Shown: piece by piece, positions 1 to 64,000 of the stretch
How the letters are laid out: each line of letters starts with the position of its first letter
Numbering within the stretch: position 1 is the first letter of the stretch
Origin: Methylotuvimicrobium buryatense 5G
Lineage (GTDB): Bacteria > Pseudomonadota > Gammaproteobacteria > Methylococcales > Methylomonadaceae
Length of the DNA stretch: 64,000 nucleotides
Direction of reading: 5' to 3'
Assembly: GCF_000341735.1 (NCBI RefSeq)
Contig: NZ_KB455575.1
Coordinates: 526,718-590,717, forward strand
The notes under the pieces: model-generated
What the model saw: only the letters and a program-made list of their open reading frames with translations
What the model was told of the DNA's origin: nothing
The model's database searches: none
Position numbers and translations under genes: made by a program

Positions 1-1738
1 CTTTAGCCAGAACGGAAACTTTAAGGCCCCCTAAACCTGCTGTTTTCCTTTAGCCCTATTGGTAAGGTCGCAGGTAAGATTTTAGTAACGCAATCGAAAC
101 GTTTAGGACGCATATATCTGCTATTTTCCAAGCGGGAGTGCGGGTAGCGTCGGTTGCCTAACTTATAGCATGCTAAACTAAATCCTGGCTCTCACCTCAG
201 CTTTTTTTTTTAACATGTTTTTTATATATTTTTACCCTTTTTTCGTGCATTTTTCTGATAACCCTGGGTATAAGCGCACCGCAAATATCAGAGGGTAATC
301 TCGTTCACCTAAATTTAGACGACTTTGTCAAATACATCTGCAGATCCCCTCCACAATATCCCGAGTTCAACTTCGAGTTCATCTAAAGCTTGAAAAAACC
401 CAACAATAGATATGCCATCCTCCGCCATAATATCCTTTATTAAGAGGCCAGTAAAGAGCACTTGATCAGCTTTTTAAATACCCTGCTGCCCCTCATCATT
501 TACTGCATCCGTTCTTGGAGGAAAGACATTACCGCCGTAGCCGGTATGAGGCACGGGGCTTTATATTCGGAGCATTGGTCGCATGGGAACTGGGATTGCC
601 ATTTGTACCGCTTAGAAAGCCGGGCAAATTAACCCTATGACGTACAAAGCGTCTCTTCATGATTTATGAATACGGATCGGCGACACTGGAAGCGCAATAG
701 CGATGCGTTCGAAACCGGGGGACCGCGTTTTATTGATAGACGACTTGCTGGCAACGGCGGCGAAACCGCTAAAAGCCAGTTGGCAGAACTGGTCGAGGAA
801 ACTGGGCGCAACCCGTTGAAGCCTGTGCATTTGTTCGTTGAATTGGATTCTTTCTCAAGGCCGGTGAAGAAGCTTGAAGCTTACGAAGTTCATTCGCTGC
901 TTCACTTTTAACGCGATTCTCAGTTTGACTATGCCCAAAAGCAATCCAAAACGATCGGGGCAAAAAATTAGTTTTAGAGTCCTCAAGACTACTTTTTTAC
1001 TGTAAAAAAAGTCACCCATCCCCCCGCATCGCACCAGCAAGAAAAACGCTCATTCAGTTGCGACTTGCCCAAACGCAAGTCCAGAAACGATCGGGCAAAC
1101 GCGTTAGTTCTCATGCGTCCAACGACTGGATATCACGGCAAATCCATGGCCGGTGTGACCTATAGGCGCCAAACTTAAGGTGAAAACGAGTCCACTTGCC
1201 GCTCCGCGCTAGGACTGCCACATTGCCTTCGGACTACTGCAGGGCATTCGGCGGCTATTGGATACCAGTGTGAATTCTGCGACCTATATTGAATTTTCGT
1301 GCCAAATATTACAGAGTGTTGGCAAGTCGTACATGCTAGAGCTGATCGACGGTGCGTTGAGCTCATGCATGAGCGGCATTCGACCCTGGACGTATTCACC
1401 CGAGCTCTTATCGCAGTTGCGTCACAATCTGCAGTTACCGGTAATGTTGTACGCCCGATTCTGGCTGACGATATTGTCCGAATTACTGGACATTGCAAGA
1501 TGGCTGTTTTTTCAAGAAAATGATGCTCTGGCAAATTAGCCGGTCCAGAGAGCGCCCGATCGACAGGCGTCGGGGCAGGGAGCCGCCGTCGAGCCCTACA
1601 TGGACGTATTCACGGCCGTCCTGTCGGGCGAGTGACCCGCACCTCCGCCACCAGAGAACTTTCAATTTGCCGCGGGCGATGGCTAGGGTTCATGAACGAT
1701 AGGTTTAATAAAGATAAAAATAGTTGAAAATGACAGCC
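1..1738. other. No supported gene; degraded or low-quality stretch
   Basis: No reading frame here resembles a protein family I recognise. Short open frames occur on both strands (for example 666-911 plus and 1175-1534 minus), but they overlap one another, lack convincing ribosome sites and have unlike composition. A degenerate B-type repeat lies near 1544-1650. Given the many apparent single-base indels in the next 1.5 kb, this stretch may be a decayed region or a poorly sequenced contig end. Confidence 0.5.
1544..1650. repeat. B-type palindromic repeat, degenerate copy
   Basis: It matches the B elements at 59684 and 59881: a GACAGGCGTCGG-type arm, the CATGGACGTATTCACGG core, then the answering CCTGTCGGGCGAGTGACC arm. 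The downstream text (CCACCAGAGAACTTTCAATTTGCC) also matches the flank of the 59684 copy, so the repeat unit extends beyond the hairpin. Confidence 0.65.
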
Positions 1739-2566
1739 CTAATTTTTATCCCAGGCGCTTGATCGGTTAATTTTTTCAGCATCATTTTCTTCAAAAAACG
1801 CTTCTTCCCAATTCCAGCATTCGTCAATATCGTCATTAGCGTCGGCGTTTACATTACCGTCATTTATCAGATTGTTACGCCACTGAAGATAAGATTCTCG
1901 GGGTATACATAGGGTCCAATGCCGCCTCATCAATGAACTTCAACGCACCGTCAGCATTAGCTCTAGCATTGACAACTTCCAACACTTGTAAATACTTGCA
2001 CGCCGGCATTCCAACATAGGTCCGCAGGATTCGCGCCGCGGTATCCAATACCGCCCCGGAATGGCCCCTGGTGGTCGAAGGCCTAAAAATGGCAGCATTA
2101 TAAATAAAGAACCCTGAGGAACTCCCCACACCGCGAAGGTCTGATCAAAATCTTCTTCATGATGCTCCAATCCCATATCGGTTGCGATATCGAGCAAAAC
2201 CACCCAGACCCACCGTAGAATTCACCAAAAAACGCCCGGAATCCTCGGCACTTTGCTGAAACTTACCCTGCAAGACATCGTTGATAACTGTATTAATGGT
2301 TTTTAGATTGCCGAAAAAGTTGCTGACTCCAGTCCGAACAACATCCGGCGCTACCGTTTTTATAAGCATTGGCGACAGGTTCGGCGACATAATTCGTCAA
2401 CCGTCATATTAAAAGCGTACACCTTACGGTTTATGTCTTCGTAAGGATCTACTTCCGATACCGATAAATCTTGATTCGCCGTCGTCGTGCAACCGCTTAA
2501 CGCATAAGCCTGAGCACAAAGAAAAACGACAACAATTCGCTTAAGCTTGCTACTCATAATTCGCAT
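1739..2566 (-). pseudogene. mlaA: Broken mlaA-like outer-membrane lipoprotein gene (VacJ family)
   Basis: MlaA family proteins are outer-membrane lipoproteins that extract phospholipids in the Mla pathway. The 5' part encodes a lipoprotein signal with a lipobox-like LSGC, then the family motif DPYEDINRKVYAFN. Further fragments in other minus-strand frames continue in family order: a segment with NSTVGLGG, one with FGQTFAVWG-like DQTFAVWGVPQG, and a C-terminal AALDP..YLQWRNNLINDGN region ending at 1739. At least four frame changes (near 2390, 2200, 2110 and 1930) separate them. Either the gene is inactivated or the sequence carries indel errors. It follows the broken mlaC-like gene by a few bases, so the two formed one operon. 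Confidence 0.75.
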
Positions 2567-2572
2567 AAAAGC

Positions 2573-3215
2573 CTATTGTTTGGAATAAAGATCGATTTTT
2601 TCGCTGATTTTTTCGATCAGTACATCATAGCCGTCCCGTTTCAAGATACTGCCGTACTCCGAACGCCTTAAAGCCAAATCGCTGACACCGTTGGCAATGA
2701 TGTTGATTATTTTTCCAGCTATTGCCTTTTTTCTTCAACATATAATCGAATTTAACATCCTTTATCATCGGGTATGACCAAATAAGTATGCACGATGACA
2801 CCGCCTCTTCCGGTCTCTTCCTCCGATTCGAATTTAAACGATTCGCCGGAGTATTCCTTGAAATTGTGCGCGTATGACGCAAACACTGGATCGACTAAAC
2901 ACCTTCGACAAAATTTATTTTTGTTGATCCGACGACCATATTCTCCCAATTGCTGCGATGAAACCCTGGCAAAATACCTGGTATTCATAGAATCGAAATG
3001 CGTCGGCTTTCAATTACGGTTTTCAAGCTTATCGAAACGGCCTTTATAACCTAGCTCCCTTACCGTTTTTCATAACATCTAATAACTCGTCTTGAAAATT
3101 TTCACGATCCCCGAGCCGTCCCTGCATGAGAATATCTCTCCGGCATAGGCATTCTTACCGTCGAGGCCAAGGACCAAAGGCAGCAAAAAAGAACCGATAT
3201 TTTATTGATTAGACT
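2573..3215 (-). pseudogene. Broken mlaC/HpnM-like periplasmic lipid-binding protein gene
   Basis: MlaC (Ttg2D) proteins carry phospholipids across the periplasm; a related HpnM type accompanies hopanoid genes. Pieces in different minus-strand frames line up with this family. From the 5' end these are a hydrophobic signal-like segment ending NAYAGE, KGRFDKL, YFARVSSQQL, the SYAHNFKEYSGESF motif, the DVKFDYMLKKKGNSWK strand, and the C-terminal IANGVSDLALRRSEYGSILK. The frame break after NSWK falls in a run of A, which fits either an indel mutation or a homopolymer sequencing error. The start is uncertain because of the breaks. The stop at 2573 lies just before the mlaA start. Confidence 0.7.
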
Positions 3216-3410
3216 CTGCTGACATAAAACACTGCCAGAAAGCAATGCCATTAATCCGGCATGCTATTGCCGGCCGGGTAAAGAAGACATACCAACTTTC
3301 GATGGCTTCGGGCAGATCAAAAGCTCGCTTGGTTGCAAACTCGTCCGTGCCGAAGGTACCCCGGTCTTTGTTAAACTCGAAATTCTATTTGTTATGCGAA
3401 AGGGCACGAT

Positions 3411-3620
3411 GGTTATCCGCTTACCGGGTGATTGGCGGGCTTTGTATACGATGAGGCTCTGCGTGGGAATGTATGAGTACCGCTCCAGGTCTCGCGGCTG
3501 GCTTCCACGCTCCAGCGTGGGAATGCAGCCCGAGACGCTGGAGCGGTACTCAAGCATTCCCACGCAGAGCGCTCATCGTTATACACAAGTCCCGCCATAC
3601 CAGCCGGTAAGCGGATAACC
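3411..3620. repeat. 210-bp inverted-repeat (MITE-like) element
   Basis: The ends are a perfect inverted repeat (GGTTATCCGCTTACCGG at the left, its complement ending at 3620). The two arms stay complementary with interruptions for about 95 bp each, including CTCTGCGTGGGAATG and GAGTACCGCTCCAG against their complements near 3535-3572. The whole unit can fold into one long hairpin. It has no coding capacity. The motif GCGTGGGAATG recurs upstream of sixA (about 6361-6388). Confidence 0.8.
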
Positions 3621-3625
3621 AGCAC

Positions 3626-3857
3626 GTAGCCCGTATGTAGCGTAACGAAATACGGGAATGGCGTGGCTCCGAGGTTCCCGGATGAAGCGCAACGTAATCC
3701 GGGGTACGCTTGGCAGGACGAGGTTTGCAACCTCGTCCGAAACGTTTTGATCCTGCCGAAGCCCATTGAAACGTTGGGGACGGGTTAAATAACCCGTCCC
3801 GCAGAAGTGGCTACGACTGGTCACTGCTCGGACAATTGGCTTCAGCAAGCTGAAGCA
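3626..3857. repeat. Cluster of short REP-like palindromes
   Basis: Several perfect or near-perfect hairpins follow each other: GACGAGGTTTGCAACCTCGTC, split as GACGAGG/CCTCGTC around 3718-3738; GGGACGGG/CCCGTCCC around 3777-3800; and GCTTCAGC/GCTGAAGC around 3840-3856. The last lies just past the 3' end of the parA-like gene and could act in 3' mRNA processing, though no U-run follows. Confidence 0.6.
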
Positions 3858-3890
3858 TCTTGCTAATCAGGTTAATTTTTAAACAAGTTT

Positions 3891-4631
3891 CTACAAATTA
3901 AGGTTTATTTCTTCCCAGAGATCTTGATAGGCCTTTATCGAACGGCCGCTTTTGACAAAGCCGCCCAGAGGCATGCGTTCCAAGCCCATCCGCTCGATGT
4001 CGCTGGCATAAGGGATCGCGGATTTCAGCAATTCAGGATATTGTTTAGGCATCGTTTCAAGGATGTCTAGGTGCATTTTTTTGCGGCGGTCGACCATCGA
4101 AAAAAACGGCAAGATTTGTATTTTTTTATTTTTTTCTTTCTTAATAAATTGCTTCAGTTGATCCAGCGTTCGTATCGAAAGCGTCGTTGGAATGACCGGC
4201 GACAGCAATATGTCGGCGGCTTTGAAGACGGCTTCCGATAATAATGAAATGCTCGGCGGACAATCCAAGAAAATAAAATCGTACTCCTGAGAGAGCGGTT
4301 TCAATAGTTTTTCGAGCTGATGTGTCGGTTTTTTCTTGCTTTCCAGAACTAAGTCAAGGTTTCTAAAAGAAAAATCCGAAGGCAATAAATCAAGGTTATC
4401 GAAATCGGTGCCTTTTATCATATCGTCCAATTCACGCTTTCCATCGATCAATTTTTTGCTGCCGCCCTTGATTTTAGGCTTGATTCTGAAATAGTAGCTA
4501 CTCGCCCCTTGCGGGTCGAGGTCCCATACTAAAGTACGTGAACCACCTCGTGCCGCCAAATAAGCAAGATTGACGGCCGTGGACGTTTTTCCTACACCGC
4601 CTTTGATGTTGAACGTTGCAATGATTTTCAT
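3891..4631 (-). CDS. ParA/MinD-family ATPase, orphan
   Basis: This 246-residue protein has the deviant Walker A motif KGGVGKTS close to the N-terminus (residues about 10-17), a switch I-like DLDPQGASS near residue 40 and a Walker B-like FIFLDCPPS near residue 120. These define ParA-type ATPases, which form nucleotide-dependent dimers and position DNA or protein cargo. No parB or parS is visible next to it, and the neighbour is a CYTH-CHAD gene, so a role in chromosome partition is not supported. It more likely positions some other cargo. The gene is transcribed after the CYTH-CHAD gene on the same strand with a 39-bp gap, so they may form an operon. Confidence 0.85.
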   Translation of the reverse strand: MKIIATFNIKGGVGKTSTAVNLAYLAARGGSRTLVWDLDPQGASSYYFRIKPKIKGGSKKLIDGKRELDDMIKGTDFDNLDLLPSDFSFRNLDLVLESKKKPTHQLEKLLKPLSQEYDFIFLDCPPSISLLSEAVFKAADILLSPVIPTTLSIRTLDQLKQFIKKEKNKKIQILPFFSMVDRRKKMHLDILETMPKQYPELLKSAIPYASDIERMGLERMPLGGFVKSGRSIKAYQDLWEEINLNL

Positions 4632-4670
4632 AGTGTTTTCTTGTGCCCTATGTTTTGAGGCCGGCCGGCG

Positions 4671-6194
4671 CTAACAACCGAATAACGAATGAAACGCATC
4701 TTGAATATCGGGTTGATCGAATTCTTCGAACTTTGTCTGGAAAGCTTCTCGTGCTTGGCGTCGGCGCTTGTCTATCGTTTGAATCAAAACTCCCATTGCC
4801 AGAAACGTGTCGGCCGGGATTCCTTCGTTCATCATCTCTTCGCTAAACTTTTTCAAGGTTATCTCTTGTACTTCAAGATCTTGGAATTCGCCTAAGATAT
4901 CCTGGAAATGTTTCAGGCTTTTAATCAAGGATTTGATTTCGTTTTCCGGATACAGATTTTGAAAAAACTCCATAAGATATCTCAATTTTTTACAGGTTTT
5001 TCGTAAGTCGTGCAGTTCCCCCGGAGGCGATTGATCGGTGATGCGTTGCCCATCTTTGATAATGCGTCGGAAAACTTTTAAGATGCGCTTGTCGGCCAAT
5101 GTCTTGATCGGTAACAAGGCATTGGCTTGAGTCGGTTTTTTGATCGTCGGCGAGCGTAAAAACTCTTCCCATTCGATTAGCGGCGCGATATAGTCCGGCG
5201 ATTTTAATTTACTGGCTAGATTCTTTTGCGCTTGCTTTTGTTTTCGGTCGATAAAATCGTAAAGCGGGTTTAAGTCTTCCCTAAGTGCAGGCGGCACGCT
5301 TTTCTTATAATGCTCGAAATCGAGTAAATAAACGTCGAGATCGCGTGTCGGAGTCGTAATTTGACCCAGCCAGGCAAAAAAATGGCTGAAACGTGCCGTT
5401 TCGGCTTCGGGTAAAACATTTTTTAATTGATTGAGTCCGGCGCGAGTTCTCCGTACAGCGACTCTAAAATCATGCAAGAATTCGCTGTCGGTAGCCGCGA
5501 TGGTGTCTTGCTCGTTGATTTTGATGGCTTTTAGTAAGTAGCTGAAAATATATTTAACCGCAAGATCCGAGCGCATGTTCGGATCGAGCTTGACGTTGAG
5601 CTTAGAGGTATAATCTTTCGGTTTTCGTCCTTGAGTTTTAAGCGCGTCGATTAATGGCGGTTGATTGGACTCGACCAAACCGATGCGAATCAAGGCCTCG
5701 ATGAACTTAAGCGCGGCTTTATCGTAGCCTTTTATCGGGGTTAATTGAAGCCGGCAAGGGATATATTCGAAGGTATCGATCATTAGTTTCAATACTGTCT
5801 TTTCATCTTTATTCAGTACATTGACAAATTTTCGAGTACATTCCAGCGTCGTCAGCGGTAGTAGAGCGCGCATTTCGAGTAATGGAGCGAGTATATTACG
5901 AATGTTTTCCGACGGAAATTCTTTCGCGAACTTGGGGACAGAATCGAGGTCGGCCGAAGCAATCAGTTGGCCGGTATGAAGGTTTTTCAGCGTTAAAATA
6001 GAAACCGTTTGGGAACGATTTAATTCGCAGATTATACCGCTTCGATAAAGGCGCCAGTCGAAAGTATCATAATAAGATATTAAGGTATAGTGTTCGGAAA
6101 CCGGGTTTAAATTCGCCTTGTCAGCCAATTGGCTCAAAAATTTGTTAGCGGTCAAATACCCCGGGAATTCAAAGTTCAAAGTTGTTGTGGTCAT
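4671..6194 (-). CDS. CYTH and CHAD domain protein
   Basis: This 507-residue protein has an N-terminal CYTH-like half (residues 1 to about 200) and a C-terminal CHAD half (about 210-500). CYTH enzymes are metal-dependent triphosphatases; CHAD is a helical domain rich in basic residues that binds polyphosphate. CHAD hallmarks are visible: LHDFRVAVRRTRAGL near residue 242 and LHDLRKTCKKLRYLMEF near residue 410, each with the conserved histidine. In the CYTH part the usual ExExK triad at the N-terminus reads NFEFP, so the first glutamate and the lysine are missing and triphosphatase activity is doubtful. It lies beside sixA and the pst operon, suggesting a phosphate or polyphosphate theme. Confidence 0.85.
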   Translation of the reverse strand: MTTTTLNFEFPGYLTANKFLSQLADKANLNPVSEHYTLISYYDTFDWRLYRSGIICELNRSQTVSILTLKNLHTGQLIASADLDSVPKFAKEFPSENIRNILAPLLEMRALLPLTTLECTRKFVNVLNKDEKTVLKLMIDTFEYIPCRLQLTPIKGYDKAALKFIEALIRIGLVESNQPPLIDALKTQGRKPKDYTSKLNVKLDPNMRSDLAVKYIFSYLLKAIKINEQDTIAATDSEFLHDFRVAVRRTRAGLNQLKNVLPEAETARFSHFFAWLGQITTPTRDLDVYLLDFEHYKKSVPPALREDLNPLYDFIDRKQKQAQKNLASKLKSPDYIAPLIEWEEFLRSPTIKKPTQANALLPIKTLADKRILKVFRRIIKDGQRITDQSPPGELHDLRKTCKKLRYLMEFFQNLYPENEIKSLIKSLKHFQDILGEFQDLEVQEITLKKFSEEMMNEGIPADTFLAMGVLIQTIDKRRRQAREAFQTKFEEFDQPDIQDAFHSLFGC

Positions 6195-6360
6195 TGGCGG
6201 GATATCATTAATGTGTCAAAAGCAGCTTTACCATAAACTGTCATATTTTTGGAATACTAACAAGTTAATATGAAAAGTAAATTACAAAAAAGGGGAAAGG
6301 TCAAAGGTGAAAGAGGAAAGATTCGCTCGTTCCAAAGCTCTTGAGACTGTGAAAGTATTC

Positions 6361-6388
6361 CTCATTCCCACCGCTTCAGCGTGGGAAT
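6361..6388. repeat. GTGGGAATG hairpin upstream of sixA
   Basis: CATTCCCAC and GTGGGAATG form a stem around a short loop about 60 bp before the sixA start. The same arm sequence occurs in the 3411-3620 element, so this is probably a related short copy. A purine-rich AAAGGTGAAAGAGGAAAG stretch lies just before it (about 6295-6322) and resembles the arrays at 8418 and 58082. Confidence 0.6.
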
Positions 6389-6449
6389 GAATAAGATGAA
6401 ATATGAATGTGGTAGATTTTTGGGTTTTGTTACGGGGATTGGGTGAGCG

Positions 6450-6956
6450 ATGGCTAGAACTTTAATGTTGCTTCGGCATGGTAAATCGGATTGGGAGGTC
6501 GATGTCGATGATTTCAATCGCCCTCTGAAAAAACGCGGGAAAAAAGCCGCTGTTCGCATCGGACAATGGATGCGTGAGCAAAAACTAAAACCCGGCTTGA
6601 TTGTCACTTCGCCTGCCGCACGTGCGCTGATAACCGCCGAGAGAACTGGTGAAGAACTGGGTTTTGCCAGCTCCGAGATTATTCGGGATCAGCGTCTTTA
6701 CGAAGCCGAGTTAGCCGATTTTAAGGCCGTTTTATCCGATTGTCCGGCCGATATCGGGCGGATTTTATTGGTGGGACACAATCCAGGTCTTGAAACTTTG
6801 TTGCACTATTTGGTTGACGGAATCGAAACGCCGGAAGACGGCAAGCTGCTTGCGACCGCTACGCTTGCGGTTTTGACGATGCCGTCCGATTGGGCGGTGC
6901 TTGGAGAGCATAGTGCTAAATTAGTTTCGATTACACGCGCTTCATCGTTGTCATAA
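6450..6956 (+). CDS. sixA: Phosphohistidine phosphatase SixA
   Basis: SixA-type enzymes remove phosphate from histidine residues of signalling proteins; in Escherichia coli the best-known target is the nitrogen PTS protein NPr. The 168-residue product starts with the histidine-phosphatase signature LLRHGKS (catalytic His about residue 10) and has the second conserved histidine in LLVGHNPGLE near residue 113. Length fits the compact SixA group rather than phosphoglycerate mutases. It is divergent from the CYTH-CHAD gene and lies just before pstS; the Pho box of pstS overlaps its stop codon. Confidence 0.85.
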   Translation: MARTLMLLRHGKSDWEVDVDDFNRPLKKRGKKAAVRIGQWMREQKLKPGLIVTSPAARALITAERTGEELGFASSEIIRDQRLYEAELADFKAVLSDCPADIGRILLVGHNPGLETLLHYLVDGIETPEDGKLLATATLAVLTMPSDWAVLGEHSAKLVSITRASSLS

Positions 6957-6981
6957 TCTTGTAACATAAAAGTCATATTCT
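6948..6981 (+). promoter_or_regulatory. Pho box and -10 element for the pst genes
   Basis: Three heptamers spaced exactly 11 bp apart read TTGTCAT (6948), TTGTAAC (6959) and AAGTCAT (6970), close to the PhoB consensus CTGTCAT with 4-bp spacers. TATTCT at 6976-6981 sits about 10 bp past the first two repeats, where the -10 box of PhoB-activated promoters is found. The site overlaps the sixA stop codon. The next plus-strand gene is pstS, so PhoB control under phosphate starvation is the natural reading, although the leader would be about 440 bases long. Confidence 0.7.
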
Positions 6982-7429
6982 TATGCAATCGTTCCGCAAT
7001 GGAATAATGGCGTTAGGATTTCGTAATAAATAACGTCCTGGAACTATGCGCTTTGTTGAGGGTTCGGTAACACGCTTGGCAGGACGCCGTGAATACGTTC
7101 GTGTAGGCTTGACGGCGGCGACTGATTGCCAAGGATGGCATGAATGCAGATTTTGCATTACGCCATGGATGGCGTGTATTAGGGTACCAACAGTAGGCGC
7201 TTTAGGCGATGCAGGGCAGAAAAATGCTCCTGCATTTTCTGCATTCGTTACATCCTTGTAACTCAGCAATTGCCGAGGAGCAAAAATCTGCAAGCGCCAT
7301 GGATGGCGTGAATGCAGATTTTGCAGGAGCAAAAATCTGCCGCCGAAACCTGCCAATCGAGCAACCGAACCCTCCGAAAATAGGGAAGTTATTTACGACC
7401 AAATCCTTACCTTCTTAGAGAGTCGATTC
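6982..7429 (+). other. Long pstS leader, filled by a repeat element
   Basis: The space between the Pho box and pstS has no gene. Most of it (about 7021-7405) is one C-type repeat element with an inserted inner module; only about 25 bp directly before pstS is outside it. A short open frame reading across the element is a by-product of the repeat and is not supported as a gene. Confidence 0.6.
7021..7405. repeat. C-type MITE-like element with inner modules
   Basis: The ends are imperfect inverted repeats (CGTAATAAATAACGTCC at the left; complement of CGTAAATAACTTCC at the right), followed inward by GAGGGTTCGGT and its complement. Inside are the shared core GCCGTGAATACGTTCGTG and a duplicated inner hairpin built from CGCCATGGATGGCG and GCAGATTTTGCAGGAGC. 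Related C copies occur at 14595 and 46785. Confidence 0.7.
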
Positions 7430-8422
7430 ATGACGTTTTCATTTAAAATAAATAAATTAACTCAGATACTGAGTTTTTCTCTGGCTTTTTTGATTGTTGA
7501 TCCCGCTCTAGCGGTGCAGACGGTCGATCCCGGTCTATCCGACTATCAAAAAGTGAGCGGCGTATCCGGCAACCTATCGAGCGAAGGGTCAGATACACTT
7601 GCCAATTTGATGACCTTGTGGGCCGAGGAATTCAAGCGCATTTATCCGAGCGTCAATATTCAGGTCCAGGCTGCGGGTTCCTCGACTGCGCCGCCGGCGT
7701 TGACCGAAGGTAAAGCCAATCTCGGGCCGATGAGTCGAAAAATGAAGGATAACGAGTTAGATGCATTCGAAAGTAAATACGGCTATAAACCGACTGCGAT
7801 TCCTGTTGCTATAGACGCCCTAGCGGTATTCGTCAATAAGGACAATCCGGTTCGAGGTTTGACTTTAGCTCAGGTCGATGCGATTTTGTCGTCGACGCGT
7901 AAATGCGGTTATCCAAACGATATCGTTACTTGGGGACAGGCTGGGCTTGACGGCGCTTGGAAAAACCAAAGCATGCAATTATACGGACGAAATTCAGTAT
8001 CCGGTACCTACGGTTATTTTAAGGATGAGGCCTTGTGCAAAGGCGATTTTAAAAACAATGTCAACGAGCAACCCGGATCGGCATCGGTCGTGCAGTCAGT
8101 GACTAGCTCGATTAACGGTATCGGTTATTCCGGTTTAGGATATAAAACTTCCGGAGTCAAAACGGTTGCGCTGGCGTCAAGAGAAGGACAGGCCTATGTC
8201 GATGCGACGCCTGAAAACGCAATTGCCGGAACTTATCCGTTGGCGCGTTTCTTATATGTCTACGTCAACAAACATCCGAATAAATCTCTAGCGCCCCTCG
8301 AGCAAGAATTCATCAAAATGGTTTTATCCAAAACCGGTCAACAAGTCGTCATTAAAGACGGCTATATCCCGTTGCCAGCCAAGGTCGCCAATAAAGTTCT
8401 GGGGTCGATAGAAATGAGGTGA
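7430..8422 (+). CDS. pstS: Phosphate ABC transporter substrate-binding protein PstS
   Basis: PstS is the periplasmic receptor of the high-affinity phosphate transporter. The 330-residue product has a signal peptide (hydrophobic segment about 14-24, cleavage likely after PALA near residue 28). It then shows the phosphate-binding motifs of the family: [11 protein letters not shown] near residue 52, [11 protein letters not shown] near 83 and [12 protein letters not shown] near 185. It heads pstC, pstA, pstB and phoU and follows a Pho box at 6948. A tandem GGTGAAA array begins two bases before the stop codon and fills the gap to pstC. Two extra cysteines (in RKCGYP and EALCKGD) could form a disulfide. 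Confidence 0.92.
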
Positions 8423-8599
8423 AAGGTGAAAGGTGAAAGGTGAAAGGGGCAAAGGGGCAAAGGGGCAAAGGGGCAAAGGGGCAAAGGGGCAATCAGGACT
8501 TGACAAGTAAGTGAAATGCTAAATCATTTCACTATTCACTATTCACTATTCACTATTCACTATTCACTATTCACTATTCACTATTCACTATTCACTATA
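8418..8599 (+). repeat. Two-part tandem array: GGTGAAA/GGGGCAAA then CACTATT heptamers
   Basis: Four GGTGAAA units (8418-8445) run into five GGGGCAAA units and a partial sixth (8446-8492). A spacer contains a perfect hairpin, AGTGAAATG and CATTTCACT around a six-base loop (about 8511-8534), and nine perfect CACTATT units fill 8530-8592. The first array overlaps the pstS stop codon; the second ends about 85 bp before pstC. The same two-part layout occurs at 58082-58234, so this is a repeated composite element. Confidence 0.9.
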
Positions 8600-8681
8600 T
8601 TCACAGGCACTGTTAAATCGAGCACACTATATCCGGAATTATTGACTATTTCTTAGCGGCATTGATCATTCAATCATCCAT

Positions 8682-10952
8682 ATGACAGAACCGAACTCCG
8701 GGGCTTCGGCCTCTCTGAATGCCGTGACGGGCTTTTATCCGCGTTGGCGCATCATCAAGGACAATGTGGCTCGTTACGGCGTTATCGTTGGCGGCTTGAG
8801 CATTATCGCCGCGATAATGTTGATTTTTTTCTATTTATTGTATGTCGTCTGGCCGCTGTTTATCGAGCCGAGCGCAGAGTCTGTCGCGCATTACCCTGTG
8901 CCGGAGCGAGGGCTTGGCGACACCGCTATGTTGGCGGTCGAGGAGCAAAATGAAGTTGGCGTGCGTTTCACCGAAAACGGCCGGATTATTTTCTTTGCCG
9001 CGCCGACCGGTAAAACGCTATTGATCCATTCAATCGTTTTGCCGGAAAGCGCCCGAATTAGCAGTTTCGCCGATGGAGGTCCCGAGAAAGGTGTTGCCGT
9101 TTACGGCTTATCGGACGGCCGCGCGATCGTGCTCAAACACAAGTACAACGTGTCATATCCGGAAAACCGGCGGGTCATAACGCCTGTTGTCGATTATCCG
9201 TTGGGACGAGAACCTCTGGTTTTGGATGACTCAGGCCAAGCACTCGAAAAAATTGCAGTTCGTGTCGATGACGATCAGACCACGGTGGTCGCCAAAACGT
9301 CGGATAAACGAATGATATTGACGAGCTTCGAAAAGAAGCGTTCGTTGTTCGATGATGACGAAGATTTCGAACGGACCGACAGCATACTCGATGTACCGGC
9401 TCTCGACATTGCGTTTATCTTGATGGATAAGGATCAACGCAATTTATATCTGGCCGATAGCGAAGGTCGTTTGAGTTTTTTCGATATTGCCGATAAGTCG
9501 AAACCGGTGATTCGCCAGCATCTGAATGTAATCGAAGCCGGTCGTAAATTGACCTCGATGGTCTTTTTGAACGGTAGTATTTCGTTATTGATCGGCGATT
9601 CGGGCGGGTTGGTTTCACAATGGAGCGTGGTCAGGGACGCCCGAAATAATCCGGCGATGCAAAAAATACGATCGTTCAAGGTGTCGGAACAGGCGATTGC
9701 CGGCATCAATGCCGAGCAGCGCCGCAAAGGTTTTATCGCGTTAGATACCGCAGGCGTCGCCGGTATTTATAATACGACCGCAGAGCGGGAGTTGATTAAA
9801 ACGCCGGTGTCGAATGGGATGCCGAAAACGGTTTCGATGTCACCGCGAGCCAATGCGTTTATCGTCGAATCCGAGTCGGGCTTCATGGATTTCTGGTCGG
9901 TCGAAAACGATCATCCGGAGGTTTCCGTCAAATCGTTATGGCAAAAAGTCTGGTATGAAAGCTATCCGAAGCCCGACTATATTTGGCAATCGTCTTCTGC
10001 GAGCAATGATTTCGAACCGAAATACAGTTTGACGCCGTTGGTGTTCGGCACCTTGAAAGCCGCTTTTTACGCGATGCTTATCGCGGTACCTCTGGCTTTG
10101 ATGGGTGCGGTTTATACGGCTTATTTCATGGCTCCGCGCATGCGTACTCTTGTTAAACCCGGGATCGAAATCATGGAGGCGTTGCCGACCGTTATTTTGG
10201 GCTTTCTCGCCGGTCTTTGGCTCGCGCCGTTCGTCGAAGAGCATTTGGCCGGCATTTTCACGCTTTTGCTGGCGATGCCCCTGGCGGTGCTGGTTTTCGC
10301 TTATCTATGGCAATTATTGCCGGACTCGGTGAGGCATAAAATTCCGGATGGTTGGGATGCCGCCTTGTTGATCCCTATCATTCTATTGAGCGGCTGGTTT
10401 GCGTTTTTAATCAGCGTGCCTTTGGAATCGTGGCTGTTCGGCGGCAGCCTGCGCCATTGGCTCGATGCCGAATGGGGTATCGGCTACGACCAACGAAATG
10501 CCTTGGTGGTGGGCTTGGCAATGGGCTTTGCGATCATTCCTACGATATTTTCAATCGCCGAGGATGCGATTTTTTCGGTTCCGAAACATTTGACGGTCGG
10601 CTCTCTCGCCTTGGGCGCGACGCCTTGGCAAACGATGACGCGAGTCGTGCTGTTGACAGCCAGCCCCGGGATTTTTTCGGCGATCATGATCGGACTGGGC
10701 CGGGCGGTCGGCGAAACGATGATCGTATTGATGGCGACCGGTAATACGCCGGTGATGGATTTGAGCATATTCCAGGGTATGCGCACCTTATCGGCCAATA
10801 TCGCGGTCGAGATGCCCGAATCCGAAGTCGATAGCACACATTACCGGGTGCTGTTTTTGGCGGCTTTGGTATTGTTTTTGTTTACTTTTGTCGTCAATAC
10901 TCTGGCCGAGTTGATCCGCCAGCGCTTACGTGAAAAATACAGTTCCTTATGA
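8682..10952 (+). CDS. pstC: Phosphate ABC transporter permease PstC, extended form
   Basis: PstC is one of the two inner-membrane permease subunits of the Pst transporter. The product is 756 residues, far above the roughly 320 of the Escherichia coli protein. A first membrane helix (about 34-60) is followed by about 390 residues rich in beta-strand-like repeats, probably periplasmic. The permease domain then runs from about 455 to the end, with the ABC-coupling loop SLALGATPWQTM near residue 640 and the GRAVGETMIV helix after it. Long PstC proteins of this layout are known from Pseudomonas and Vibrio. The start overlaps nothing; the stop overlaps pstA by ATGA. Confidence 0.9.
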   Translation: MTEPNSGASASLNAVTGFYPRWRIIKDNVARYGVIVGGLSIIAAIMLIFFYLLYVVWPLFIEPSAESVAHYPVPERGLGDTAMLAVEEQNEVGVRFTENGRIIFFAAPTGKTLLIHSIVLPESARISSFADGGPEKGVAVYGLSDGRAIVLKHKYNVSYPENRRVITPVVDYPLGREPLVLDDSGQALEKIAVRVDDDQTTVVAKTSDKRMILTSFEKKRSLFDDDEDFERTDSILDVPALDIAFILMDKDQRNLYLADSEGRLSFFDIADKSKPVIRQHLNVIEAGRKLTSMVFLNGSISLLIGDSGGLVSQWSVVRDARNNPAMQKIRSFKVSEQAIAGINAEQRRKGFIALDTAGVAGIYNTTAERELIKTPVSNGMPKTVSMSPRANAFIVESESGFMDFWSVENDHPEVSVKSLWQKVWYESYPKPDYIWQSSSASNDFEPKYSLTPLVFGTLKAAFYAMLIAVPLALMGAVYTAYFMAPRMRTLVKPGIEIMEALPTVILGFLAGLWLAPFVEEHLAGIFTLLLAMPLAVLVFAYLWQLLPDSVRHKIPDGWDAALLIPIILLSGWFAFLISVPLESWLFGGSLRHWLDAEWGIGYDQRNALVVGLAMGFAIIPTIFSIAEDAIFSVPKHLTVGSLALGATPWQTMTRVVLLTASPGIFSAIMIGLGRAVGETMIVLMATGNTPVMDLSIFQGMRTLSANIAVEMPESEVDSTHYRVLFLAALVLFLFTFVVNTLAELIRQRLREKYSSL

Positions 10953-12601
10953 TCAAGCAATGGTTTAAAAGCGGTTCTCCGTGGATTTGGCTCAATGCCG
11001 CGGCAGTCAGCACGTGTCTGATTTTGGTGGTCGGCCTATTGGCATTGATCACGTTTCGCGGGGCTTTGCATTTCTGGCCGTCGGATGTCGCCGAGTTTAT
11101 CTATATAGAAGACGGGCTCAAGCAAACTATTGTCGGAGAAGTCGTCGATACAAGCTCTACAACGGCCTTGATGGCACGCGCTTCAGGTCATGCGATGGCA
11201 GACGATGGGGATTTGCTGGTGCAGCACCTGATCAAAATCGGCAACCGAGATTTGACCGGTATGGATTTTCGCTGGATTCTGGACCGTAACATTCAGAGCC
11301 GACAGTATCCGGACGATATTCTCGTTCTCGAGCGGCGAGAATGGGGGAATTTTTACGGTTATCCGGTTGCACTCAAGCAAGAAGGGAAAGTAATCGCCGA
11401 AGGCCCGCAAGTATTTTCAGTCGTGTCGGAGCGATTACGTGATGCCTTGTCGGTCTATAAGCAAATTCAACGGCTCGAAAAGAAGGAAATCGGCGCAGTG
11501 AATTACGGTTTGGAGCGACTGAGGCTTAAACAAAGACGCTTGGAATTGAACGAGCAATGGGATGAAGCAGCAAAACAATTGCTTGCCGCCGAACGCGGCG
11601 AGTATGAGCTGCAATACCGGGAATATCAGACCGAGTTGCAAGCGTTGTACAAGACGATCAACCGCAATTCCTTGGTGGTGAAGGCATCCGATGGGCGAGA
11701 AGTCGATATGCCTTTGGCTAAATTGGTCAGAATTTATCGCCCGAATACGATGAGTGTTTGGGCTAAGACCGGGCATTATTTCGAAAAAATCGCCGAATTT
11801 TTGCTGGACGACCCGCGCGAGGCGAATACTGAAGGCGGCATATTTCCGGCAATCTTCGGTACCGTGATGATGGTTATCATTATGTCGGTAATCGTGACGC
11901 CGCTCGGCGTGATCGCGGCGATTTATATGCGAGAATATGCGAAGCAAGGCTTTACGACACGCTTGATTCGCATTGCAGTCAATAATCTGGCCGGTGTCCC
12001 GTCGATCGTCTATGGCGTGTTCGGCTTGGGTTTTTTCGTGTACATTTTGGGCGGCAATATCGATCAGCTGTTTTTTCCGGAAGCCGCTCCTGCTCCGGTT
12101 TTCGGAACGCCGGGCTTATTGTGGGCGTCGATTACGTTGGCCTTATTGACCTTGCCGGTTGTGATTGTGTCGACCGAGGAAGGCTTGTCGCGTATTCCGA
12201 AATCGATCCGCGAAGGCAGTTTGGCCTTGGGGGCGACGAAGGCTGAAACGTTGTGGCGAACCGTGTTGCCGATGGCGAGCCCGGCGATGATGACCGGTTT
12301 GATCTTGGCGGTTGCCAGGGCGGCCGGCGAAGTTGCGCCGCTAATGTTGGTCGGCGTCGTCAAGTTGGCGCCATCGTTGCCGCTGGACGGCAATTTTCCA
12401 TTTTTGCATTTGGATAGAAAATTTATGCATTTGGGATTTCATATTTACGACGTCGGTTTTCAGAGTCCGAATGTCGAAGCGGCGAGGCCCTTGGTCTATG
12501 CCACGTCCTTATTATTGGTCGTCGTGATCGTCGGGTTGAATTTATCGGCGGTCGCTATCAGAAATCATCTGCGTGAAAAATACCGGGCTTTGGAAGGTTA
12601 A
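10949..12601 (+). CDS. pstA: Phosphate ABC transporter permease PstA, extended form
   Basis: This is the second permease subunit of the Pst complex. At 550 residues it also carries a long N-terminal extension: a membrane helix at about 15-40, then about 250 residues including a charged helical, possibly coiled-coil stretch (about 170-235), before the permease domain. The coupling loop GSLALGATKAETLWR is near residue 425 and is followed by the conserved ARAAGEVAPL helix. It overlaps pstC by four bases (ATGA), implying translational coupling. An AT-rich gap of 113 bp with an inverted repeat separates it from pstB. Confidence 0.9.
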   Translation: MIKQWFKSGSPWIWLNAAAVSTCLILVVGLLALITFRGALHFWPSDVAEFIYIEDGLKQTIVGEVVDTSSTTALMARASGHAMADDGDLLVQHLIKIGNRDLTGMDFRWILDRNIQSRQYPDDILVLERREWGNFYGYPVALKQEGKVIAEGPQVFSVVSERLRDALSVYKQIQRLEKKEIGAVNYGLERLRLKQRRLELNEQWDEAAKQLLAAERGEYELQYREYQTELQALYKTINRNSLVVKASDGREVDMPLAKLVRIYRPNTMSVWAKTGHYFEKIAEFLLDDPREANTEGGIFPAIFGTVMMVIIMSVIVTPLGVIAAIYMREYAKQGFTTRLIRIAVNNLAGVPSIVYGVFGLGFFVYILGGNIDQLFFPEAAPAPVFGTPGLLWASITLALLTLPVVIVSTEEGLSRIPKSIREGSLALGATKAETLWRTVLPMASPAMMTGLILAVARAAGEVAPLMLVGVVKLAPSLPLDGNFPFLHLDRKFMHLGFHIYDVGFQSPNVEAARPLVYATSLLLVVVIVGLNLSAVAIRNHLREKYRALEG

Positions 12602-12707
12602 CCCAGCTTTAACAAATGTAGTCACTATGCTATTTATTGTTAGTTTATTATTTAATTATTTATATTAATTACAATGTCTTATGATCATAAAATGTTAAGA
12701 CTGGGTT
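12600..12707 (+). promoter_or_regulatory. AT-rich inverted repeat between pstA and pstB
   Basis: AACCCAGCTTTAACA at 12600-12614 is almost complementary to TGTTAAGACTGGGTT at 12693-12707, with two mismatches. The 78-bp loop is strongly AT-rich, unlike its surroundings. The left arm includes the pstA stop codon and the right arm lies just before the pstB ATG at 12715, over its likely ribosome site. It may set pstB translation or be the remains of a small mobile element. Confidence 0.45.
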
Positions 12708-12714
12708 GCGTTCT

Positions 12715-13551
12715 ATGACGAATCAATCCTTACGGAAACACATGCTCGATTTGGATGCGTTGACTCAAGAAAAGAAGCTGAAAGGCATAGATCAAGAAGA
12801 AGTGTGCATCAAGGTACAAAATCTGAATCTATACTACGGCGATCAACAAGCTTTATATGGCATCGATATGCATATTCCGCGGCAAAAGGTGACTGCCTAT
12901 ATCGGTCCGAGCGGTTGCGGCAAATCGACATTGCTGCGCTGTATTAACCGCATGAACGACCTGGTCGATAATGTCAGAATCGAGGGCAAGATCTTGCTCG
13001 ATGATGAAGATATTTATGCGAGATCGGTAAATGTCGCGGCTTTGCGCAGACGGGTCGGAATGGTCTTTCAAAAGCCCAATCCGTTTCCGAAGTCGATCTT
13101 TGAAAACGTCGCTTACGGCTTGCGGATACAAGGTATCAATGATCGCAGAACACTCGAAGAGACCGTCGAAGAGGCTTTGCGCGGCGCTGCGCTTTGGGAT
13201 GAGGTCAAAGATAGACTGCATGATAATGCTTTAGGTATGTCGGGCGGTCAGCAGCAAAGGCTCGTGATTGCTCGAGCGATTGCGATCGAGCCCGAGGTCT
13301 TGTTGCTGGACGAACCGGCATCGGCTCTGGATCCTATTTCAACTCTGAAAATCGAAGAGCTGATCAACGAATTGAAAGAGAAATACACGATTGTGATTGT
13401 CACGCACAACATGCAACAAGCGGCTCGCGTATCCGATTACACTGCGTTCTTGTACATGGGAAAATTGATCGAATTCGACAATACCAGCCATTTGTTCACG
13501 AATCCGTCGAAAAAACAAACCGAAGATTACATCACCGGGCGTTACGGCTAA
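12715..13551 (+). CDS. pstB: Phosphate ABC transporter ATPase PstB
   Basis: PstB hydrolyses ATP to drive phosphate import. The product (278 residues from this ATG; an in-frame TTG lies nine bases upstream) has Walker [10 protein letters not shown] at about 64-72, the Q-loop [16 protein letters not shown] typical of PstB, the signature MSGGQQQRL and Walker [14 protein letters not shown], followed by the switch histidine in [13 protein letters not shown]. An N-terminal extension of about 30 residues precedes the usual start. It follows the permease genes after a gap with an inverted repeat; an A-type repeat begins nine bases past its stop. Confidence 0.93.
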
Positions 13552-13559
13552 CGGAATGT

Positions 13560-13719
13560 TATACCCATCGTAGATCAAACTTCGGCACCGGGGTGTCCGC
13601 CAAAGTACGCCGTGAATACGTCCATGTAGGCTCTATGCCAGCTCCATGCTGGCAAATCCTTTGTCGGATACCCCAGCACCACCTCGGGCACTGCCGAAAT
13701 TTGAAGTGCGAAAGGTATA
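13560..13719. repeat. A-type MITE-like repeat (160 bp)
   Basis: It starts TATACCCATCGTAGATCAAA and ends TTTGAAGTGCGAAAGGTATA. Both ends lead inward to a TTCGGCA/TGCCGAA pair, so the termini are inverted repeats. Inside is the core CGCCGTGAATACGTCCATG, a small AGCTCCATGCTGG hairpin and the arm pair GGGGTGTCC/GGATACCCC. It begins nine bases after the pstB stop codon. Confidence 0.85.
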
Positions 13720-13851
13720 CTTCGCTTTCCCCTGTCTCTGTGGGAGAACTGCCGTTCTCAGTGGGAACCCATACCTTGACTGCCGAGAGGCAACGTCGGA
13801 ATCGCTATTTTAGGCTTACTTATTAACTGCGCTTGCATGCGAGGATAAACC

Positions 13852-14571
13852 ATGGATATCAATAAAATCGGACATCATATTTCGAGTCATTACAATGTGG
13901 AGCTCGAGGATATCCGTAACAGCGTTTTGAAGATGGGCGGTATTGTCGAAAGGCAAATCGAATTGGCGGCATTGTCGTTTACCAGCAACGACATGGAAAT
14001 GGCCGAGCAAGTGATTCAGCAAGACGACTACGTTAATCGGCTCGAAAAGCAAATCGATCAGGCCTGTACCGAAATTTTAGCAAAGCGCCAGCCTGCCGCG
14101 TTCGATCTTCGTTTGTTATTGTCGGTGATTCGAACGATTAACGATTTGGAACGGATCGGCGATGAGGCGACTAAAATCGCGGAAATGGCGATTCATTTAA
14201 GCGATACCGAAGGTAAAACACGAAGCGAGGAATATTACGAGATTCAGCATTTGGCCGAGTTGGTTATGAAAATGCTGCGCGGCGCTTTGGATGCATTTGC
14301 GCGCTTAAATGTCGAAAGCGCCGTGTCGATTACCGCCCAGGATGCCATGGTTGATCGCGAATACGGAAGCATCATACGTCAAATGGTGGCGAGGATGATG
14401 GAAGACCCACGCAATGTCAGACGAACGCTTGATGTGTTGTGGACGGCGCGAGCATTAGAAAGGATCGGCGATCATGCCTGCAACATCTGCGAACATGTAA
14501 TATACATGGTTAAAGGCGAGGATGTCAGGCACATGAGCCGCGAAGAACTGGAAAGAAAAATTCAGGGTTGA
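13852..14571 (+). CDS. phoU: Phosphate signalling protein PhoU
   Basis: PhoU links the Pst transporter to the PhoR sensor kinase and keeps the Pho regulon off when phosphate is plentiful. The 239-residue product has the two repeated three-helix PhoU domains, each with the acidic metal-binding pattern: RTINDLERIGDEATKIAE near residue 100 and TARALERIGDHACNICEH near residue 203. Length equals the family norm. It closes the pst cluster but is separated from pstB by 300 bp that include an A-type repeat, so it may also have its own promoter. Confidence 0.93.
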   Translation: MDINKIGHHISSHYNVELEDIRNSVLKMGGIVERQIELAALSFTSNDMEMAEQVIQQDDYVNRLEKQIDQACTEILAKRQPAAFDLRLLLSVIRTINDLERIGDEATKIAEMAIHLSDTEGKTRSEEYYEIQHLAELVMKMLRGALDAFARLNVESAVSITAQDAMVDREYGSIIRQMVARMMEDPRNVRRTLDVLWTARALERIGDHACNICEHVIYMVKGEDVRHMSREELERKIQG

Positions 14572-14594
14572 TAGCTAGGTATAGGGTCTGGGCA

Positions 14595-14800
14595 ATTAAG
14601 GAATATGCACAAAATAACTTCCTGAAACGTTATGCTTTGTGGCGGTTCGGTGACTCGCTTGACAGGACGCCGTAAATACATCCGTGTAGACTTGACGGCG
14701 GCTTTCCCTGCCACCGACACCTGTTAATCGAGCCGCCGAACCCCCTTCCGACCTTTGAAGAAGTTTTTTTACGCTCGTTCCGAATATACTTCGCGCGGTC
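14595..14800. repeat. C-type MITE-like repeat
   Basis: The left end TAAGGAATATGCACAAAATAACT is, apart from its length, the complement of the right end of the 46785-47034 copy. Inside are GGTTCGGTGACTCGCTTGAC, the core GCCGTAAATACATCCGTG and the answering arm TCGAGCCGCCGAACCCCC. This copy lacks the inner GCAGATTTT module seen in the others. It lies between phoU and the convergent Uma2 gene. Confidence 0.7.
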
Positions 14801-14865
14801 ATGTTTGCTACTTTTATGGGTCTTTTACGGAACGTCTGGAGACTTTTTGTCGATATCGACTCTTC

Positions 14866-15423
14866 TCAATCCCAAGCCGATTCATAAATCCGCTCGATGG
14901 CAATCTCCTGCTCCACCGAATGCAAGGGGATCGTCGCACCGTCTGTGTAAATTGACATTTCCCACACACTGGCGGCACGCCGGAACACGCGCACGTCCAT
15001 AAAGCTTTGCGCAACCAGCACGTATTCCTGCAGGCTTTCGATTGACTGGTACATCAGGCGTTTATCCTCTCTATCGTATTTGGCGGTAGAATCGGACAAA
15101 ACCTCGATCACCAGCTTCGGTTTTTCCCGGAAATGACTGTCCGGGGCGGTTTCGCAGGTGACCATCAGATCAGGATAAAAAAAGGCGTCAGATGTATCGA
15201 CTTTTAATTTCAGGTCGGACATGAACACTCGGCAGGGTGTGCCACGTAAGTGCTCGCGCAATATAAAAGCAAGGTTCAGGGAAATAATGTTATGGCTATC
15301 GCTGGTGCCGGTCATCGCGAAAATTTCACCTGCCACGAATTCATGTTTAATTGGACTGGTTAGCTCCATCTCCAGGTAATCCTCGACACTGAGGCGGGTT
15401 AATTTGGAAAGTGGTAAAGACAT
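14866..15423 (-). CDS. Uma2-family (DUF820) nuclease-fold protein
   Basis: The family has a PD-(D/E)XK endonuclease fold; its cellular role is unknown. The 185-residue product shows the usual markers: an N-terminal SVEDYLEME, the YRV-type EFVAGEIFAMTG, then FFYPDLMVTCE with the catalytic-type Asp, and KLVIEVLSDSTAKYDREDK with the Glu-x-Lys-like segment (here EVLS then DREDK), followed by YQSIESLQEYVLV. It stands alone between C- and A-type repeats, a common setting for such genes. Uma2 genes are abundant in cyanobacteria and appear laterally mobile elsewhere. Confidence 0.85.
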   Translation of the reverse strand: MSLPLSKLTRLSVEDYLEMELTSPIKHEFVAGEIFAMTGTSDSHNIISLNLAFILREHLRGTPCRVFMSDLKLKVDTSDAFFYPDLMVTCETAPDSHFREKPKLVIEVLSDSTAKYDREDKRLMYQSIESLQEYVLVAQSFMDVRVFRRAASVWEMSIYTDGATIPLHSVEQEIAIERIYESAWD

Positions 15424-15454
15424 ACAGTCTCCTGAAAATAGCGGGCAACTTAAC

Positions 15455-15648
15455 TATCCCCTTTGCTGGTCAAATTTCGGCGCCTGGGTGTCCGGTCGAT
15501 TTTCGCTCCTGCAAAATCGACATTCACGCCATCCATGGCGCTCATAAAGGCTTTGCCAGCATGGAGCTGGCATAGAGCCTACATGGACGTATTCACGGCG
15601 TCCTTTAGCGGACACCCAGGCGCCGAATTTTGATCTACGACGGGTATA
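15455..15648. repeat. A-type repeat with an inner module (194 bp)
   Basis: The right end TTTTGATCTACGACGGGTATA matches other A ends; the left end is degenerate (TATCCCCTTTGCTGGTCAAA). The arms GGGTGTCC and GGACACCC pair. Compared with the 13560 copy, an extra inner hairpin is present, CGATTTT...AAAATCG, next to CGCCATCCATGGCG. The core CATGGACGTATTCACGGCG lies in the right arm. The element ends four bases from the end of purD. Confidence 0.8.
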
Positions 15649-15651
15649 TGT

Positions 15652-16926
15652 TTAACGAATGGCCTTAAAGCCGATATCGGTTCGATAATATATGCCATCC
15701 CATTTTATCTCGGCGGTTAATGCATAGGCATTGTCTTGAGCATCCTTAATCGTTTCACCCAAAGCGCAAGCGCATAATACACGGCCTCCCGATGTGACGA
15801 TGTCATTGCCTTGTAACTGAGTTCCGGCATGAAAGACTTTTCGGTCGGTTTGTTCCGATTTAGGTAAGCCCGTGATAACGTCGCCTTTTCGGTAGTCGGC
15901 CGGATAACCGCCTGCGGCCAAAACAACGCCAAGTGCGGCGCGTTCGTCCCAATCGGTTTCGACTGTATTCAGGGTCCCATCTAGGGCAGCTTCGCAAAGT
16001 TCAATCAAATCGCTTTTTAGGCGCATCATGATCGGTTGGGTCTCGGGGTCGCCGAATCGGCAATTGTATTCGAGTACTTTGAGGGAACCGTTTGGAGCAA
16101 TCATCAATCCCGCGTATAAAAATCCTGTGTAAGGATTACCGTCTTCAATCATACCTTGCAGCGTCGGTTCGATGACTTCGCGCATGACTCGATCATGGAT
16201 TTCCGATGTCACGACAGGGGCAGGGGAGTAGGCGCCCATGCCGCCGGTGTTCGGTCCTTTATCGCCGTTGTCGCGTGCTTTGTGGTCTTGCGAGGTAGCC
16301 ATGGGCAAGGCATGTTTGCCGTCGGCAATGACGATGAAGCTGGCTTCCTCTCCGGCCAAAAATTCTTCGATCACTACGCGGTTGCCGGCCGCTCCGAAGG
16401 CATTACCGGATAGCATGTCTTCGACTGCGCTAGTCGCTTCGGCTACGGTTTGCGCGACAATTACCCCTTTACCTGCCGCGAGTCCGTCGGCTTTGACGAC
16501 GATCGGCGCCCCTTTGGCTTCGATATAGGCTATCGCTTCGGCGGTATCGGTGAAGGTTTGGTATTCGGCAGTCGGTATGTTGTGGCGTGCCATGAAGTCT
16601 TTGCAAAAGGCTTTCGATCCTTCCAATTGCGCGGCTTTAGCGGTGGGGCCGAAGCATTTTAAGCCGGCTTCTTGAAAACTGTCGACGATGCCTTTGACCA
16701 ACGGCGCTTCGGGGCCGATGATGGTTAGGTCGATTTGTTGTTGTTTGGCAAAGGCTAGTAATGCGCTAACGTCGTCAGCCGCAATATCGACATTTTCGAG
16801 ATTGGATTCTAATGCGGTTCCGGCATTGCCTGGCGCAACGAAGACTTTTTCGGCTCTAGGGGATTGCGCGGCTTTCCAGGCCAGGGCATGTTCGCGGCCG
16901 CCGCCGCCGACAATAAGAATTTTCAT
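15652..16926 (-). CDS. purD: Phosphoribosylamine-glycine ligase PurD
   Basis: PurD joins glycine to phosphoribosylamine using ATP, the second step of purine synthesis. The 424-residue product begins with the signature VGGGGREHALAWK and has the ATP-grasp core, including VKADGLAAGKGVIVA near residue 145 and the FGDPETQPIM metal/ATP loop near residue 286. The start at 16926 is chosen because the preceding in-frame codons lie outside the family's N-terminus. It is transcribed after purH on the same strand with a 447-bp gap that contains a D-type repeat, so co-transcription is uncertain. Confidence 0.95.
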   Translation of the reverse strand: MKILIVGGGGREHALAWKAAQSPRAEKVFVAPGNAGTALESNLENVDIAADDVSALLAFAKQQQIDLTIIGPEAPLVKGIVDSFQEAGLKCFGPTAKAAQLEGSKAFCKDFMARHNIPTAEYQTFTDTAEAIAYIEAKGAPIVVKADGLAAGKGVIVAQTVAEATSAVEDMLSGNAFGAAGNRVVIEEFLAGEEASFIVIADGKHALPMATSQDHKARDNGDKGPNTGGMGAYSPAPVVTSEIHDRVMREVIEPTLQGMIEDGNPYTGFLYAGLMIAPNGSLKVLEYNCRFGDPETQPIMMRLKSDLIELCEAALDGTLNTVETDWDERAALGVVLAAGGYPADYRKGDVITGLPKSEQTDRKVFHAGTQLQGNDIVTSGGRVLCACALGETIKDAQDNAYALTAEIKWDGIYYRTDIGFKAIR

Positions 16927-16960
16927 TCGGTTTCTCAAGGTTGGGTTTTTAATTAATACC

Positions 16961-17184
16961 TACTCCCTTTATACTCAAAAAATGGCTAACTTTATGAAGG
17001 TATGGGGTGTGGCTAGCGAGGATGTCGGCATCAGGGCAGATTTTTGCTTCTGCTAAATCTGCATTTACGCCATCCTTGGCGTTCGATTGCTGCCGTCAAG
17101 CCCCCATGGATGGGTTTACGGCGGTCCTCGATAGACATATCTCATACCTTTTTTCTTAGACGGTTTTTCAATCAAAAGGGAGTA
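16961..17184. repeat. D-type MITE-like repeat (224 bp)
   Basis: It has perfect 10-bp terminal inverted repeats, TACTCCCTTT and AAAGGGAGTA. Inner arms GGTATGGGGTGTGGCTAGCG and CGATAGACATATCTCATACC are roughly complementary. It contains the inner hairpin module GCAGATTTTTGCTTCTGC...AAATCTGC and a diverged core, CCATGGATGGGTTTACGGCGG. A shorter copy lacking the inner module lies at 49621-49796. Confidence 0.85.
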
Positions 17185-17373
17185 GAAAAGCATTGCACCA
17201 TGAAGATCATGAAAAATAAGAAGTTAATTCAAATACTTAATCTGCCTTGGTCAATCATTTTTGTTTTCCTAAAAAGTTAGTCACTATTTTAGGACAAGTG
17301 GTTGAAAGACTTCATGTGCTTCATGGCGAATAAATTTTTGTATGATGTATTCGCCGATCCTTTCACGCTCTCT
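17185..17373. other. Remaining purH-purD gap
   Basis: With the D element this makes a 447-bp gene-free gap between purD and purH. I see no further feature in this AT-rich remainder. Confidence 0.4.
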
Positions 17374-18933
17374 TTAGTGCCGGAAATGGCGCATGCCGGT
17401 AAATACCATTGCGATATCGTGCTCGTCGGCCGCCGCAATGACTTCGTTGTCGCGCATCGAACCTCCGGGTTGAATCACTGCCGTGATTCCGCATTCTGCG
17501 GCTGAATCGATGCCGTCGCGAAACGGAAAGAAAGCGTCCGATGCCATCACCGAACCCGGCACGGACAAGCCTTCGTCGGCGGCTTTGATACCAGCGATTT
17601 TGGCAGAATAAACGCGGCTCATTTGTCCGGCGCCCACGCCGATTGTTTGGCCGTTTTTGCAATAGACGATCGCATTGGATTTGACGAACTTGGCTACCTT
17701 CCAAGCAAACATTAAGTCAGCGAGTTCTTGGGTGGTCGGAGCGCGGCGGCTGACAACTTTTAGTTCGGCTTGCGCCACGGTGCCATGATCGCGGTCTTGT
17801 ACCAATAATCCTCCGGTGACTTTTTTGTAATCGAAGCCGGGCTCGTTACCGCTGGTCCAGATACCCGTTTCGAGAACCCTGACATTTTGTTTCTGCGATA
17901 GAATTTCGCGGGCGGCAGCGCTAACCGTTGGGGCGATAATGACTTCGACGAATTGGCGTTCGATGATGGCTGAGGCGGTTGCTTCATCGAGTTCTCGGTT
18001 GAAAGCGATGATGCCGCCGAATGCCGAGGTCGGATCGGTCGTATGGGCTCTTTCGTAAGCCTCTAGGATAGTGTCCGCGATTGCGACGCCGCAAGGATTG
18101 GCATGTTTGACGATGACGCAGGCGGCTTGCTCTTCGAAGGACTTGACACATTCAAGCGCGGCGTCGGAGTCGGCGATATTGTTATAGGAAAGTTCTTTAC
18201 CTTGTACTTGGTTCGCGGCGGCGATGGTTCCTGCGGCCGGGTTACGCTCCCGGTAAAAGGCGGCCGATTGGTGAGGGTTTTCGCCATAACGCATGGTTTG
18301 TTTGAGTTTGAACTGCAAATTTAGGACTTCGGGAAACGTTTGTCCATTGACTTGGCCCAGGTAGGCTGAAATCGCGGTATCGTAATTTGCAGTATGCTGA
18401 AAACATTTCAAGGCTAGGCTGAAACGTGTTTCTTGGGATAAGCCCATGTTGTTTTCTCTCAATTCCGACAAGATGGCTTCGTAATCCCTTGGGTCCACGA
18501 CGACAGCGACGTCGTTATGGTTTTTGGCTGCCGCCCGAATCATTGTCGGTCCGCCGATGTCGATATTTTCGATTGCGGTTTCCAGGTCGCAATCCGGTCT
18601 GGCGATGGTTTGTTCGAACGGATAAAGATTGACCACGACCATGTCGATTGCGGCGATCCCGTTGGCGGCCATCACTTCATCGTCTATTCCTCGCCGTGCC
18701 AATATGCCGCCGTGTATCTTCGGATGAAGGGTTTTGACCCGTCCGTCCATCATTTCCGGAAAACCGGTATAGTCGGAGACTTCAATAACAGGAATGTCTT
18801 GTTCAGCCAGGGCTTTTGCCGTACCGCCGGTAGATAAAACTTCAATGCCTAATTCGTTTAGTGCTCGGCAGAATTCAACGATGCCGTATTTGTCGGAAAC
18901 GCTGACTAGTGCGCGAGTAACTTTTTTATACAT
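17374..18933 (-). CDS. purH: Bifunctional AICAR formyltransferase/IMP cyclohydrolase PurH
   Basis: PurH carries out the last two steps of IMP synthesis. The 519-residue product has the N-terminal MGS-like cyclohydrolase domain (RALVSVSDK near residue 8, [10 protein letters not shown] near residue 35) and the C-terminal formyltransferase domain with the KHANPCG motif near residue 262 and [12 protein letters not shown] near residue 465. The chosen start gives the usual [15 protein letters not shown] beginning; upstream in-frame codons are not family sequence. In many gammaproteobacteria purH is close to fis and dusB, as here. Confidence 0.96.
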
Positions 18934-19152
18934 GAGTGGAGCCTCGGGTAATAGGTGTTGATCGATATCGAAAAGGGTTTCGGGTATCACTGGGCAGTCA
19001 AGCCACAACAAAAAGAAAGTTTATGAAGACCTTAGGGGGTATAGAAAAATTATTCATCGATTTTCGATCAATGTCTTTTTCTTCTTCGTGATTAAATTAT
19101 TTTAGGTAGCCCGGAAAGATAATATTCTTGAACGAGAGCGGTATTAGTAAAA

Positions 19153-19437
19153 TTAAGAAATACCGTATTGGTCCAGTTTTTTACGTAAGGTGCTACGACT
19201 TAGACCGAGTACTTTAGCAGCTTTGGTTTGGTTGTAACCGGCATGCTGTAGCGTGACTTCCAGCAGCGGTTTTTCGACTTCGCCGATGACCATTGCGTGG
19301 AGTCCTGCCGCATCATGACCGTTTAGTTGCGAAAAATAGAGCTCAATGGCTTGTTTGACCTGTGCGGACAACGGTATTGCGGTCGGTATTTTACTGTCAA
19401 TGTTAATCACCTTAGCGGATTGTTGAGTTGCTTCCAT
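19153..19437 (-). CDS. fis: DNA-binding protein Fis
   Basis: Fis bends DNA and acts as a nucleoid-associated regulator of rRNA, tRNA and recombination sites. The 94-residue product has the C-terminal Fis/NtrC-type helix-turn-helix (residues about 70-92) with the motif TKAAKVLGLSRSTLRKKL, preceded by the dimerisation helices. The start at 19437 follows the dusB stop by one base, so the two genes are co-transcribed, as in Escherichia coli and many relatives. Confidence 0.95.
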   Translation of the reverse strand: MEATQQSAKVINIDSKIPTAIPLSAQVKQAIELYFSQLNGHDAAGLHAMVIGEVEKPLLEVTLQHAGYNQTKAAKVLGLSRSTLRKKLDQYGIS

Positions 19438-19438
19438 A

Positions 19439-20422
19439 TTATGTAGCACGATGGTATGAAAAATGCCGGAATGCCGAGTCGATACGCTGAATTTGTTCGG
19501 TCGGCTGTTGAGCTCGGTTGATAGCATTGCGAATTTCAACAGGTAAGATGCCGAGCCTGTCAAGATACCAACCGATATGTTTGCGCGCTATTTTAACACC
19601 GCTTAGGTTGCCGTAGAAACTATATAATTGTTGTACATGGTTCAATAAAGTTTCGCGGGTCGAGTCGATAGTTCGCGGTTCTAAGGGCTCCCCGCTACTT
19701 AAAGAACTGATTATGTCGCTAAAAATCCAAGGGTTGCCTTGAGCGCCGCGGCCGATCATCAGCGCATCGGCCCCCGTTTTTTTCAAGACATAACGAGCCT
19801 TGTCGGCCGAGTCGATGTCTCCGTTCGCGATGACCGGGATAGCGATGTTTTTTTTGATTTGCTTGATGGTTTCGTATTCGGCGTTGCCATTGAATTTGCA
19901 GGCGCGCGTTCGGCCATGTATGGTCAGTGCGGCAATGCCGGCGTCTTCGGCTATTTTAGCGATAGTCGGTGCATTACGATTTTGTGGATCCCAGCCAGTG
20001 CGGATTTTTAATGTGACCGGAATGGAAACTGCCTCGACGACGGCTTCGAGAATGCGTTTGACTAGATCCTCATCTCTCATTAGGGCGGAACCGGCGGCAA
20101 TTGCACAGACTTTTTTGGCCGGACATCCCATGTTGATATCGATAATGTCGGCGCCTCGGTCAGCGTTAAGTTTTGCTGCGTCGGCCATTTGCCGAGGATT
20201 TGTTCCGACGATCTGCACCGAACGTAGCCCCGTTTCGCCGCTGTGGTCGGCTTTTAATAGAGTACGTTTATTGGTTTGCAATGATGGCAGGGAGCTGACC
20301 ATTTCAGATACGGTAAGTCCGGCACCGAACTGCTTGCAGAGCGTTCGGAACGGGCGGTCGGTAATTCCGGCCATGGGGGCAAGAATTAGATTGTTTTCGA
20401 GAGTATGCGGTCCTATTTGCAT
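19439..20422 (-). CDS. dusB: tRNA-dihydrouridine synthase B
   Basis: DusB is an FMN enzyme that reduces uridine 17 of tRNA to dihydrouridine. The 327-residue product begins with LAPMAGITDRPFR, has the catalytic cysteine in DINMGCPAKKVC near residue 100 and the flavin phosphate-binding loop IGRGAQGNPWIF near residue 223. It forms the classical dusB-fis operon. A single GTGAATAGTGAAAG unit lies just before its start (about 20435-20450), the reverse complement of the heptamer repeat seen at 8530 and 58153. Confidence 0.95.
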   Translation of the reverse strand: MQIGPHTLENNLILAPMAGITDRPFRTLCKQFGAGLTVSEMVSSLPSLQTNKRTLLKADHSGETGLRSVQIVGTNPRQMADAAKLNADRGADIIDINMGCPAKKVCAIAAGSALMRDEDLVKRILEAVVEAVSIPVTLKIRTGWDPQNRNAPTIAKIAEDAGIAALTIHGRTRACKFNGNAEYETIKQIKKNIAIPVIANGDIDSADKARYVLKKTGADALMIGRGAQGNPWIFSDIISSLSSGEPLEPRTIDSTRETLLNHVQQLYSFYGNLSGVKIARKHIGWYLDRLGILPVEIRNAINRAQQPTEQIQRIDSAFRHFSYHRAT

Positions 20423-21175
20423 GGTTTTAGTTAACAGTGAATAGTGAAAGCTGGCTTGGGACGCTGGGGCGTCACTACCATTAACTTAGAAAAAGCATTT
20501 TGTCCATGAAATACACGAAAATATTCAATTAGTTATGCTATCCAAGTTGCTCACCCAATAGGTGGGTCAAGGGATTTCTGTAACCGTATGATTAAGTTCG
20601 TATATTTCTTGATTTTCGTGGGCTATACCAGGGTAAACGCATTAAAACTACATATAAAATCAAATGGTTATAATACGTAGTATTTTCAGTAATTTCATAG
20701 CGGCAGCCTTTATTGCCACAAAATAAAAAACTAACAAATAAAATATTCTGCAAGCTTAGGTTGAATAGTCATAACATATTGATATGGCATTTATTTTAAT
20801 GCGTTTGCCCTGTGGGCTATACCTTTCGCACTTCAAAATTCGGCACCGGGGTGTCCGTCAAAGGACGCCGTGAATACATCCCTGTAGGCTCTATGCCAGC
20901 TCCATGCTGGCAAAGCCTTTGCCGCACACCCCGGTGCCTCCTCAGGCACTGCCGAAATTTGAAGTACGAAAGGTATAAGTTAAACCGTCACAGAATAATA
21001 ATTCTGGCATTCAGGTTTGAATGTGCTTCAAAAGCCTGTCATCCATGGCGGAATGACGTGTTTCCCTTCACTTAATGACAGTGACGTTGGGGCGTCCCAT
21101 GGTACGAGGGTATGACTTTTAATATCTTGCTAAATCACCTGCAAAACGTTTAGCTGCGAATCCATAATCCATTTA
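20423..21175. other. Gene-free AT-rich gap upstream of dusB
   Basis: No coding region is supported in these 753 bp. The part 20480-20815 is AT-rich and may hold the dusB-fis promoter. An A-type repeat occupies 20818-20977. Two related motifs bracket the gap in inverted sense: GGGACGCTGGGGCGTCAC at 20458-20475 and GTGACGTTGGGGCGTCCC at 21081-21098. Confidence 0.5.
20818..20977. repeat. A-type MITE-like repeat (160 bp)
   Basis: It runs from TATACCTTTCGCACTTCAAA to TTTGAAGTACGAAAGGTATA, nearly perfect inverted ends. It contains CACCGGGGTGTCC/ACACCCCGGTG arms, the core CGCCGTGAATACATCCCTG and the AGCTCCATGCTGGC hairpin. Length and order match the 13560 copy, but both ends here are of the same (CACTTC) kind. 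Confidence 0.85.
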
Positions 21176-21715
21176 CTACTCACTTTTCTCTTTTTCAACT
21201 TCGTCATTCCAGATGGGGTTAACGCGGTCTTCCGGATTAAGCTTATCTTCATCACTTTGATAAATATGCCAGAACGATTTATCGATGGCGCCGTCTTTGT
21301 AGTTTTCTTTTTTCTCGTGACCGAATGGGCACCACCAATTTTCAACGATTTTTACCATGTAAGTATGCCACTCGAACAGGCCGACGCTGAGCGGACAATA
21401 CCAAGTACAGTTGAATATCCAATAAAGTTTCGATTGTGAAGGACTCAGCTTGAATGTCGGGTCCATCGTAACTTGGTTTTTTAGGTTATAGCGGTGGGTC
21501 GAGCGGGCCGGCAAGAAATCGGATAAGGTTTTGAGGTCTTTGGCCCCGATCAAGCGTAAATGTAGATAGGTTAAATAAGCGCTAGCAAATACGAATGGTA
21601 ACGTCAGTATCGGTAAATAAATCAACGGTACCCCGATCGCTCTTTTCCAAACAGGAACGTTTCGGTAATTGCGTCCGATGGCAACGCGGTGAGCGCAGGA
21701 ATTGCAGGCTTTCAT
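21176..21715 (-). CDS. Conserved-looking membrane protein with N-terminal CxxC, unknown
   Basis: I do not recognise this 179-residue protein. It starts with a CNSCAHR motif (residues 4-7), has one strong membrane segment (about 28-50), then a soluble part with aromatic-rich segments containing more cysteines (NCTWYCP, WWCPFGHEKK) and an acidic C-terminus. The spaced cysteines and histidine suggest metal or redox chemistry at the membrane face; that is inference. Its start lies two bases after the stop of a small CxxC...CCxGC protein, so the two are translated together. No neighbour gives a firm function. Confidence 0.7.
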   Translation of the reverse strand: MKACNSCAHRVAIGRNYRNVPVWKRAIGVPLIYLPILTLPFVFASAYLTYLHLRLIGAKDLKTLSDFLPARSTHRYNLKNQVTMDPTFKLSPSQSKLYWIFNCTWYCPLSVGLFEWHTYMVKIVENWWCPFGHEKKENYKDGAIDKSFWHIYQSDEDKLNPEDRVNPIWNDEVEKEKSE

Positions 21716-21717
21716 GG

Positions 21718-21924
21718 TTAATAGACCTCTTTATTAGGTGGTGTGATTGGGTCGTCGGGTTGATTGGCGTCGGCGCTTTGATTTTCGTTGAGCAGTTGAT
21801 AAATACTCAAACAACCGGCACAGCAGAAGAGTAACTGTTTTGTGGGTGTGTCGAGTGTAAATCCTTTTATTTCAACCGATTGGCCGCATAATGCGCATGG
21901 CGGCTTTTTTGCTTCAGTAGACAT
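21718..21924 (-). CDS. Small metal-binding protein, CxxC and CCxGC motifs
   Basis: The 68-residue product has CALCGQSVEIKGF followed by LLFCCAGCLSIYQLL. This pattern, CxxCG then about 20 residues then CCxGC, resembles the cytoplasmic N-terminal metal-binding segment of CcoI/FixI-type copper ATPases, here as a free-standing protein. The C-terminus is a polar, proline-rich tail. It is first in a probable two-gene operon with the 179-residue membrane protein. A role in copper or other metal handling is inferred from the motif alone. Confidence 0.65.
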   Translation of the reverse strand: MSTEAKKPPCALCGQSVEIKGFTLDTPTKQLLFCCAGCLSIYQLLNENQSADANQPDDPITPPNKEVY

Positions 21925-21936
21925 GTAACGAAACGA

Positions 21937-23133
21937 TCATAAGCTTGGAGAAACGGCGCAAAAAAACGTCTTTAGATAATCCGTTTCGGGTATTGCCGGG
22001 TGTATCGGGTGATCGGGACCCTGTCCTCCAGCGGCAAAAAAAATTAAATGTCGATCTATATGGCGCGCGGAAGATCTTAGGATCTCGTGGAGCGCATCGC
22101 GTCCTAGATGGTGTGAACAGGATGCTGAAACCAGTATGCCGTTCGGAGATAATATTTGCAAGGCTAAATGATTGAGTCGCCGGTAGGCTTCGTAGCCCTG
22201 CTTAAAATCTTTTTTGCGTTTAATCAATGCGGGCGGGTCAAGGACGATAATATCGTAATGTCGGTTTTCTTGACGGGCTGTCTTCAGAAAATCGAAAACA
22301 TCGCTATGCACGAACTTCATCTTAGTTTCCACGCCGTTTAATTGCGCATTGTTCGATGCGAGTTTCAGTGCATTTTCGGAGGCATCGACGCAAGTGACTT
22401 CGGAGGCTCCGGATACGGCGGCAGGAATACTCCAGGCCCCGGTATAGCAGAACAGATCCAATACGCTTCGTTCTTTACATAGTTGCATAAGACGATTGCG
22501 GCTGTCGCGATGGTCGTAAAACCAGCCGGTTTTTTGGCCTTCTTGAATATCGACTCTAAATAAGCAGCCGTTTTCCTCAATGACCATTGTTTCCGGCAAA
22601 CTGCCGTAGATGATTTCGTTGTCTAAAGGCAAGCCTTCCAAAGCTCGTTGACCATTGTCGTTTTTCAATACGATGGCTTGCGGGGCAAGCAGGTCGATCA
22701 GAGCGGTCAGTAAGTCGTCTTTGTGGCGTTCAATGCCGGCGGTCGTGATTTGCACCGATAAGACATCGCCGAAACGATCCACAACCAAGCCGGGTAGGCC
22801 GTCGCTTTCTCCGAACACAAGACGATAATAAGGTTTGCCGAAGAGTTGTTCGCGCAGTTGCAATGCGGTATTGAGTCGTTTTTTAAAAAATTTGACGCTA
22901 CAGCTCAGATCGGGTTTTCTGGAGAGTAAACGCGCGCAAATCAGGGTGTGTGGATTGATATAGGCGCTTCCCAATGCTTTGTCGTCAGCCGCAAGTATAT
23001 TAACCAGTTGCCCTGGTTCAAAATCGTTGAGCACGCTTCGTTTGGTGTCGATTTCATTACTGAAAATCCATAAATGGCCTTGGCGCAAGCGTCGGTCTTC
23101 GTTTTTCTTTAAATAAATTTCAGGATGCGGCAT
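21937..23133 (-). CDS. rlmI: 23S rRNA m5C1962 methyltransferase RlmI-like
   Basis: RlmI methylates cytidine 1962 of 23S rRNA. The 398-residue product has an N-terminal PUA domain (residues 1-80, beginning PEIYLKKNEDRRLRQGHLWIFSNEI). The methyltransferase domain follows, with the SAM motif VLDLFCYTGAWSI near residue 222, DASENALK, the catalytic-type motif LDPPALIK near residue 300 and SCSHH near residue 350. It is followed closely by other minus-strand genes. RlmI and the related RlmO-like group are hard to separate without alignment. Confidence 0.85.
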   Translation of the reverse strand: MPHPEIYLKKNEDRRLRQGHLWIFSNEIDTKRSVLNDFEPGQLVNILAADDKALGSAYINPHTLICARLLSRKPDLSCSVKFFKKRLNTALQLREQLFGKPYYRLVFGESDGLPGLVVDRFGDVLSVQITTAGIERHKDDLLTALIDLLAPQAIVLKNDNGQRALEGLPLDNEIIYGSLPETMVIEENGCLFRVDIQEGQKTGWFYDHRDSRNRLMQLCKERSVLDLFCYTGAWSIPAAVSGASEVTCVDASENALKLASNNAQLNGVETKMKFVHSDVFDFLKTARQENRHYDIIVLDPPALIKRKKDFKQGYEAYRRLNHLALQILSPNGILVSASCSHHLGRDALHEILRSSARHIDRHLIFFAAGGQGPDHPIHPAIPETDYLKTFFCAVSPSL

Positions 23134-23136
23134 GAA

Positions 23137-23781
23137 TTAAATGAGTTCGAAAGTATAGCCGCCGACCGAAGTGCCGGGTGCGGCGATGGCGAGACCAATT
23201 TCGATGGTTTCGTGAGGTGCGATTTTGTCGGTGCGAAAAGTTAAGTTTTTCCGTGAAAACGCGCGTTGCGCGAACGGTTCTCCGGAAAGCTTCAATAAAG
23301 TCAGTTTAATGCCCGGATACGGCTGGGCGAATTCGGCCTGATTGTTGATGATGGCCTTAAAATAGTAATTTTGATCTGCGGTCAAGATCAGCGAGCTCGC
23401 TAAGACCGAAAAGTCGGCCAGGTTTCTGTAATCGGGTAATGAACAGCCTAAATAAGAACACGCTTCAATGAGCCAGGGTCTGAGTTTTTCGTGTTGTAAT
23501 GCTGAAGGTCCCAGGAAATAGATGATTTGTACGCATAGCAGTATGATGCCGGCGGCTACGGATAAATTCCATAAAAGCGGATTCGTCGGCTTGCGGTCTT
23601 GTACCCAAGGCAGCTGCTCTTCAGGTGGGGCTATTGCAACATTCGCCGGTGTGTCGCTAAGTCGCTGCAGTGCATCGAATTGCGTCGAGCAGTGGGGGCA
23701 GCGGATTATGCCCCGAGTTTCGCGTAATTGATCTATTGTCAACGTTTGCGGGTGGTGGCATTCGGGGCATTGTGTGAACAT
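23137..23781 (-). CDS. Zinc-ribbon membrane protein, DUF3426 family
   Basis: The 214-residue product has an N-terminal zinc-ribbon (CPECH at 5-9 and CPHCSTQF at 28-35; MJ0042 type). One membrane helix follows (about 78-100), then a C-terminal DUF3426 domain ending in a beta-rich segment (ETIEIGLAIAAPGTSVGGYTFEL). The function is unknown. In many proteobacteria the gene lies next to prmA, as here, with a three-base gap; it is followed directly by rlmI. Confidence 0.85.
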   Translation of the reverse strand: MFTQCPECHHPQTLTIDQLRETRGIIRCPHCSTQFDALQRLSDTPANVAIAPPEEQLPWVQDRKPTNPLLWNLSVAAGIILLCVQIIYFLGPSALQHEKLRPWLIEACSYLGCSLPDYRNLADFSVLASSLILTADQNYYFKAIINNQAEFAQPYPGIKLTLLKLSGEPFAQRAFSRKNLTFRTDKIAPHETIEIGLAIAAPGTSVGGYTFELI

Positions 23782-23784
23782 CGC

Positions 23785-24672
23785 TTATGTATCCTTTCGG
23801 CCGTCAAGGCGGCACCAGTCTTCTTGGATTGTCGGCGGATTGATTGAAATAAACGGCCGGTACGCTGCGCTAACGGCTTCGGCTTGTTCTTTCAAAATGC
23901 CGGATAAAACCAAGGAGCCGGCAGGAGCGAGTAATGAGGCAATTTTACCGGATAATTCAATTAGCGGTTGAGCCAATATATTTGCTATGACGACGTCGGC
24001 TGTGCAGCTGCAAGCCGCGAATTGTTCCGGTAAATAGCATCGAATTTTATCGGCAATGCCGTTTTTCATCGCATTGTCGTGTGTCGCTGTTAGTGCCTGC
24101 GGATCGATATCGATAGCATGAGCTTCACGAGCGCCGAGCAACACAGCGGCAACCGCCAGGATTCCCGATCCGCAGCCGTAGTCTATGACGGTTTTGTCGC
24201 TCAGGTCATGTTCGGCAAGCCATTCCAGGCACAATGCGGTAGTCGGATGCGTGCCGGTACCGAAGGCAAGCCCCGGATCGAGAGTCAGGCAAACCGTGCC
24301 GGGCTCTTGTTGTTCTTGTCCGGTCGGACAAACCCAAAGACGATCGGCAAACTTCATCGGGTGATAATGTTCCATCCAGGCGCGTTCCCAGGCTTGGTCT
24401 TCCAGAACCTCTGCCGACCACTCCTTGAGCGGATGCCGATTAAAAACGTCGAAGACTCGTGCTTTAATGTCTTCCGGCTGCGCATCGAGTTCGAACAACG
24501 CGATGACTTTTGTATTTGGCCAGATCTTGGTTTCGCCGGGCAGCGGTTCGTAAACCGGTTGGTCCTCTGCATCCATATACGTGACCGAAACCGCGCCCAG
24601 ATCGCTGAAATAATCCGAAAGTTCGGGCGCCGAGACTTCGTCGGTAATTACGCTTAATTGATGCCAAGACAT
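23785..24672 (-). CDS. prmA: Ribosomal protein L11 methyltransferase PrmA
   Basis: PrmA trimethylates ribosomal protein L11. The 295-residue product starts MSWHQLSV, as the family does; codons upstream of 24672 are outside the family's N-terminus. It has the substrate-recognition part, then PGLAFGTGTHPTT near residue 140 and the SAM motif VIDYGCGSGILAVAA near residue 167, followed by IDIDPQALTATHDNA and NILAQPL. It lies in the order accC-prmA-DUF3426, a common gammaproteobacterial arrangement. Confidence 0.95.
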   Translation of the reverse strand: MSWHQLSVITDEVSAPELSDYFSDLGAVSVTYMDAEDQPVYEPLPGETKIWPNTKVIALFELDAQPEDIKARVFDVFNRHPLKEWSAEVLEDQAWERAWMEHYHPMKFADRLWVCPTGQEQQEPGTVCLTLDPGLAFGTGTHPTTALCLEWLAEHDLSDKTVIDYGCGSGILAVAAVLLGAREAHAIDIDPQALTATHDNAMKNGIADKIRCYLPEQFAACSCTADVVIANILAQPLIELSGKIASLLAPAGSLVLSGILKEQAEAVSAAYRPFISINPPTIQEDWCRLDGRKDT

Positions 24673-24777
24673 AAAGCCATTGTTGTTGAGTAAAGGAGGG
24701 TATTTATTGGAAGTGCTAACGCGGATAGGATTTTGCGGTCGGGTCAACGATGGCGTAACCCGACCCGACCATGCGCG

Positions 24778-26121
24778 CTAGGTTAAGCCCAGTAGCTTTT
24801 CAAGATAATGAATATTGCGTTGTCCGGCGATGAATCCGGAGTCGGTCATAATGTCTTTTTGGAGCGGTATATTAGTTTTTATACCATCGATTACCATTTC
24901 GTTCAATGCGGTCGTCATTCTTGCAATCGCACTATTGCGGTTTTCGCCGTGCGCGATTAGCTTGCCGATCATCGAGTCGTAATAGGGCGGTACTTTGTAA
25001 CCGTTATAGATGTGCGTTTCGCATCGTATGCCGGGGCCTCCCGGCATATGGAATTGATGGATTGTGCCGGGGCAGGGCATGAAGGTTTTAGGGTCCTCGG
25101 CATTGAGTCGGCACTCGATCGCATGACCCTGAATTTTGACTTGCTCTTGAGTAATCGATAAGGGTAAGCCGTAGGCGATACGTAATTGTTCCTTAACGAT
25201 ATCGAAGCCGGTGACCATTTCGGTAACCGGATGCTCGACTTGAACCCGCGTATTCATTTCTATGAAGAAAAACTCGCCTTTTTCATACAAGAATTCGAAG
25301 GTCCCGGCGCCCAGGTAGCCGATGTCGCGGCAGGCTTTCGCGCACAATTCGCCCATGCGATTACGTTCTTCGTCGGTAATGCCGGGAGCGGGCGCTTCCT
25401 CGACGACTTTTTGGTGCCTGCGCTGCATCGAGCAATCACGCTCGCCCAGATGTATTGCATTGCCGTGCGAGTCGGCCATCACCTGGAATTCGATATGGCG
25501 GGGATCTTCCAGGAATTTTTCCATGTACACAGTATCGTTGCCGAATGCGGCAGCCGCTTCCGCTTTCGTCATGGTAATGGCATTGATCAATGCGGCTTCG
25601 GTATGTACGGTACGCATACCGCGTCCGCCACCGCCGCCGGCGGCTTTAATGATAACCGGGTAGCCGATTTCCTGAGCCATTTGCAGGTTCTGTTTGTTAT
25701 TGTCGGTTAACGGATTGCCGTTGCCCGGCACACATGGAATGCCGGCTGCTATCATTGCCTTTTTTGCGGCGATTTTGTCGCCCATTATGCGGATCGTATC
25801 TGCATTCGGACCGATAAAAACAAAGCCGCTTTGCTTCACTTTTTCCGAAAAATCGGCATTTTCGGACAGAAATCCGTATCCCGGATGAATGGCTTCGGCG
25901 TCGGTGACTTCGGCAGCGCTGATGATGGCCGGAATATTCAGATAGCTTTCGGAGGACGGTGCGGGACCAATGCAAACCGATTCGTCGGCCAGCCTGACAT
26001 GCTTTAGATCCCGGTCGGCCACGGAATGGACCGCAACGACCTTGATTCCTAATTCACGGCAAGCGCGTAGAATGCGCAACGCTATTTCGCCTCGATTGGC
26101 GATAACTATTTTATCGAACAT
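24778..26121 (-). CDS. accC: Biotin carboxylase subunit AccC
   Basis: AccC carboxylates biotin on AccB, the first half-reaction of acetyl-CoA carboxylase in fatty acid synthesis. The 447-residue product begins [17 protein letters not shown], has the ATP-grasp glycine loop [11 protein letters not shown] near residue 165, the [19 protein letters not shown]-like segment near residue 235 and the catalytic [16 protein letters not shown] near residue 290. It follows accB by 20 bp, and the aroQ-accB-accC order is typical. Confidence 0.97.
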
Positions 26122-26141
26122 AATTAATTACCTTTGGTCTG

Positions 26142-26591
26142 TTATTCAATGACGAACAAAGGTTGGTCATATTCGACGGGTTGGCTGTTTTCAACCAATA
26201 TTTGCGTCACCGTACCGGTTTTATCCGCTTCGATTTGATTGAGGATTTTCATCGCTTCAATGATACAGAGCGTGTCGCCCGCTTGTACTGCTTGTCCGAT
26301 ATCGACAAATGGTTTTGCGCCGGGAGTAGCGGACCGGTAAAAAGTACCGACCATCGGCGACTTGACGATGTGACCGGATATTTTTTTCTCGGCTGGTTCT
26401 GCCGGGCTTGGTGCCGGCATCGAAGGCGAGGCGGTCGGGGCAAGCGCAAGTTGGCTCGGTGCATAGCTAACCGGCGCATTATTCGAATATCGGCTGATGC
26501 GGACGGATTCTTCCCCTTCACTGATTTCTAATTCGGCAATGTCCGATTCTTCGATGAGTTCGATCAGTTTTTTTATTTTTCTAATATCCAT
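26142..26591 (-). CDS. accB: Biotin carboxyl carrier protein AccB
   Basis: AccB carries the biotin of acetyl-CoA carboxylase. The 149-residue product has the N-terminal helix [16 protein letters not shown], a flexible alanine/proline-rich linker (about 50-72), and the C-terminal biotinyl domain with the biotin-accepting lysine in IIEAMKI near residue 114. Spacing to aroQ upstream is four bases and to accC downstream 20 bases, so all three are one operon. Confidence 0.97.
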
Positions 26592-26595
26592 TGTG

Positions 26596-27042
26596 TTATG
26601 TTCTCTTGGCTAATATCTCGTGAGCGGCCGTCAAGGCCAATTCGTAACCGATGGCACCCAGTCCGCAAACAACTCCCACGGCAATATCCGAAAAATAGGA
26701 ATGTTTTCTAAAAGCTTCCCGGGCGTGTACGTTCGATAGGTGTACTTCAATAAAGGGAATCTTGGTCGCCAGCAATGCGTCGCGTATCGCTACGCTGGTA
26801 TGAGTAAAAGCCGCTGGATTGATAATGATAAAATCGACATCGTCGGAAAATGATCGATGAATCAGTTCAACGATTTGGTGTTCGGCGTTATATTGGTGAA
26901 AACGAAGCGCGTGGCCAAGAGCCGAGGCGGATTTTTCCATTGCCGTCTGTATATCGGCTAGGGTTTTGCTACCGTAATGGGTAGGTTCTCTAAGGCCCAG
27001 CAGATTCAAGTTCGGACCATTGATAACGCAAAGATTCGCCAT
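26596..27042 (-). CDS. aroQ: 3-dehydroquinate dehydratase type II
   Basis: AroQ dehydrates 3-dehydroquinate in the shikimate pathway. The 148-residue product has the N-terminal [17 protein letters not shown] with the active-site tyrosine, then [17 protein letters not shown] near residue 75, and [17 protein letters not shown] with the catalytic histidine near residue 100. It is first of the aroQ-accB-accC operon. Confidence 0.96.
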
Positions 27043-27191
27043 GCAATTGAAGTGCTAATTTAGGTTCGGAGGCGATAATTCTCCCTAATTTAAGCGCATT
27101 TGTCCATATTTATGTCATTTAACACAAATAGGGCGTAATCACTGGATCTTTTAAGATATTTGCCCGGTTTATCGAATGATTTAATGTTTTT

Positions 27192-27707
27192 TCAGTCGAT
27201 CAAAGGCTCGATGATTTCGACAATTTTGGCGCGGGATAATTGCCCGGCTTGTTTATGAATCATCCGGCCTTGTTGATTGAAGATAAGACTGAAAGGAAGA
27301 ATTCCGGCAGAATTGCCCCATTGTTGAGTCAGGATGATGCCTTGGTCGCCGGCGATCAGCATCGGATAATTGATGTCGACAAAGTCGAGATATTTTTCGA
27401 CCGATTCTTTAGTTTCGATAGCGATGCCGACAAATTGCAAGCCGCGGCCCTGGTATTCTTGCTGCAAGGCAATAAATTCGGGGATTTCTTCGCGGCAGGG
27501 CGGACACCAAGTTGCCCAAAAGTTGACGATGACGATTTTACCGCGCCATTCGGATGAGCTGCGTTCGTTGCCGGTCAAATCGGGTAGTCGGTAATCCGGC
27601 AGTTCCATGGCCTCGGTTTGCGTTTCCGGTTGATTTTTGCTTTGCAGCCAAATGCCGCTGGCTAAAGCGACTGCAGCAGCGATGATAAGTACCGTGGTTT
27701 GTTTCAT
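27192..27707 (-). CDS. Periplasmic TlpA/ResA-like thioredoxin
   Basis: The 171-residue product has a short N-terminal membrane anchor or signal (residues 5-20) and a TlpA-type thioredoxin domain with the active site ATWCPPCREE near residue 73 and the cis-proline segment GILPFSLI near 138. Such proteins pass reducing equivalents to periplasmic targets such as cytochrome c maturation components. Its ATG overlaps the dsbD stop by four bases (ATGA), so its likely electron donor is the DsbD made from the same transcript. Confidence 0.88.
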   Translation of the reverse strand: MKQTTVLIIAAAVALASGIWLQSKNQPETQTEAMELPDYRLPDLTGNERSSSEWRGKIVIVNFWATWCPPCREEIPEFIALQQEYQGRGLQFVGIAIETKESVEKYLDFVDINYPMLIAGDQGIILTQQWGNSAGILPFSLIFNQQGRMIHKQAGQLSRAKIVEIIEPLID

Positions 27708-29956
27708 AAGTCGTCAACTTGCCGCAGTATGTTTAAAAAAGTGTTGGCATCCTGATAGCCTATCACGCGTAAGTGTTGTTTTTCGGCTAGATCGACTCCG
27801 AAAAATAAAGTGGCCGGGGGGCCGACTAAGTTAAATTTTCTCAGCAAGGCTTGATGCTCGGGATTGTTAGCTGTGACGTCCGCCTTCAATAAAACGAAGC
27901 GATTCAGTTCTTGTTTGACTTCTGGATGAGCGAAAGTATACGCATCCATTTCCTTGCACGAGACGCACCAGTCGGCATAAAAGTCGAGCATGACCGGTTG
28001 ATTGTTGCGCGCTGCCGTTTCTATCCGATTTTCGAGCTCCTGTAGCGAGGCGACTTTGACAAAGGGTAGAGGGCTGTCGGCCTCGGCTGTACTTGCTAAG
28101 CTCAGTCCCTGTAAAGGTTTTAGCGGGTTATGGTTGCCCATGCCCAAGCCGATCAATAACAGGACGCCATAAGTCAGCATTACGACTCCCGCGCCTTTCC
28201 AAAGCTTTTTCCAGCCGCCGGCATTTTCACTTAACGGGTCGATAGCTTTCAGGTAAATGGCCGGAATGATCAGCAATAAGGCCCATAGAAACATCGTCAT
28301 ATCGGGAGGCAGAATACGGTCGAGCATCCATAACGCGACAGCCAGCATGATTACGCCGAAGACCGCTTTGGTCGTATTCAACCATTGTCCTGCTTTCGGT
28401 AATAATTTTCCTGCCGACGCGCCGATTATCAAAAGTGGCACGCCCATGCCGAAGCCCATCGCGAATAATGCGATGCCTCCGAGTATCGCATCGCCTGTTT
28501 GGCCGATATAGATCAATGCGCCGGCTAGGGGGGCGGCGACGCACGGTCCTACGATCAGCGACGATAACGAGCCCATGATCGCCGCGCCCCAAAACGAGCC
28601 GTCACGATGTTTATCGCTGGATTTATGCAGTCGGGTTTGAATCGATGCAGGCAATTCCAAATTGTAAAAGCCGAACATCGATAGCGACAATAGCACGAAA
28701 ACCCCGCTGAATAGCGCGATGATCCAAGATTGCTGGAATACTGTTTGCAAGTTGCTGCCGAATAACGCAGCCAGTACTCCGAAGACCGTGTAGGTCAATG
28801 CGGAGGCGGTGACGTAACTTAGTGATAAAAGAAAGGCGCGGCCAGTGGTTACCCGGTTGCGTTGGCCGACGATGATGCCGGATAAAATCGGAATCATCGG
28901 GAAAATACAGGGCGTGAAAGACAGTAACAATCCAAAGCCGAAAAAGGACAGCAGCGTGAGCCAGAGCGTGCTTTGATGCAGCGATTGTACGATGCGGTCT
29001 TGTTCGGATTGTGGTTCATCGACCCGAGTGCTTATCGAAGAAATATTTTGCGTCGATACCGATGCGGTCGTCGGTAGAATCAATGGCGTGCTTTGCGACA
29101 TCGGGGGATAGCATACGCCCCGATCCGCGCAGCCTTGAAATCGTGCTTGAAGGATAATGTTTTGTTGATCCGCTTGATAGCGGTTAATCGGCAGGTCGAA
29201 GCTTAGGTCGTTGCGAAAGATTTCAACGTTGCCGAATTCCTCGTCGTGGTAGGGTGTGCCTTTGGGCAAATTGAGGTTGCCGATTTTTACTTTATCGGAA
29301 TCTAGGATATCGAATTGAAATTTGTCGCGATACAGATAATAGCCTTCCGCAATTTGCCAATTGACGGTCAACGTATTCGGGTCTTTGACCGAAGCGAAAA
29401 AGCGGAAGGCTTGTTCTGCCGGAAGCAATTCATCCTGGAACAGATTTAGCTTTAAGTCGCTCAGGCCCTGAACTAAGCCGAAAATCGAGCCGGTTTTCGC
29501 GGAAGGATCTTGATCTGGTAGGTCTACCGTCAGTCCGGTCTTTTGAGGAGGATAACAAATGCCGATATCGGCGCAACCCTGATGTTTAACCGCCAATTGC
29601 AAGGTATTAAGCGCATTGTCTAGCTTGATGAACGGTACTTCAACGATGAGTTCGTTTCGATAAATGACCATATCGCCGAAAAACTCGTCATGCTTGGTTT
29701 TTCCTGGAGGATAAGTGACATCGTCGAGTGTAATCCGTTCTGACCGGCTTTCAACGCCCAATTTATCGCGGTACAAATAGTAGCCGTCTGCGATCTGCCA
29801 GGTTAGAACGATTTTATTCTGTGTATTGGTCTTGGCAGTAAGTTTGAATGCTTGCTCTTGCGGCAGTAATTCGCTTTCGCTGATGGCAAAGGCGGCTTGA
29901 TGAAAAGATGCAATGAGGCAAAGCAATATTATTTTGATAGGCATGAATCGATCCAT
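27704..29956 (-). CDS. dsbD: Thiol:disulfide interchange protein DsbD with doubled alpha domain
   Basis: DsbD carries electrons from cytoplasmic thioredoxin across the inner membrane to periplasmic thioredoxins. The 750-residue product is longer than the usual 570-600. After a signal peptide it has two successive alpha domains. Both share a LLP.EQAF start and a GYYLYRDK motif, and they end GCADIGICYPP (near residue 130) and GCADRGVCYPP (near residue 265). The eight-helix beta domain follows with its cysteines in FTPCIFPMIPILSG and VGPCVAAPLAG, then the thioredoxin-like gamma domain with DWCVSCKE near residue 660. A second in-frame ATG at 29944 may be the real start. Confidence 0.93.
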   Translation of the reverse strand: MDRFMPIKIILLCLIASFHQAAFAISESELLPQEQAFKLTAKTNTQNKIVLTWQIADGYYLYRDKLGVESRSERITLDDVTYPPGKTKHDEFFGDMVIYRNELIVEVPFIKLDNALNTLQLAVKHQGCADIGICYPPQKTGLTVDLPDQDPSAKTGSIFGLVQGLSDLKLNLFQDELLPAEQAFRFFASVKDPNTLTVNWQIAEGYYLYRDKFQFDILDSDKVKIGNLNLPKGTPYHDEEFGNVEIFRNDLSFDLPINRYQADQQNIILQARFQGCADRGVCYPPMSQSTPLILPTTASVSTQNISSISTRVDEPQSEQDRIVQSLHQSTLWLTLLSFFGFGLLLSFTPCIFPMIPILSGIIVGQRNRVTTGRAFLLSLSYVTASALTYTVFGVLAALFGSNLQTVFQQSWIIALFSGVFVLLSLSMFGFYNLELPASIQTRLHKSSDKHRDGSFWGAAIMGSLSSLIVGPCVAAPLAGALIYIGQTGDAILGGIALFAMGFGMGVPLLIIGASAGKLLPKAGQWLNTTKAVFGVIMLAVALWMLDRILPPDMTMFLWALLLIIPAIYLKAIDPLSENAGGWKKLWKGAGVVMLTYGVLLLIGLGMGNHNPLKPLQGLSLASTAEADSPLPFVKVASLQELENRIETAARNNQPVMLDFYADWCVSCKEMDAYTFAHPEVKQELNRFVLLKADVTANNPEHQALLRKFNLVGPPATLFFGVDLAEKQHLRVIGYQDANTFLNILRQVDDL

Positions 29957-30249
29957 TTCAGATACTCAGGCAAAGCGTGTTCGACAGAGACCGCGACGAT
30001 CTCGGGAAGTTCATAAGGATGAGCCTCTTGTATGCACCGTTCCACTTGCGGGTAAATGTCGCGTCGTGTCTTAACTAGCAGCAGGTATTCCTGCGCCGTT
30101 TCGATTCGATCTTGCCAGCGATAAACGGAAGTCAATCCTGGAAGAATATTCACGCAAGCGGCAAAATTCTCTCCGATTAACGTATGTGCGATTGAGCTTG
30201 CCGTATTCTGGTCCGGACAGGTGCAAAAGAGGATAATGTGATTCGACAT
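29929..30249 (-). CDS. cutA: CutA-family divalent-ion tolerance protein
   Basis: CutA proteins are small trimeric proteins linked to copper tolerance in Escherichia coli, though the exact role is unsettled. The 106-residue product, starting at 30249, shows the family marks: an early CTCPDQNTA, CVNILPGLTSVYRWQ near residue 35, EYLLLVKTR near 60 and PYELPEIVAVSVEHALPEYL near 82. Its 3' end overlaps the dsbD start, the same pairing as in enterobacteria (cutA-dsbD). Confidence 0.93.
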   Translation of the reverse strand: MSNHIILFCTCPDQNTASSIAHTLIGENFAACVNILPGLTSVYRWQDRIETAQEYLLLVKTRRDIYPQVERCIQEAHPYELPEIVAVSVEHALPEYLKWIDSCLSK

Positions 30250-30385
30250 AACGAGAGACTCGGTCAATTTGTACTGGAGTTTCGGTTTTAAAATCCCTAT
30301 ATTGTACCGTTTAATCCGGGATAAGGCAGCGGGGCAATTTTTCGCCGACCTTGGTTCATTGATCTTGAGCGGGTGAAAATGGGTT

Positions 30386-30460
30386 TATAACTTTCGTACT
30401 TCAAGTTTCGGTAGTGCCCGAGGACACCCCGGTGCCGGATTTTGATCTACGATGGGTATA
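30386..30460. repeat. A-type repeat, internally deleted (75 bp)
   Basis: Both ends are kept (TATAACTTTCGTACTTCAAG and GATCTACGATGGGTATA) and both inner arms (TTCGGTAGTGCC, GGACACCCCGGTGCCGG), but the core CGCCGTGAATACGTCC and the AGCTCCATGCTGG hairpin are missing. It lies between the divergent cutA and fxsA genes. Confidence 0.75.
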
Positions 30461-30528
30461 ATTGATTTCAAATGGGAAACTTTCCGGGGTTATCTGTTTC
30501 CAATGTGAAATTTGTTTAGGAATTTTAA

Positions 30529-30966
30529 ATGAAAGTTTTTCAAGTTGTATTTTTGTGTTTTTTGATCATTCCTTTTCTAGAGATTTATTTGTTGCTGACC
30601 ATCGGCGGCTTGATCGGTGTATTTCCGACGGTTTTTTTGGTGGTATTTACTGCTGTATTGGGCGCTGCTTTGTTAAGACAGCAAGGTTTTGCGACCTTAA
30701 GGCGTTTTCAAGCGAATTTGAATCAGGGCGTGGTTCCCGCTTACGAAATGATAGAGGGGCCGATTTTGCTGGTTGGTGGCGCATTGTTGTTGACTCCGGG
30801 TTTTTTTACCGATGTGCTTGGCTTTGCATGTCTAATTCCTCAATTGCGCGGCAAAATTGCCCGTTATGTGATTGAGAATCATCTGATACAGGCTGGTGGC
30901 GCGGTTCATCCCGGTCGACCTAAAGATAATAATGTTCTGGAAGGCGAATATAAAAAAGAGGATTGA
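30529..30966 (+). CDS. fxsA: FxsA-family inner-membrane protein
   Basis: FxsA is a small membrane protein known in Escherichia coli for relieving F-plasmid exclusion of phage T7; its normal role is unclear. The 145-residue product has hydrophobic segments at about 5-28 and 28-50 and a third at about 75-100, with the family motifs PFLEIYLL, GAALLRQQG and LLTPGFFTDVLGF, then a polar tail. AGGA lies nine bases before the ATG. In many proteobacteria fxsA neighbours cutA/dsbD, as here. Confidence 0.9.
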   Translation: MKVFQVVFLCFLIIPFLEIYLLLTIGGLIGVFPTVFLVVFTAVLGAALLRQQGFATLRRFQANLNQGVVPAYEMIEGPILLVGGALLLTPGFFTDVLGFACLIPQLRGKIARYVIENHLIQAGGAVHPGRPKDNNVLEGEYKKED

Positions 30967-31019
30967 CAGAACTTTATTTTATAAGCTGCTTGATCTACGT
31001 CCCTGTAGAATTTAAGCGC

Positions 31020-31256
31020 TTATTGGCTGCTTTCCGATTCGCCGCTTGTGCAAGTGTTCTTGTTGAGTCCGGAATAAACCGGACACCAACCGAAAAAAGA
31101 GGTGCCGATTAAAACGGTTCCTAACAGCAATAAAATAATTTTTGCGGTGAATAAGGATATCAATACTAATGCCGCGCCTCCGAACATGCGGTATTTTTTA
31201 TCCTTATCGCCAAGATTGTGTTCGAATTTTATCATGCGTTTAAAATCGAAGCTCAT
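31020..31256 (-). CDS. DUF2892 small membrane protein
   Basis: The 78-residue product has the family pattern: a polar N-terminus (FKRMIKFEHNLGDKDKKYR), then a hydrophobic hairpin with FGGAALVLISL and LLGTVLIGTSFFGWCPVYSGLNKNTC. Related sequence forms the membrane part of YgaP. The conserved GWCPVY cysteine is present, with a second cysteine in NTC. It is convergent with fxsA and divergent from uvrD; the function is unknown. Confidence 0.85.
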   Translation of the reverse strand: MSFDFKRMIKFEHNLGDKDKKYRMFGGAALVLISLFTAKIILLLLGTVLIGTSFFGWCPVYSGLNKNTCTSGESESSQ

Positions 31257-31363
31257 TGTAAGTCCCCTCTGCTAATTAATGTTGGTTATTAAAGCCTGGT
31301 CCGGCCGTCATTGTTGCTTTCCTTAAACGCGCATAGCTTATAGAAATGTTTCAACGATAACAA

Positions 31364-33529
31364 ATGGATATTACTTCAATTATTAATCCTCTCAATGATG
31401 CCCAGCGCGAGGCGGTATCGGCACCTTCTCGCGCAATGTTGGTTTTAGCCGGCGCCGGCAGCGGCAAGACCCGGGTCTTGGTGCATCGCATCGCCTGGCA
31501 GATTCAAGTCGAAGGCCATTCGCCGCATAGCATCTTAGCCGTCACCTTTACTAATAAAGCCGCAACGGAAATGCGCACTCGCATAGAAGACCTGCTCAAT
31601 ATTTCTGCACGCTCGATGTGGATAGGTACCTTTCATGGGCTTGCGCATCGTTTGCTCAGGCGTCACGCAAAAGATGCGCAACTGCCAGAAACCTTTCAAG
31701 TCATGGACTCGGACGATCAGTTGCGCCTGATCAAGCGCCTCTACAAAAACCTGAATCTGGACGAGGCCAAGTGGCCGCCCAAGCAAGCGCAATGGTATAT
31801 CAACGGGCAAAAAGACGAGGGTATTCGAGCCAAGCACATGCCGGAAACCGGGGATTTTTTCCAGCGGCAAATGCTGGCGATTTATAAGGCTTATGAAGAG
31901 GTCTGTCAGCGCTCCGGTCTGGTCGATTTTGCCGAACTGCTGCTACGCGCGCATGAATTGCTGCGCGATAATCCCGAAACCTTGAGCTTTTATCAACAAC
32001 GGTTCCGGCATGTGCATGTCGACGAATTTCAAGATACCAATACGATCCAATATGCTTGGTTACGGTTGTTGACGCAAGACCGCGATAATCTGTTCGTGGT
32101 CGGCGACGACGATCAATCCATTTACGGATGGCGCGGCGCAAAAATTGAAAATATCTACCGTTTTCAGAAGCATTTTCCGAATCATAAAGTCGTCAAACTG
32201 GAACGAAACTACCGTTCGACCGGCCATATTCTGAAAGCGGCCAACCGGGTGATCGAACATAACGAAGGACGGATGGGCAAGGAGCTTTGGACCGAAAGCG
32301 GCGACGGCGAGCCGATTTCGGTCTATGCCGCATTCAACGAGCAAGACGAGGCTTATTATGTCGTCGAGCGTATTCGGAAATGGGTCCATGAAGGCGGTTC
32401 GCGAAGCGATATCGCGATTCTTTACCGCTCCAATGCGCAGTCGCGCCAGTTCGAGGAAAAGCTGATCGCGACCAGTATTCCTTATCGTGTCTATGGCGGC
32501 TTGCGCTTTTTCGATCGGGCCGAAATCAAGAATGCCTTGGCTTATTTGCGCCTAATGGCCAATCCCGATGACGATGCATCTTTCGAACGCGTAATCAATA
32601 CGCCGACGCGCGGTATAGGGGCTAAATCATTGGACGACATTCGGGTATTGGCGCGGGATAAGAATTTATCGCTTCGGCAGGCGGTTGAGTTCGCGATTGC
32701 ACAAAAATTGACGACGCCAAGGGCTGGGAATGCCATGTCCGGATTCATTGCTTTAGTTCGGAGTTTGGCCGAACAGACGCAAGGTTTACCGTTGTTCGAG
32801 CAAGTTAAGATCGTCGTCGAAAAGTCCGGGTTGATCGAGTTTTATAAAAAAGAAAAAGGCGATAAGGGCGAGGCCCGCGTCGAAAACTTAGAAGAATTGG
32901 TCAATGCCGCTCGACTGTACGAGTACGACCAGGATAACGAAGAAAACCTGAGCGAACTTGACATGTTTTTGACGCATGCGGCGCTCGAAGCCGGTGAAAT
33001 GCAAAGCAATGCCGAACAAGATTGCGTGCAGCTGATGACCTTGCATGCCGCTAAGGGCTTGGAATTCAAGCGGGTGTTCATGGTCGGCTTCGAGGAAGGT
33101 TTGTTTCCGTCGCAACAATCGGTCGAGGATCCGGGGCGCTTGGAAGAAGAGCGTAGGCTATGTTATGTCGGCATGACCCGCGCGATGGAAAACTTGTGTT
33201 TGACCTATGCCGAATCCCGGCGCTTGTGGGGGCGCGAAACCTATCCGAAGGCTTCGCGGTTTTTGCGAGAAATTCCGGCCGAAACGCTTCAGGAAGTCAG
33301 GATGCGCGCCCAGGTCAGCCGTCCGGTTTCATTCACCGGAAACATGGATAGTCATGAGCCGGGGACATACAAATTAGGGCAGCGCGTTCGTCACGAAAAA
33401 TTCGGCGAAGGGGTGGTGCTGCAAAGAGAAGGTAGCGGCGCACAGGAGCGCATTCAGATCAATTTTCAAGCAGTAGGCATCAAATGGCTGATGTTATCTT
33501 ATGCCAAGTTGGAAGGGGTGGGGGCGTAA
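31364..33529 (+). CDS. uvrD: DNA helicase II UvrD
   Basis: UvrD is a superfamily 1A 3'-5' helicase acting in nucleotide excision and mismatch repair. The 721-residue product has all helicase motifs: Q/I region LNDAQREAV and LAGAGSGKT (Walker A near residue 30), Ia VTFTNKAATEM, II VDEFQDTN near 220, III GDDDQSIYGWRGA, IV LERNYRST, V LMTLHAAKGLEF near 560 and VI YVGMTRAMENL near 605. The C-terminus ends in a Tudor-like segment (GQRVRHEKFGEGVVL) typical of UvrD/PcrA. Length and order equal the family norm. Confidence 0.95.
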   Translation: MDITSIINPLNDAQREAVSAPSRAMLVLAGAGSGKTRVLVHRIAWQIQVEGHSPHSILAVTFTNKAATEMRTRIEDLLNISARSMWIGTFHGLAHRLLRRHAKDAQLPETFQVMDSDDQLRLIKRLYKNLNLDEAKWPPKQAQWYINGQKDEGIRAKHMPETGDFFQRQMLAIYKAYEEVCQRSGLVDFAELLLRAHELLRDNPETLSFYQQRFRHVHVDEFQDTNTIQYAWLRLLTQDRDNLFVVGDDDQSIYGWRGAKIENIYRFQKHFPNHKVVKLERNYRSTGHILKAANRVIEHNEGRMGKELWTESGDGEPISVYAAFNEQDEAYYVVERIRKWVHEGGSRSDIAILYRSNAQSRQFEEKLIATSIPYRVYGGLRFFDRAEIKNALAYLRLMANPDDDASFERVINTPTRGIGAKSLDDIRVLARDKNLSLRQAVEFAIAQKLTTPRAGNAMSGFIALVRSLAEQTQGLPLFEQVKIVVEKSGLIEFYKKEKGDKGEARVENLEELVNAARLYEYDQDNEENLSELDMFLTHAALEAGEMQSNAEQDCVQLMTLHAAKGLEFKRVFMVGFEEGLFPSQQSVEDPGRLEEERRLCYVGMTRAMENLCLTYAESRRLWGRETYPKASRFLREIPAETLQEVRMRAQVSRPVSFTGNMDSHEPGTYKLGQRVRHEKFGEGVVLQREGSGAQERIQINFQAVGIKWLMLSYAKLEGVGA

Positions 33530-33599
33530 CATATCGACTATGGTTTGAGTCAATCAAAACGTTTGGGCAGCAATTCCCAGTTTGAACATGTTCTCGCAG

Positions 33600-33770
33600 T
33601 TTAGGGTGGAGAGCATGCCTGTCGAGGAACGCCGTGAACCGGTCCGTGGTGGCTTGACGGCAGTTCGAAGGCCAAGGAAGGCGTGAATGCAGATTTTGTA
33701 TTACGCCATGGATGGCGTCTATTATGGCACTAACAGTAGGCGTTTTAGGCGCGTTGTAGCCCATATGCAG
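33600..33770. repeat. Degenerate D/C-type repeat with inner module
   Basis: The text includes CCTGTCGAGGAACGCCGTGAA, resembling the reversed D arm plus core, then GGCGTGAATGCAGATTTTG, CGCCATGGATGGCG and CTAACAGTAGGCGTTTTAGGCG, which match the inner parts of the 7021-7405 element. The terminal inverted repeats are not recognisable. Confidence 0.55.
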
Positions 33771-33790
33771 TGTAGCCTAATACGGGAGAA

Positions 33791-33950
33791 ATCGCGACGA
33801 AGGCGTCGCTCCCACAGCCCGCTGTTAACCCTTTGTGGGAGCGATCCCCTGATCGTGATTTCGAGGTCGAAAGTATTAGGCAACAATAAATGGTATCGAA
33901 GACTCATTGGCTAAGATAGCAAAAGGGTAATACATTACTTGTGTATAACG
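33791..33950 (+). repeat. E-type repeat, left copy of a direct pair
   Basis: It starts ATCGCGACGAAGGCGTCGCT, contains CCCACA...TGTGGGAGCGATCCCCTGATC, then AACAATAAATGGTATCGA and CAAAAGGGTAAT. A copy in the same orientation lies at 45250-45409; the two are similar over their full 160 bp. The first half can fold as a hairpin (GTCGCTCCCACA against TGTGGGAGCGAT). Confidence 0.85.
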
Positions 33951-34061
33951 GCGATGAGGTCTCCGCCGTGGGAGCCCATACCTTGGCTGCCAAGAGAGAT
34001 AGGTATGCATTTCCACGCTGGAGCGATGGAAACGAGGAAAGATGATCTGTGATGCGTATTC

Positions 34062-34427
34062 TTAACCGCACGAATCGAAAAGATAAGTCGTCACCTTATT
34101 GGGGCCGTATTCTGCCGACCATTCCTCGAGAATCGTACGCAATATTTCATAGTCCTCGGGAGTGTTTCGGCGTAGCAAGTCTGCACCGAGAACCATCAGG
34201 ATGAGGTTTTGCTCATTATTATCAACTTGCAGGTCCCTTAGTACATCGAGCAGCGCATCCCAATTGCGGCCGAATGACGCCGGCAGCGACAACGTATCGG
34301 ATAGCCGTTGCATGGCGGATTTTTTGTCACGGCAGCCCGTAAGATCGATTTCCACCAGATGTAGCGAATTACGACGGGCCTCGTTTCGGATTTCCCGCGG
34401 AGTGGATAACGGCGTTAATGTCATCAT
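34062..34427 (-). CDS. Barstar-family ribonuclease inhibitor
   Basis: Barstar-type proteins bind and block barnase-type RNases inside the producing cell. The 121-residue product has the family motifs: a first strand NSLHLVEIDLTGCRDKKSAM, a helix ending LPASFGRNWDALLDVLRDL with the conserved Asn-Trp-Asp-Ala, and the later YEILRTILEEWSAEY helix. The start at 34427 overlaps the stop of the upstream RNase gene by four bases (ATGA), so toxin and inhibitor are coupled. I chose it over further upstream in-frame codons, which are not family sequence. Confidence 0.85.
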   Translation of the reverse strand: MMTLTPLSTPREIRNEARRNSLHLVEIDLTGCRDKKSAMQRLSDTLSLPASFGRNWDALLDVLRDLQVDNNEQNLILMVLGADLLRRNTPEDYEILRTILEEWSAEYGPNKVTTYLFDSCG

Positions 34428-34837
34428 TGCGGCACCGGAAAGGCACGGAAACTGTTGTAATGATCGTCGGTGTAATACCACACTTGAGGCGGCTGTCCGC
34501 CTGTAACGATGCGCCGTGCTCCCCGATGACTCAGTCCGGGCGTATCGACCGTGTACTCGCGGTAGTATCCTCGAGGTTTCTGCGGCAAGTGTCTTTCTCG
34601 GTTGAAAAATGTTTTATCGTCCTGAGGATACGGATGAGGACCGCCTTGCTGTATACGCCGGATCGTGAGGTAGGCTTCTTTCGGTAAAAAAGCCGTTTCG
34701 GTATCATGCTTAGTGCTTCCTTCGGTCGAGCCGATGATTGTTTTGGCTTCATCGATTATTGACGTATCGAAGTTCCACCACTGGGCCAAGCCCACAATCA
34801 ATGCGACTAAAATTAGCCAACGAGGAAATCCCCTCAT
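34424..34837 (-). CDS. Secreted barnase/RNase F1-type ribonuclease
   Basis: The 137-residue product has a hydrophobic N-terminal segment (residues 6-21) that could be a signal peptide or anchor, a linker, and a C-terminal microbial ribonuclease domain. The catalytic residues are visible: Glu94 in YYREYTV, the Arg108-Arg109 pair in RGARRIVTGG and His126 in YTDDHYNSFR. Such enzymes cut RNA after guanosine. The inhibitor gene follows with a four-base overlap. It may serve extracellular RNA use, for example as a phosphate source, or competition; the sequence does not decide. Confidence 0.88.
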   Translation of the reverse strand: MRGFPRWLILVALIVGLAQWWNFDTSIIDEAKTIIGSTEGSTKHDTETAFLPKEAYLTIRRIQQGGPHPYPQDDKTFFNRERHLPQKPRGYYREYTVDTPGLSHRGARRIVTGGQPPQVWYYTDDHYNSFRAFPVPQ

Positions 34838-34951
34838 ATGTACTCCCTTCTCGGTCCAGGTTTATCGATAAAATTGCGTTTTTCGATCGTGATTTCAATG
34901 GATTTGGGAGTGTCTGTCAATGATCAACAGCATTGAGCCGCAGGCGGATGC

Positions 34952-37633
34952 TCATTGCCTCGGCAAAAATCGTTTCAGCTCCGGCAGACAAGAGCCGCAG
35001 CCCGTTCCTGCGCTGAGTCGCTGCCCGATTTGTTCGACGTTCGCTAAATTGAATTCCCTGATCGCTTTGGCGATCGATTTTTCGCCGACATTGAAACAGG
35101 AACAAACCAAGCGACCGCAATCCTCTTGTCCTTCCGGCGGCAGAGCGCTCAGTAGTCGCAGGCGCTCCTCTTTGTTGATCTGCGGTTGGGCGAATAGCGT
35201 TTCAAGCCAGCCTGTTTCCGGCAATGGCGGTGTTGAGGACACGAATAAGCAAACTTCCAATCGTCCGTCGATGATTAGCGCGCTGCGATAAACTCCCCGT
35301 TCCGGATCGCTGTATTCTAAACAATGAGGGTTGTTCGACTCGCCGGATAGCGATTTTAGCCAATCGCGCCAGGAAGGGAAGGGGGTTCGGTCGGCTAGCT
35401 CGTACCGGATGAAGTCGTTGCCTTTGACTGTAACGCGATATTCTATATCGTCTAGCATCAATGGCGAACGCGACAATACCATTGCGTACCAGATCGCTCG
35501 ATAAGGCGTGATGGCTGCCGGGGTTTGCTTGCTTTCCGGTTGACCGGAATGCGGATCGACGACCGGGTTGACCAATACGCCGACGCGTCCTCTGCTAGTG
35601 AGTTGCGCCGTCCAGTGCATCGGCACGAACAGACTGCCGGGTTGCTGGTTTTCGGTGACGACGACTCGGGCGATCATATTGCCCCACAGACTAGAGATCG
35701 TCGCTAGGTCATGCGTTTGTAAATGATAACGTGCCGCATCGAGCGGATGGATCTCGACGAAGGGCTCCGGTTTATGAGCATTGAGTTTCGCCGACAAGCC
35801 GGTTCGGGTCATCGTATGCCATTGATCACGCAGGCGTCCGGTATTCAATGTGAAAGGATAATTCGGATCGGGCTTATTAACCGGCGGGCGCGGACGTATC
35901 GCAATGAACCGGGCTTTTCGGGACGGAGTATAAAACTTGCCGTCGGCGAAAAGGCGCGCTGTGCCGTTAGGATCCATTTTAGTGACTGGCCATTGCACAG
36001 GTTGTAAACGGTCATAGGCGCCTTCGGTCAGATCCGCGAAGGCTGAAATATCGAAATCGCGCGGTTGGCCTTCCCTGTTATTTTCAAATCCGGAAAGCGC
36101 GGCGTGTTCACGGAAAATGTCGGCGCTGGACCGGTAATCGAAGGCATGCTTGAAGCCCATGCGGGCGGCAACTTGGCTTATAATCCACCAGTCCGGCTTA
36201 GCCAAACCGGAAAACGGAAATAGCGGGCGCTGTCTGGAAATGCGCCGTTCCATATTCGTAACGGTACCGTCTTTTTCGCTCCAGCCGGCCGCCGGTAGGC
36301 GGATATGCGCCAAATCGACCGTGTCGGTGTTCTTGATGCAATCCGATACGATGACGAGATTGCAGCGTTTGAGCGCATTTTTGACTTTATCGGCGTCCGG
36401 CAGCGTGACCACAGGGTTCGTTGCGATAATCCAGACGGCCTTGATGGTGCCCGCATCGATTGCATCGAAGAGTTCGACCGCTTTCAGGCCGGGGCGGGGC
36501 GCGATCCGGTCGGTTTGCCAAAAGCGGGCGACGCGGTCGATATGCTCGGGGTTATCTAGCTCCATGTGCGCTGCCAAAGTATTGGCCAAGCCGCCGACTT
36601 CGCGTCCGCCCATCGCATTTGGCTGACCGGTGAACGAAAAAGGCCCCATGCCCGGCTTGCCGATTCTACCGGTCGCTAAATGACAGTTGATGATGGCATT
36701 GCATTTATCGGAGCCGGAGGCCGATTGATTGATGCCTTGGGAATAGACCGTGACGGTTTTACCGGTGTTCGCAAACCAGTCGAAAAATTTTTCGACATCG
36801 GCCACGGACAAACCGCAGTCTTGCGCGACACGTTCAATGCTTCCTGCAGAGCTTCGGGCGGACTGCAAAGCCCATTCGAAATCCTCGGTATGCGCGGCGA
36901 TGTAGTTTTTATCGAGCGCATCGTTTTGCGCCAAATAGGCCAACAAACCGTTGAATAGTAAGCCGTCCATGCCCGGTTTGATCGCCAAATGCAAATCCGC
37001 GCTGTCGCATGTCGCGGTTCGGCGCGGATCGATGACGACGATTTTCAGCGCCGGATTATTTTCTTTGGTTCTGAGGATGCGTTGAAACACGACCGGGTGA
37101 CACCATGCGGTGTTCGACCCGGTCAGCACGATCAATTCGGCGGCTTCCAAGTCTTCATAGCTGCACGGGACGGCATCGGCGCCGAAGGCCCTTTTATAGC
37201 CGGTGACGGCCGAGGACATGCACAGCCTTGAATTGGTGTCGATATTGGCCGAACCGATAAAGCCTTTCATGAATTTATTGACGACATAATAGTCTTCGGT
37301 CAATAACTGGCCCGAGACATAGAACGCGATCGCATCGGGCCCGTATTGCCGGATGACTGAGGTCAAACCGTCGGCAACGGTGTCGAGCGCGGTATTCCAG
37401 TCGCATGGTATGCCATGGACTTCGGGGTATAGCAGACGGTTTTCCACCGACACGGTATCGCCCAATGCCGAGCCTTTCGAACATAGTTTTCCGAAATTGG
37501 AAGGGTGATCCGGGTCGCCTTGTATCGTCACTTGGTGGCCGATAGCATCGTCGACGGTTGCAACGATACCGCAGCCGACTCCGCAATAGGGACAAGTGGT
37601 TTTGATTGTCTTTTCGTTCATGGCGGCGGTCAT
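34952..37633 (-). CDS. nasA: Assimilatory nitrate reductase catalytic subunit NasA
   Basis: NasA reduces nitrate to nitrite in the cytoplasm using a bis-MGD molybdenum cofactor. The product is 893 residues from this ATG (MTAAMNEK; a second ATG lies four codons on). At the N-terminus a [4Fe-4S] site CPYCGVGCG with a later LCSKG is visible, then the long molybdopterin domain (SRLCMSSAVTGYKRAFGAD near residue 150; TGQPNAMGGREVGGLANTL near 365) and the molybdopterin-binding C-terminal domain. Last is a BFD-like [2Fe-2S] domain, CSCFNVGEKSI and GTGCGSCLPELK. The start overlaps the oxidoreductase stop by four bases. Confidence 0.94.
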   Translation of the reverse strand: MTAAMNEKTIKTTCPYCGVGCGIVATVDDAIGHQVTIQGDPDHPSNFGKLCSKGSALGDTVSVENRLLYPEVHGIPCDWNTALDTVADGLTSVIRQYGPDAIAFYVSGQLLTEDYYVVNKFMKGFIGSANIDTNSRLCMSSAVTGYKRAFGADAVPCSYEDLEAAELIVLTGSNTAWCHPVVFQRILRTKENNPALKIVVIDPRRTATCDSADLHLAIKPGMDGLLFNGLLAYLAQNDALDKNYIAAHTEDFEWALQSARSSAGSIERVAQDCGLSVADVEKFFDWFANTGKTVTVYSQGINQSASGSDKCNAIINCHLATGRIGKPGMGPFSFTGQPNAMGGREVGGLANTLAAHMELDNPEHIDRVARFWQTDRIAPRPGLKAVELFDAIDAGTIKAVWIIATNPVVTLPDADKVKNALKRCNLVIVSDCIKNTDTVDLAHIRLPAAGWSEKDGTVTNMERRISRQRPLFPFSGLAKPDWWIISQVAARMGFKHAFDYRSSADIFREHAALSGFENNREGQPRDFDISAFADLTEGAYDRLQPVQWPVTKMDPNGTARLFADGKFYTPSRKARFIAIRPRPPVNKPDPNYPFTLNTGRLRDQWHTMTRTGLSAKLNAHKPEPFVEIHPLDAARYHLQTHDLATISSLWGNMIARVVVTENQQPGSLFVPMHWTAQLTSRGRVGVLVNPVVDPHSGQPESKQTPAAITPYRAIWYAMVLSRSPLMLDDIEYRVTVKGNDFIRYELADRTPFPSWRDWLKSLSGESNNPHCLEYSDPERGVYRSALIIDGRLEVCLFVSSTPPLPETGWLETLFAQPQINKEERLRLLSALPPEGQEDCGRLVCSCFNVGEKSIAKAIREFNLANVEQIGQRLSAGTGCGSCLPELKRFLPRQ

Positions 37634-38853
37634 GCGGCAATCGGTAAGGGTGGGCGCCCGAAAATCAAACAATCGCGGTACGGCGAAATATCGGTTCGGC
37701 TCTTCAAGCAATCGAGATACCAAGCCGAATCGCCGGTATCGCCGTAGAGCACGATACCGGCGATACGCCGATTCTTGATGACCAATTTTTTATAGATATG
37801 CAGGGCCGGATCCTTGAAAACGATCTGCTCGCATTGTTCTCCGCCATTGAAATCGCCTGCCGAAAACAGATCGATGCCGGTGACCTTGAGCCGGGTTGCC
37901 GGCAACAGGCTTTGATAACGCGAATCGGTTCGATGGGTCAGTTGCCGGGCGCAGACTTTGGCTTGCTCGTACACCGGCGCGACCAGTCCGAATAATTCGC
38001 CGCGATGCTGCACGCATTCGCCGACCGAATAGATATCAGAGTCGCTGGTTTGCATCGCGTCGTCGACGACGATGCCTTGTTCGCAGTCGAGTCCGATGGC
38101 TTTTGCGAGCGCGATATTCGGCTGGATACCGGTTGCCATGATCAGTAGATCGGCGGGTAGAGAACTTCCGTTGTTCAATTCGACTTCGGAGATATGGCCG
38201 TTTCGGCTGATGATGTTTTCGATCGTGCAACCCAGCTCGAAGCGAAGCCCCTTGGCTTCGAGCTGGGATTTCAAGAGATCGCCAGCCTCGTTATCGAGTT
38301 GGCGATTTAATAAATGGTCCGCGCGGTTGATGACGGTGACGTTCATGCCGCGCTGCTTAAGACCGTTGGCGGCTTCCAAACCCAACAAGCCGCCGCCGAG
38401 TACGATGGCGTGCCGTTTGCTTAGGCTTTTTGCGATCATCGCTTCGACGTCGGAGATTTCGCGAAAACTCATCACACCCTCGGTATCGCGGCCCGGAATC
38501 GGAAGGATCAACGGCAGCGAACCCGTTGCGATCAATAACCGGTCGTAAGTGGCCTCCGTACCGTCCTTTGCGATCACGCGGCGGCGGTTGCGGTCGACAT
38601 CGACGACGGTTTTACCCGGGCCGCAATGCAACGTGATATGGTGTTTTCGGTACCAGGCAAAGTCGTGAATCATGATGTCATCGATCCGTTTTTCGCCGTA
38701 CAAGATCGGTGTTAACAAGATACGATTGTAATTCCCGTAAGGTTCGGCGCCGAATACGGTGATGTCGTATAAGTCGGGTGCCGATTCGATCAAGGCTTCG
38801 ACGGTACGCATGCCCGCCATGCCGTTACCGATGACGACCAGTTTTTGTTTCAT
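37630..38853 (-). CDS. NAD(P)H/FAD oxidoreductase of nitrate assimilation (NasB/NirB N-terminal type)
   Basis: The 407-residue product resembles the flavin half of NADH-nitrite reductase NirB and the separate NasB subunit that feeds electrons to NasA. It has the FAD-binding GNGMAGMRTVEAL at the N-terminus, the LLIATGS motif near residue 105, the NAD-binding VLGGGLLGLEAANGL near residue 150, and a second FAD motif SDSDIYSVGEC near residue 275. It lacks the BFD and sirohaem domains of full NirB. GAGGAG lies eight bases before the ATG at 38853, which decides the start. No nirB/nirD is in the window, so the nitrite reductase must be elsewhere. Confidence 0.85.
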   Translation of the reverse strand: MKQKLVVIGNGMAGMRTVEALIESAPDLYDITVFGAEPYGNYNRILLTPILYGEKRIDDIMIHDFAWYRKHHITLHCGPGKTVVDVDRNRRRVIAKDGTEATYDRLLIATGSLPLILPIPGRDTEGVMSFREISDVEAMIAKSLSKRHAIVLGGGLLGLEAANGLKQRGMNVTVINRADHLLNRQLDNEAGDLLKSQLEAKGLRFELGCTIENIISRNGHISEVELNNGSSLPADLLIMATGIQPNIALAKAIGLDCEQGIVVDDAMQTSDSDIYSVGECVQHRGELFGLVAPVYEQAKVCARQLTHRTDSRYQSLLPATRLKVTGIDLFSAGDFNGGEQCEQIVFKDPALHIYKKLVIKNRRIAGIVLYGDTGDSAWYLDCLKSRTDISPYRDCLIFGRPPLPIAA

Positions 38854-38931
38854 GACCATTCTCCTCAAAGAAGATGCGGGCGCGTTGACTTTACCGGGTG
38901 AATGAATAGCCGAGTCGCGCCGGCAAACCGG

Positions 38932-40203
38932 TTAAAACGAAATGTTGCCTTGTACCCAAACCTTTTGCGTGTCGTTTTGGGCAAAGGCGGGGGCGTTGGC
39001 GTCGGCGACGTAATAGGCGTACTTCAACAAGACGGAATAATGCTTGCCGAACGCCTTGGTGACTTGAAAATCGTATTCATTGCCGTAATCGACACTACCG
39101 CTGTCATCGGTGAAGTTGTGATAAACGAACATCAAATTGGCGCCGAGCACGCTGCTGCCTAATGTGAAATTGACGTCACGAATACCGTCGGCCGGCGTTG
39201 CCAGAAAACGGTCGGCCCAGCCTTGAAATGCATGATTAGTCCCGAGCGGCGTTTGAAATGCATTGCGTCCATTGCCGTTAAGTTGTTCCATCGCCGCTTT
39301 TCCGGTAATACCGAATAACGTTAAACCGCCCATCAAGTTGTAACGGTCCAATGCGAAGCTGTTCGGATTGTTTTGATAATCGGCTTGATAGCTGTATTCG
39401 GCCGTGTAATGCAGCGCCAAGTCTTCGTTGATTTGCGGCGAGCCGATCAGTCTTATGCCGTAGGTCTGGCTAGAGCGGCCGAACAACGCCTTATCTTCGG
39501 TATATTTCAACCAGTAACCGTAAGCAACGGCGCTGCCCAAATTGCCGAAGTTGTAATTGACGTTGAGTAACGGCAGTTCGGTGTTGTCGGTCAACGAAAG
39601 AATGGTTCGGACCCTGCCGATATAACCGGCCCGAATCGTCAAATCCGCAATCGAAGTATTGGTTACCAACACCGAATCGTAGGTCATTTCCATTTGCCGC
39701 CACCCGACGTTACCGATGAAACGATCGTCGTCCAGCTTGATGCGTTGCCGGCCGCCCTTGATCAAGGTATCCGGAATACCGTTAAAGGTGAGCCAGAGTT
39801 GATTCAACTCGTGTTGGTCGGCCGGGTCGGCGACGACATGATAACGGCTGTTGCCGGTGGATACGCCATTGTAATCGCGCTGCGCGGCAAAGACGTTTTC
39901 GTACTCGGCGAAACCTTGCCAACCGAATACATTCGGGCTTAAATAGCCCAGGCGTAAACGGAAGGTGTTGGCATTGGCCGGTTCCGGCGGGGTACCTTCG
40001 GTGTTGGCGTGTTCGTAACGGTAGTTCAGATCGAAAGTGACTTGACCGTATTTCCCGTCGCTTTGCCCGAACTTGAGCGCGTTTTCAATCGTTTCGTCGA
40101 AGCCGCCGGCCTGGGCTGACGATGTAATCGCGATTAATGTCGCTGAACAGGCGGTATGCCAAGACCTTCGGGTTTTAAGCGTTGAAGCGTTAGCTAACAG
40201 CAT
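38932..40203 (-). CDS. Outer-membrane porin, alginate-export-like family
   Basis: The 423-residue product has a signal peptide ending SSAQA near residue 32 and then strand after strand of alternating hydrophobic residues, ending in a final phenylalanine (VWVQGNISF), the usual outer-membrane beta-barrel end. Motifs such as GRQRIKLDDDRFIGNVGWRQ are typical of alginate-export (AlgE-like) barrel proteins, which include porins of unknown substrate. AGGAG lies seven bases before the ATG at 40203 and decides the start. Its place within the nitrate operon suggests it admits nitrate or nitrite through the outer membrane. Confidence 0.8.
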   Translation of the reverse strand: MLLANASTLKTRRSWHTACSATLIAITSSAQAGGFDETIENALKFGQSDGKYGQVTFDLNYRYEHANTEGTPPEPANANTFRLRLGYLSPNVFGWQGFAEYENVFAAQRDYNGVSTGNSRYHVVADPADQHELNQLWLTFNGIPDTLIKGGRQRIKLDDDRFIGNVGWRQMEMTYDSVLVTNTSIADLTIRAGYIGRVRTILSLTDNTELPLLNVNYNFGNLGSAVAYGYWLKYTEDKALFGRSSQTYGIRLIGSPQINEDLALHYTAEYSYQADYQNNPNSFALDRYNLMGGLTLFGITGKAAMEQLNGNGRNAFQTPLGTNHAFQGWADRFLATPADGIRDVNFTLGSSVLGANLMFVYHNFTDDSGSVDYGNEYDFQVTKAFGKHYSVLLKYAYYVADANAPAFAQNDTQKVWVQGNISF

Positions 40204-40317
40204 CGTAATCTCCTTAATGAACATGAAATCTTATTGATCGCACATGCGATCCATTAGAACGGGCTTAGGCAACACGCGGTAACATCAAGTACACATCGCG
40301 TACCGTCTACAAGCGTC

Positions 40318-42078
40318 TCAATGCGTATGGTCGCATTCGGCCAGAAAGGTCAGTAGGCTTTCCCGGTACTGGTAATAATCCGGGTGATCGAGCAAGGCTT
40401 GTCGTGTGCGCGGCCTCGGTAGGTCGATCGTTTCGATCTTGCCGATCTTCGCGTGCGGACCGTTGGTCATCATCACGACCCGATCGGCGAGCAGGATGGC
40501 CTCGTCGACATCATGGGTCACGACGATCGCGGTCACATGGGTCCGTTCCCAAACTTCCATCAGGACTTCCTGCAATTCCCAACGGGTCAGCGAATCGAGC
40601 ATGCCGAACGGTTCGTCGAGCAATAACAGTTTCGGCGACAGCGCGAAAGCGCGGGCGATGCCGACCCGTTGCCGCATCCCGTTGGAGAGGTCCGCCGCTT
40701 TTTTCTCCATCGCATCGGCAAGTCCGACGCGGGTTAGATAATATTCGACGATATCGTCGCGCTCGGATTGCGATGCATGCGGGTAAACGTTATCGACGCC
40801 GATCATGACGTTCTCGAATGCGGTCAACCAGGGAAACAAGCTGGGCGATTGGAACACGACGCCTTTATCCGGGCCGGCGCTGTCGATTTCTTTGTTGTCG
40901 AGCACAATGCCGCCTTCGGATACGTCGGTTAAACCGGCGGTCATCGACAGCACGGTCGATTTGCCGCAGCCCGAATGGCCGATGATCGAGATGAATTCCC
41001 CTTTTTTGACTAACATATCAAATCCGTCTACAACCTTGACCGTACTCTTGCCGTCGGGCGTCGGATAGATTTTCGAGAGTTGCGAGAATTCCAAATAACG
41101 CGGTTTGCCAAGGTCATTTTGTCTGGGTTTTAAAGCCGAGTTATCCAATTTCCAATCGTTGCTAGTGTTGGGTCGCACGTCCGGCAAGACGACCGCATCG
41201 CTGCCGGATTCGGCTTTTTGCATACCGACGCCCATTAAGTAACGGGTGATTTCGGCACGGAGTTTCTTGAAGGCTTCGTCGTGGTTCAGTGCGGCCCGGT
41301 CGCGCGGCCTTGCCAGCGGAATCTTGAAGTTTGGGCCGAATGTCGCGCCGGGTCCAGGATTCAGCGCGATGACGCGATCGGCCATATAAATGGCTTCGTC
41401 GACATCGTTCGTGATTAAAATCACGGTTTTCTTTTCCGCTTGCCAAATCGCGATGATTTCATCCTGAAGTTTGCCGCGCGTCAGTGCATCTAATGCGCTC
41501 AACGGTTCGTCCAGCAACAAGATATCGGGATCGGCGGCCAAGGCCCTCGCCACATTGACGCGCTGGCGCATGCCGCCCGATAATTCGGCCGGTTTTTTGG
41601 TCATTGCTGCGCCCAAATTGACCATGCGCACATATTTTTCGGTATGCGCTTTACGCCGGTCGGCCGGCCAATCCTTGAAGCGTTGATCGACGGCCAGAGC
41701 GACATTGTCGAATACGGTCAGCCAAGGTAGCAGCGAATAATTTTGAAAGACCACGCAGCGGTCAGGCCCCGGTCCTTTGATCGGCCGGCCTTGTTTAAGT
41801 ACCTCGCCGCTGTCGGCCTCGATCAATCCGGCGATCGTTGAAATCAGCGTGGTCTTGCCGCTGCCGGAAAAGCCGACGATCGCGATAAATTCGCCTGCCT
41901 CGATGTCCAGATTGATGTTTTTCAATACCGACGTTTTAGCTTTTCCCTCGCCGTACGATTTGCAAACGTTTTTGAGTTGTAAAAAAGGTTTCAATGAATG
42001 GACCTTGGCTAACGGTGCAGAGGGTGCCGGCGTGTCGATTGATTCGTCATCGCTACGTAAGAGTTGGGATGTTTTCAT
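40318..42078 (-). CDS. Nitrate ABC transporter, two ATPase domains in one chain (NrtC-NrtD fusion)
   Basis: The 586-residue product holds two complete ABC ATPase domains. The first has Walker [10 protein letters not shown] near residue 70, signature LSGGMRQRV and Walker [13 protein letters not shown]. The second has GHSGCGKST near residue 370, signature LSNGMRQRV and [12 protein letters not shown]. NrtC and NrtD of cyanobacteria each carry one such domain (NrtC also a solute-binding domain, absent here). The linker (about 275-330) is not a binding domain. The start at 42078 is 13 bases past the nrtB stop. Confidence 0.9.
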
Positions 42079-42091
42079 GTCGGTCTCCGGG

Positions 42092-43108
42092 TCAGAGCGT
42101 TTTGCCGAATGAGAAGGCTTGTTGCAGCGAATGCATGACGCGGTCCAGCATGAAACCGATGATACCAATCGTGAATACCGCGACCATGATACGGCCCAGC
42201 GAATTCGAGCTGCCGTTTTGAAACTCGTCCCAGATAAACTTTCCGAGGCCGGGGTTTTGTGCGAGCATTTCGGCTGCGATCAGCACCATCCAGCCGACCC
42301 CAAGCGACATGCGCATGCCGGTGAAGATATAAGGCAAGGCCGAAGGCAGTACGATTTTCTTGATCTGCGTACTCCAGTTGAGGCGAAGGACTTTGCCGAC
42401 ATTGACCAAATCCTTGTCGATCGACGAGACGCCGACCGCGGTGTTGATCAGAGTCGGCCATAGAGAACAGAGCGTGACGGTAATCGCCGAAGTCAAAAAC
42501 GCTTTTTCGAACCATGAATCGTCGGTCGTGATGTAGACCGCGCTAACAACCAGCGTCACAATCGGCAACCAAGCGAGCGGTGAAACCGGTTTGAAAATCT
42601 GAATCATCGGATTGATCGCGGTATTGATGACCGGGCTCATGCCGCAAAGAATACCGAGCGGTACTGCAATCAATGTTGCAATGATAAAGCCGGTGAATAC
42701 GGTATAAAGACTGGTCAAAATTTGATCGAAGTAAGTCGGTTTTCCGGTATAAGGCCGAGTTTTGATTTCGGCTTTCGGGTCGTTTGCCAACCTTTGTTGA
42801 TTGCGGATTTTTTGGCGCTCGTAGAATGCGGCCTTTTTTTCTCTTTCGGCATAATGGGCGCCGATCAGGCCCTGCGCTTCTTGCCATACGGCTTCAGGCC
42901 CCGGAATCGCCCCCAAACTGGTTTGGATTTTTACGGCCGAGGCATTCCAAAGACCTAGGAATACGACAAAAGCCAGTATCGGCACGATGATCGTCAAACC
43001 GATTTGCCGCATTTGCTGCTGCGGATTTTCGCCTGCGCAGAGCTTGACGAACGGTACGAACCAGGTCAGCCCGGTTACGTTGAAAAATTTGATTAATGTA
43101 GTCGACAT
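42092..43108 (-). CDS. nrtB: Nitrate ABC transporter permease NrtB
   Basis: NrtB is the inner-membrane channel of the NrtABCD nitrate/nitrite importer. The 338-residue product has a first membrane helix at about 32-52, a polar stretch with an unusual lysine/arginine-rich helix (about 80-110), then the usual permease helices with the ABC-coupling loop [32 protein letters not shown] near residue 255, here split in two pieces: [10 protein letters not shown] and [13 protein letters not shown]. It follows nrtA after 144 bp that include a possible terminator. Confidence 0.92.
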
Positions 43109-43156
43109 GGCGAACCTCTTTGTCTAACCAACGGTCATGTTTAGGCATGAATGTCT

Positions 43157-43251
43157 AAAAAAATGGCGCATCCCTGCACCTAGGCGACATTCGATGTCAC
43201 TATCGGAAGGGGTTGTTCTTTATTTGCTTGTTTTATTCGGAGCGATGCGCC
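43157..43251 (-). terminator. Possible intercistronic terminator/attenuator after nrtA
   Basis: On the minus strand GGCGCATC (43251-43244) can pair with GATGCGCC (43172-43165), and seven T follow (43163-43157). The loop is long (about 70 bases) but contains its own small hairpin (GACAT...ATGTC). It lies directly after the nrtA stop, where partial termination would make more binding protein than permease. Confidence 0.5.
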
Positions 43252-43252
43252 G

Positions 43253-44650
43253 TCATTGGCTGATTTTCCCGTCTTTCAATATTTCTTTGCCTTTCAGGCC
43301 GATCGTGAATTTCGTCAAGTATTCGTTCGGTTTGCTGCCGTCGTAAACGATGCCGTCGATAAAATCGGCTTGCGGCGGTTTGAATCCGCTTTCGCTTTCA
43401 GGCGGAAAATCGCTTGCCTTGGCTTTACCTTCGGCAATCAATTCTTTTGCGGCAGCCATGTAGATATCGGGGCGATAGACTTTTTTAGCCGTTTCGATGA
43501 ACCATTCGTCGGATTTGGATTCGTTGATCTGTCCCCAGCGGCGCATTTGCGTCAAAAACCAGATTGCATCGCTGTAATAGGGATACGTGGCGTGATAACG
43601 GAAAAAGACGTTGAAGTCGGGCAGCGAACGAGTGTCGCCTTTTTCGTATTCGAAAGACCCGGTCATGCTGTTGGCGATCACTTCGTAGTCGGCACCGACA
43701 TAACGGCTGTCGGAAATAATCTTGGCCGCTTCTTTGCGGTTCTTATTGTTATCGGCGTCGAGCCAAATTGCTGCGCGGATCAGCGCCTTGACGACGGCCA
43801 AGTGCGTGTTTGGGTTTTTGTCGGCCCAGTCTTTACTGACGCCGAGTACTTTTTCCGGATTGTTCTTCCAGATTTCATAATTGGTCACGACCGGTACGCC
43901 GATGCCTTTGAACACCGCTTGCTGGTTCCACGGCTCGCCGACGCAATAACCGTAAATCGTGCCGGCTTCGAGCGTGGCGGGCATTTGCGGCGGCGGAGTG
44001 ACCGACAGCAGTACATCGGCATTGAGTTGTCCGGTCGTTTCTCCCGGCGGCGCATAATAACCGGGTTGAATACCGCCAGCGGCTAGCCAATAACGTAGTT
44101 CATAGTTATGCGTCGAAACCGGAAACACCATGCCCATATTGAACGGTTTGCCTTCGGCCTTGAATTTGTCGATCACCGGTTTCAAAGATTCGGCTTTGAT
44201 CGGATGCACGGGCTTACCGTCTTGCATTGGCACATGCGGTTTCATTTGTTGCCAGATGTCGTTCGAAACGGTCACGGCATTGCCGTTTAGGTCCATACTG
44301 AAAGCAGTGATTACATCGGCTTTCGTGCCGAAACCGATTGTCGCTCCCAGGGGTTGTCCCGCCAGCATATGCGCGCCGTCCAACTCGCCGTTGATGACGC
44401 GGTCGAGCAGTACTTTCCAATTGGCTTGAGCTTCCAGTTGTACATACAGGCCTTCGTCTTCGAAATAACCTTTTTCATAGGCGATGGCTAATGGCGCCAT
44501 ATCGGTTAGCTTAATGAAACCCAATTTCAGGTCTTCCTTTTCGATGTTTTCTACCGATGCAGCATTCGTGCTTGCGATAAGCAAAAAGGCTGCAGTAGCC
44601 GCTAGTACGGTCGGTCGTTGTTTAGCGTTGAATGCTAGGTCAGTGTTCAT
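43253..44650 (-). CDS. nrtA: Nitrate ABC transporter substrate-binding protein NrtA
   Basis: NrtA captures nitrate/nitrite in the periplasm. The 465-residue product has an N-terminal signal segment (about 12-30), then the NrtA/SsuA-type fold with [21 protein letters not shown] near residue 43 (in part: [15 protein letters not shown]), [13 protein letters not shown] near 95, [16 protein letters not shown] near 165 and [13 protein letters not shown] near 235. It lacks the lipobox of cyanobacterial NrtA. It heads the operon and follows the sigma-54/ANTAR-type leader at 44684-44813. NasS sensors are similar, but position before nrtB favours the transporter. Confidence 0.92.
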
Positions 44651-44683
44651 GGTCGGTTCCGAAAATTTAAAATTCAGGCAAAT

Positions 44684-44731
44684 AAAAAGGCGTCTGCCAT
44701 GCGATAAGAGGGTTATCGCATGAGAGACGCC
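44684..44731 (-). terminator. Leader terminator before nrtA
   Basis: On the minus strand GGCGTCT-CTC-ATGCGATAA, a five-base loop, then TTATCGCAT-GGC-AGACGCC and five T. It is a strong 7+9 bp stem with a small internal loop, ending 33 bases before the nrtA start. Placed in the leader rather than after a gene, it must be passed by antitermination for the operon to be expressed. Confidence 0.85.
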
Positions 44732-44743
44732 TTTGTCCGGTGT

Positions 44744-44781
44744 GCTCGACAGTGAGCTTGTCAGTTACTCCATCGTCGGAG
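44744..44781 (-). promoter_or_regulatory. Twin hexaloop hairpins, ANTAR-protein (NasT/NasR) target
   Basis: On the minus strand two small hairpins stand 10 bases apart: CTCC-GACGAT-GGAG and GCTC-ACTGTC-GAGC. Both have six-base loops with G at position 4; the second also has A at position 1. Paired hexaloops with A1 and G4 are the known target of ANTAR antiterminators such as NasR and NasT. The leader terminator follows 12 bases later, the arrangement needed for antitermination. No ANTAR gene is in the window. Confidence 0.75.
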
Positions 44782-44796
44782 ATTTATTAGTATTTA

Positions 44797-44813
44797 AGCA
44801 ATTGCAATGCCAA
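44797..44813 (-). promoter_or_regulatory. Sigma-54 promoter of the nitrate operon
   Basis: The minus strand reads TTGGCATTGCAATTGCT, with GG and GC exactly 10 bases apart, against the consensus YTGGCACGRNNNTTGCW. A start about 12 bases on (near 44787) would put the first hexaloop hairpin at the very 5' end of the RNA. Confidence 0.8.
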
Positions 44814-44963
44814 TAGTGAGATAGTTTTCGAATAGTAATTAATAGTTCAATGATAACAATAGGCTATGGTGAGAAGGGTTTTGAGAAGGGAGGGAGGGCT
44901 GTTTTCCACTGGGGAAGCGATGACATGATTTAGTGCAGAGAGAGTCATTGCCAGGGTAGTACG

Positions 44964-44978
44964 GCACCAAATGTGTGC
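44964..44978. promoter_or_regulatory. Possible NtrC-binding site
   Basis: GCAC-CAAATGT-GTGC keeps the half-sites and the seven-base spacing of the NtrC consensus (TGCACC-N4-TGGTGCA). It lies about 180 bp upstream of the predicted transcription start, a normal distance for an enhancer of a sigma-54 promoter. Only one clear copy is seen. Confidence 0.4.
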
Positions 44979-44999
44979 GTTACGCTAAACTTCGGGAAG

Positions 45000-45160
45000 T
45001 ATACTCATCGTAGATCAAAATTCGGCAACGGGGGCTCGTCAAAGGACGCCGTGAATACGTCCCTGTAGGCTCTGTGACAGCATCCCTGCTGTCAAAGCCT
45101 TTGCCGAACACCCGGGCGCCTCCATGCGTCAATGCCGAAATTTGAAGTGCGATGGGTATA
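45000..45160. repeat. A-type MITE-like repeat (161 bp)
   Basis: It runs from TATACTCATCGTAGATCAAA to TTTGAAGTGCGATGGGTATA with inner TTCGGCA/TGCCGAA, the core CGCCGTGAATACGTCCCTG, and a GACAGCATCCCTGCTGTC hairpin in place of AGCTCCATGCTGG. It sits upstream of the nitrate operon control region. Confidence 0.85.
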
Positions 45161-45490
45161 TACCTATTGTGCAAAAAGTAGCGACCGAACGCTAAATTGT
45201 TGTGTTGTCCGGAAAGACTATTGGTGTTTGAGTGTTACTGGCTTCGATAGTCGCGACGAAGGCGTCGCTCCCACAGAGGGCGGCGGACGCTCTGTGGAAG
45301 CGATCCCCTGATCGCGATCTCGAGGCCGAGAGTGTTAAGTAACAATAAATGGTATCGAGGTCTCATTGGTTAAGTTTGCAAAAGGGTAATTTTTTTCTTA
45401 TGTGTAACGATGAGCGCTGGGGCATGGGAAAGAGCGGAATGCGGGTTGGCCGTTTTTAGCTTGATGCGTATGGGATTCGGGACGTTCTCG
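45161..45490. other. Gene-free gap between nitrate operon and diguanylate cyclase gene
   Basis: Apart from the E-type repeat at 45250-45409 I see no feature in this 330-bp stretch. Confidence 0.45.
45250..45409 (+). repeat. E-type repeat, right copy of a direct pair
   Basis: It starts GTCGCGACGAAGGCGTCGCT and follows the 33791 copy through GCGATCCCCTGATCGCGAT, AACAATAAATGGTATCGAGG, CTCATTGGTTAAG and CAAAAGGGTAAT. It has the same orientation as the 33791 copy, so the two bracket the RNase/inhibitor pair and the nitrate cluster as direct repeats. Confidence 0.85.
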
Positions 45491-46567
45491 TTAACAATGG
45501 CTGATTGCGTCCATGGCCCATTCGCAAATAACTTTGTTTCGCCCGGTTTCTTTGGCTTTATATAGGGCTTGATCGGCGCGTAAGATAAGGCTTTCCATTG
45601 TGTCGTTCTGTTTTCGAGCCGCGATACCGATCGATAACGTAATGGTGCCGATCGATTCGTTGCTATTTTTACGTTTTAGCCTGCTGTTTTGTAATGAGGT
45701 TCTTATTTTTTCGGCAATATCCTGCGCTGCGGATAATGATGTGTCGGGCATGATGATGGCCAGTTCCTCTCCCCCGTAACGAGCAACATAATGATGTTTT
45801 TCGCAATACTTTTTCAGTAGCGATGCGGTGAATTTCAACACATTGTCGCCGATTAAATGTCCGAATTTATCATTGACCTGCTTAAAGTGGTCCAGATCCA
45901 ATAGTGTGAGGCAAATGTCTTTGTCGCTCGATTCCTCGAGGAGATTGGTTAGCGTCTCATCAAATGTTCCGCGATTCAATAGTCCGGTCAGAGCGTCGAC
46001 AGTCGCCGCTTCCTTAACTTTTGAAAGTTCCTTGCGCAGCTGTTCCATTTCTTTATTAGCGGCTTCCAGTTGTGACTTAAAATGATCGCTAGTGTCAATC
46101 AAGTCCTTTGTTTCGCCGGCAATTTCGCTCAGCACGGTTTTCAATTCTTCCAAATTCGTTATGCTTTCTAGGCGTATCGATTTTTCCTCAAAACTATCGC
46201 TGGCTTCGGATGCTTTTTGCTGAGTTTCATTAACCGATTTTCCGGTTTGATCGATGATTCTTTGGATATCTTGATTGATTTTGTCGAACGATACCAATGC
46301 CGCGTGACAGATATGTTTTTTATATAAAGCCAGGCCGGTCTCCATATCGAAAGGATTATTTTCGGCAATTAGTTGGTCGACAGCGGCCTTGAGGTTGTCA
46401 TTGTAACTCGCTGTGTATTCGTAAAATACGGCATAATTGATTGGGGTCGGAGTGATTTTATGCTGCATCATGAGTTTAACGATGCGATGCATAAATTGAA
46501 TGTTTTCTTCGGTGGAGTAGTCGTAATCGGTTCTAAACGGCATGGGGATAGGTGTCCGGGTAGTCAA
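45491..46567 (-). CDS. Diguanylate cyclase with helical N-terminal domain
   Basis: The 358-residue product has an N-terminal all-helical part (1 to about 120), a coiled-coil (about 120-190) and a C-terminal GGDEF domain. The active-site motif is GGEEL (in VARYGGEELAIIM near residue 263), an accepted active variant; the domain start VDALTGLLNRGTF is near residue 190. The RxxD product-inhibition site expected just before the motif is absent (CEKH). It is predicted to make cyclic di-GMP in the cytoplasm. There is no membrane segment. It is alone on its strand. Confidence 0.9.
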   Translation of the reverse strand: MTTRTPIPMPFRTDYDYSTEENIQFMHRIVKLMMQHKITPTPINYAVFYEYTASYNDNLKAAVDQLIAENNPFDMETGLALYKKHICHAALVSFDKINQDIQRIIDQTGKSVNETQQKASEASDSFEEKSIRLESITNLEELKTVLSEIAGETKDLIDTSDHFKSQLEAANKEMEQLRKELSKVKEAATVDALTGLLNRGTFDETLTNLLEESSDKDICLTLLDLDHFKQVNDKFGHLIGDNVLKFTASLLKKYCEKHHYVARYGGEELAIIMPDTSLSAAQDIAEKIRTSLQNSRLKRKNSNESIGTITLSIGIAARKQNDTMESLILRADQALYKAKETGRNKVICEWAMDAISHC

Positions 46568-47144
46568 GTATCAATAGACAAGATCGACGATCATCCGTGA
46601 GTCATACTGTAATTTCTAAGCAGGTGTTCGGCTGGTGTCTCGGATTGCAAGGGTAGTTTGTAAAGAATGCGTCGGAGCGTTACGAGATCGATTTTTCTTA
46701 TGGTTTTTTTTATACAGAAGAGCTTAGTTTATTCATTTCATTTTACAAGTGTCTTATCTCGTTATATACATCGCACATCTCTTGCTCTTTAGGAACGAGC
46801 ATGAAATAACTTCGATAACTTCTGGGAGGGGGTTCGGTGGCTCGATTGACAGGTGTCGGCGGCAGGGCAGATTTTTGCTCCTGCAAAATCTGCATTCATG
46901 CCATCCATGGCAATCAGATTCCGCCGTCAAGCCTACATGGAAGTATTCACGGCGTCCTGTCAAGCGAGTCACCGAATCGCCGCAAAGCCTACTACTTGTA
47001 GCAGTTATTTTGTGCATATTCCTTAGACGGTTTTTTCGATCGAAAAGAAGTAGCAAAAGCGATAAATAAAAACCAATGAGTAAAAAATTTTCGGATACCT
47101 TTATAATTAATCCTAATGATGATTACCCTTCAAACGTTTAACAA
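46568..47144. other. Gene-free gap with a C-type repeat
   Basis: This is the divergent space between the diguanylate cyclase gene and the REC-GGDEF-EAL gene. Apart from the C element at about 46785-47034 I see no feature. Promoters for both genes must lie here. Confidence 0.45.
46785..47034. repeat. C-type MITE-like repeat with inner module (about 250 bp)
   Basis: The right end AGTTATTTTGTGCATATTCCTTA is the complement of the left end of the 14595 copy, so the two lie in opposite orientation. Inside are GGGGGTTCGGTGGCTCG, the inner hairpin GCAGATTTTTGCTCCTGC/AAAATCTGC with CCATCCATGG, and the core CATGGAAGTATTCACGGCG. Confidence 0.75.
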
Positions 47145-49613
47145 ATGATGCCAAACACCGGATCTTACCGGATATTAATGGTGGAAGACGATCCCGGCGA
47201 TGCTAATTTGGTGCGTCAGGCTTTGCGTGCGTCTCGGGACGTCCATTTCGAAATTATTTGGTCGACGACCTTGACCGAAGCTAAACGCCAGTTGCAGGAC
47301 GGTTCGCTCGATGTAGTTTTGCTCGATTTGACTCTGCCCGACTCGAGTGGGCTCGATACCGTAGATGCGGTTCGTCAAGCCGCCGGAATTTTGCCGTTGA
47401 TTGTCTTGACCGGTAATGACGATAGTCAATTCGCATTGCGGACATTGGATTGCGGAGCCCAGGATTATTTAGTCAAAGGTCGTTTCGAAACCGATGGATT
47501 GGTGCGTGCGATTCGTTATGCGGTTAGCCGAGGACGCCTTGAGCAACGTTTGGCCGAAACTGGCATGCATTTGCGGACGTTAATCAATGCGCTGCCGGAT
47601 ATCGTTTGCTTTAAGGATGGAGAAGGGCGTTGGCTCGAAGCGAACGATTTCGATTTGAAATTATTCGGTTTGGAGCATGTCGATTATCGAGGTAAAAAAG
47701 ATTCCGAGCTAGCGGTTTACCAAGACTTTTATAAAGAGTCTTTTTTAGCCTGTGAGGCCAGCGACGAAAAAGCTTGGCAAGCCGGAGTCATTACCCGGGT
47801 TGAAGAAGACATCCCACGCCCCGACGGATCTTCTCGAACGTTTGAGATTATTAAAATTCCGTTGTTTCATGATGATGGTCGCCGTAAAGGCTTGGTTGTG
47901 GTTGGGCGCGATATTGACGAGCGTAAACAAGCCGAGGCGCGCCATAGACTTTCCACCCGAGTCTTTGAGACGGCCGGCGAAGCGATCATGGTGACTGATG
48001 CCGATGCGAACATTATTGCCGTTAATCCTGCTTTTACGCGCATTACCGGTTATACCGAAGCCGAAGTGCAAGGAAAAAACCCACGCCTGTTAAACTCCGG
48101 GCGATACAGTAAGTCGTTTTGGGCGGCGATGTGGCGAGCGCTGCAGAATAAAGGAGAATGGGCCGGCGAAATCTGGAATCGGCGCAAGAACGGGGAGATG
48201 TTTCTGGAATGGGAAACGATCAGCGCGGTTAGGGACGAGCGCGGGAACGTGACGCAATATATCGCCGTATTTGCCGATCTAAGCGAAATCAGACGCGCAC
48301 AAGAGGCGGCCGAAAAATTGGCGTGGCGCGACCCGCTGACCGGTTTAGGCAACCGGGCTCTGTTCTTGAAGGAATTGGAGCAAACCTTGATTGCCGCTTC
48401 TCGGGAAGGTCGATTTGCCGGTGTGCTCTTATTAAATCTTGACCGTTTTAAGGACATCAATGAAGCTCGCGGACTGGCAATCGGCGATGAATTACTGAAA
48501 ACCGTCGCTACTCGTTTGCTTGATGCATTGAGTGATGATGATCTATTGGCAAGATTGGATTCCGACGAGTTTGCCGTTTTGCTGACACGTCAAGCGCCTA
48601 CGCAAGAAGCGTTCGGACGAGAAGCGTTAGCGCTGGCGGAAAAATTGCGGGCTGAATTGCGCCGCGGTTTCGAGGTCGAGGGTGAGCTAATGCATCTCGA
48701 TGCTGCGGTCGGAATCGCACTGTGTTCGGAAGGAAACGGTGAAACAGCAATCGATATATTACGTCAGGCCGATATGGCCATGCATCGCGCCAAAACCGAA
48801 GGCGGAGGACGTGTTGTGTTCTTCGAAACTACGATGGGGGATGCGGTCAAGGAGCGTTTCAAGCTCGAAGGTGAATTGCGTACGGCGATCGCAGAAGGAC
48901 AACTCAAACTTTATTTGCAGCCACAGGTCGATAGCGACGGTGTCCAGGTAGGAGCGGAGTCTCTGGTGCGTTGGCAGCATCCTGAACGAGGCTTGATCAT
49001 GCCCGGAGTATTTATTCCGCTGGCCGAAGCGACCGATTTGATCGTAGCGCTCGATCGCTGGATGCTCGGTTCGGTTTGCAGGATATTGGCCGAGCTCGAT
49101 GGCGAAGGCCGCTCGATTCGGCTTTCGGTAAATATTAGTCCGAGGCATTTCGAACGTTCGGATTTCGTTGGGGAAATAAAGCGGCAATTGATGTTGAGCG
49201 GTGCCGATCCGACGCATTTGGTTTTGGAAGTGACCGAAGGGTTAATGATCGGTAATCTTGAAGATGTCGTGGCTAAGATGACTATATTGTCGACGATGGG
49301 CATTCATTTTTCGATGGATGATTTCGGCACCGGCTATTCGAGCTTGGCTTATTTGAAACGCTTGCCGATACATGAAATAAAAATCGATAAAAGTTTCATA
49401 CAAGATGCGCCGACCGATCCGAACGATGCCGCACTGGTCGAAACTATTTTAGCGGTTGCGCAACATTTGAGCTTGCAAGTGGTGGCTGAAGGGGTGGAAA
49501 CTCGAGCGCAGAGCGATTTTTTGAAAGCTCGCGGCCGAGTGATTTATCAAGGGTATTTATACGGTAAACCCGAGCCGGCGGAAAGTTGGCTGCAACGCTT
49601 GAGAGATCAGTAA
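47145..49613 (+). CDS. Response regulator with REC, two PAS, GGDEF-like and EAL domains
   Basis: The 822-residue product has a receiver domain (phosphoacceptor Asp61 in VVLLDLTLPDS), a PAS domain (about 145-265), a second PAS/PAC (about 270-390; TRITGYTEAEVQGKNPRLL), a GGDEF-like domain and an EAL domain to the end. The GGDEF motif reads DSDEF, so cyclase activity is unlikely. The EAL motif reads ESL (GAESLVRWQHP), but DDFGTGYSS and VVAEGVET are intact. It probably degrades cyclic di-GMP when phosphorylated. A sensor kinase gene follows on the same strand after a D-type repeat. Confidence 0.9.
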   Translation: MMPNTGSYRILMVEDDPGDANLVRQALRASRDVHFEIIWSTTLTEAKRQLQDGSLDVVLLDLTLPDSSGLDTVDAVRQAAGILPLIVLTGNDDSQFALRTLDCGAQDYLVKGRFETDGLVRAIRYAVSRGRLEQRLAETGMHLRTLINALPDIVCFKDGEGRWLEANDFDLKLFGLEHVDYRGKKDSELAVYQDFYKESFLACEASDEKAWQAGVITRVEEDIPRPDGSSRTFEIIKIPLFHDDGRRKGLVVVGRDIDERKQAEARHRLSTRVFETAGEAIMVTDADANIIAVNPAFTRITGYTEAEVQGKNPRLLNSGRYSKSFWAAMWRALQNKGEWAGEIWNRRKNGEMFLEWETISAVRDERGNVTQYIAVFADLSEIRRAQEAAEKLAWRDPLTGLGNRALFLKELEQTLIAASREGRFAGVLLLNLDRFKDINEARGLAIGDELLKTVATRLLDALSDDDLLARLDSDEFAVLLTRQAPTQEAFGREALALAEKLRAELRRGFEVEGELMHLDAAVGIALCSEGNGETAIDILRQADMAMHRAKTEGGGRVVFFETTMGDAVKERFKLEGELRTAIAEGQLKLYLQPQVDSDGVQVGAESLVRWQHPERGLIMPGVFIPLAEATDLIVALDRWMLGSVCRILAELDGEGRSIRLSVNISPRHFERSDFVGEIKRQLMLSGADPTHLVLEVTEGLMIGNLEDVVAKMTILSTMGIHFSMDDFGTGYSSLAYLKRLPIHEIKIDKSFIQDAPTDPNDAALVETILAVAQHLSLQVVAEGVETRAQSDFLKARGRVIYQGYLYGKPEPAESWLQRLRDQ

Positions 49614-49620
49614 GAAGCCT

Positions 49621-49796
49621 TACTCCCTTTATACTCAACAAATGGTTAACTTTATGAAGGTATGGGGTGTGGCTAGCGAGGATGTCGGCAGCAGGGATCG
49701 CTGCCGTCAAGCCTCCATGGATGGATTCACGGCGGTCCTCGATAGACACACCCCATACCTTTTATTCTTAGACTGGTTTTCGATCAAAAGGGCGTA
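49621..49796. repeat. D-type MITE-like repeat, short form (176 bp)
   Basis: It starts TACTCCCTTTATACTCAA eight bases after the preceding stop codon and ends CAAAAGGGCGTA. Arms GGTATGGGGTGTGGC and CACACCCCATACC pair. It lacks the inner GCAGATTTT module of the 16961 copy. The core is CCATGGATGGATTCACGGCGG. It separates the response regulator from the sensor kinase. Confidence 0.85.
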
Positions 49797-49839
49797 TGAA
49801 TTTCCGGGGACTGATGTGTGTTGGATGCAGGATGGTCCG

Positions 49840-52137
49840 ATGAAAAAATATGCCGGGATTTGCAAAAACGCTTCTTGTTGTGTCGGGTTAGCTTTTTTGT
49901 GCGTTCTTTTTGAGTCAACTGTTTTAGCCGAACCTCTGAAAATCGGTGTCTTGGCTTATCGTTCTAAAGACTATATTCAGAAGCAATATCAACCGCTGGC
50001 CGATATTTTGAATCAAGCGATTCCGGATTGCGAATTTAGTGTCGAGGCCATGAATTATGAGGAGTTGGAGCAGGCAGTCGCGACGCGTCAAATCGATTTT
50101 ATTTTGACGAATCCATCGCATTATTGGTTAATGGCTTACCGAAGCGGTTTGTCGGCGCCTTTGGCAACGTTGGTTAAAAGCGAGGGCGGTCAAGCGCTTT
50201 CGGCATTTGGCGGCGTTATTTTTACACTGACTGATCGTAAAGAGCTTCAGCATTTGTCCGATTTGCGCGGAAAAACGGTTGCCGTCGCCACGACCCGGTC
50301 GCTGGGTGGCTATCAAATGCAGGCTCATGAATTAATGAAAAATAATTTATATGCCGGTCAGGATTTTAAGCCATTCGTAACAGGGATGCCTCATGACCGG
50401 GTCATAGAAGCCGTATTTAACGGCGATGCCGAGGTCGGTTTTGTGCGTAGCGGTGTGCTCGAGTCGATGGCTCTGCAAGGAAAACTCGACCTGGCCCGAG
50501 TGCAGGTACTAAATCGTCAAGATTTACCCGATTTTCCTGCTGCGATATCGACGCGTTTGTTTCCCGAATGGCCTATTGCATCTTTGCCGCATATTAACGA
50601 AACGCTGGCTCGTCGCGTTGTCGCCGCTTTATTCTTATTAACCGACAATCCCGAGGTTACGCGCCAATTAGCAATTCGTGGTTTTACCATTCCGGCCGAT
50701 TACACCGCCGTGGCGGATTTGTTGCGAGACTTGCGTTTACCACCTTTCGATTCGCCGCCTCGTTTTACGCTTGAGGATGTTTGGCGGCGTTATTCGCTGC
50801 TAATTATTTCCGCTGTAGTCATTGCCGCTTTGATCTCGTTATTGAGTTTGAGTCTATGGAGGGTCAATAAGAAATTACAGGCGGAACGCCGGCTTGTGTT
50901 ACAAAAGTCCGAGCTTTTGACACAAACGCGTAATACGCTGGAGGCGATTATTAAAGGAACGTCGTCCGTTGTCGGGGAAACTTTTTTTGCGTCGTTGGTT
51001 GAATGCTTGGCGAACGTATTGAACATGCGTTTTGCTTTCGTTGCCGAAATAGATAGTGGCGATATTCGAAAAGCGCGAACTATTGCGTTTTGGAACGGTG
51101 AAATGGTCGGCGAAAATTTTAGTTACGATATTTGCGGCACGCCTTGCGAGAATGTTATTAAAAAGCGGATTAGCGTCTTTTCGGAAAAAGTCGCCGAATA
51201 TTTTCCGGATGATGTTTGGCTAAAACAAAACGCCGTGGAAAGTTATGTAGGAATACCGTTGTCGGATAGTCAGGGCCAATTTTTGGGGCATATGGGGTTG
51301 ATGGATGTCAAACCGATCGATAATCCCGAATTCTTGTTGTCTTTATTGAAGGTATTTGCAACGCGTGCCGCGAGTGAAATGGAGCGGCGGCGTGCGACCG
51401 AACAACTCGAGCGGAAAACTGAAGCCTTGCAGCAGTCGAATGCCGATCTCGAACAATTCGCTTACAGCGTTTCTCATGATATGCGTCAGCCTTTGCGAAG
51501 CATCATTGGGCATTTGCAATTCTTAGCGAACGATTTGAAAGGTAAATTAGACGAAGACGGACAGCTTAATTTTAATTTCGTGCTTGAAGGGGCTAAACGC
51601 ATGGATGCGATGATTATGTCATTACTCGAGTTTTCCCGTGTCGGCCGTAAAACCGAGGCAATGCGCCGGGTAGACAGTCTCGAAGTGCTCAACGAGTCGC
51701 TCGTTGTATTGGCTGCCATCATCAACGAGTCGAAGGCGATCATCGATATCGACGGCGAGTGGCCTCAAGTGTATGCGAGTCCGGATGAAATGATTCGTTT
51801 GTTTCAGAATTTGATCGGCAATGCGGTTAAATATTGCGAAGGACATAAACCGCATTTGGAAATAGCTTCAAAGCGAGACAATAGCATTTGGCAAGTGCGT
51901 ATCAAGGATAATGGTATTGGCATCGATCCGGCGCAGATTGATCGTTTGTTCGCTTTTTTCAGCCGCTTGCAACCGCGAACGCGGTTCGAGGGTACCGGAA
52001 TGGGTTTGGCCTTATGCCGGCGCATTGTCGAGCACCATGGCGGGCGAATTTGGGCCGAATCGAAAGGCGAAGGTTATGGCAGTCTGTTCGCATTCGAAAT
52101 ACCGCTAGAGCCGCCTTCGATCGACAGCAAGGCTTAG
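49840..52137 (+). CDS. Sensor histidine kinase with PhnD-like periplasmic domain
   Basis: The 765-residue product has a signal or first membrane helix (about 10-28) and a PhnD-type solute-binding domain (about 30-285). A membrane helix follows (about 310-335), then a GAF-like domain (about 365-510) and a kinase core: phosphoacceptor His in YSVSHDMRQPLRS near residue 545, N-box NLIGNAVKY, DNGIGI and GTGMGLALC. PhnD folds bind phosphonate, phosphite or similar oxyanions, so it probably senses a small periplasmic ligand. The reading frame is open through the upstream D repeat, but AGGA eight bases before the ATG at 49840 and a signal sequence right after support this start. Confidence 0.88.
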   Translation: MKKYAGICKNASCCVGLAFLCVLFESTVLAEPLKIGVLAYRSKDYIQKQYQPLADILNQAIPDCEFSVEAMNYEELEQAVATRQIDFILTNPSHYWLMAYRSGLSAPLATLVKSEGGQALSAFGGVIFTLTDRKELQHLSDLRGKTVAVATTRSLGGYQMQAHELMKNNLYAGQDFKPFVTGMPHDRVIEAVFNGDAEVGFVRSGVLESMALQGKLDLARVQVLNRQDLPDFPAAISTRLFPEWPIASLPHINETLARRVVAALFLLTDNPEVTRQLAIRGFTIPADYTAVADLLRDLRLPPFDSPPRFTLEDVWRRYSLLIISAVVIAALISLLSLSLWRVNKKLQAERRLVLQKSELLTQTRNTLEAIIKGTSSVVGETFFASLVECLANVLNMRFAFVAEIDSGDIRKARTIAFWNGEMVGENFSYDICGTPCENVIKKRISVFSEKVAEYFPDDVWLKQNAVESYVGIPLSDSQGQFLGHMGLMDVKPIDNPEFLLSLLKVFATRAASEMERRRATEQLERKTEALQQSNADLEQFAYSVSHDMRQPLRSIIGHLQFLANDLKGKLDEDGQLNFNFVLEGAKRMDAMIMSLLEFSRVGRKTEAMRRVDSLEVLNESLVVLAAIINESKAIIDIDGEWPQVYASPDEMIRLFQNLIGNAVKYCEGHKPHLEIASKRDNSIWQVRIKDNGIGIDPAQIDRLFAFFSRLQPRTRFEGTGMGLALCRRIVEHHGGRIWAESKGEGYGSLFAFEIPLEPPSIDSKA

Positions 52138-52522
52138 CCGGAAAATCTTTTCAAGAGCTGGAAAATAGACACTATTGGCACGGATAGACATTGATCGCAC
52201 GAAGTATGTCCGTTCAATTTATACTCATCGTAGATGAAAATTCGGCCTCGGGGTGCCCGTTAAAGGACGCCGTAAATACGTCCATGTAGGCTCTATGCCA
52301 GCTCCATGCTGGCAAAGCCTTTATGAACGCTATGGATGGCGTGAATGTCGATTTTGCATTACGCCACGGATGGCGTGTATTAGGGCAATGCAGGAGCAAT
52401 TGCCGAGGAGCAAAAATCGACCTAGCACCCCGAGGCCTCCTCCGGCACTGCCGAAATTTGAAGTGCGAAAGGTATAGCTTTATTTTCCTCACAGCAATAA
52501 CTTTACTTTAGACAATTCAGAC
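52138..52522. other. Gene-free gap with an A-type repeat
   Basis: The A element at 52220-52476 fills most of this 385-bp gap. The last 46 bp before cysM should hold its ribosome site; no clear promoter is seen. Confidence 0.45.
52220..52476. repeat. A-type repeat with large inner module (257 bp)
   Basis: It runs from TATACTCATCGTAGATGAAA to TTTGAAGTGCGAAAGGTATA. Compared with the 160-bp copies it carries an extra 95-bp insert built from ATGGATGGCGTGAATGTCGA, TTACGCCACGGATGGCGTG and GCAATTGCCGAGGAGCAAAA, the same kind of module as in the C element at 7021. The core CGCCGTAAATACGTCCATG and the AGCTCCATGCTGGC hairpin are present. Confidence 0.85.
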
Positions 52523-53413
52523 ATGACTTTTAAAACGATAGAATCCTGTGTCGGCAATACTCCCCTGGTTAAATTACAACGCTTGCCCGGAGATTCGTCG
52601 AATATTATTTTAGCCAAACTGGAAGGTAATAACCCGGCCGGTTCGGTAAAGGACCGGCCCGCGCTGAGTATGATCAAACATGCCGAAACGCGCGGGGAAA
52701 TCAAGCCGGGCGATCGTTTGATCGAGGCGACCAGCGGTAATACCGGTATCGCATTGGCCATGGCAGCCGCGATCAAAGGCTATAAAATGACCTTGATCAT
52801 GCCGGACAACATGAGCGAGGAACGTAGGGCATCGATGAAGGCTTACGGCGCCGAGATCATCTTGACGCCGTCCGCATCAAGCATGGAGGGCGCGATCGAT
52901 TTGGCCCGGCAAATGGAGCGCGAAGGCAAAGGCCGAATTCTCGACCAGTTTGCCAATCCGGACAATCCCCGCGCGCATTATGAAGGTACCGGCCCTGAAA
53001 TCTGGCGCGATACCGAAGGCCGTATCACGCATTTCGTCAGCTCGATGGGCACGACCGGGACGATCATGGGGACATCGAGCTTTCTAAAAGAACAAGATCC
53101 CGCGATTCAAATCGTGGGCGTTCAGCCGGAAGGCGATTCGAAAATCCCCGGCATTCGGCGTTGGCCGAAGGAATATTTACCGAAAATCTATGATCGTAGC
53201 CGCGTCGATAGAATTATCGATATCGATCAAGCAACCGCCGAAATCACGATGCGGGCGCTGGCGACCGAGGAAGGTATTTTTGCCGGGGTATCGTCGGGCG
53301 GAGCCGTTGCCGCTGCATTGAGGTTGTCTGCAGAAGTTGAAAATTCGGTGATTGTCGTGATTATCTGCGATCGTGGCGACCGTTATTTATCGACTGGTGT
53401 TTTTCCCGGTTGA
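52523..53413 (+). CDS. cysM: Cysteine synthase B
   Basis: CysM makes cysteine from O-acetylserine and sulfide or thiosulfate with pyridoxal phosphate. The 296-residue product begins with ESCVGNTPLVKLQRL, has the PLP lysine in NNPAGSVKDRPA near residue 43, the substrate loop EATSGNTGIALA near residue 72 and the phosphate-binding GTTGTIMG near residue 177. The lack of a CysK-type N-terminus and the length favour CysM. The next gene starts 29 bases on. Confidence 0.93.
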   Translation: MTFKTIESCVGNTPLVKLQRLPGDSSNIILAKLEGNNPAGSVKDRPALSMIKHAETRGEIKPGDRLIEATSGNTGIALAMAAAIKGYKMTLIMPDNMSEERRASMKAYGAEIILTPSASSMEGAIDLARQMEREGKGRILDQFANPDNPRAHYEGTGPEIWRDTEGRITHFVSSMGTTGTIMGTSSFLKEQDPAIQIVGVQPEGDSKIPGIRRWPKEYLPKIYDRSRVDRIIDIDQATAEITMRALATEEGIFAGVSSGGAVAAALRLSAEVENSVIVVIICDRGDRYLSTGVFPG

Positions 53414-53441
53414 TCGCTACGGCTATTGGCTACTATGTGCC

Positions 53442-55481
53442 ATGAAAACGCTTGGAATTTCCTCGTGTTTGTTGATGTCTTCAACGGTAATGGCATTGGA
53501 TTCGGTCGGCTTGAGAATATCTACGATCGAAGCGGAAGGCTGGCAGCTTGAAGGTATAGAGATTCGGTTGTCCGAATTTGCGGCGCCGTCTCAAAATATC
53601 GTTTTATCGGTGCAATCTCTCGGGCTTCCCGCGCCCTTCGATGAAATAACATTCGTCAGCATCGAATGTTCGGATTTCAGTTGGCGCGACGAGGAAATCC
53701 ATTGTTTCAAAGGCAGGGCGGAAATTAAAAGCGCCTGGTTACAATCGCCGGCTTTCGATTTTCGTTTCAGTATCGGTCCCCGGCGTAGTGAAGTACGCAT
53801 CGAACGGCTCAAAGCCGGCGGCGGCGAAGTTGCCGTGCATGCCTCGGTCGAAGACGAACGTTGGGCGCTTCAAGTAAATTCGCGCGGCTTGCAAAGCGAC
53901 GCTATCAAGCCTTTTATCGATTCCGATGACTTTCAAATAGGTGCGGGGCGTGCGGATATCGATGTCTTAGCAGAAGGACCCGGAATCGAATTGGACAAGC
54001 TTTCCGTCTATGCCAGTCTTAAGGGTTTATCCGCACAAGCTACGGACGGTAGTCTTGCCGGAGAAGATATCGATGCCATATGGTCTTTACGGGCGGGTTC
54101 GGCGACAGGCAATTGGCAATGGTTGAGCCGCGCCGAATTTTCCAAAGGAGGATTGTATATCGAGCCCTGGTTTGTCGAACTGTCGCCTGAAACAGTCTCG
54201 ATCAATAGCGCGGGTACTTGGTATGTCGATTCGCGGCGAGTGGACATCGCGCATGTCGATTTTCGCCACCCCGGCGTATTCGAGGTATCCGGAAGCGGCC
54301 AGGTTAAAACGATTCCTTCTTTGAGTCTCGAGCAGGGACGGTTTTTTGTCCAAGCGGAAAATTTGCAGTCTGTATCCGGCATTTATCTCGATTCGCTGCT
54401 CTTGGGTACTCCGGCAGAAGGCATGAGTCTGTCCGGGCGTTTAAGCGCCGACGCTTCGATATATAATAATGCACTGCTCGACCTGGCTTTGAATGTCAGT
54501 AGTTTGAACGTAAGCGACAGCCAATCCCGCTTGGCTTTAATCGATGGAATCGGGGTGTTGCATTGGTCTGGTCGAGAAGGCCCTGCTAGACCTTCAGTCT
54601 TTTCTTGGCAACGGCTGCAATTGGGTAATGTGCCGGTTGACTCGGCTCAAGTTTCGTTTTTGACTGAAGCGACCTCGTTTCGCCTATTAAATAAATCGCG
54701 CTTACCGTTACTTGGCGGTGCTCTAACCATCGAACGTTTCGACTGGACTGCACGCGAAAACGACGAGCACGATTTGTTTTTTATCGGCGAATTGGAAAAT
54801 ATTTCATTAGAAAAGTTGACGCAGGCATTGGATTGGACGCCGATGAGCGGAACGATTAGCGGCAGGATTCCCGGCGTCGATTACCGGGATAATAAACTTG
54901 CCTTGGATGGCGAGTTGACGATCGATGTGTTCGACGGCCGAGTTACGATAAGCCAACTAGCATCCTCCGGCTTATTCAGTGAATTTTCTCAATTCTATGG
55001 TTCGGTCGAAATAGAGAATTTAGATCTGGCGCTATTGACGAGCAAATTTAAATTCGGCGGTATCGAAGGGCGCTTGTCCGGTTTTGTTCGCGATCTCTAT
55101 CTGGAAAATTGGCAGCCGGCGACTTTTTTTGCATGGTTAGGCACGCCGGATGATGACGATTCGAGGCATCGAATCAGCCAAACCGCAGTCGAAAATTTAG
55201 CTAGTATCGGCGGAGGCGGGGCCAACGACCTAATTTCAAGAACCTTTTTAGGTTTTTTCGAGACTTTCGGTTACGAGCGTCTCGGCATCGGCTGTTATTT
55301 GCATAATGGCGTGTGCCAGTTGACAGGTGTAGAGCCGGCCGAGCAAGGGTATTACATCGTCAAAGGCGGCGGTCTGCCGAGAATCGATGTGATGGGGTAT
55401 AATCCCCGAGTTGATTGGAATGTTTTATTGGAGCGTCTGAAGCGCATTACGATGGCCTCAGACGACATGGTCATTGAGTAA
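53442..55481 (+). CDS. YdbH-like intermembrane (AsmA/TamB-like) protein
   Basis: YdbH belongs to the large proteins with repeating beta-groove structure that bridge the inner and outer membranes and are thought to move phospholipids. The 679-residue product has an N-terminal signal/anchor (MKTLGISSCLLMSSTVMA) and long stretches of alternating beta-strands. A C-terminal part, DGRVTISQLASSGLFSEFSQ through SGFVRDLYLENWQPATFFAW (given here only as ends), is typical of the YdbH C-terminal domain. It is followed after 12 bp by a lipoprotein with YnbE/YdbL features, the partners of YdbH in Escherichia coli. That neighbour is the main support. Confidence 0.7.
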   Translation: MKTLGISSCLLMSSTVMALDSVGLRISTIEAEGWQLEGIEIRLSEFAAPSQNIVLSVQSLGLPAPFDEITFVSIECSDFSWRDEEIHCFKGRAEIKSAWLQSPAFDFRFSIGPRRSEVRIERLKAGGGEVAVHASVEDERWALQVNSRGLQSDAIKPFIDSDDFQIGAGRADIDVLAEGPGIELDKLSVYASLKGLSAQATDGSLAGEDIDAIWSLRAGSATGNWQWLSRAEFSKGGLYIEPWFVELSPETVSINSAGTWYVDSRRVDIAHVDFRHPGVFEVSGSGQVKTIPSLSLEQGRFFVQAENLQSVSGIYLDSLLLGTPAEGMSLSGRLSADASIYNNALLDLALNVSSLNVSDSQSRLALIDGIGVLHWSGREGPARPSVFSWQRLQLGNVPVDSAQVSFLTEATSFRLLNKSRLPLLGGALTIERFDWTARENDEHDLFFIGELENISLEKLTQALDWTPMSGTISGRIPGVDYRDNKLALDGELTIDVFDGRVTISQLASSGLFSEFSQFYGSVEIENLDLALLTSKFKFGGIEGRLSGFVRDLYLENWQPATFFAWLGTPDDDDSRHRISQTAVENLASIGGGGANDLISRTFLGFFETFGYERLGIGCYLHNGVCQLTGVEPAEQGYYIVKGGGLPRIDVMGYNPRVDWNVLLERLKRITMASDDMVIE

Positions 55482-55493
55482 CCGGAGTTAAAC

Positions 55494-56078
55494 ATGAAAA
55501 AAATATCATTCATCGGCGCCTTGCTGCTAACGGCTTGTGTGACGATTAATATCTATTTTCCCGCCGCTGCCGCGGAAAAAGCGGCGGATCAAATCATTAA
55601 AGATATACAGCAAACGACCGATTCGCCCGTGAGTCCCAGTAGCAGTTTGTGGGATTGGCGGATCGCTTTCTATCAAGCGATAGACGGGGTATTGAATGTC
55701 GTCATTGCGCCGGCTCATGCCCAGCAAGCCGATCTGTCGATCGACTCGCCCGAAATCAGACGCCTGACCGCATCAATGCAAAGCCGTTTTTCGTCGCTGA
55801 AACCGTTTTACGATGCAGGCTACGTTGGCATCGGTTCGGATGGCCTGTTAGTCGTCAGGAATGCCTCTGCCGTGCCTTTGCGCGATAGAACACAGGTGAA
55901 TCGTTTGGTGGCCGCCGAGAACGCCGATCGTAATCAGTTATACCAGGCTATTGCCAATGCCAACGGCCAACCCAATTGGTTCGCTCAGATCAAATCGACG
56001 TTTGCCGCGCGTTGGGTCAGTAATGCGCAGTCCGGCTGGTGGTATCAAATGCCGAACGGCAGTTGGAGACAAAAATAA
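55494..56078 (+). CDS. Lipoprotein joining YnbE-like and YdbL-like (DUF1318) parts
   Basis: The 194-residue product has a lipoprotein signal with lipobox LLTAC (Cys about 15), followed at once by VTINIYFPAAAAEKAADQII, a YnbE-like strand. A linker follows, then a DUF1318/YdbL domain (about 85-194) with SRFSSLKPFYDAGYVGIG, LRDRTQVNRLVAAENADR and a C-terminal WWYQMPNGSW. In Escherichia coli YnbE and YdbL are separate proteins in the ydbH-ynbE-ydbL operon; YnbE stacks on YdbH to complete an intermembrane bridge. Here both appear in one chain right behind the ydbH-like gene. Confidence 0.75.
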   Translation: MKKISFIGALLLTACVTINIYFPAAAAEKAADQIIKDIQQTTDSPVSPSSSLWDWRIAFYQAIDGVLNVVIAPAHAQQADLSIDSPEIRRLTASMQSRFSSLKPFYDAGYVGIGSDGLLVVRNASAVPLRDRTQVNRLVAAENADRNQLYQAIANANGQPNWFAQIKSTFAARWVSNAQSGWWYQMPNGSWRQK

Positions 56079-56080
56079 GC

Positions 56081-57424
56081 ATGGCGCGGAGAAAAAGGGA
56101 ACGTAAAAAATTACCGGACACCCCCGTTAAAACCATCATCGATTCGCTGACGCATGACGGGCGAGGGGTTGCCCATGTAGACGGCAAGGCGGTATTTATC
56201 GATGCGGCCTTGCCGGGTGAGGAACTCGAATTTGTCTATACCGACATTCGCCGCGATTTCGCCGAAGGCCGGGTCGTCAAGCTATTGAATAAGGCCGAGT
56301 GCCGCGTCGAGGCCGAATGCCCGCATTATGACGTATGCGGGGGCTGCAGTTTTCAGCATGTCGCTTCAAGCGAGCAAATCCATATTAAAGAGGAATTGCT
56401 GAAAGAGCAGTTTAAACGCATCGGTAAGCTCGATATTCCCGAAATTTGGCCGTCATTGGACGGGCCGCATTGGGGTTATCGGCGCAAGGCGCGCATGGGT
56501 GTCAAATATGTCGCGAAAAAAGGCAGAGTGCTCGTCGGTTTTCGCGAAAAGCGCCAACCGTTTTTGGCCGAGATCGAAAGCTGTAAGGTCATGCATCCGG
56601 TTATCGGAACGCGCTTAATGGCTTTATCGGAGATGATCGGCGGCTTGACGATCAGAGAGAAAATTCCGCAAATCGAAGTTGCGATCGGCGATGAGGATTG
56701 CGTGCTTGCGGTACGCGTACTGGAGCCGCCGACCGACGAGGATAAGGAGCGAATGCGGTCTTTTGCACATAAGCATAATGTGACCTTGTGTCTACAGTCG
56801 AAAGGCCCCGATACGATTGCGCCGATTGATGGCGAACCGGTAGTAACCCCGACCTATGCTTTGCCGGAGCACGATATTGTATTCCGGTTCAGACCGGCGA
56901 TGTTTACGCAAGTCAATTATGAAATCAACCGGCTAATGGTCAACCGGGTCATTGAAGCGTTGGATTTAACTAAGGACGATGTCGTGCTGGATTTGTTCTG
57001 CGGGCTTGGAAACTTTACCTTGCCGATGGCTCGTTATGCAGGGAAAGTGGTCGGTATCGAAGGCGATTTGCCGTTGGTCAATCATGCACGGGCGAATGCC
57101 CGCTTAAACAATCTGGATAATGTCGAGTTTCACGCAGCCGACTTGAGCAAGGCGATTGTCGATTTACCGTGGGCGAAACAGCGCTATAACAAAATTTTGC
57201 TCGATCCGTCGCGAGCCGGCGCATCGGAGGTATTGCATCATTTCAAGCAATGGCAGCCCGAAAGTATCGTCTATGTCTCGTGTAATCCGTCGACCTTGGC
57301 CCGCGATGCAGGCATTCTGGTGAACGATTTAGGTTTTAAACTGGTAAAAGCCGGCGTCATGAATATGTTCCCGCAAACCGCGCATGTGGAATCGATTGCG
57401 CTGTTTAATGCCGCTGATCGGTGA
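56081..57424 (+). CDS. rlmD: 23S rRNA m5U1939 methyltransferase RlmD
   Basis: RlmD methylates uridine 1939 of 23S rRNA. The 447-residue product starts at 56081, two bases after the preceding stop. It has an N-terminal TRAM domain (KTIIDSLTHDGRGVAHVDG), the [4Fe-4S] cysteines in ECPHYDVCGGCSFQH near residue 85, the SAM motif VLDLFCGLGNFTLP near residue 305 and the catalytic cysteine in YVSCNPSTLARD near residue 405. It ends the probable cysM-ydbH-lipoprotein-rlmD operon. Confidence 0.95.
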   Translation: MARRKRERKKLPDTPVKTIIDSLTHDGRGVAHVDGKAVFIDAALPGEELEFVYTDIRRDFAEGRVVKLLNKAECRVEAECPHYDVCGGCSFQHVASSEQIHIKEELLKEQFKRIGKLDIPEIWPSLDGPHWGYRRKARMGVKYVAKKGRVLVGFREKRQPFLAEIESCKVMHPVIGTRLMALSEMIGGLTIREKIPQIEVAIGDEDCVLAVRVLEPPTDEDKERMRSFAHKHNVTLCLQSKGPDTIAPIDGEPVVTPTYALPEHDIVFRFRPAMFTQVNYEINRLMVNRVIEALDLTKDDVVLDLFCGLGNFTLPMARYAGKVVGIEGDLPLVNHARANARLNNLDNVEFHAADLSKAIVDLPWAKQRYNKILLDPSRAGASEVLHHFKQWQPESIVYVSCNPSTLARDAGILVNDLGFKLVKAGVMNMFPQTAHVESIALFNAADR

Positions 57425-57535
57425 ATGAAAAGGGCAATAAACATCAATTCGGAATCGACGCGCCTATCGAAGGGGGCGGGCCTATGATGAAATCAAATCG
57501 ATAAATAATACGTTTAATAATTCAAAGGTTAAAAA

Positions 57536-58081
57536 ATGGTAAATAAAGTATATCAAATCAAAGTTTCGTTGGATGGTTCTACTCCACCTATTTGGCGCCG
57601 TTTATTGGTATCGGAAGACGCGAATTTGCAGCAATTGCACGATATTATTCAAGTTTCGATGGGATGGTTTGAATCGCATTTGCATCAGTTTATCGCCGAT
57701 GGCGTTTTTTACGGCGTACCGGACGAAGAGTTTGACTTAAAGGATGAAAGTCAACATACGATTTCTGAGCTTCTGAATCAGGAAATGCAGGAAATTAAAT
57801 ACGAATACGATTTCGGCGATAGTTGGATGCATACGATTACACTAGAAAAAATCCTATCTAACGATGACAATGGCGGCCATTTGCCTCGTTGTATAGAAGG
57901 CGAACGCGCAGCACCGCCTGAAGACTGTGGTGGTATTCCAGGTTATGAAAACTTGCTCAAAATCCTAAGCGATCCGGAAAATCCGCAATATGATGAAATG
58001 CACGAATGGTTGTCAATCGATGAATTCGACCCGGCCTATTTCGATATGGCAGATGTTAATGACGAGTTGCTGGATTTATAG
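57536..58081 (+). CDS. Plasmid pRiA4b ORF-3 family protein
   Basis: The family, named after a plasmid frame, is widespread and of unknown function. The 181-residue product has the typical start VYQIKVSLDGSTPPIWRRLLV, here split as VYQIKVSLDGS and PPIWRRLLV, then LQQLHDIIQVSMGW, HLHQFIADG, YEYDFGDSWMHTI and the acidic CIEGERAAPPEDCGGIPGY. It has its own 111-bp leader after rlmD. A purine array (GTGAAAG then AGGAAAG units) begins directly after its stop codon. Confidence 0.88.
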   Translation: MVNKVYQIKVSLDGSTPPIWRRLLVSEDANLQQLHDIIQVSMGWFESHLHQFIADGVFYGVPDEEFDLKDESQHTISELLNQEMQEIKYEYDFGDSWMHTITLEKILSNDDNGGHLPRCIEGERAAPPEDCGGIPGYENLLKILSDPENPQYDEMHEWLSIDEFDPAYFDMADVNDELLDL

Positions 58082-58234
58082 GTGAAAGAGGAAAGAGGAA
58101 AGAGGAAAGAGGAAATTAGGATTTGACTAGCGGTTAAAATGTCGCACCATTTCACTATTCACTATTCACTATTCACTATTCACTATTCACTATTCACTAT
58201 TCACTATTCACTATTCACTATTCACTCTTCACTA
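58082..58234 (+). repeat. Two-part tandem array: AGGAAAG units then CACTATT heptamers
   Basis: GTGAAAGAGGAAAGAGG-type units (about 58082-58115) are followed by a spacer resembling that at 8490-8530 (ATTAGGATTTGAC against ATCAGGACTTGAC). Then come ten perfect CACTATT units (58153-58222) and a CACTCTT variant. The array begins right after a stop codon and ends about 10 bases before the L,D-transpeptidase start, so it lies inside or beside that gene's leader. Confidence 0.9.
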
Positions 58235-58242
58235 ATAAACCC

Positions 58243-58731
58243 ATGAAATCTAACTCATTCATCGACATTTCGATTCCCGTGCAACGATTGGTAATTGTCG
58301 ATGAAGGTAGGGTTGTAAAGTCGTATCCCGTTTCTACGGCAAAAAACGGCGCCGGCGAATTGAGGGGCAGCGAATGTACGCCGCGCGGCTGGCATAAGAT
58401 TCGCGCGAAAATCGGTGAGGGTATTCCTGTCTATTCCGTTTTCAAAGCACGTAGGCCGACCGGTGAGATTTATTCACCGGAATTAGGCAAGCAATTTCCG
58501 GAACGCGATTGGATTTTGACTCGAATTCTCTGGTTGGGCGGCCTCGAGCCGGGAAAAAACCGTTACGGTTCAGTCGATACGGCCTGGCGTTATATTTACA
58601 TTCACGGTTGCCCCGACGAACTGATGAACGGCAAGCCCGAATCGCACGGCTGCATTCGTATGATCAATGCCGATCTGATCGATTTATTCGAGCGCGTTGC
58701 GATCAATACCGAAGTTTATATTCATGAATAA
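58243..58731 (+). CDS. L,D-transpeptidase (YkuD-fold) without signal peptide
   Basis: YkuD enzymes cross-link peptidoglycan or attach lipoproteins through a catalytic cysteine. The 162-residue product is essentially the catalytic domain: IPVQRLVIVDEGRVVKSYPVS at the start (in part), STPRGWHK-like CTPRGWHKI, and the active-site signature YIHGC followed by SHGCIRM near residue 135. No signal peptide or anchor is visible, so it may act in the cytoplasm, be exported in another way, or the start is further upstream inside the heptamer array (not supported). It is followed 15 bases on by truA. Confidence 0.88.
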   Translation: MKSNSFIDISIPVQRLVIVDEGRVVKSYPVSTAKNGAGELRGSECTPRGWHKIRAKIGEGIPVYSVFKARRPTGEIYSPELGKQFPERDWILTRILWLGGLEPGKNRYGSVDTAWRYIYIHGCPDELMNGKPESHGCIRMINADLIDLFERVAINTEVYIHE

Positions 58732-58745
58732 ATTATTAGATTGAG

Positions 58746-59564
58746 ATGCCTAGAATCGTTTTAGGAATCGAATACGACGGTAGCGCTTTTTTCGGTTGGC
58801 AATGGCAAACCGCGCGGCGCACCGTTCAATCCGAGTTGGAAACTGCACTGTCCAAAATCGCCGACGAGCCGATTACGATAATCTGTGCGGGCCGGACCGA
58901 TGCCGGCGTGCATGCGCTCGAGCAGGTGGTGCATTTCGACACGCAAGCCGAGCGATCTATGTACGGATGGATGATGGGCGGGAATACGCATTTGCCCGAT
59001 GACATCAGGATTATTTGGGCGCAACAGGCGGTTTTCGATTTTCATGCCCGTTACAGCGCTATTGCCCGGTTTTATCGCTATGTCATCTTGAACAGGCCGA
59101 TGAAATCGGCGTTGCTGCGCAAACAAGTCACATGGTGCTATCAGTCGCTTGATGCCGATAAAATGCATCGAGCGGCACAATATTTGATTGGCGACCATGA
59201 CTTTTCGTCGTTCAGGGCGCAAGGCTGTCAATCCAAAAGTCCTTGCCGCATGATGCATTTTATCGATGTTTACCGCGAACAGGAAAAGGTCATTATGGAT
59301 ATTTCGGCCAATGCGTTTTTGCACCACATGGTCAGAAACATTGCCGGCGTGTTGATGGAAATCGGTATGGATAAACAGCCGGTCGATTGGGCACAAGAAT
59401 TATTGTTGATCAAGGATCGCGATCAAGGCGGAATCACAGCGCCGCCCGATGGCTTGTATTTAGGTGGCGTTTATTATCCGGAACATTACGGCATTACTAA
59501 GCATCCGGTATTCGATAAACTGCCGTCCGATGCAAAACGTTTCGATGATCGTCCGAAAGTTTAA
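58746..59564 (+). CDS. truA: tRNA pseudouridine synthase A
   Basis: TruA converts uridines 38-40 of the tRNA anticodon arm to pseudouridine. The 272-residue product begins RIVLGIEYDGSAFFGWQWQ, has the catalytic aspartate in CAGRTDAGVHALEQV near residue 52, the DDIRIIWA and FHARYSA segments, and the C-terminal NAFLHHMVRNIAG motif near residue 195. Length is as expected. It is probably co-transcribed with the L,D-transpeptidase gene. Confidence 0.96.
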   Translation: MPRIVLGIEYDGSAFFGWQWQTARRTVQSELETALSKIADEPITIICAGRTDAGVHALEQVVHFDTQAERSMYGWMMGGNTHLPDDIRIIWAQQAVFDFHARYSAIARFYRYVILNRPMKSALLRKQVTWCYQSLDADKMHRAAQYLIGDHDFSSFRAQGCQSKSPCRMMHFIDVYREQEKVIMDISANAFLHHMVRNIAGVLMEIGMDKQPVDWAQELLLIKDRDQGGITAPPDGLYLGGVYYPEHYGITKHPVFDKLPSDAKRFDDRPKV

Positions 59565-59683
59565 ATTATAGCGCTTCCAGTGATGACTTCATACAAAGCC
59601 TTTTTTACTGTAAAAGTTCGTAGATTTGGGTTCTTTATCTAATTTTTCGATATAAGAAGCTCGGCAGAGAAAATGCCGGTTCC

Positions 59684-59792
59684 GGAGAGGGTGCGGTTGC
59701 TCGACCGACAGGCGTCGGCGGCAAGGACAGCCGCCGTCGAGCCTACATGGACGTATTCACGGCGTCTTGTCGGGCGAGTGACCGCACCCTCC
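59684..59792. repeat. B-type palindromic repeat, first of a tandem pair
   Basis: Outer arms GGAGAGGGTGCGG and CCGCACCCTCC pair; within them TCGACCGACAGGCGTC faces GTCTTGTCGGGCGAGT. An inner GGCGGC...GCCGCC hairpin precedes the core CATGGACGTATTCACGGCG. Confidence 0.85.
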
Positions 59793-59880
59793 AACACCAA
59801 GAGCTTTCATTTGCCGAGGCGATGCTTGGCCTTTATGAACGTTACTGTGAAAGTGCGCCATCTAAAGTACGCGATCAAAA

Positions 59881-59985
59881 TAGGGTGCGGTTTCTCGACA
59901 GACAGGTGTCGGCGGTAGGGAAAGCCGCCGTCAAGCTTACATGGATGTATTCACAGCGTCCTGTTTGGCGAGTTACTGCACCCTA
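59881..59985. repeat. B-type palindromic repeat, second of a tandem pair
   Basis: Arms TAGGGTGCGG and TGCACCCTA enclose CTCGACAGACAGGTGTCGGC, GCCGCCGTCAAGC and a core with two changes, CATGGATGTATTCACAGCG. It lies about 90 bp from the end of the first copy, same orientation. Confidence 0.85.
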
Positions 59986-60217
59986 ACCGCCCAGAGTATT
60001 TTCATTATCCGGGGTAATGAAAGTAACTTCATGTACTTCATGGATAAACTACCGAATTTAGATTAATGCGCTTGTCATGGTATCGTTTCCTTTTACGTTT
60101 CTTAAATACCCTAGGATGTTATAAAATTGCAATCTTGTTCATCGGCATTTGATGCTGTGTTCTCAAACATTGCGGATACTTGGATGACTCCGAACGGTTC
60201 CCCTCTTTCTCTATTAA

Positions 60218-61591
60218 ATGTCGCTATCTAAAATCATCAATCAACCACTTCCATATTTCGAAGATAGTGCTCGCTTGTTCGCACCGCTTGCCGGTAAACC
60301 TTGGGCGGTGTTTTTGGATAGCGGATATCCGGTTAGTCGACATGGCTGTTTCGATATCATCGCCGCCGATCCGGTTTGCACCTTAGTCACACATGGAAAT
60401 GTCACTAAGATCAAGCGGGGGGGTGTTGTCAGCGAATCGACCGACGATCCTTTTGAATTGGTTAAAAAACAATTACTACCGAAGCGGTCGGGATTCGACG
60501 ATTTGCCATTCAATGGTGGCGCTATCGGATATTTTTCCTACGATTTGGCCCGCCGCTTGGAAAAACTACCGGTCATTGCGCGAGATGCCGAAAATATTGC
60601 CGAAATGGCGGTCGGTATTTACGAATGGGCTGTTATTGTCGATCATCAGTTGCGGCGCAGCCGCTTGGTCGGTTACCTCGATGAAGCACAATTGGTGGAT
60701 TTGACGGCATTGTTTAGCCGATTGCCGGAAGAGGGGGCTCAAAATGTGTTCCGTGTCACGGGGTCTGTCGAAGCCAACTTCGATCTGGCGGATTATGCCG
60801 AAGCCTTTAGTCGTATCAAAAAATATTTGAAAGATGGCGATTGTTACCAAGTCAATCTTGCCCAGCGTTTCAGTGCACCATGCCATGGCGATCCTTGGGC
60901 GGCTTATTTGAAACTGCGAAAATTAAATTCGGCGCCGTTTAGCGCATATATGAATACGCCGGAGGCATCCGTATTGAGTTCCTCGCCGGAGCGTTTTTTA
61001 AAGCTTCGTGACGGCTTTGTCGAAACCAAGCCGATCAAAGGAACGCGCCCGAGGAAATCTAGTCACGCCGACGACCTGGATCAAATCAGTCAGTTGGAAA
61101 GCAGCAAGAAAGATCGTGCCGAAAATGTCATGATCGTCGACTTATTGCGTAACGATATCAGTAAAACTTGCAAAAAAGGTTCCGTTAAAGTTCCCCGTTT
61201 ATTCGATATCGAAAGTTATGCGACGGTGCATCACTTGGTTAGCACGGTTACCGGCGAGTTGGCAGATGGGCGGCATAGTTTGGACTTATTGAGAAGCTGT
61301 TTTCCCGGAGGTTCGATTACCGGTGCGCCAAAGATCAGGGCGATGCAGATCATCGAAGAATTGGAGCCGCATCGGCGGGGTGTTTATTGCGGAGCGATCG
61401 GCTATATGGGTTTCGACGGCAATATGGATACCAATATTGCGATCAGAACCTTGGTGCATTCGGATGATACGATCCGTTTTTGGGCCGGCGGCGGTATCGT
61501 CAACGACTCGGTGATGGAAGAGGAATACCAGGAGTGCTTCGACAAAGCCTCGGCGATGATATCGGTTTTACGTCAGTTGACGGTTGCATGA
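60218..61591 (+). CDS. pabB: Aminodeoxychorismate synthase component I
   Basis: PabB turns chorismate and ammonia into aminodeoxychorismate for p-aminobenzoate, used in folate and, in methylotrophs, in tetrahydromethanopterin-type cofactors. The 457-residue product has the chorismate-binding domain with the PabB-type lysine in ETKPIKGTRPR near residue 275, the NVMIVDLLRNDIS motif near 310, and the FPGGSITGAPKIRAM segment near 370. No fused PabA or PabC domain is present. The stop overlaps the next start by ATGA. Confidence 0.92.
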   Translation: MSLSKIINQPLPYFEDSARLFAPLAGKPWAVFLDSGYPVSRHGCFDIIAADPVCTLVTHGNVTKIKRGGVVSESTDDPFELVKKQLLPKRSGFDDLPFNGGAIGYFSYDLARRLEKLPVIARDAENIAEMAVGIYEWAVIVDHQLRRSRLVGYLDEAQLVDLTALFSRLPEEGAQNVFRVTGSVEANFDLADYAEAFSRIKKYLKDGDCYQVNLAQRFSAPCHGDPWAAYLKLRKLNSAPFSAYMNTPEASVLSSSPERFLKLRDGFVETKPIKGTRPRKSSHADDLDQISQLESSKKDRAENVMIVDLLRNDISKTCKKGSVKVPRLFDIESYATVHHLVSTVTGELADGRHSLDLLRSCFPGGSITGAPKIRAMQIIEELEPHRRGVYCGAIGYMGFDGNMDTNIAIRTLVHSDDTIRFWAGGGIVNDSVMEEEYQECFDKASAMISVLRQLTVA

Positions 61592-62151
61592 AAGCCGGAT
61601 TGCGGGTCATAAAATTCGGCGGTAGTCTTGAATGCAGCGGTACTTTAAAATCGTGTATGGACAAAGCGGCTGCTTTCTACCGGGAAGGATGTGTTTGGGT
61701 TCCCGGCGGCGGCGATTTTGCCGAACAAGTGCGTCAGGCTCAACAGCGTTGGCATTTCGATGATATTACCGCGCACGCAATGGCTCTTTTGGCGATGCGG
61801 CAGATGGCCTTGCTAATGCATTCGATGCATCGCGATTGTGTATTGGCTGGGTCGATTGCCGATACTGTTCGGCAGCTCGATCTAGGAAAATCGGTCATTT
61901 GGTCACCCGATGTCAATGAACTTAATCAAGCCGGTGTCCCCGCAAGTTGGGAAGTAACTTCCGACAGTCTTGCCGCTTGGCTCGCAGTTAGACTCGGTGC
62001 CGATGAATTAATTTTGATCAAGTCGGCTGAAATTCCGCAAGCCGCTGATGTAAACAAACTTGCGGAATTAGGGATTGTCGATCGGGCTTTTCCTGTAGTT
62101 ACCGAAAATGCCCGATTTAAAATAAGCGTCGTTAATAAAGATAAGTTCTGA
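61588..62151 (+). CDS. Amino-acid-kinase family protein, MfnE-like
   Basis: The 187-residue product has an N-terminal VIKFGGSLE (phosphate-binding), VPGGGDFAEQVRQ near residue 43, SPDVNELNQAGVPASWEVTSDSLAAW (given in part: WEVTSDSLAAWLA) near residue 125 and LILIKSAEI near residue 150. This compact form fits the MfnE-type kinases that act on an aminomethylfuran phosphate in methanofuran synthesis, known in methanogens and with homologues in methylotrophs. Coupling to pabB by a four-base overlap fits synthesis of C1 carrier cofactors. The exact substrate is inferred, not shown. Confidence 0.65.
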   Translation: MKAGLRVIKFGGSLECSGTLKSCMDKAAAFYREGCVWVPGGGDFAEQVRQAQQRWHFDDITAHAMALLAMRQMALLMHSMHRDCVLAGSIADTVRQLDLGKSVIWSPDVNELNQAGVPASWEVTSDSLAAWLAVRLGADELILIKSAEIPQAADVNKLAELGIVDRAFPVVTENARFKISVVNKDKF

Positions 62152-62825
62152 TGGCAGATAACAATTTAACCCGAAAAACGCTCAATTCGGTCGGACGTTT
62201 GGTGAGCAAATTAGCCCGTCAAGCCTATTATCAGGCCAAGGAGTCGATGGGGCATCCGAAACGGGATATGGTGGTGAGGCATGTCGAACAAGCCTGCAGC
62301 AGTTTGCAAGAAACCAAAATTCATTTCGAAAGTGCTTTGGATCGATTTAAAACGATTGTCGTCGTTGACGATTCGACGCTCGAAACCAAATATCGCTTAT
62401 TGCAGCAACAATACGATTTCTGTAAGGCGAAGGCAGATGAGGTCGGTTGCCGCGTTCGCGCGATCGAAGAAGTCACCGGTGCGTTGTTTGCAGAATGGGA
62501 AGCCGAAATAGACGAGTATAGTAATCGCTCGTTGAAGACCAAAAGTCGGCAGCAATTAAGGCAATCCCAGCAGCATTACGCTAAATTAATCAAAACGATG
62601 CACAGAGCCGAAAGTAAAATCAACCCGGTTTTGGCGGCATTCAAGGATCAGGTATTGTTTTTGAAGCACAATCTCAACGCGCAAGCGATTGCCGCGATCG
62701 AGCATGAGTTCATCGAAATCAGCATGGATATGACGCAGTTGGTTCAAGCGATGGAGCAGACCATTTTCGAAGCGAACCGCTTTATCGCCGGTTTGGTCGA
62801 GCAAAAAGCCTTGCCCGCAGCTTGA
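62151..62825 (+). CDS. DUF2959-family helical protein
   Basis: The 224-residue product matches my memory of the DUF2959 family, whose function is unknown. It is almost wholly helical and coiled-coil-like, with the family segments KRDMVVRHVEQACSSLQET, ALDRFKTIVVV, LFAEWEAEIDEYSNRSL and VLAAFKDQVLFLKHNLNAQA. No signal peptide or membrane helix is visible. The ATG overlaps the kinase stop (TGATG), so pabB, kinase and this gene are one operon. Confidence 0.75.
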   Translation: MADNNLTRKTLNSVGRLVSKLARQAYYQAKESMGHPKRDMVVRHVEQACSSLQETKIHFESALDRFKTIVVVDDSTLETKYRLLQQQYDFCKAKADEVGCRVRAIEEVTGALFAEWEAEIDEYSNRSLKTKSRQQLRQSQQHYAKLIKTMHRAESKINPVLAAFKDQVLFLKHNLNAQAIAAIEHEFIEISMDMTQLVQAMEQTIFEANRFIAGLVEQKALPAA

Positions 62826-62914
62826 AATGGGGTCATTAAACAGCAAAGAGTCTGTTCGTCGAGTCGCTTAACAACCTAGGGTAAGGGGCCGCGAAGCTTT
62901 CTCTGCGCTAATTC

Positions 62915-62948
62915 GCAGGGGCGGATCGATGGTACAAATCCGCCCTGC
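62915..62948. repeat. Hairpin between convergent genes
   Basis: GCAGGGGCGGAT and ATCCGCCCTGC form an 11-bp stem with one bulge around a short loop. It lies between the ends of two convergent genes and could stop transcription or protect 3' ends in both directions, though no U-run follows. Confidence 0.55.
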
Positions 62949-62968
62949 ATGTTTCTCTCTTAGGGCTT

Positions 62969-63388
62969 TTACAATTTGTAAAGAACGTCGTTCGCTTTAT
63001 CTCTTTGGTCGGGTTTAATGTGTCGGTCTTGTTCGCGGCGTTCCCTTGCATATTTGTCGATCATTTCTTCCCAGGAGCTATATTGCTGGTATTCCCTGAA
63101 ACCTTGGTTTTTACGTTGCTGATAAATCTCCCGGCCTGTTTCAATGACTTCGTCCGGATTTTTGCCGTCGACTTGAGACAGAAATTCAGCGGTGTCTTTG
63201 TAGGCGTCACGAATGGTCCAGAACGAGATTTCGAATTCAATTCGTTTTTCCGGGGGCAAGCGTTCCTTTAGCATTTTGACCGACCGGTAAGCGGTGCTGC
63301 TGCTTCGCCCGTTAATTTGTTCCGATCTACCGCAGGCGGTTAGCGATAAAGTCAATACGGAGAGCAAAAGGGCTGATAGAATCCTCAT
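62969..63388 (-). CDS. Small putative lipoprotein, unknown
   Basis: The 139-residue product has a lipoprotein signal peptide with lipobox LTAC (Cys about 19). The mature part is highly charged and helical, with repeated Glu/Lys/Arg and aromatic residues (FEISFWTIRDAYKDTAEFL, YQQRKNQGFREYQQY). It resembles small DUF6694-like lipoproteins, but I do not assign it. It stands alone, divergent from the GTPase gene at 63546. Confidence 0.7.
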   Translation of the reverse strand: MRILSALLLSVLTLSLTACGRSEQINGRSSSTAYRSVKMLKERLPPEKRIEFEISFWTIRDAYKDTAEFLSQVDGKNPDEVIETGREIYQQRKNQGFREYQQYSSWEEMIDKYARERREQDRHIKPDQRDKANDVLYKL

Positions 63389-63545
63389 AGGGTTAACCTC
63401 AATCGTTATAGTGTCTGGTGTACTATTCTTATAATAATGTTAATTAGCTAATTAATTTTTCGGAAACTCCATTTTCCTGTTCGGTGTCCGCTGTGAAGTC
63501 GAACACTCCAATTACTTGGCGATTATAAACCTAAGCCACATCAAT

Positions 63546-64000
63546 ATGCTGGAATTTATTCAATTACTAAAGCAACGCTATCAAACGGTTTCTTCGCATA
63601 CCGCTAACGATGCGGTCAAGGCAGTGTATCAGCAACGCATCGATCGGCAAATTTTGGCCGAAGCATCGATTCGTAAGGCCGATATGCATAAACGGTTTAC
63701 TTTTCAACCCTTACAAGTGGCCGTAGTTGGTCCGACGCAAGCCGGAAAAAGTACCTTGGTCAATCTATTGCTGAACAGCTCTCAGGCTGGTGTGAGTCCG
63801 TTGGCCGGATTTACCGTGCATGCGCAAGGTTTTTGTAATGCGGTCAAACTTGAAGACTGCGAAAATGTGCAGCATTTCTTTGGACGTTTTCAACAAGTGC
63901 GCCAAGACGAATTACGTAAGGACAGGCTCGAGTGTTATGCCTTGACCGAGAACATAGGGTCATCCGATTTATTGCCCGAGTGCTTGGTTTGGGATACCCC
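63546..64000 (+). CDS. P-loop GTPase, 5' part only (cut by window end)
   Basis: The frame opens at 63546 and runs to the window edge (151 codons). A helical N-terminus (about 1-55) is followed by the P-loop VVGPTQAGKSTLVN near residue 62 and a threonine-containing switch-like PLAGFTVHAQGF near 87. The last residues, CLVWDTP, are the start of a Walker B/DTP-type G3 motif. This is the layout of dynamin-like or Era-like GTPases of unknown role. The rest of the gene lies outside the window. Confidence 0.75.
   Translation, partial: MLEFIQLLKQRYQTVSSHTANDAVKAVYQQRIDRQILAEASIRKADMHKRFTFQPLQVAVVGPTQAGKSTLVNLLLNSSQAGVSPLAGFTVHAQGFCNAVKLEDCENVQHFFGRFQQVRQDELRKDRLECYALTENIGSSDLLPECLVWDT

Follow-up and report, generated by a model that had tools for sequence, protein, structure and literature searches.

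Palindromes that recur at high copy number between genes were first described decades ago, and we know of no common reason for the sequence they carry inside. Closest to the elements described here are the ERIC/IRU/RU-1 repeats, which are likewise intergenic and palindromic, with TA at their ends and a duplicated target, and the YPAL/RU-2 repeats, described as targeting sites in or near dyad symmetry (PMC2229807). REPs and REPINs are also high-copy intergenic palindromes by the account in PMC3733652. Among RNAs, CsrB, RsmX, RsmY and RsmZ resemble the module reported below in presenting paired GGA motifs in hairpin loops, with an ANGGAX hexaloop on a stem. TwoAYGGAY (RF01731) and the reverse-complement Bacillaceae-1 form two adjacent GGA-loop hairpins with motif-predicted CsrA binding; the account of them in PMC4333381 proposes sRNAs of Clostridia and Bacillales/Lactobacillales and does not mention mobility. 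The Yersinia sRNA Ysr224 (RF02770) has an Rfam consensus that contains the core of our elements.

The elements in the window (the whole 64-kb stretch of DNA analysed) differ from each of these systems. Unlike REPs and REPINs, they are longer, have no fixed GTAG or CGTC tag and possess terminal repeats with target duplications; GTAG-like letters in them covary, being part of the P2 stem described below. A RAYT/REPIN origin was rejected, as four Y1_Tnp loci lacked the core and such a tag with a nearby RAYT was not found. ERIC termini (TATAC..ACTTCAA) resemble the right end of frame A, and the likeness is confined to the ends (z 1.7-4.8 on the strand with GGA loops, five copies, mononucleotide shuffles), whereas one B, one C and one D copy gave z below 1 against mononucleotide shuffles. 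Frame A is not plain ERIC, since it does not match the 127-bp consensus and only the ends are alike; by eye, one E. coli ERIC copy (L289) was without the double ANGGAN hairpin.

With 150 of 1519 candidates scored, RF02770 gave 31 matches at E<=0.001 in the genome that contains the window (own genome), the best at 37.7 bits and none reaching the gathering score of 70 bits. The RF02770 model runs on the strand opposite to the GGA strand, and neither of the two papers naming Ysr224 connects it with CsrA in its passages on this RNA. The window had no match to TwoAYGGAY or Bacillaceae-1 up to E=10, and none to the Rfam families CsrB, CsrC, RsmX, RsmY and RsmZ at gathering score or E<=10. CsrB and the Rsm RNAs are host regulatory genes, whereas the elements here are dispersed mobile repeats.

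Mobile frames around a common core

The original prediction described at least 14 intergenic elements in four outer frames with unrelated termini, all with a related core. The observation is confirmed. We found 14 cores in the window, 12 with the predicted 18-mer at up to 3 mismatches and two, at 17100 (-) and 33631 (+), with a looser pattern. The ends of frames A to D were as described, and a fifth frame, E (CAGCAATTCCCA...TGGGAATTGCTG), has to be added. Core-bearing A frames lie at 13560-13719 (+, core 13609-13631), 20818-20977 (+, core 20867-20889) and 45000-45160 (+, core 45048-45070) without the inner module, and at 15455-15648 (-, core 15577-15599) and 52220-52476 (+, core 52269-52291) with it, the last having a second insert in the module loop; an A frame at 30385-30460 (-) has no core. 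Frame C is present with two levels of inner modules at 7014-7408 (+, core 7086-7108), with an inner module at 46790-47024 (-, core 46931-46953) and without one at 14597-14770 (+, core 14669-14691, right end approximate). Frame D has the module at 16961-17184 (-, core 17100-17122) and lacks it at 49621-49796 (-, core 49711-49733), so A, C and D each occur in both states, as predicted. B elements with a central palindrome lie at 59689-59784 (-, core 59741-59763), overlapped by a sub-threshold RF02770 match at 59709-59812, and at 59883-59982 (-, core 59935-59957), and a degenerate B-type element with approximate outer limits at 1544-1665 (-, core 1594-1616). The only E copy in the window is truncated, at about 33568-33751 (+, core 33631-33653), with the left part, core and inner module retained and the right end lost.

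The own genome (5.07 Mb) gave 592 matches to the 18-mer at up to 3 mismatches and only 2 to a reversed-pattern control, so the matches are not due to chance; cores number about 590 genome-wide. Within a 1.66-Mb sample, 211 of 212 cores fell into the five frames under lenient sorting (tolerating as many as 4 edits over the 10-12 nt that precede the core), by which some copies are missorted; one analysis of own-genome copies retained 193 of 211. The copies are mostly intergenic, with 8 of 212 inside ORFs of at least 200 aa; 41 own copies lay within open-ended ORFs of at least 100 aa, many perhaps spurious. Orientation by chromosome region was rejected as a pattern: a plus-strand gap at 1.55-3.01 Mb among the matches listed looks artefactual, and loci sampled in that region have cores on both strands.

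Frames A, C, D and E are mobile. As in MITEs, which are non-autonomous transposons, they have terminal inverted repeats, paired within 60-420 bp in 94 A, 10 D, 36 E and 25 C copies, and together they provide target-site duplications and empty orthologous sites. The duplication is TA in frames A and D, seen by eye in two nested A copies and in the D element at 16961, whose orthologous site is empty in the relative G370. Two C sites have AT and ATA (by eye). Frame E mostly duplicates 9 bp: 23 of 36 copies have at least 5 bp, and in 21 of these the length is 9 bp, against a mean of 0.70 in shuffles. These differing duplications bear out independent movement of unrelated-end frames with one core. 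The copies of one genome have different perfect arms, an observation that gave rise to the idea of snap-back or insertion into pre-existing palindromes; this was rejected by eye at two loci, where the empty orthologous sites hold neither arm, the other loci being too unclear for use.

Frequencies of the inner module in the own-genome sample were 19/100 in A, 12/36 in C, 6/12 in D, 18/35 in E and 5/28 in B, the last figure being doubtful because the right end is of A type in 4 of the 28 copies sorted as B and of C type in others. Recombination between elements, also part of the original prediction, has indirect support: an identical centre was found with different arms, an orthologous site had a changed centre, and 10 of 212 copies joined the inner left end of one frame to the right end of another, as hybrids or through wrong sorting. 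By eye, B and C have one inner stem in common, and D and E another.

A double hairpin with two GGA loops

The core is a pair of hairpins carried by a long stem. Read on the strand opposite to the one originally predicted (the GGA strand), both loops are ANGGA(N) closed by C-G. Hairpin P3 is a free stem with a C-[ANGGAN]-G loop, which in the own genome is 5 to 7 nt long with A(N)GGA, and P2 has the form GCC-NNN-[ANGGAN]-N'N'N'-UUCAC-GGC, with a conserved 5-nt UUCAC bulge. At 13609-13653 (-), for example, P3 (a C-AUGGA-G pentaloop) is followed by P2 (a C-AUGGAC-G hexaloop with the UUCAC bulge).

In a search of the own-genome sample that left the loop free, 162 of 171 loops were ANGGAN (reversed-pattern control, 11 matches), with tallies of A 167, N as T110, G31, C19 and A11, G168, G168, A169, and flanking C 165 and G 167. 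The P2 loop was ANGGAN in 59 of 60 copies from 20 other genomes, a set fetched by a pattern that fixed part of the P2 loop and its closing pair with one mismatch allowed. The P3 loop was never fixed by the pattern, and in other genomes carried GGA on the GGA strand in 48 of 56 parsed copies and on the other strand in 2; two further sets, with eight copies in common, gave 26/28 vs 1 and 31/31 vs 0. GGA was present in 329/826 loops within elements, 248/1514 in other intergenic DNA and 508/6091 in coding sequence; a hexaloop count of 3/99 in elements was set aside, as its 5-bp stem requirement misses 3-bp P2 stems.

The stems vary between genomes yet remain paired. An alignment of 31 copies had 96.0% paired cells (68.5 in shuffles) and a covariation of 0.703 (shuffles 0.185, slid alignments 0.09-0.13), with both-side changes in 9/9 P1 pairs and 6/7 P3 pairs. 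The P3 loop-closing pair was C-G in 31/31, in a set chosen by a parser requiring TCC (GGA on the GGA strand) in the P3 loop. Thirty-six loci and 5 window copies had been hand-picked, of which 39 were parsed and 31 used; seven copies with a longer, register-shifting P3 stem, and copy L124, were left out. The core (divergence 0.024-0.059) was less divergent than the left 45 nt and the right 80 nt in frames A, B, C and E, and in D it equalled the left arm (0.048 and 0.046), in a comparison biased by choosing copies by their core and concordant with loop-free and bulge-free searches. Neither condition named as refuting the original prediction held, and the frames do not resemble products of simple decay from one element. 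Because loops and pairing persist across families, the core looks selected, as originally proposed.

Mispairs suggest which strand folds. In a strict test, unique A.C outnumbered G.T on the originally predicted strand by 47 to 11 in 16 groups of other genomes (p=2e-6) and by 24 to 8 in the own genome (p=0.007), which implies G.U on the GGA strand. This test was devised after looser versions and kept 87 of the 213 copies of the own genome and 99 of the 142 from elsewhere, the rest, among them copies with long inner modules, scoring under 9. The bias was weaker in looser versions, which gave 239 vs 231 unique events and 131 vs 143 singletons in the own genome, 49 vs 37 unique events in a second foreign set (p=0.24) and 22 vs 15 in g312 (p=0.32). 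The inner AGGA hairpins, with few events, had 3 unique G.T and 0 A.C on the AGGA strand (p=0.25). The core showed no preferred orientation relative to genes, its strand being sense in 67 and antisense in 53 of 120 cases; genes read into the core strand in 86 vs 69 cases in the own genome and 27 vs 22 in other genomes, and two further genera gave 2 vs 4 and 3 vs 4. Relative to replication, the core strand was leading-strand sense in 125 copies and lagging-strand sense in 87.

Candidate CsrA binding and alternative roles

CsrA is a global RNA-binding regulator. On balance, loop sequence and fold lead us to favour, with modest confidence, the reading that an RNA module of CsrA type is common to several MITE families. 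Unrelated MITE-type frames, presumably moved in trans by different transposases, would carry one structured module; the RNA of the GGA strand, the strand to which the wobble pairs point, would if transcribed form a long stem with two hairpins at its tip, and its two GGA loops, about 20 nt apart, would bind a CsrA/RsmA dimer, making every transcribed copy a small CsrA site or decoy. Of the protein-binding or RNA-processing roles first proposed for the core, we favour putative protein binding, with the site on the complement of the strand originally given.

The high-affinity CsrA/RsmE consensus is given as an ANGGAX hexaloop directly on a stem, with N and X variable; AGGGA and AAGGA pentaloops are likewise good binders, and two extra loop nucleotides cost 10-fold (PMC4005645). 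In an ssDNA-probe assay, RsmE bound effectively only ATGGA and AGGGA motifs (PMC9928087), which are the two commonest in our elements. Like sponge RNAs, the elements present A(N)GGAX repeatedly in hairpin loops, in the high-affinity form on a stem. The 7-nt P3 loops (AGGGAAA type; B, C, D) and the AUGGA pentaloop of A are absent from the best binders given in PMC4005645. The inner module has its GGA loops on the other strand and the Rfam Ysr224 model is on the UCC-loop strand, both of which count against CsrA. So do the lack of a preferred orientation to genes, the weaker outcome of the looser wobble tests, the two element-rich genomes in which csrA was not found (below) and the absence of CsrB, RsmX, RsmY or RsmZ matches from the window.

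Long stems and mostly intergenic copies would also suit a hairpin like those of ERIC, YPAL or NEMIS that acts in mRNA stability, processing or termination (RNase E, RNase III) and whose GGA loops serve a role other than CsrA binding. ERIC RNA reportedly makes upstream transcripts less stable, and YPAL might influence RNA stability (PMC2229807), and Ysr224, to which the relation is sub-threshold, is described as multi-copy and expressed in Y. ruckeri (PMC12112432). However, such a hairpin does not predict C-G closed A(N)GGA loops in two hairpins whose other pairs vary, nor a GGA-strand wobble bias without gene orientation bias, and we consider it unlikely. We consider equally improbable a role of the folded GGA strand as single-stranded DNA, recognised by a HUH-type transposase or recombinase through its bulge and loops in the way that REP or attC hairpins are recognised. 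The wobble bias suits any single-stranded fold of the GGA strand, the conserved 5-nt bulge resembles extrahelical bases, and the same centre occurs with different arms; but the target duplications (TA in A and in D, usually 9 bp in E) are of the kind made by DDE elements, the own genome has only four Y1_Tnp genes, with no core in their 3.3 kb loci, and the leading-strand excess is the reverse of what would follow if the GGA strand were exposed as the template of lagging-strand synthesis.

Very improbable is the view that a single palindromic MITE gave rise to A to E by decay, leaving the core as a passive functionless relic. Common descent would explain the core that the frames have in common and the inner stems that B shares with C and D with E, and the absence of strand bias among own, unshared mutations in the loose test (the singletons above) agrees with it; against it stand the different termini and target duplications, the class-wide covariation and the strand-specific mispairs.

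The CsrA reading has a broader form, tentative and rather doubtful to us, in which a class-wide superfamily of transposable elements would manipulate host global regulation through paired high-affinity CsrA sites, its hundreds of copies acting together as a dispersed CsrA sponge and the module passing between unrelated frames as a survival part; in this form ERIC, YPAL and the Ysr224 RNAs could belong to a related branch of the system. Mobile elements may here be tapping into host regulation. One conserved RNA module, with a single predicted protein partner, would offer a testable common reason for the inner sequence of elements with unrelated ends; if the reading is true, genome parasites are tied to one of the most global bacterial regulators, and counts of CsrA sites in genomes must include repeats.

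Spread through Gammaproteobacteria

The search for csrA succeeded in 16 of the 18 element-rich genomes, no better than the 313 of 369 for the class, and with no enrichment seen a dependence on csrA was rejected; the gene was not found in G343 (53 copies, 85% complete) or G196 (8 copies, 98% complete). Spread by plasmids or phages was rejected too, a 36-mer core query giving only chance-like matches there (E 1 to 5); the same query had zero matches in E. coli genomes. The module is patchily spread through the sampled Gammaproteobacteria: of the 369 genomes sampled from the class, 18, from 18 families, had at least 5 copies, and in a sample of 398 genomes across the phylum the 13 positives were without exception members of this class.

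Copies, frames and distribution of the elements

The elements are real; they are mobile and modular, and they occur widely across the class. The palindromic repeats of the original prediction were found again in the window, C1:526718-590717, and across the 5.07 Mb M. buryatense 5G genome the core 18-mer gave 592 matches at up to 3 mismatches (2 for the control), while a generalised 23-mer gave 588 at up to 1 mismatch (0 for the control). Sampling the window plus 80 stretches of 20 kb (1.664 Mb) gave 243 matches, of which 212 were retained (up to 2 mismatches, flanks complete). A lenient sorting key, which tolerated as many as 4 edits in the 10-12 nt preceding the core, assigned 100 copies to outer frame A, 36 to C, 35 to an added fifth frame, E, 28 to B and 12 to D, with 1 unassigned. 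Right ends were as expected for the assigned frame in 85/100 A, 31/35 E and 9/12 D copies, and 10 copies among A, B and D bore the right end of a different frame; the right-end marker for B is also present in C, which makes this check uninformative on C. B and C have one inner stem in common, and D and E another, as judged by eye. The core was contained in 83 of the 94 A frames having both ends, and the 212 sampled cores lay 125 times in leading-strand and 87 times in lagging-strand sense.

The distribution of the core is patchy. The 23-mer was present in 63 of 369 class genomes, with at least 5 copies in 18 genomes from 18 families; the reversed 23-mer gave 9 matches in 8 class genomes, so part of the single matches are chance. 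All five searched genomes of the same genus were rich (102 to 378 copies), and the majority of genomes of the same family had no 23-mer match. A phylum sample of 398 genomes yielded 13 positives, every one within the class. A 36-mer of the core found no match among E. coli genomes, and its matches in plasmids and phages were only chance-like.

Movement of frames and proposed exchange of centres

The frames are mobile, and the mechanism differs between them. The proposal that frames with unrelated ends move independently around a conserved core is supported, and their target duplications differ. Nested copies, together with orthologous sites found empty in genomes of the same genus, show by eye that A and D duplicate TA and that C duplicates AT or ATA. 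Flanking duplications of at least 5 bp were found in 23 of 36 two-ended E copies (shuffled mean 0.70), and were exactly 9 bp in 21 of those 23. A sixth frame with a degenerate core occurs in a relative (G370, locus L152).

Arms and centres were compared in orthologous copies of one genus (g312), of which 31 genomes were searched. In several species the stems are kept through joint changes of the two arms. The centre may differ at one site, where the copy of genome G804 at locus 3 has different P2 and P3 hairpins (both by eye). Copies within one genome have unrelated arms around a near-identical centre. At two loci neither arm is present in the empty orthologous sites, indicating that arms come with the element. 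The simplest reading, we infer, is that centres would have been exchanged between arms.

Further arrangements were also observed. At L152 of G370 (~5030-5590), a small palindrome lies within the core of a C element with duplicated TTCAC on its flanks. Genome G601 carries a head-to-tail array of six elements with a period of ~227 bp (L182, 1500-2660), and G708 a composite insertion with inverted ACGGCGGAGCCCC ends and two oppositely oriented cores inside (L231, 6605-7385), the site of which is empty in G799.

A predicted RNA fold and its likeness to CsrA sites

On the strand bearing GGA loops, the order is outer stem P1, hairpin P3, a linker, hairpin P2 and P1', with P2 reading GCC-NNN-[ANGGAN]-N'N'N'-UUCAC-GGC. 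When the search left the loop free, ANGGAN occurred in 162 of 171 P2 loops of the own-genome sample (control, 11 matches), the second position being most commonly T (110) or G (31). The bulge, read on the opposite strand on which the core was originally written (the finder's strand), was GTGAA or GTAAA in 147/156 own copies with the bulge left free, and 5 nt long in 154/155 with its length left free. In 20 other genomes 59 of 60 copies had ANGGAN as the P2 loop, under a pattern that partly fixed loop, closing pair and bulge. P3 was never part of any search pattern, and its loop showed GGA on the GGA strand in 48/56 parsed copies of other genomes (2 on the other strand), in 26/28 of a further set (1 on the other) and in 31/31 of a third (0 on the other), the latter two having eight copies in common. 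Copies reached through flanks alone contained 18 P2-like hairpins, counted with TCC demanded in the loop, with bulges GTGAA (14), GTTAA (2) and GTAAA (2).

In 31 aligned copies, 96.0% of stem cells were paired (shuffles, 68.5) and covariation was 0.703, compared with 0.185 for shuffles and 0.09-0.13 after sliding by 1-3 columns. Both-sided changes occurred in all P1 pairs, 6/7 P3 pairs and 2/3 P2 upper-stem pairs. The loop-closing pairs of P2 and P3 were C-G in 31/31, that of P2 being partly set by the search pattern and that of P3 lying outside it in copies that the parser chose for TCC/GGA in the P3 loop. With the P2 closing pair unconstrained, own copies had C in 165/171 and G in 167/171.

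G.U is better tolerated than A.C in single-stranded folding, so isolated mispairs indicate the folding strand, and A.C on the finder's strand corresponds to G.U on the GGA strand. A strict test, confined to ungapped stems and mispairs with two standard pairs on either side, is the cleanest, yet it was defined later than looser tests, its sets overlap theirs and the copies are related by descent: unique finder's-strand A.C exceeded G.T by 47 to 11 in 16 non-own groups (p=2e-6; by group 11 vs 1, 4 ties) and by 24 to 8 in the own genome (p=0.007), which had 25 further unique mispairs of other kinds. The loose tests gave 428 vs 299 in own consensus-pair cells (unique, 154 vs 117), 239 vs 231 unique and 131 vs 143 singletons in the own genome, 80 vs 38 unique in a first foreign set (p=1.4e-4), 49 vs 37 in a second (p=0.24) and 22 vs 15 in one genus (p=0.32). 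A strand-specific structure is supported, and the strand chosen by wobbles is the one showing GGA loops, an agreement that was not a given.

These loops resemble targets of the CsrA/RsmE family of RNA-binding regulators, and the predicted module is likely to bind CsrA. In one study, the high-affinity Csr/Rsm site is an ANGGAX hexaloop (N, X variable) directly on a stem, and AGGGA and AAGGA pentaloops bind well too (PMC4005645). P2 matches this site fully. P3 matches in most other genomes and in own-genome frame E; its AUGGA loop in A and its 7-nt loops in B, C and D are poorer fits. RsmE is described in another as binding effectively only to ATGGA and AGGGA (PMC9928087), the commonest two motifs in the P2 loops of the own-genome sample. 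Such sites are usually paired because CsrA is a dimer, according to a third (PMC4333381).

Against this reading, the elements showed no bias in orientation relative to genes, and a CsrA site has no counterpart of the UUCAC bulge. The inner module, an extra hairpin in some copies, carries GGA loops on the other strand than the core hairpins do, so that module-bearing elements show GGA loops on both strands. The nearest named RNA, Ysr224, is modelled by Rfam on the UCC strand, opposite the GGA strand. The own genome has one copy of csrA, which is found in 313/369 class genomes and in 16/18 element-rich ones; the other two, G196 and G343 (85% complete), had no csrA match. 

One survey counts Ysr224 among the Rfam sRNAs of highest prevalence, within the top 20 (PMC9029176), as would fit a repeat. 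In the part of the open-access literature covered, we found no link between these repeats and CsrA.

Other repeats

The window holds further repeats. A 123-nt repeat lies at 8476-8598 and 58085-58249, the second site consisting of overlapping copies with 14-nt spacing. Another, of 159 nt and 82% alike, lies at 33792-33950 and 45251-45409 and has GGGAGCGAT-type hairpins, which we take to resemble Pseudomonas-type REPs. An inverted repeat of 33 nt at 3456-3570, with arms 94% complementary and separated by 49 nt, is apparently unrelated to the core, and 44689-44824 (-) gave weak Rfam matches to P11 (29.6/70 bits) and narK (25.5/43.2 bits). Elsewhere in the genome (L032, C1:2992044-2995394), a Y1_Tnp gene lies between its own repeats bearing a GTAGCCCGTATG motif, which form a separate REP-like family.
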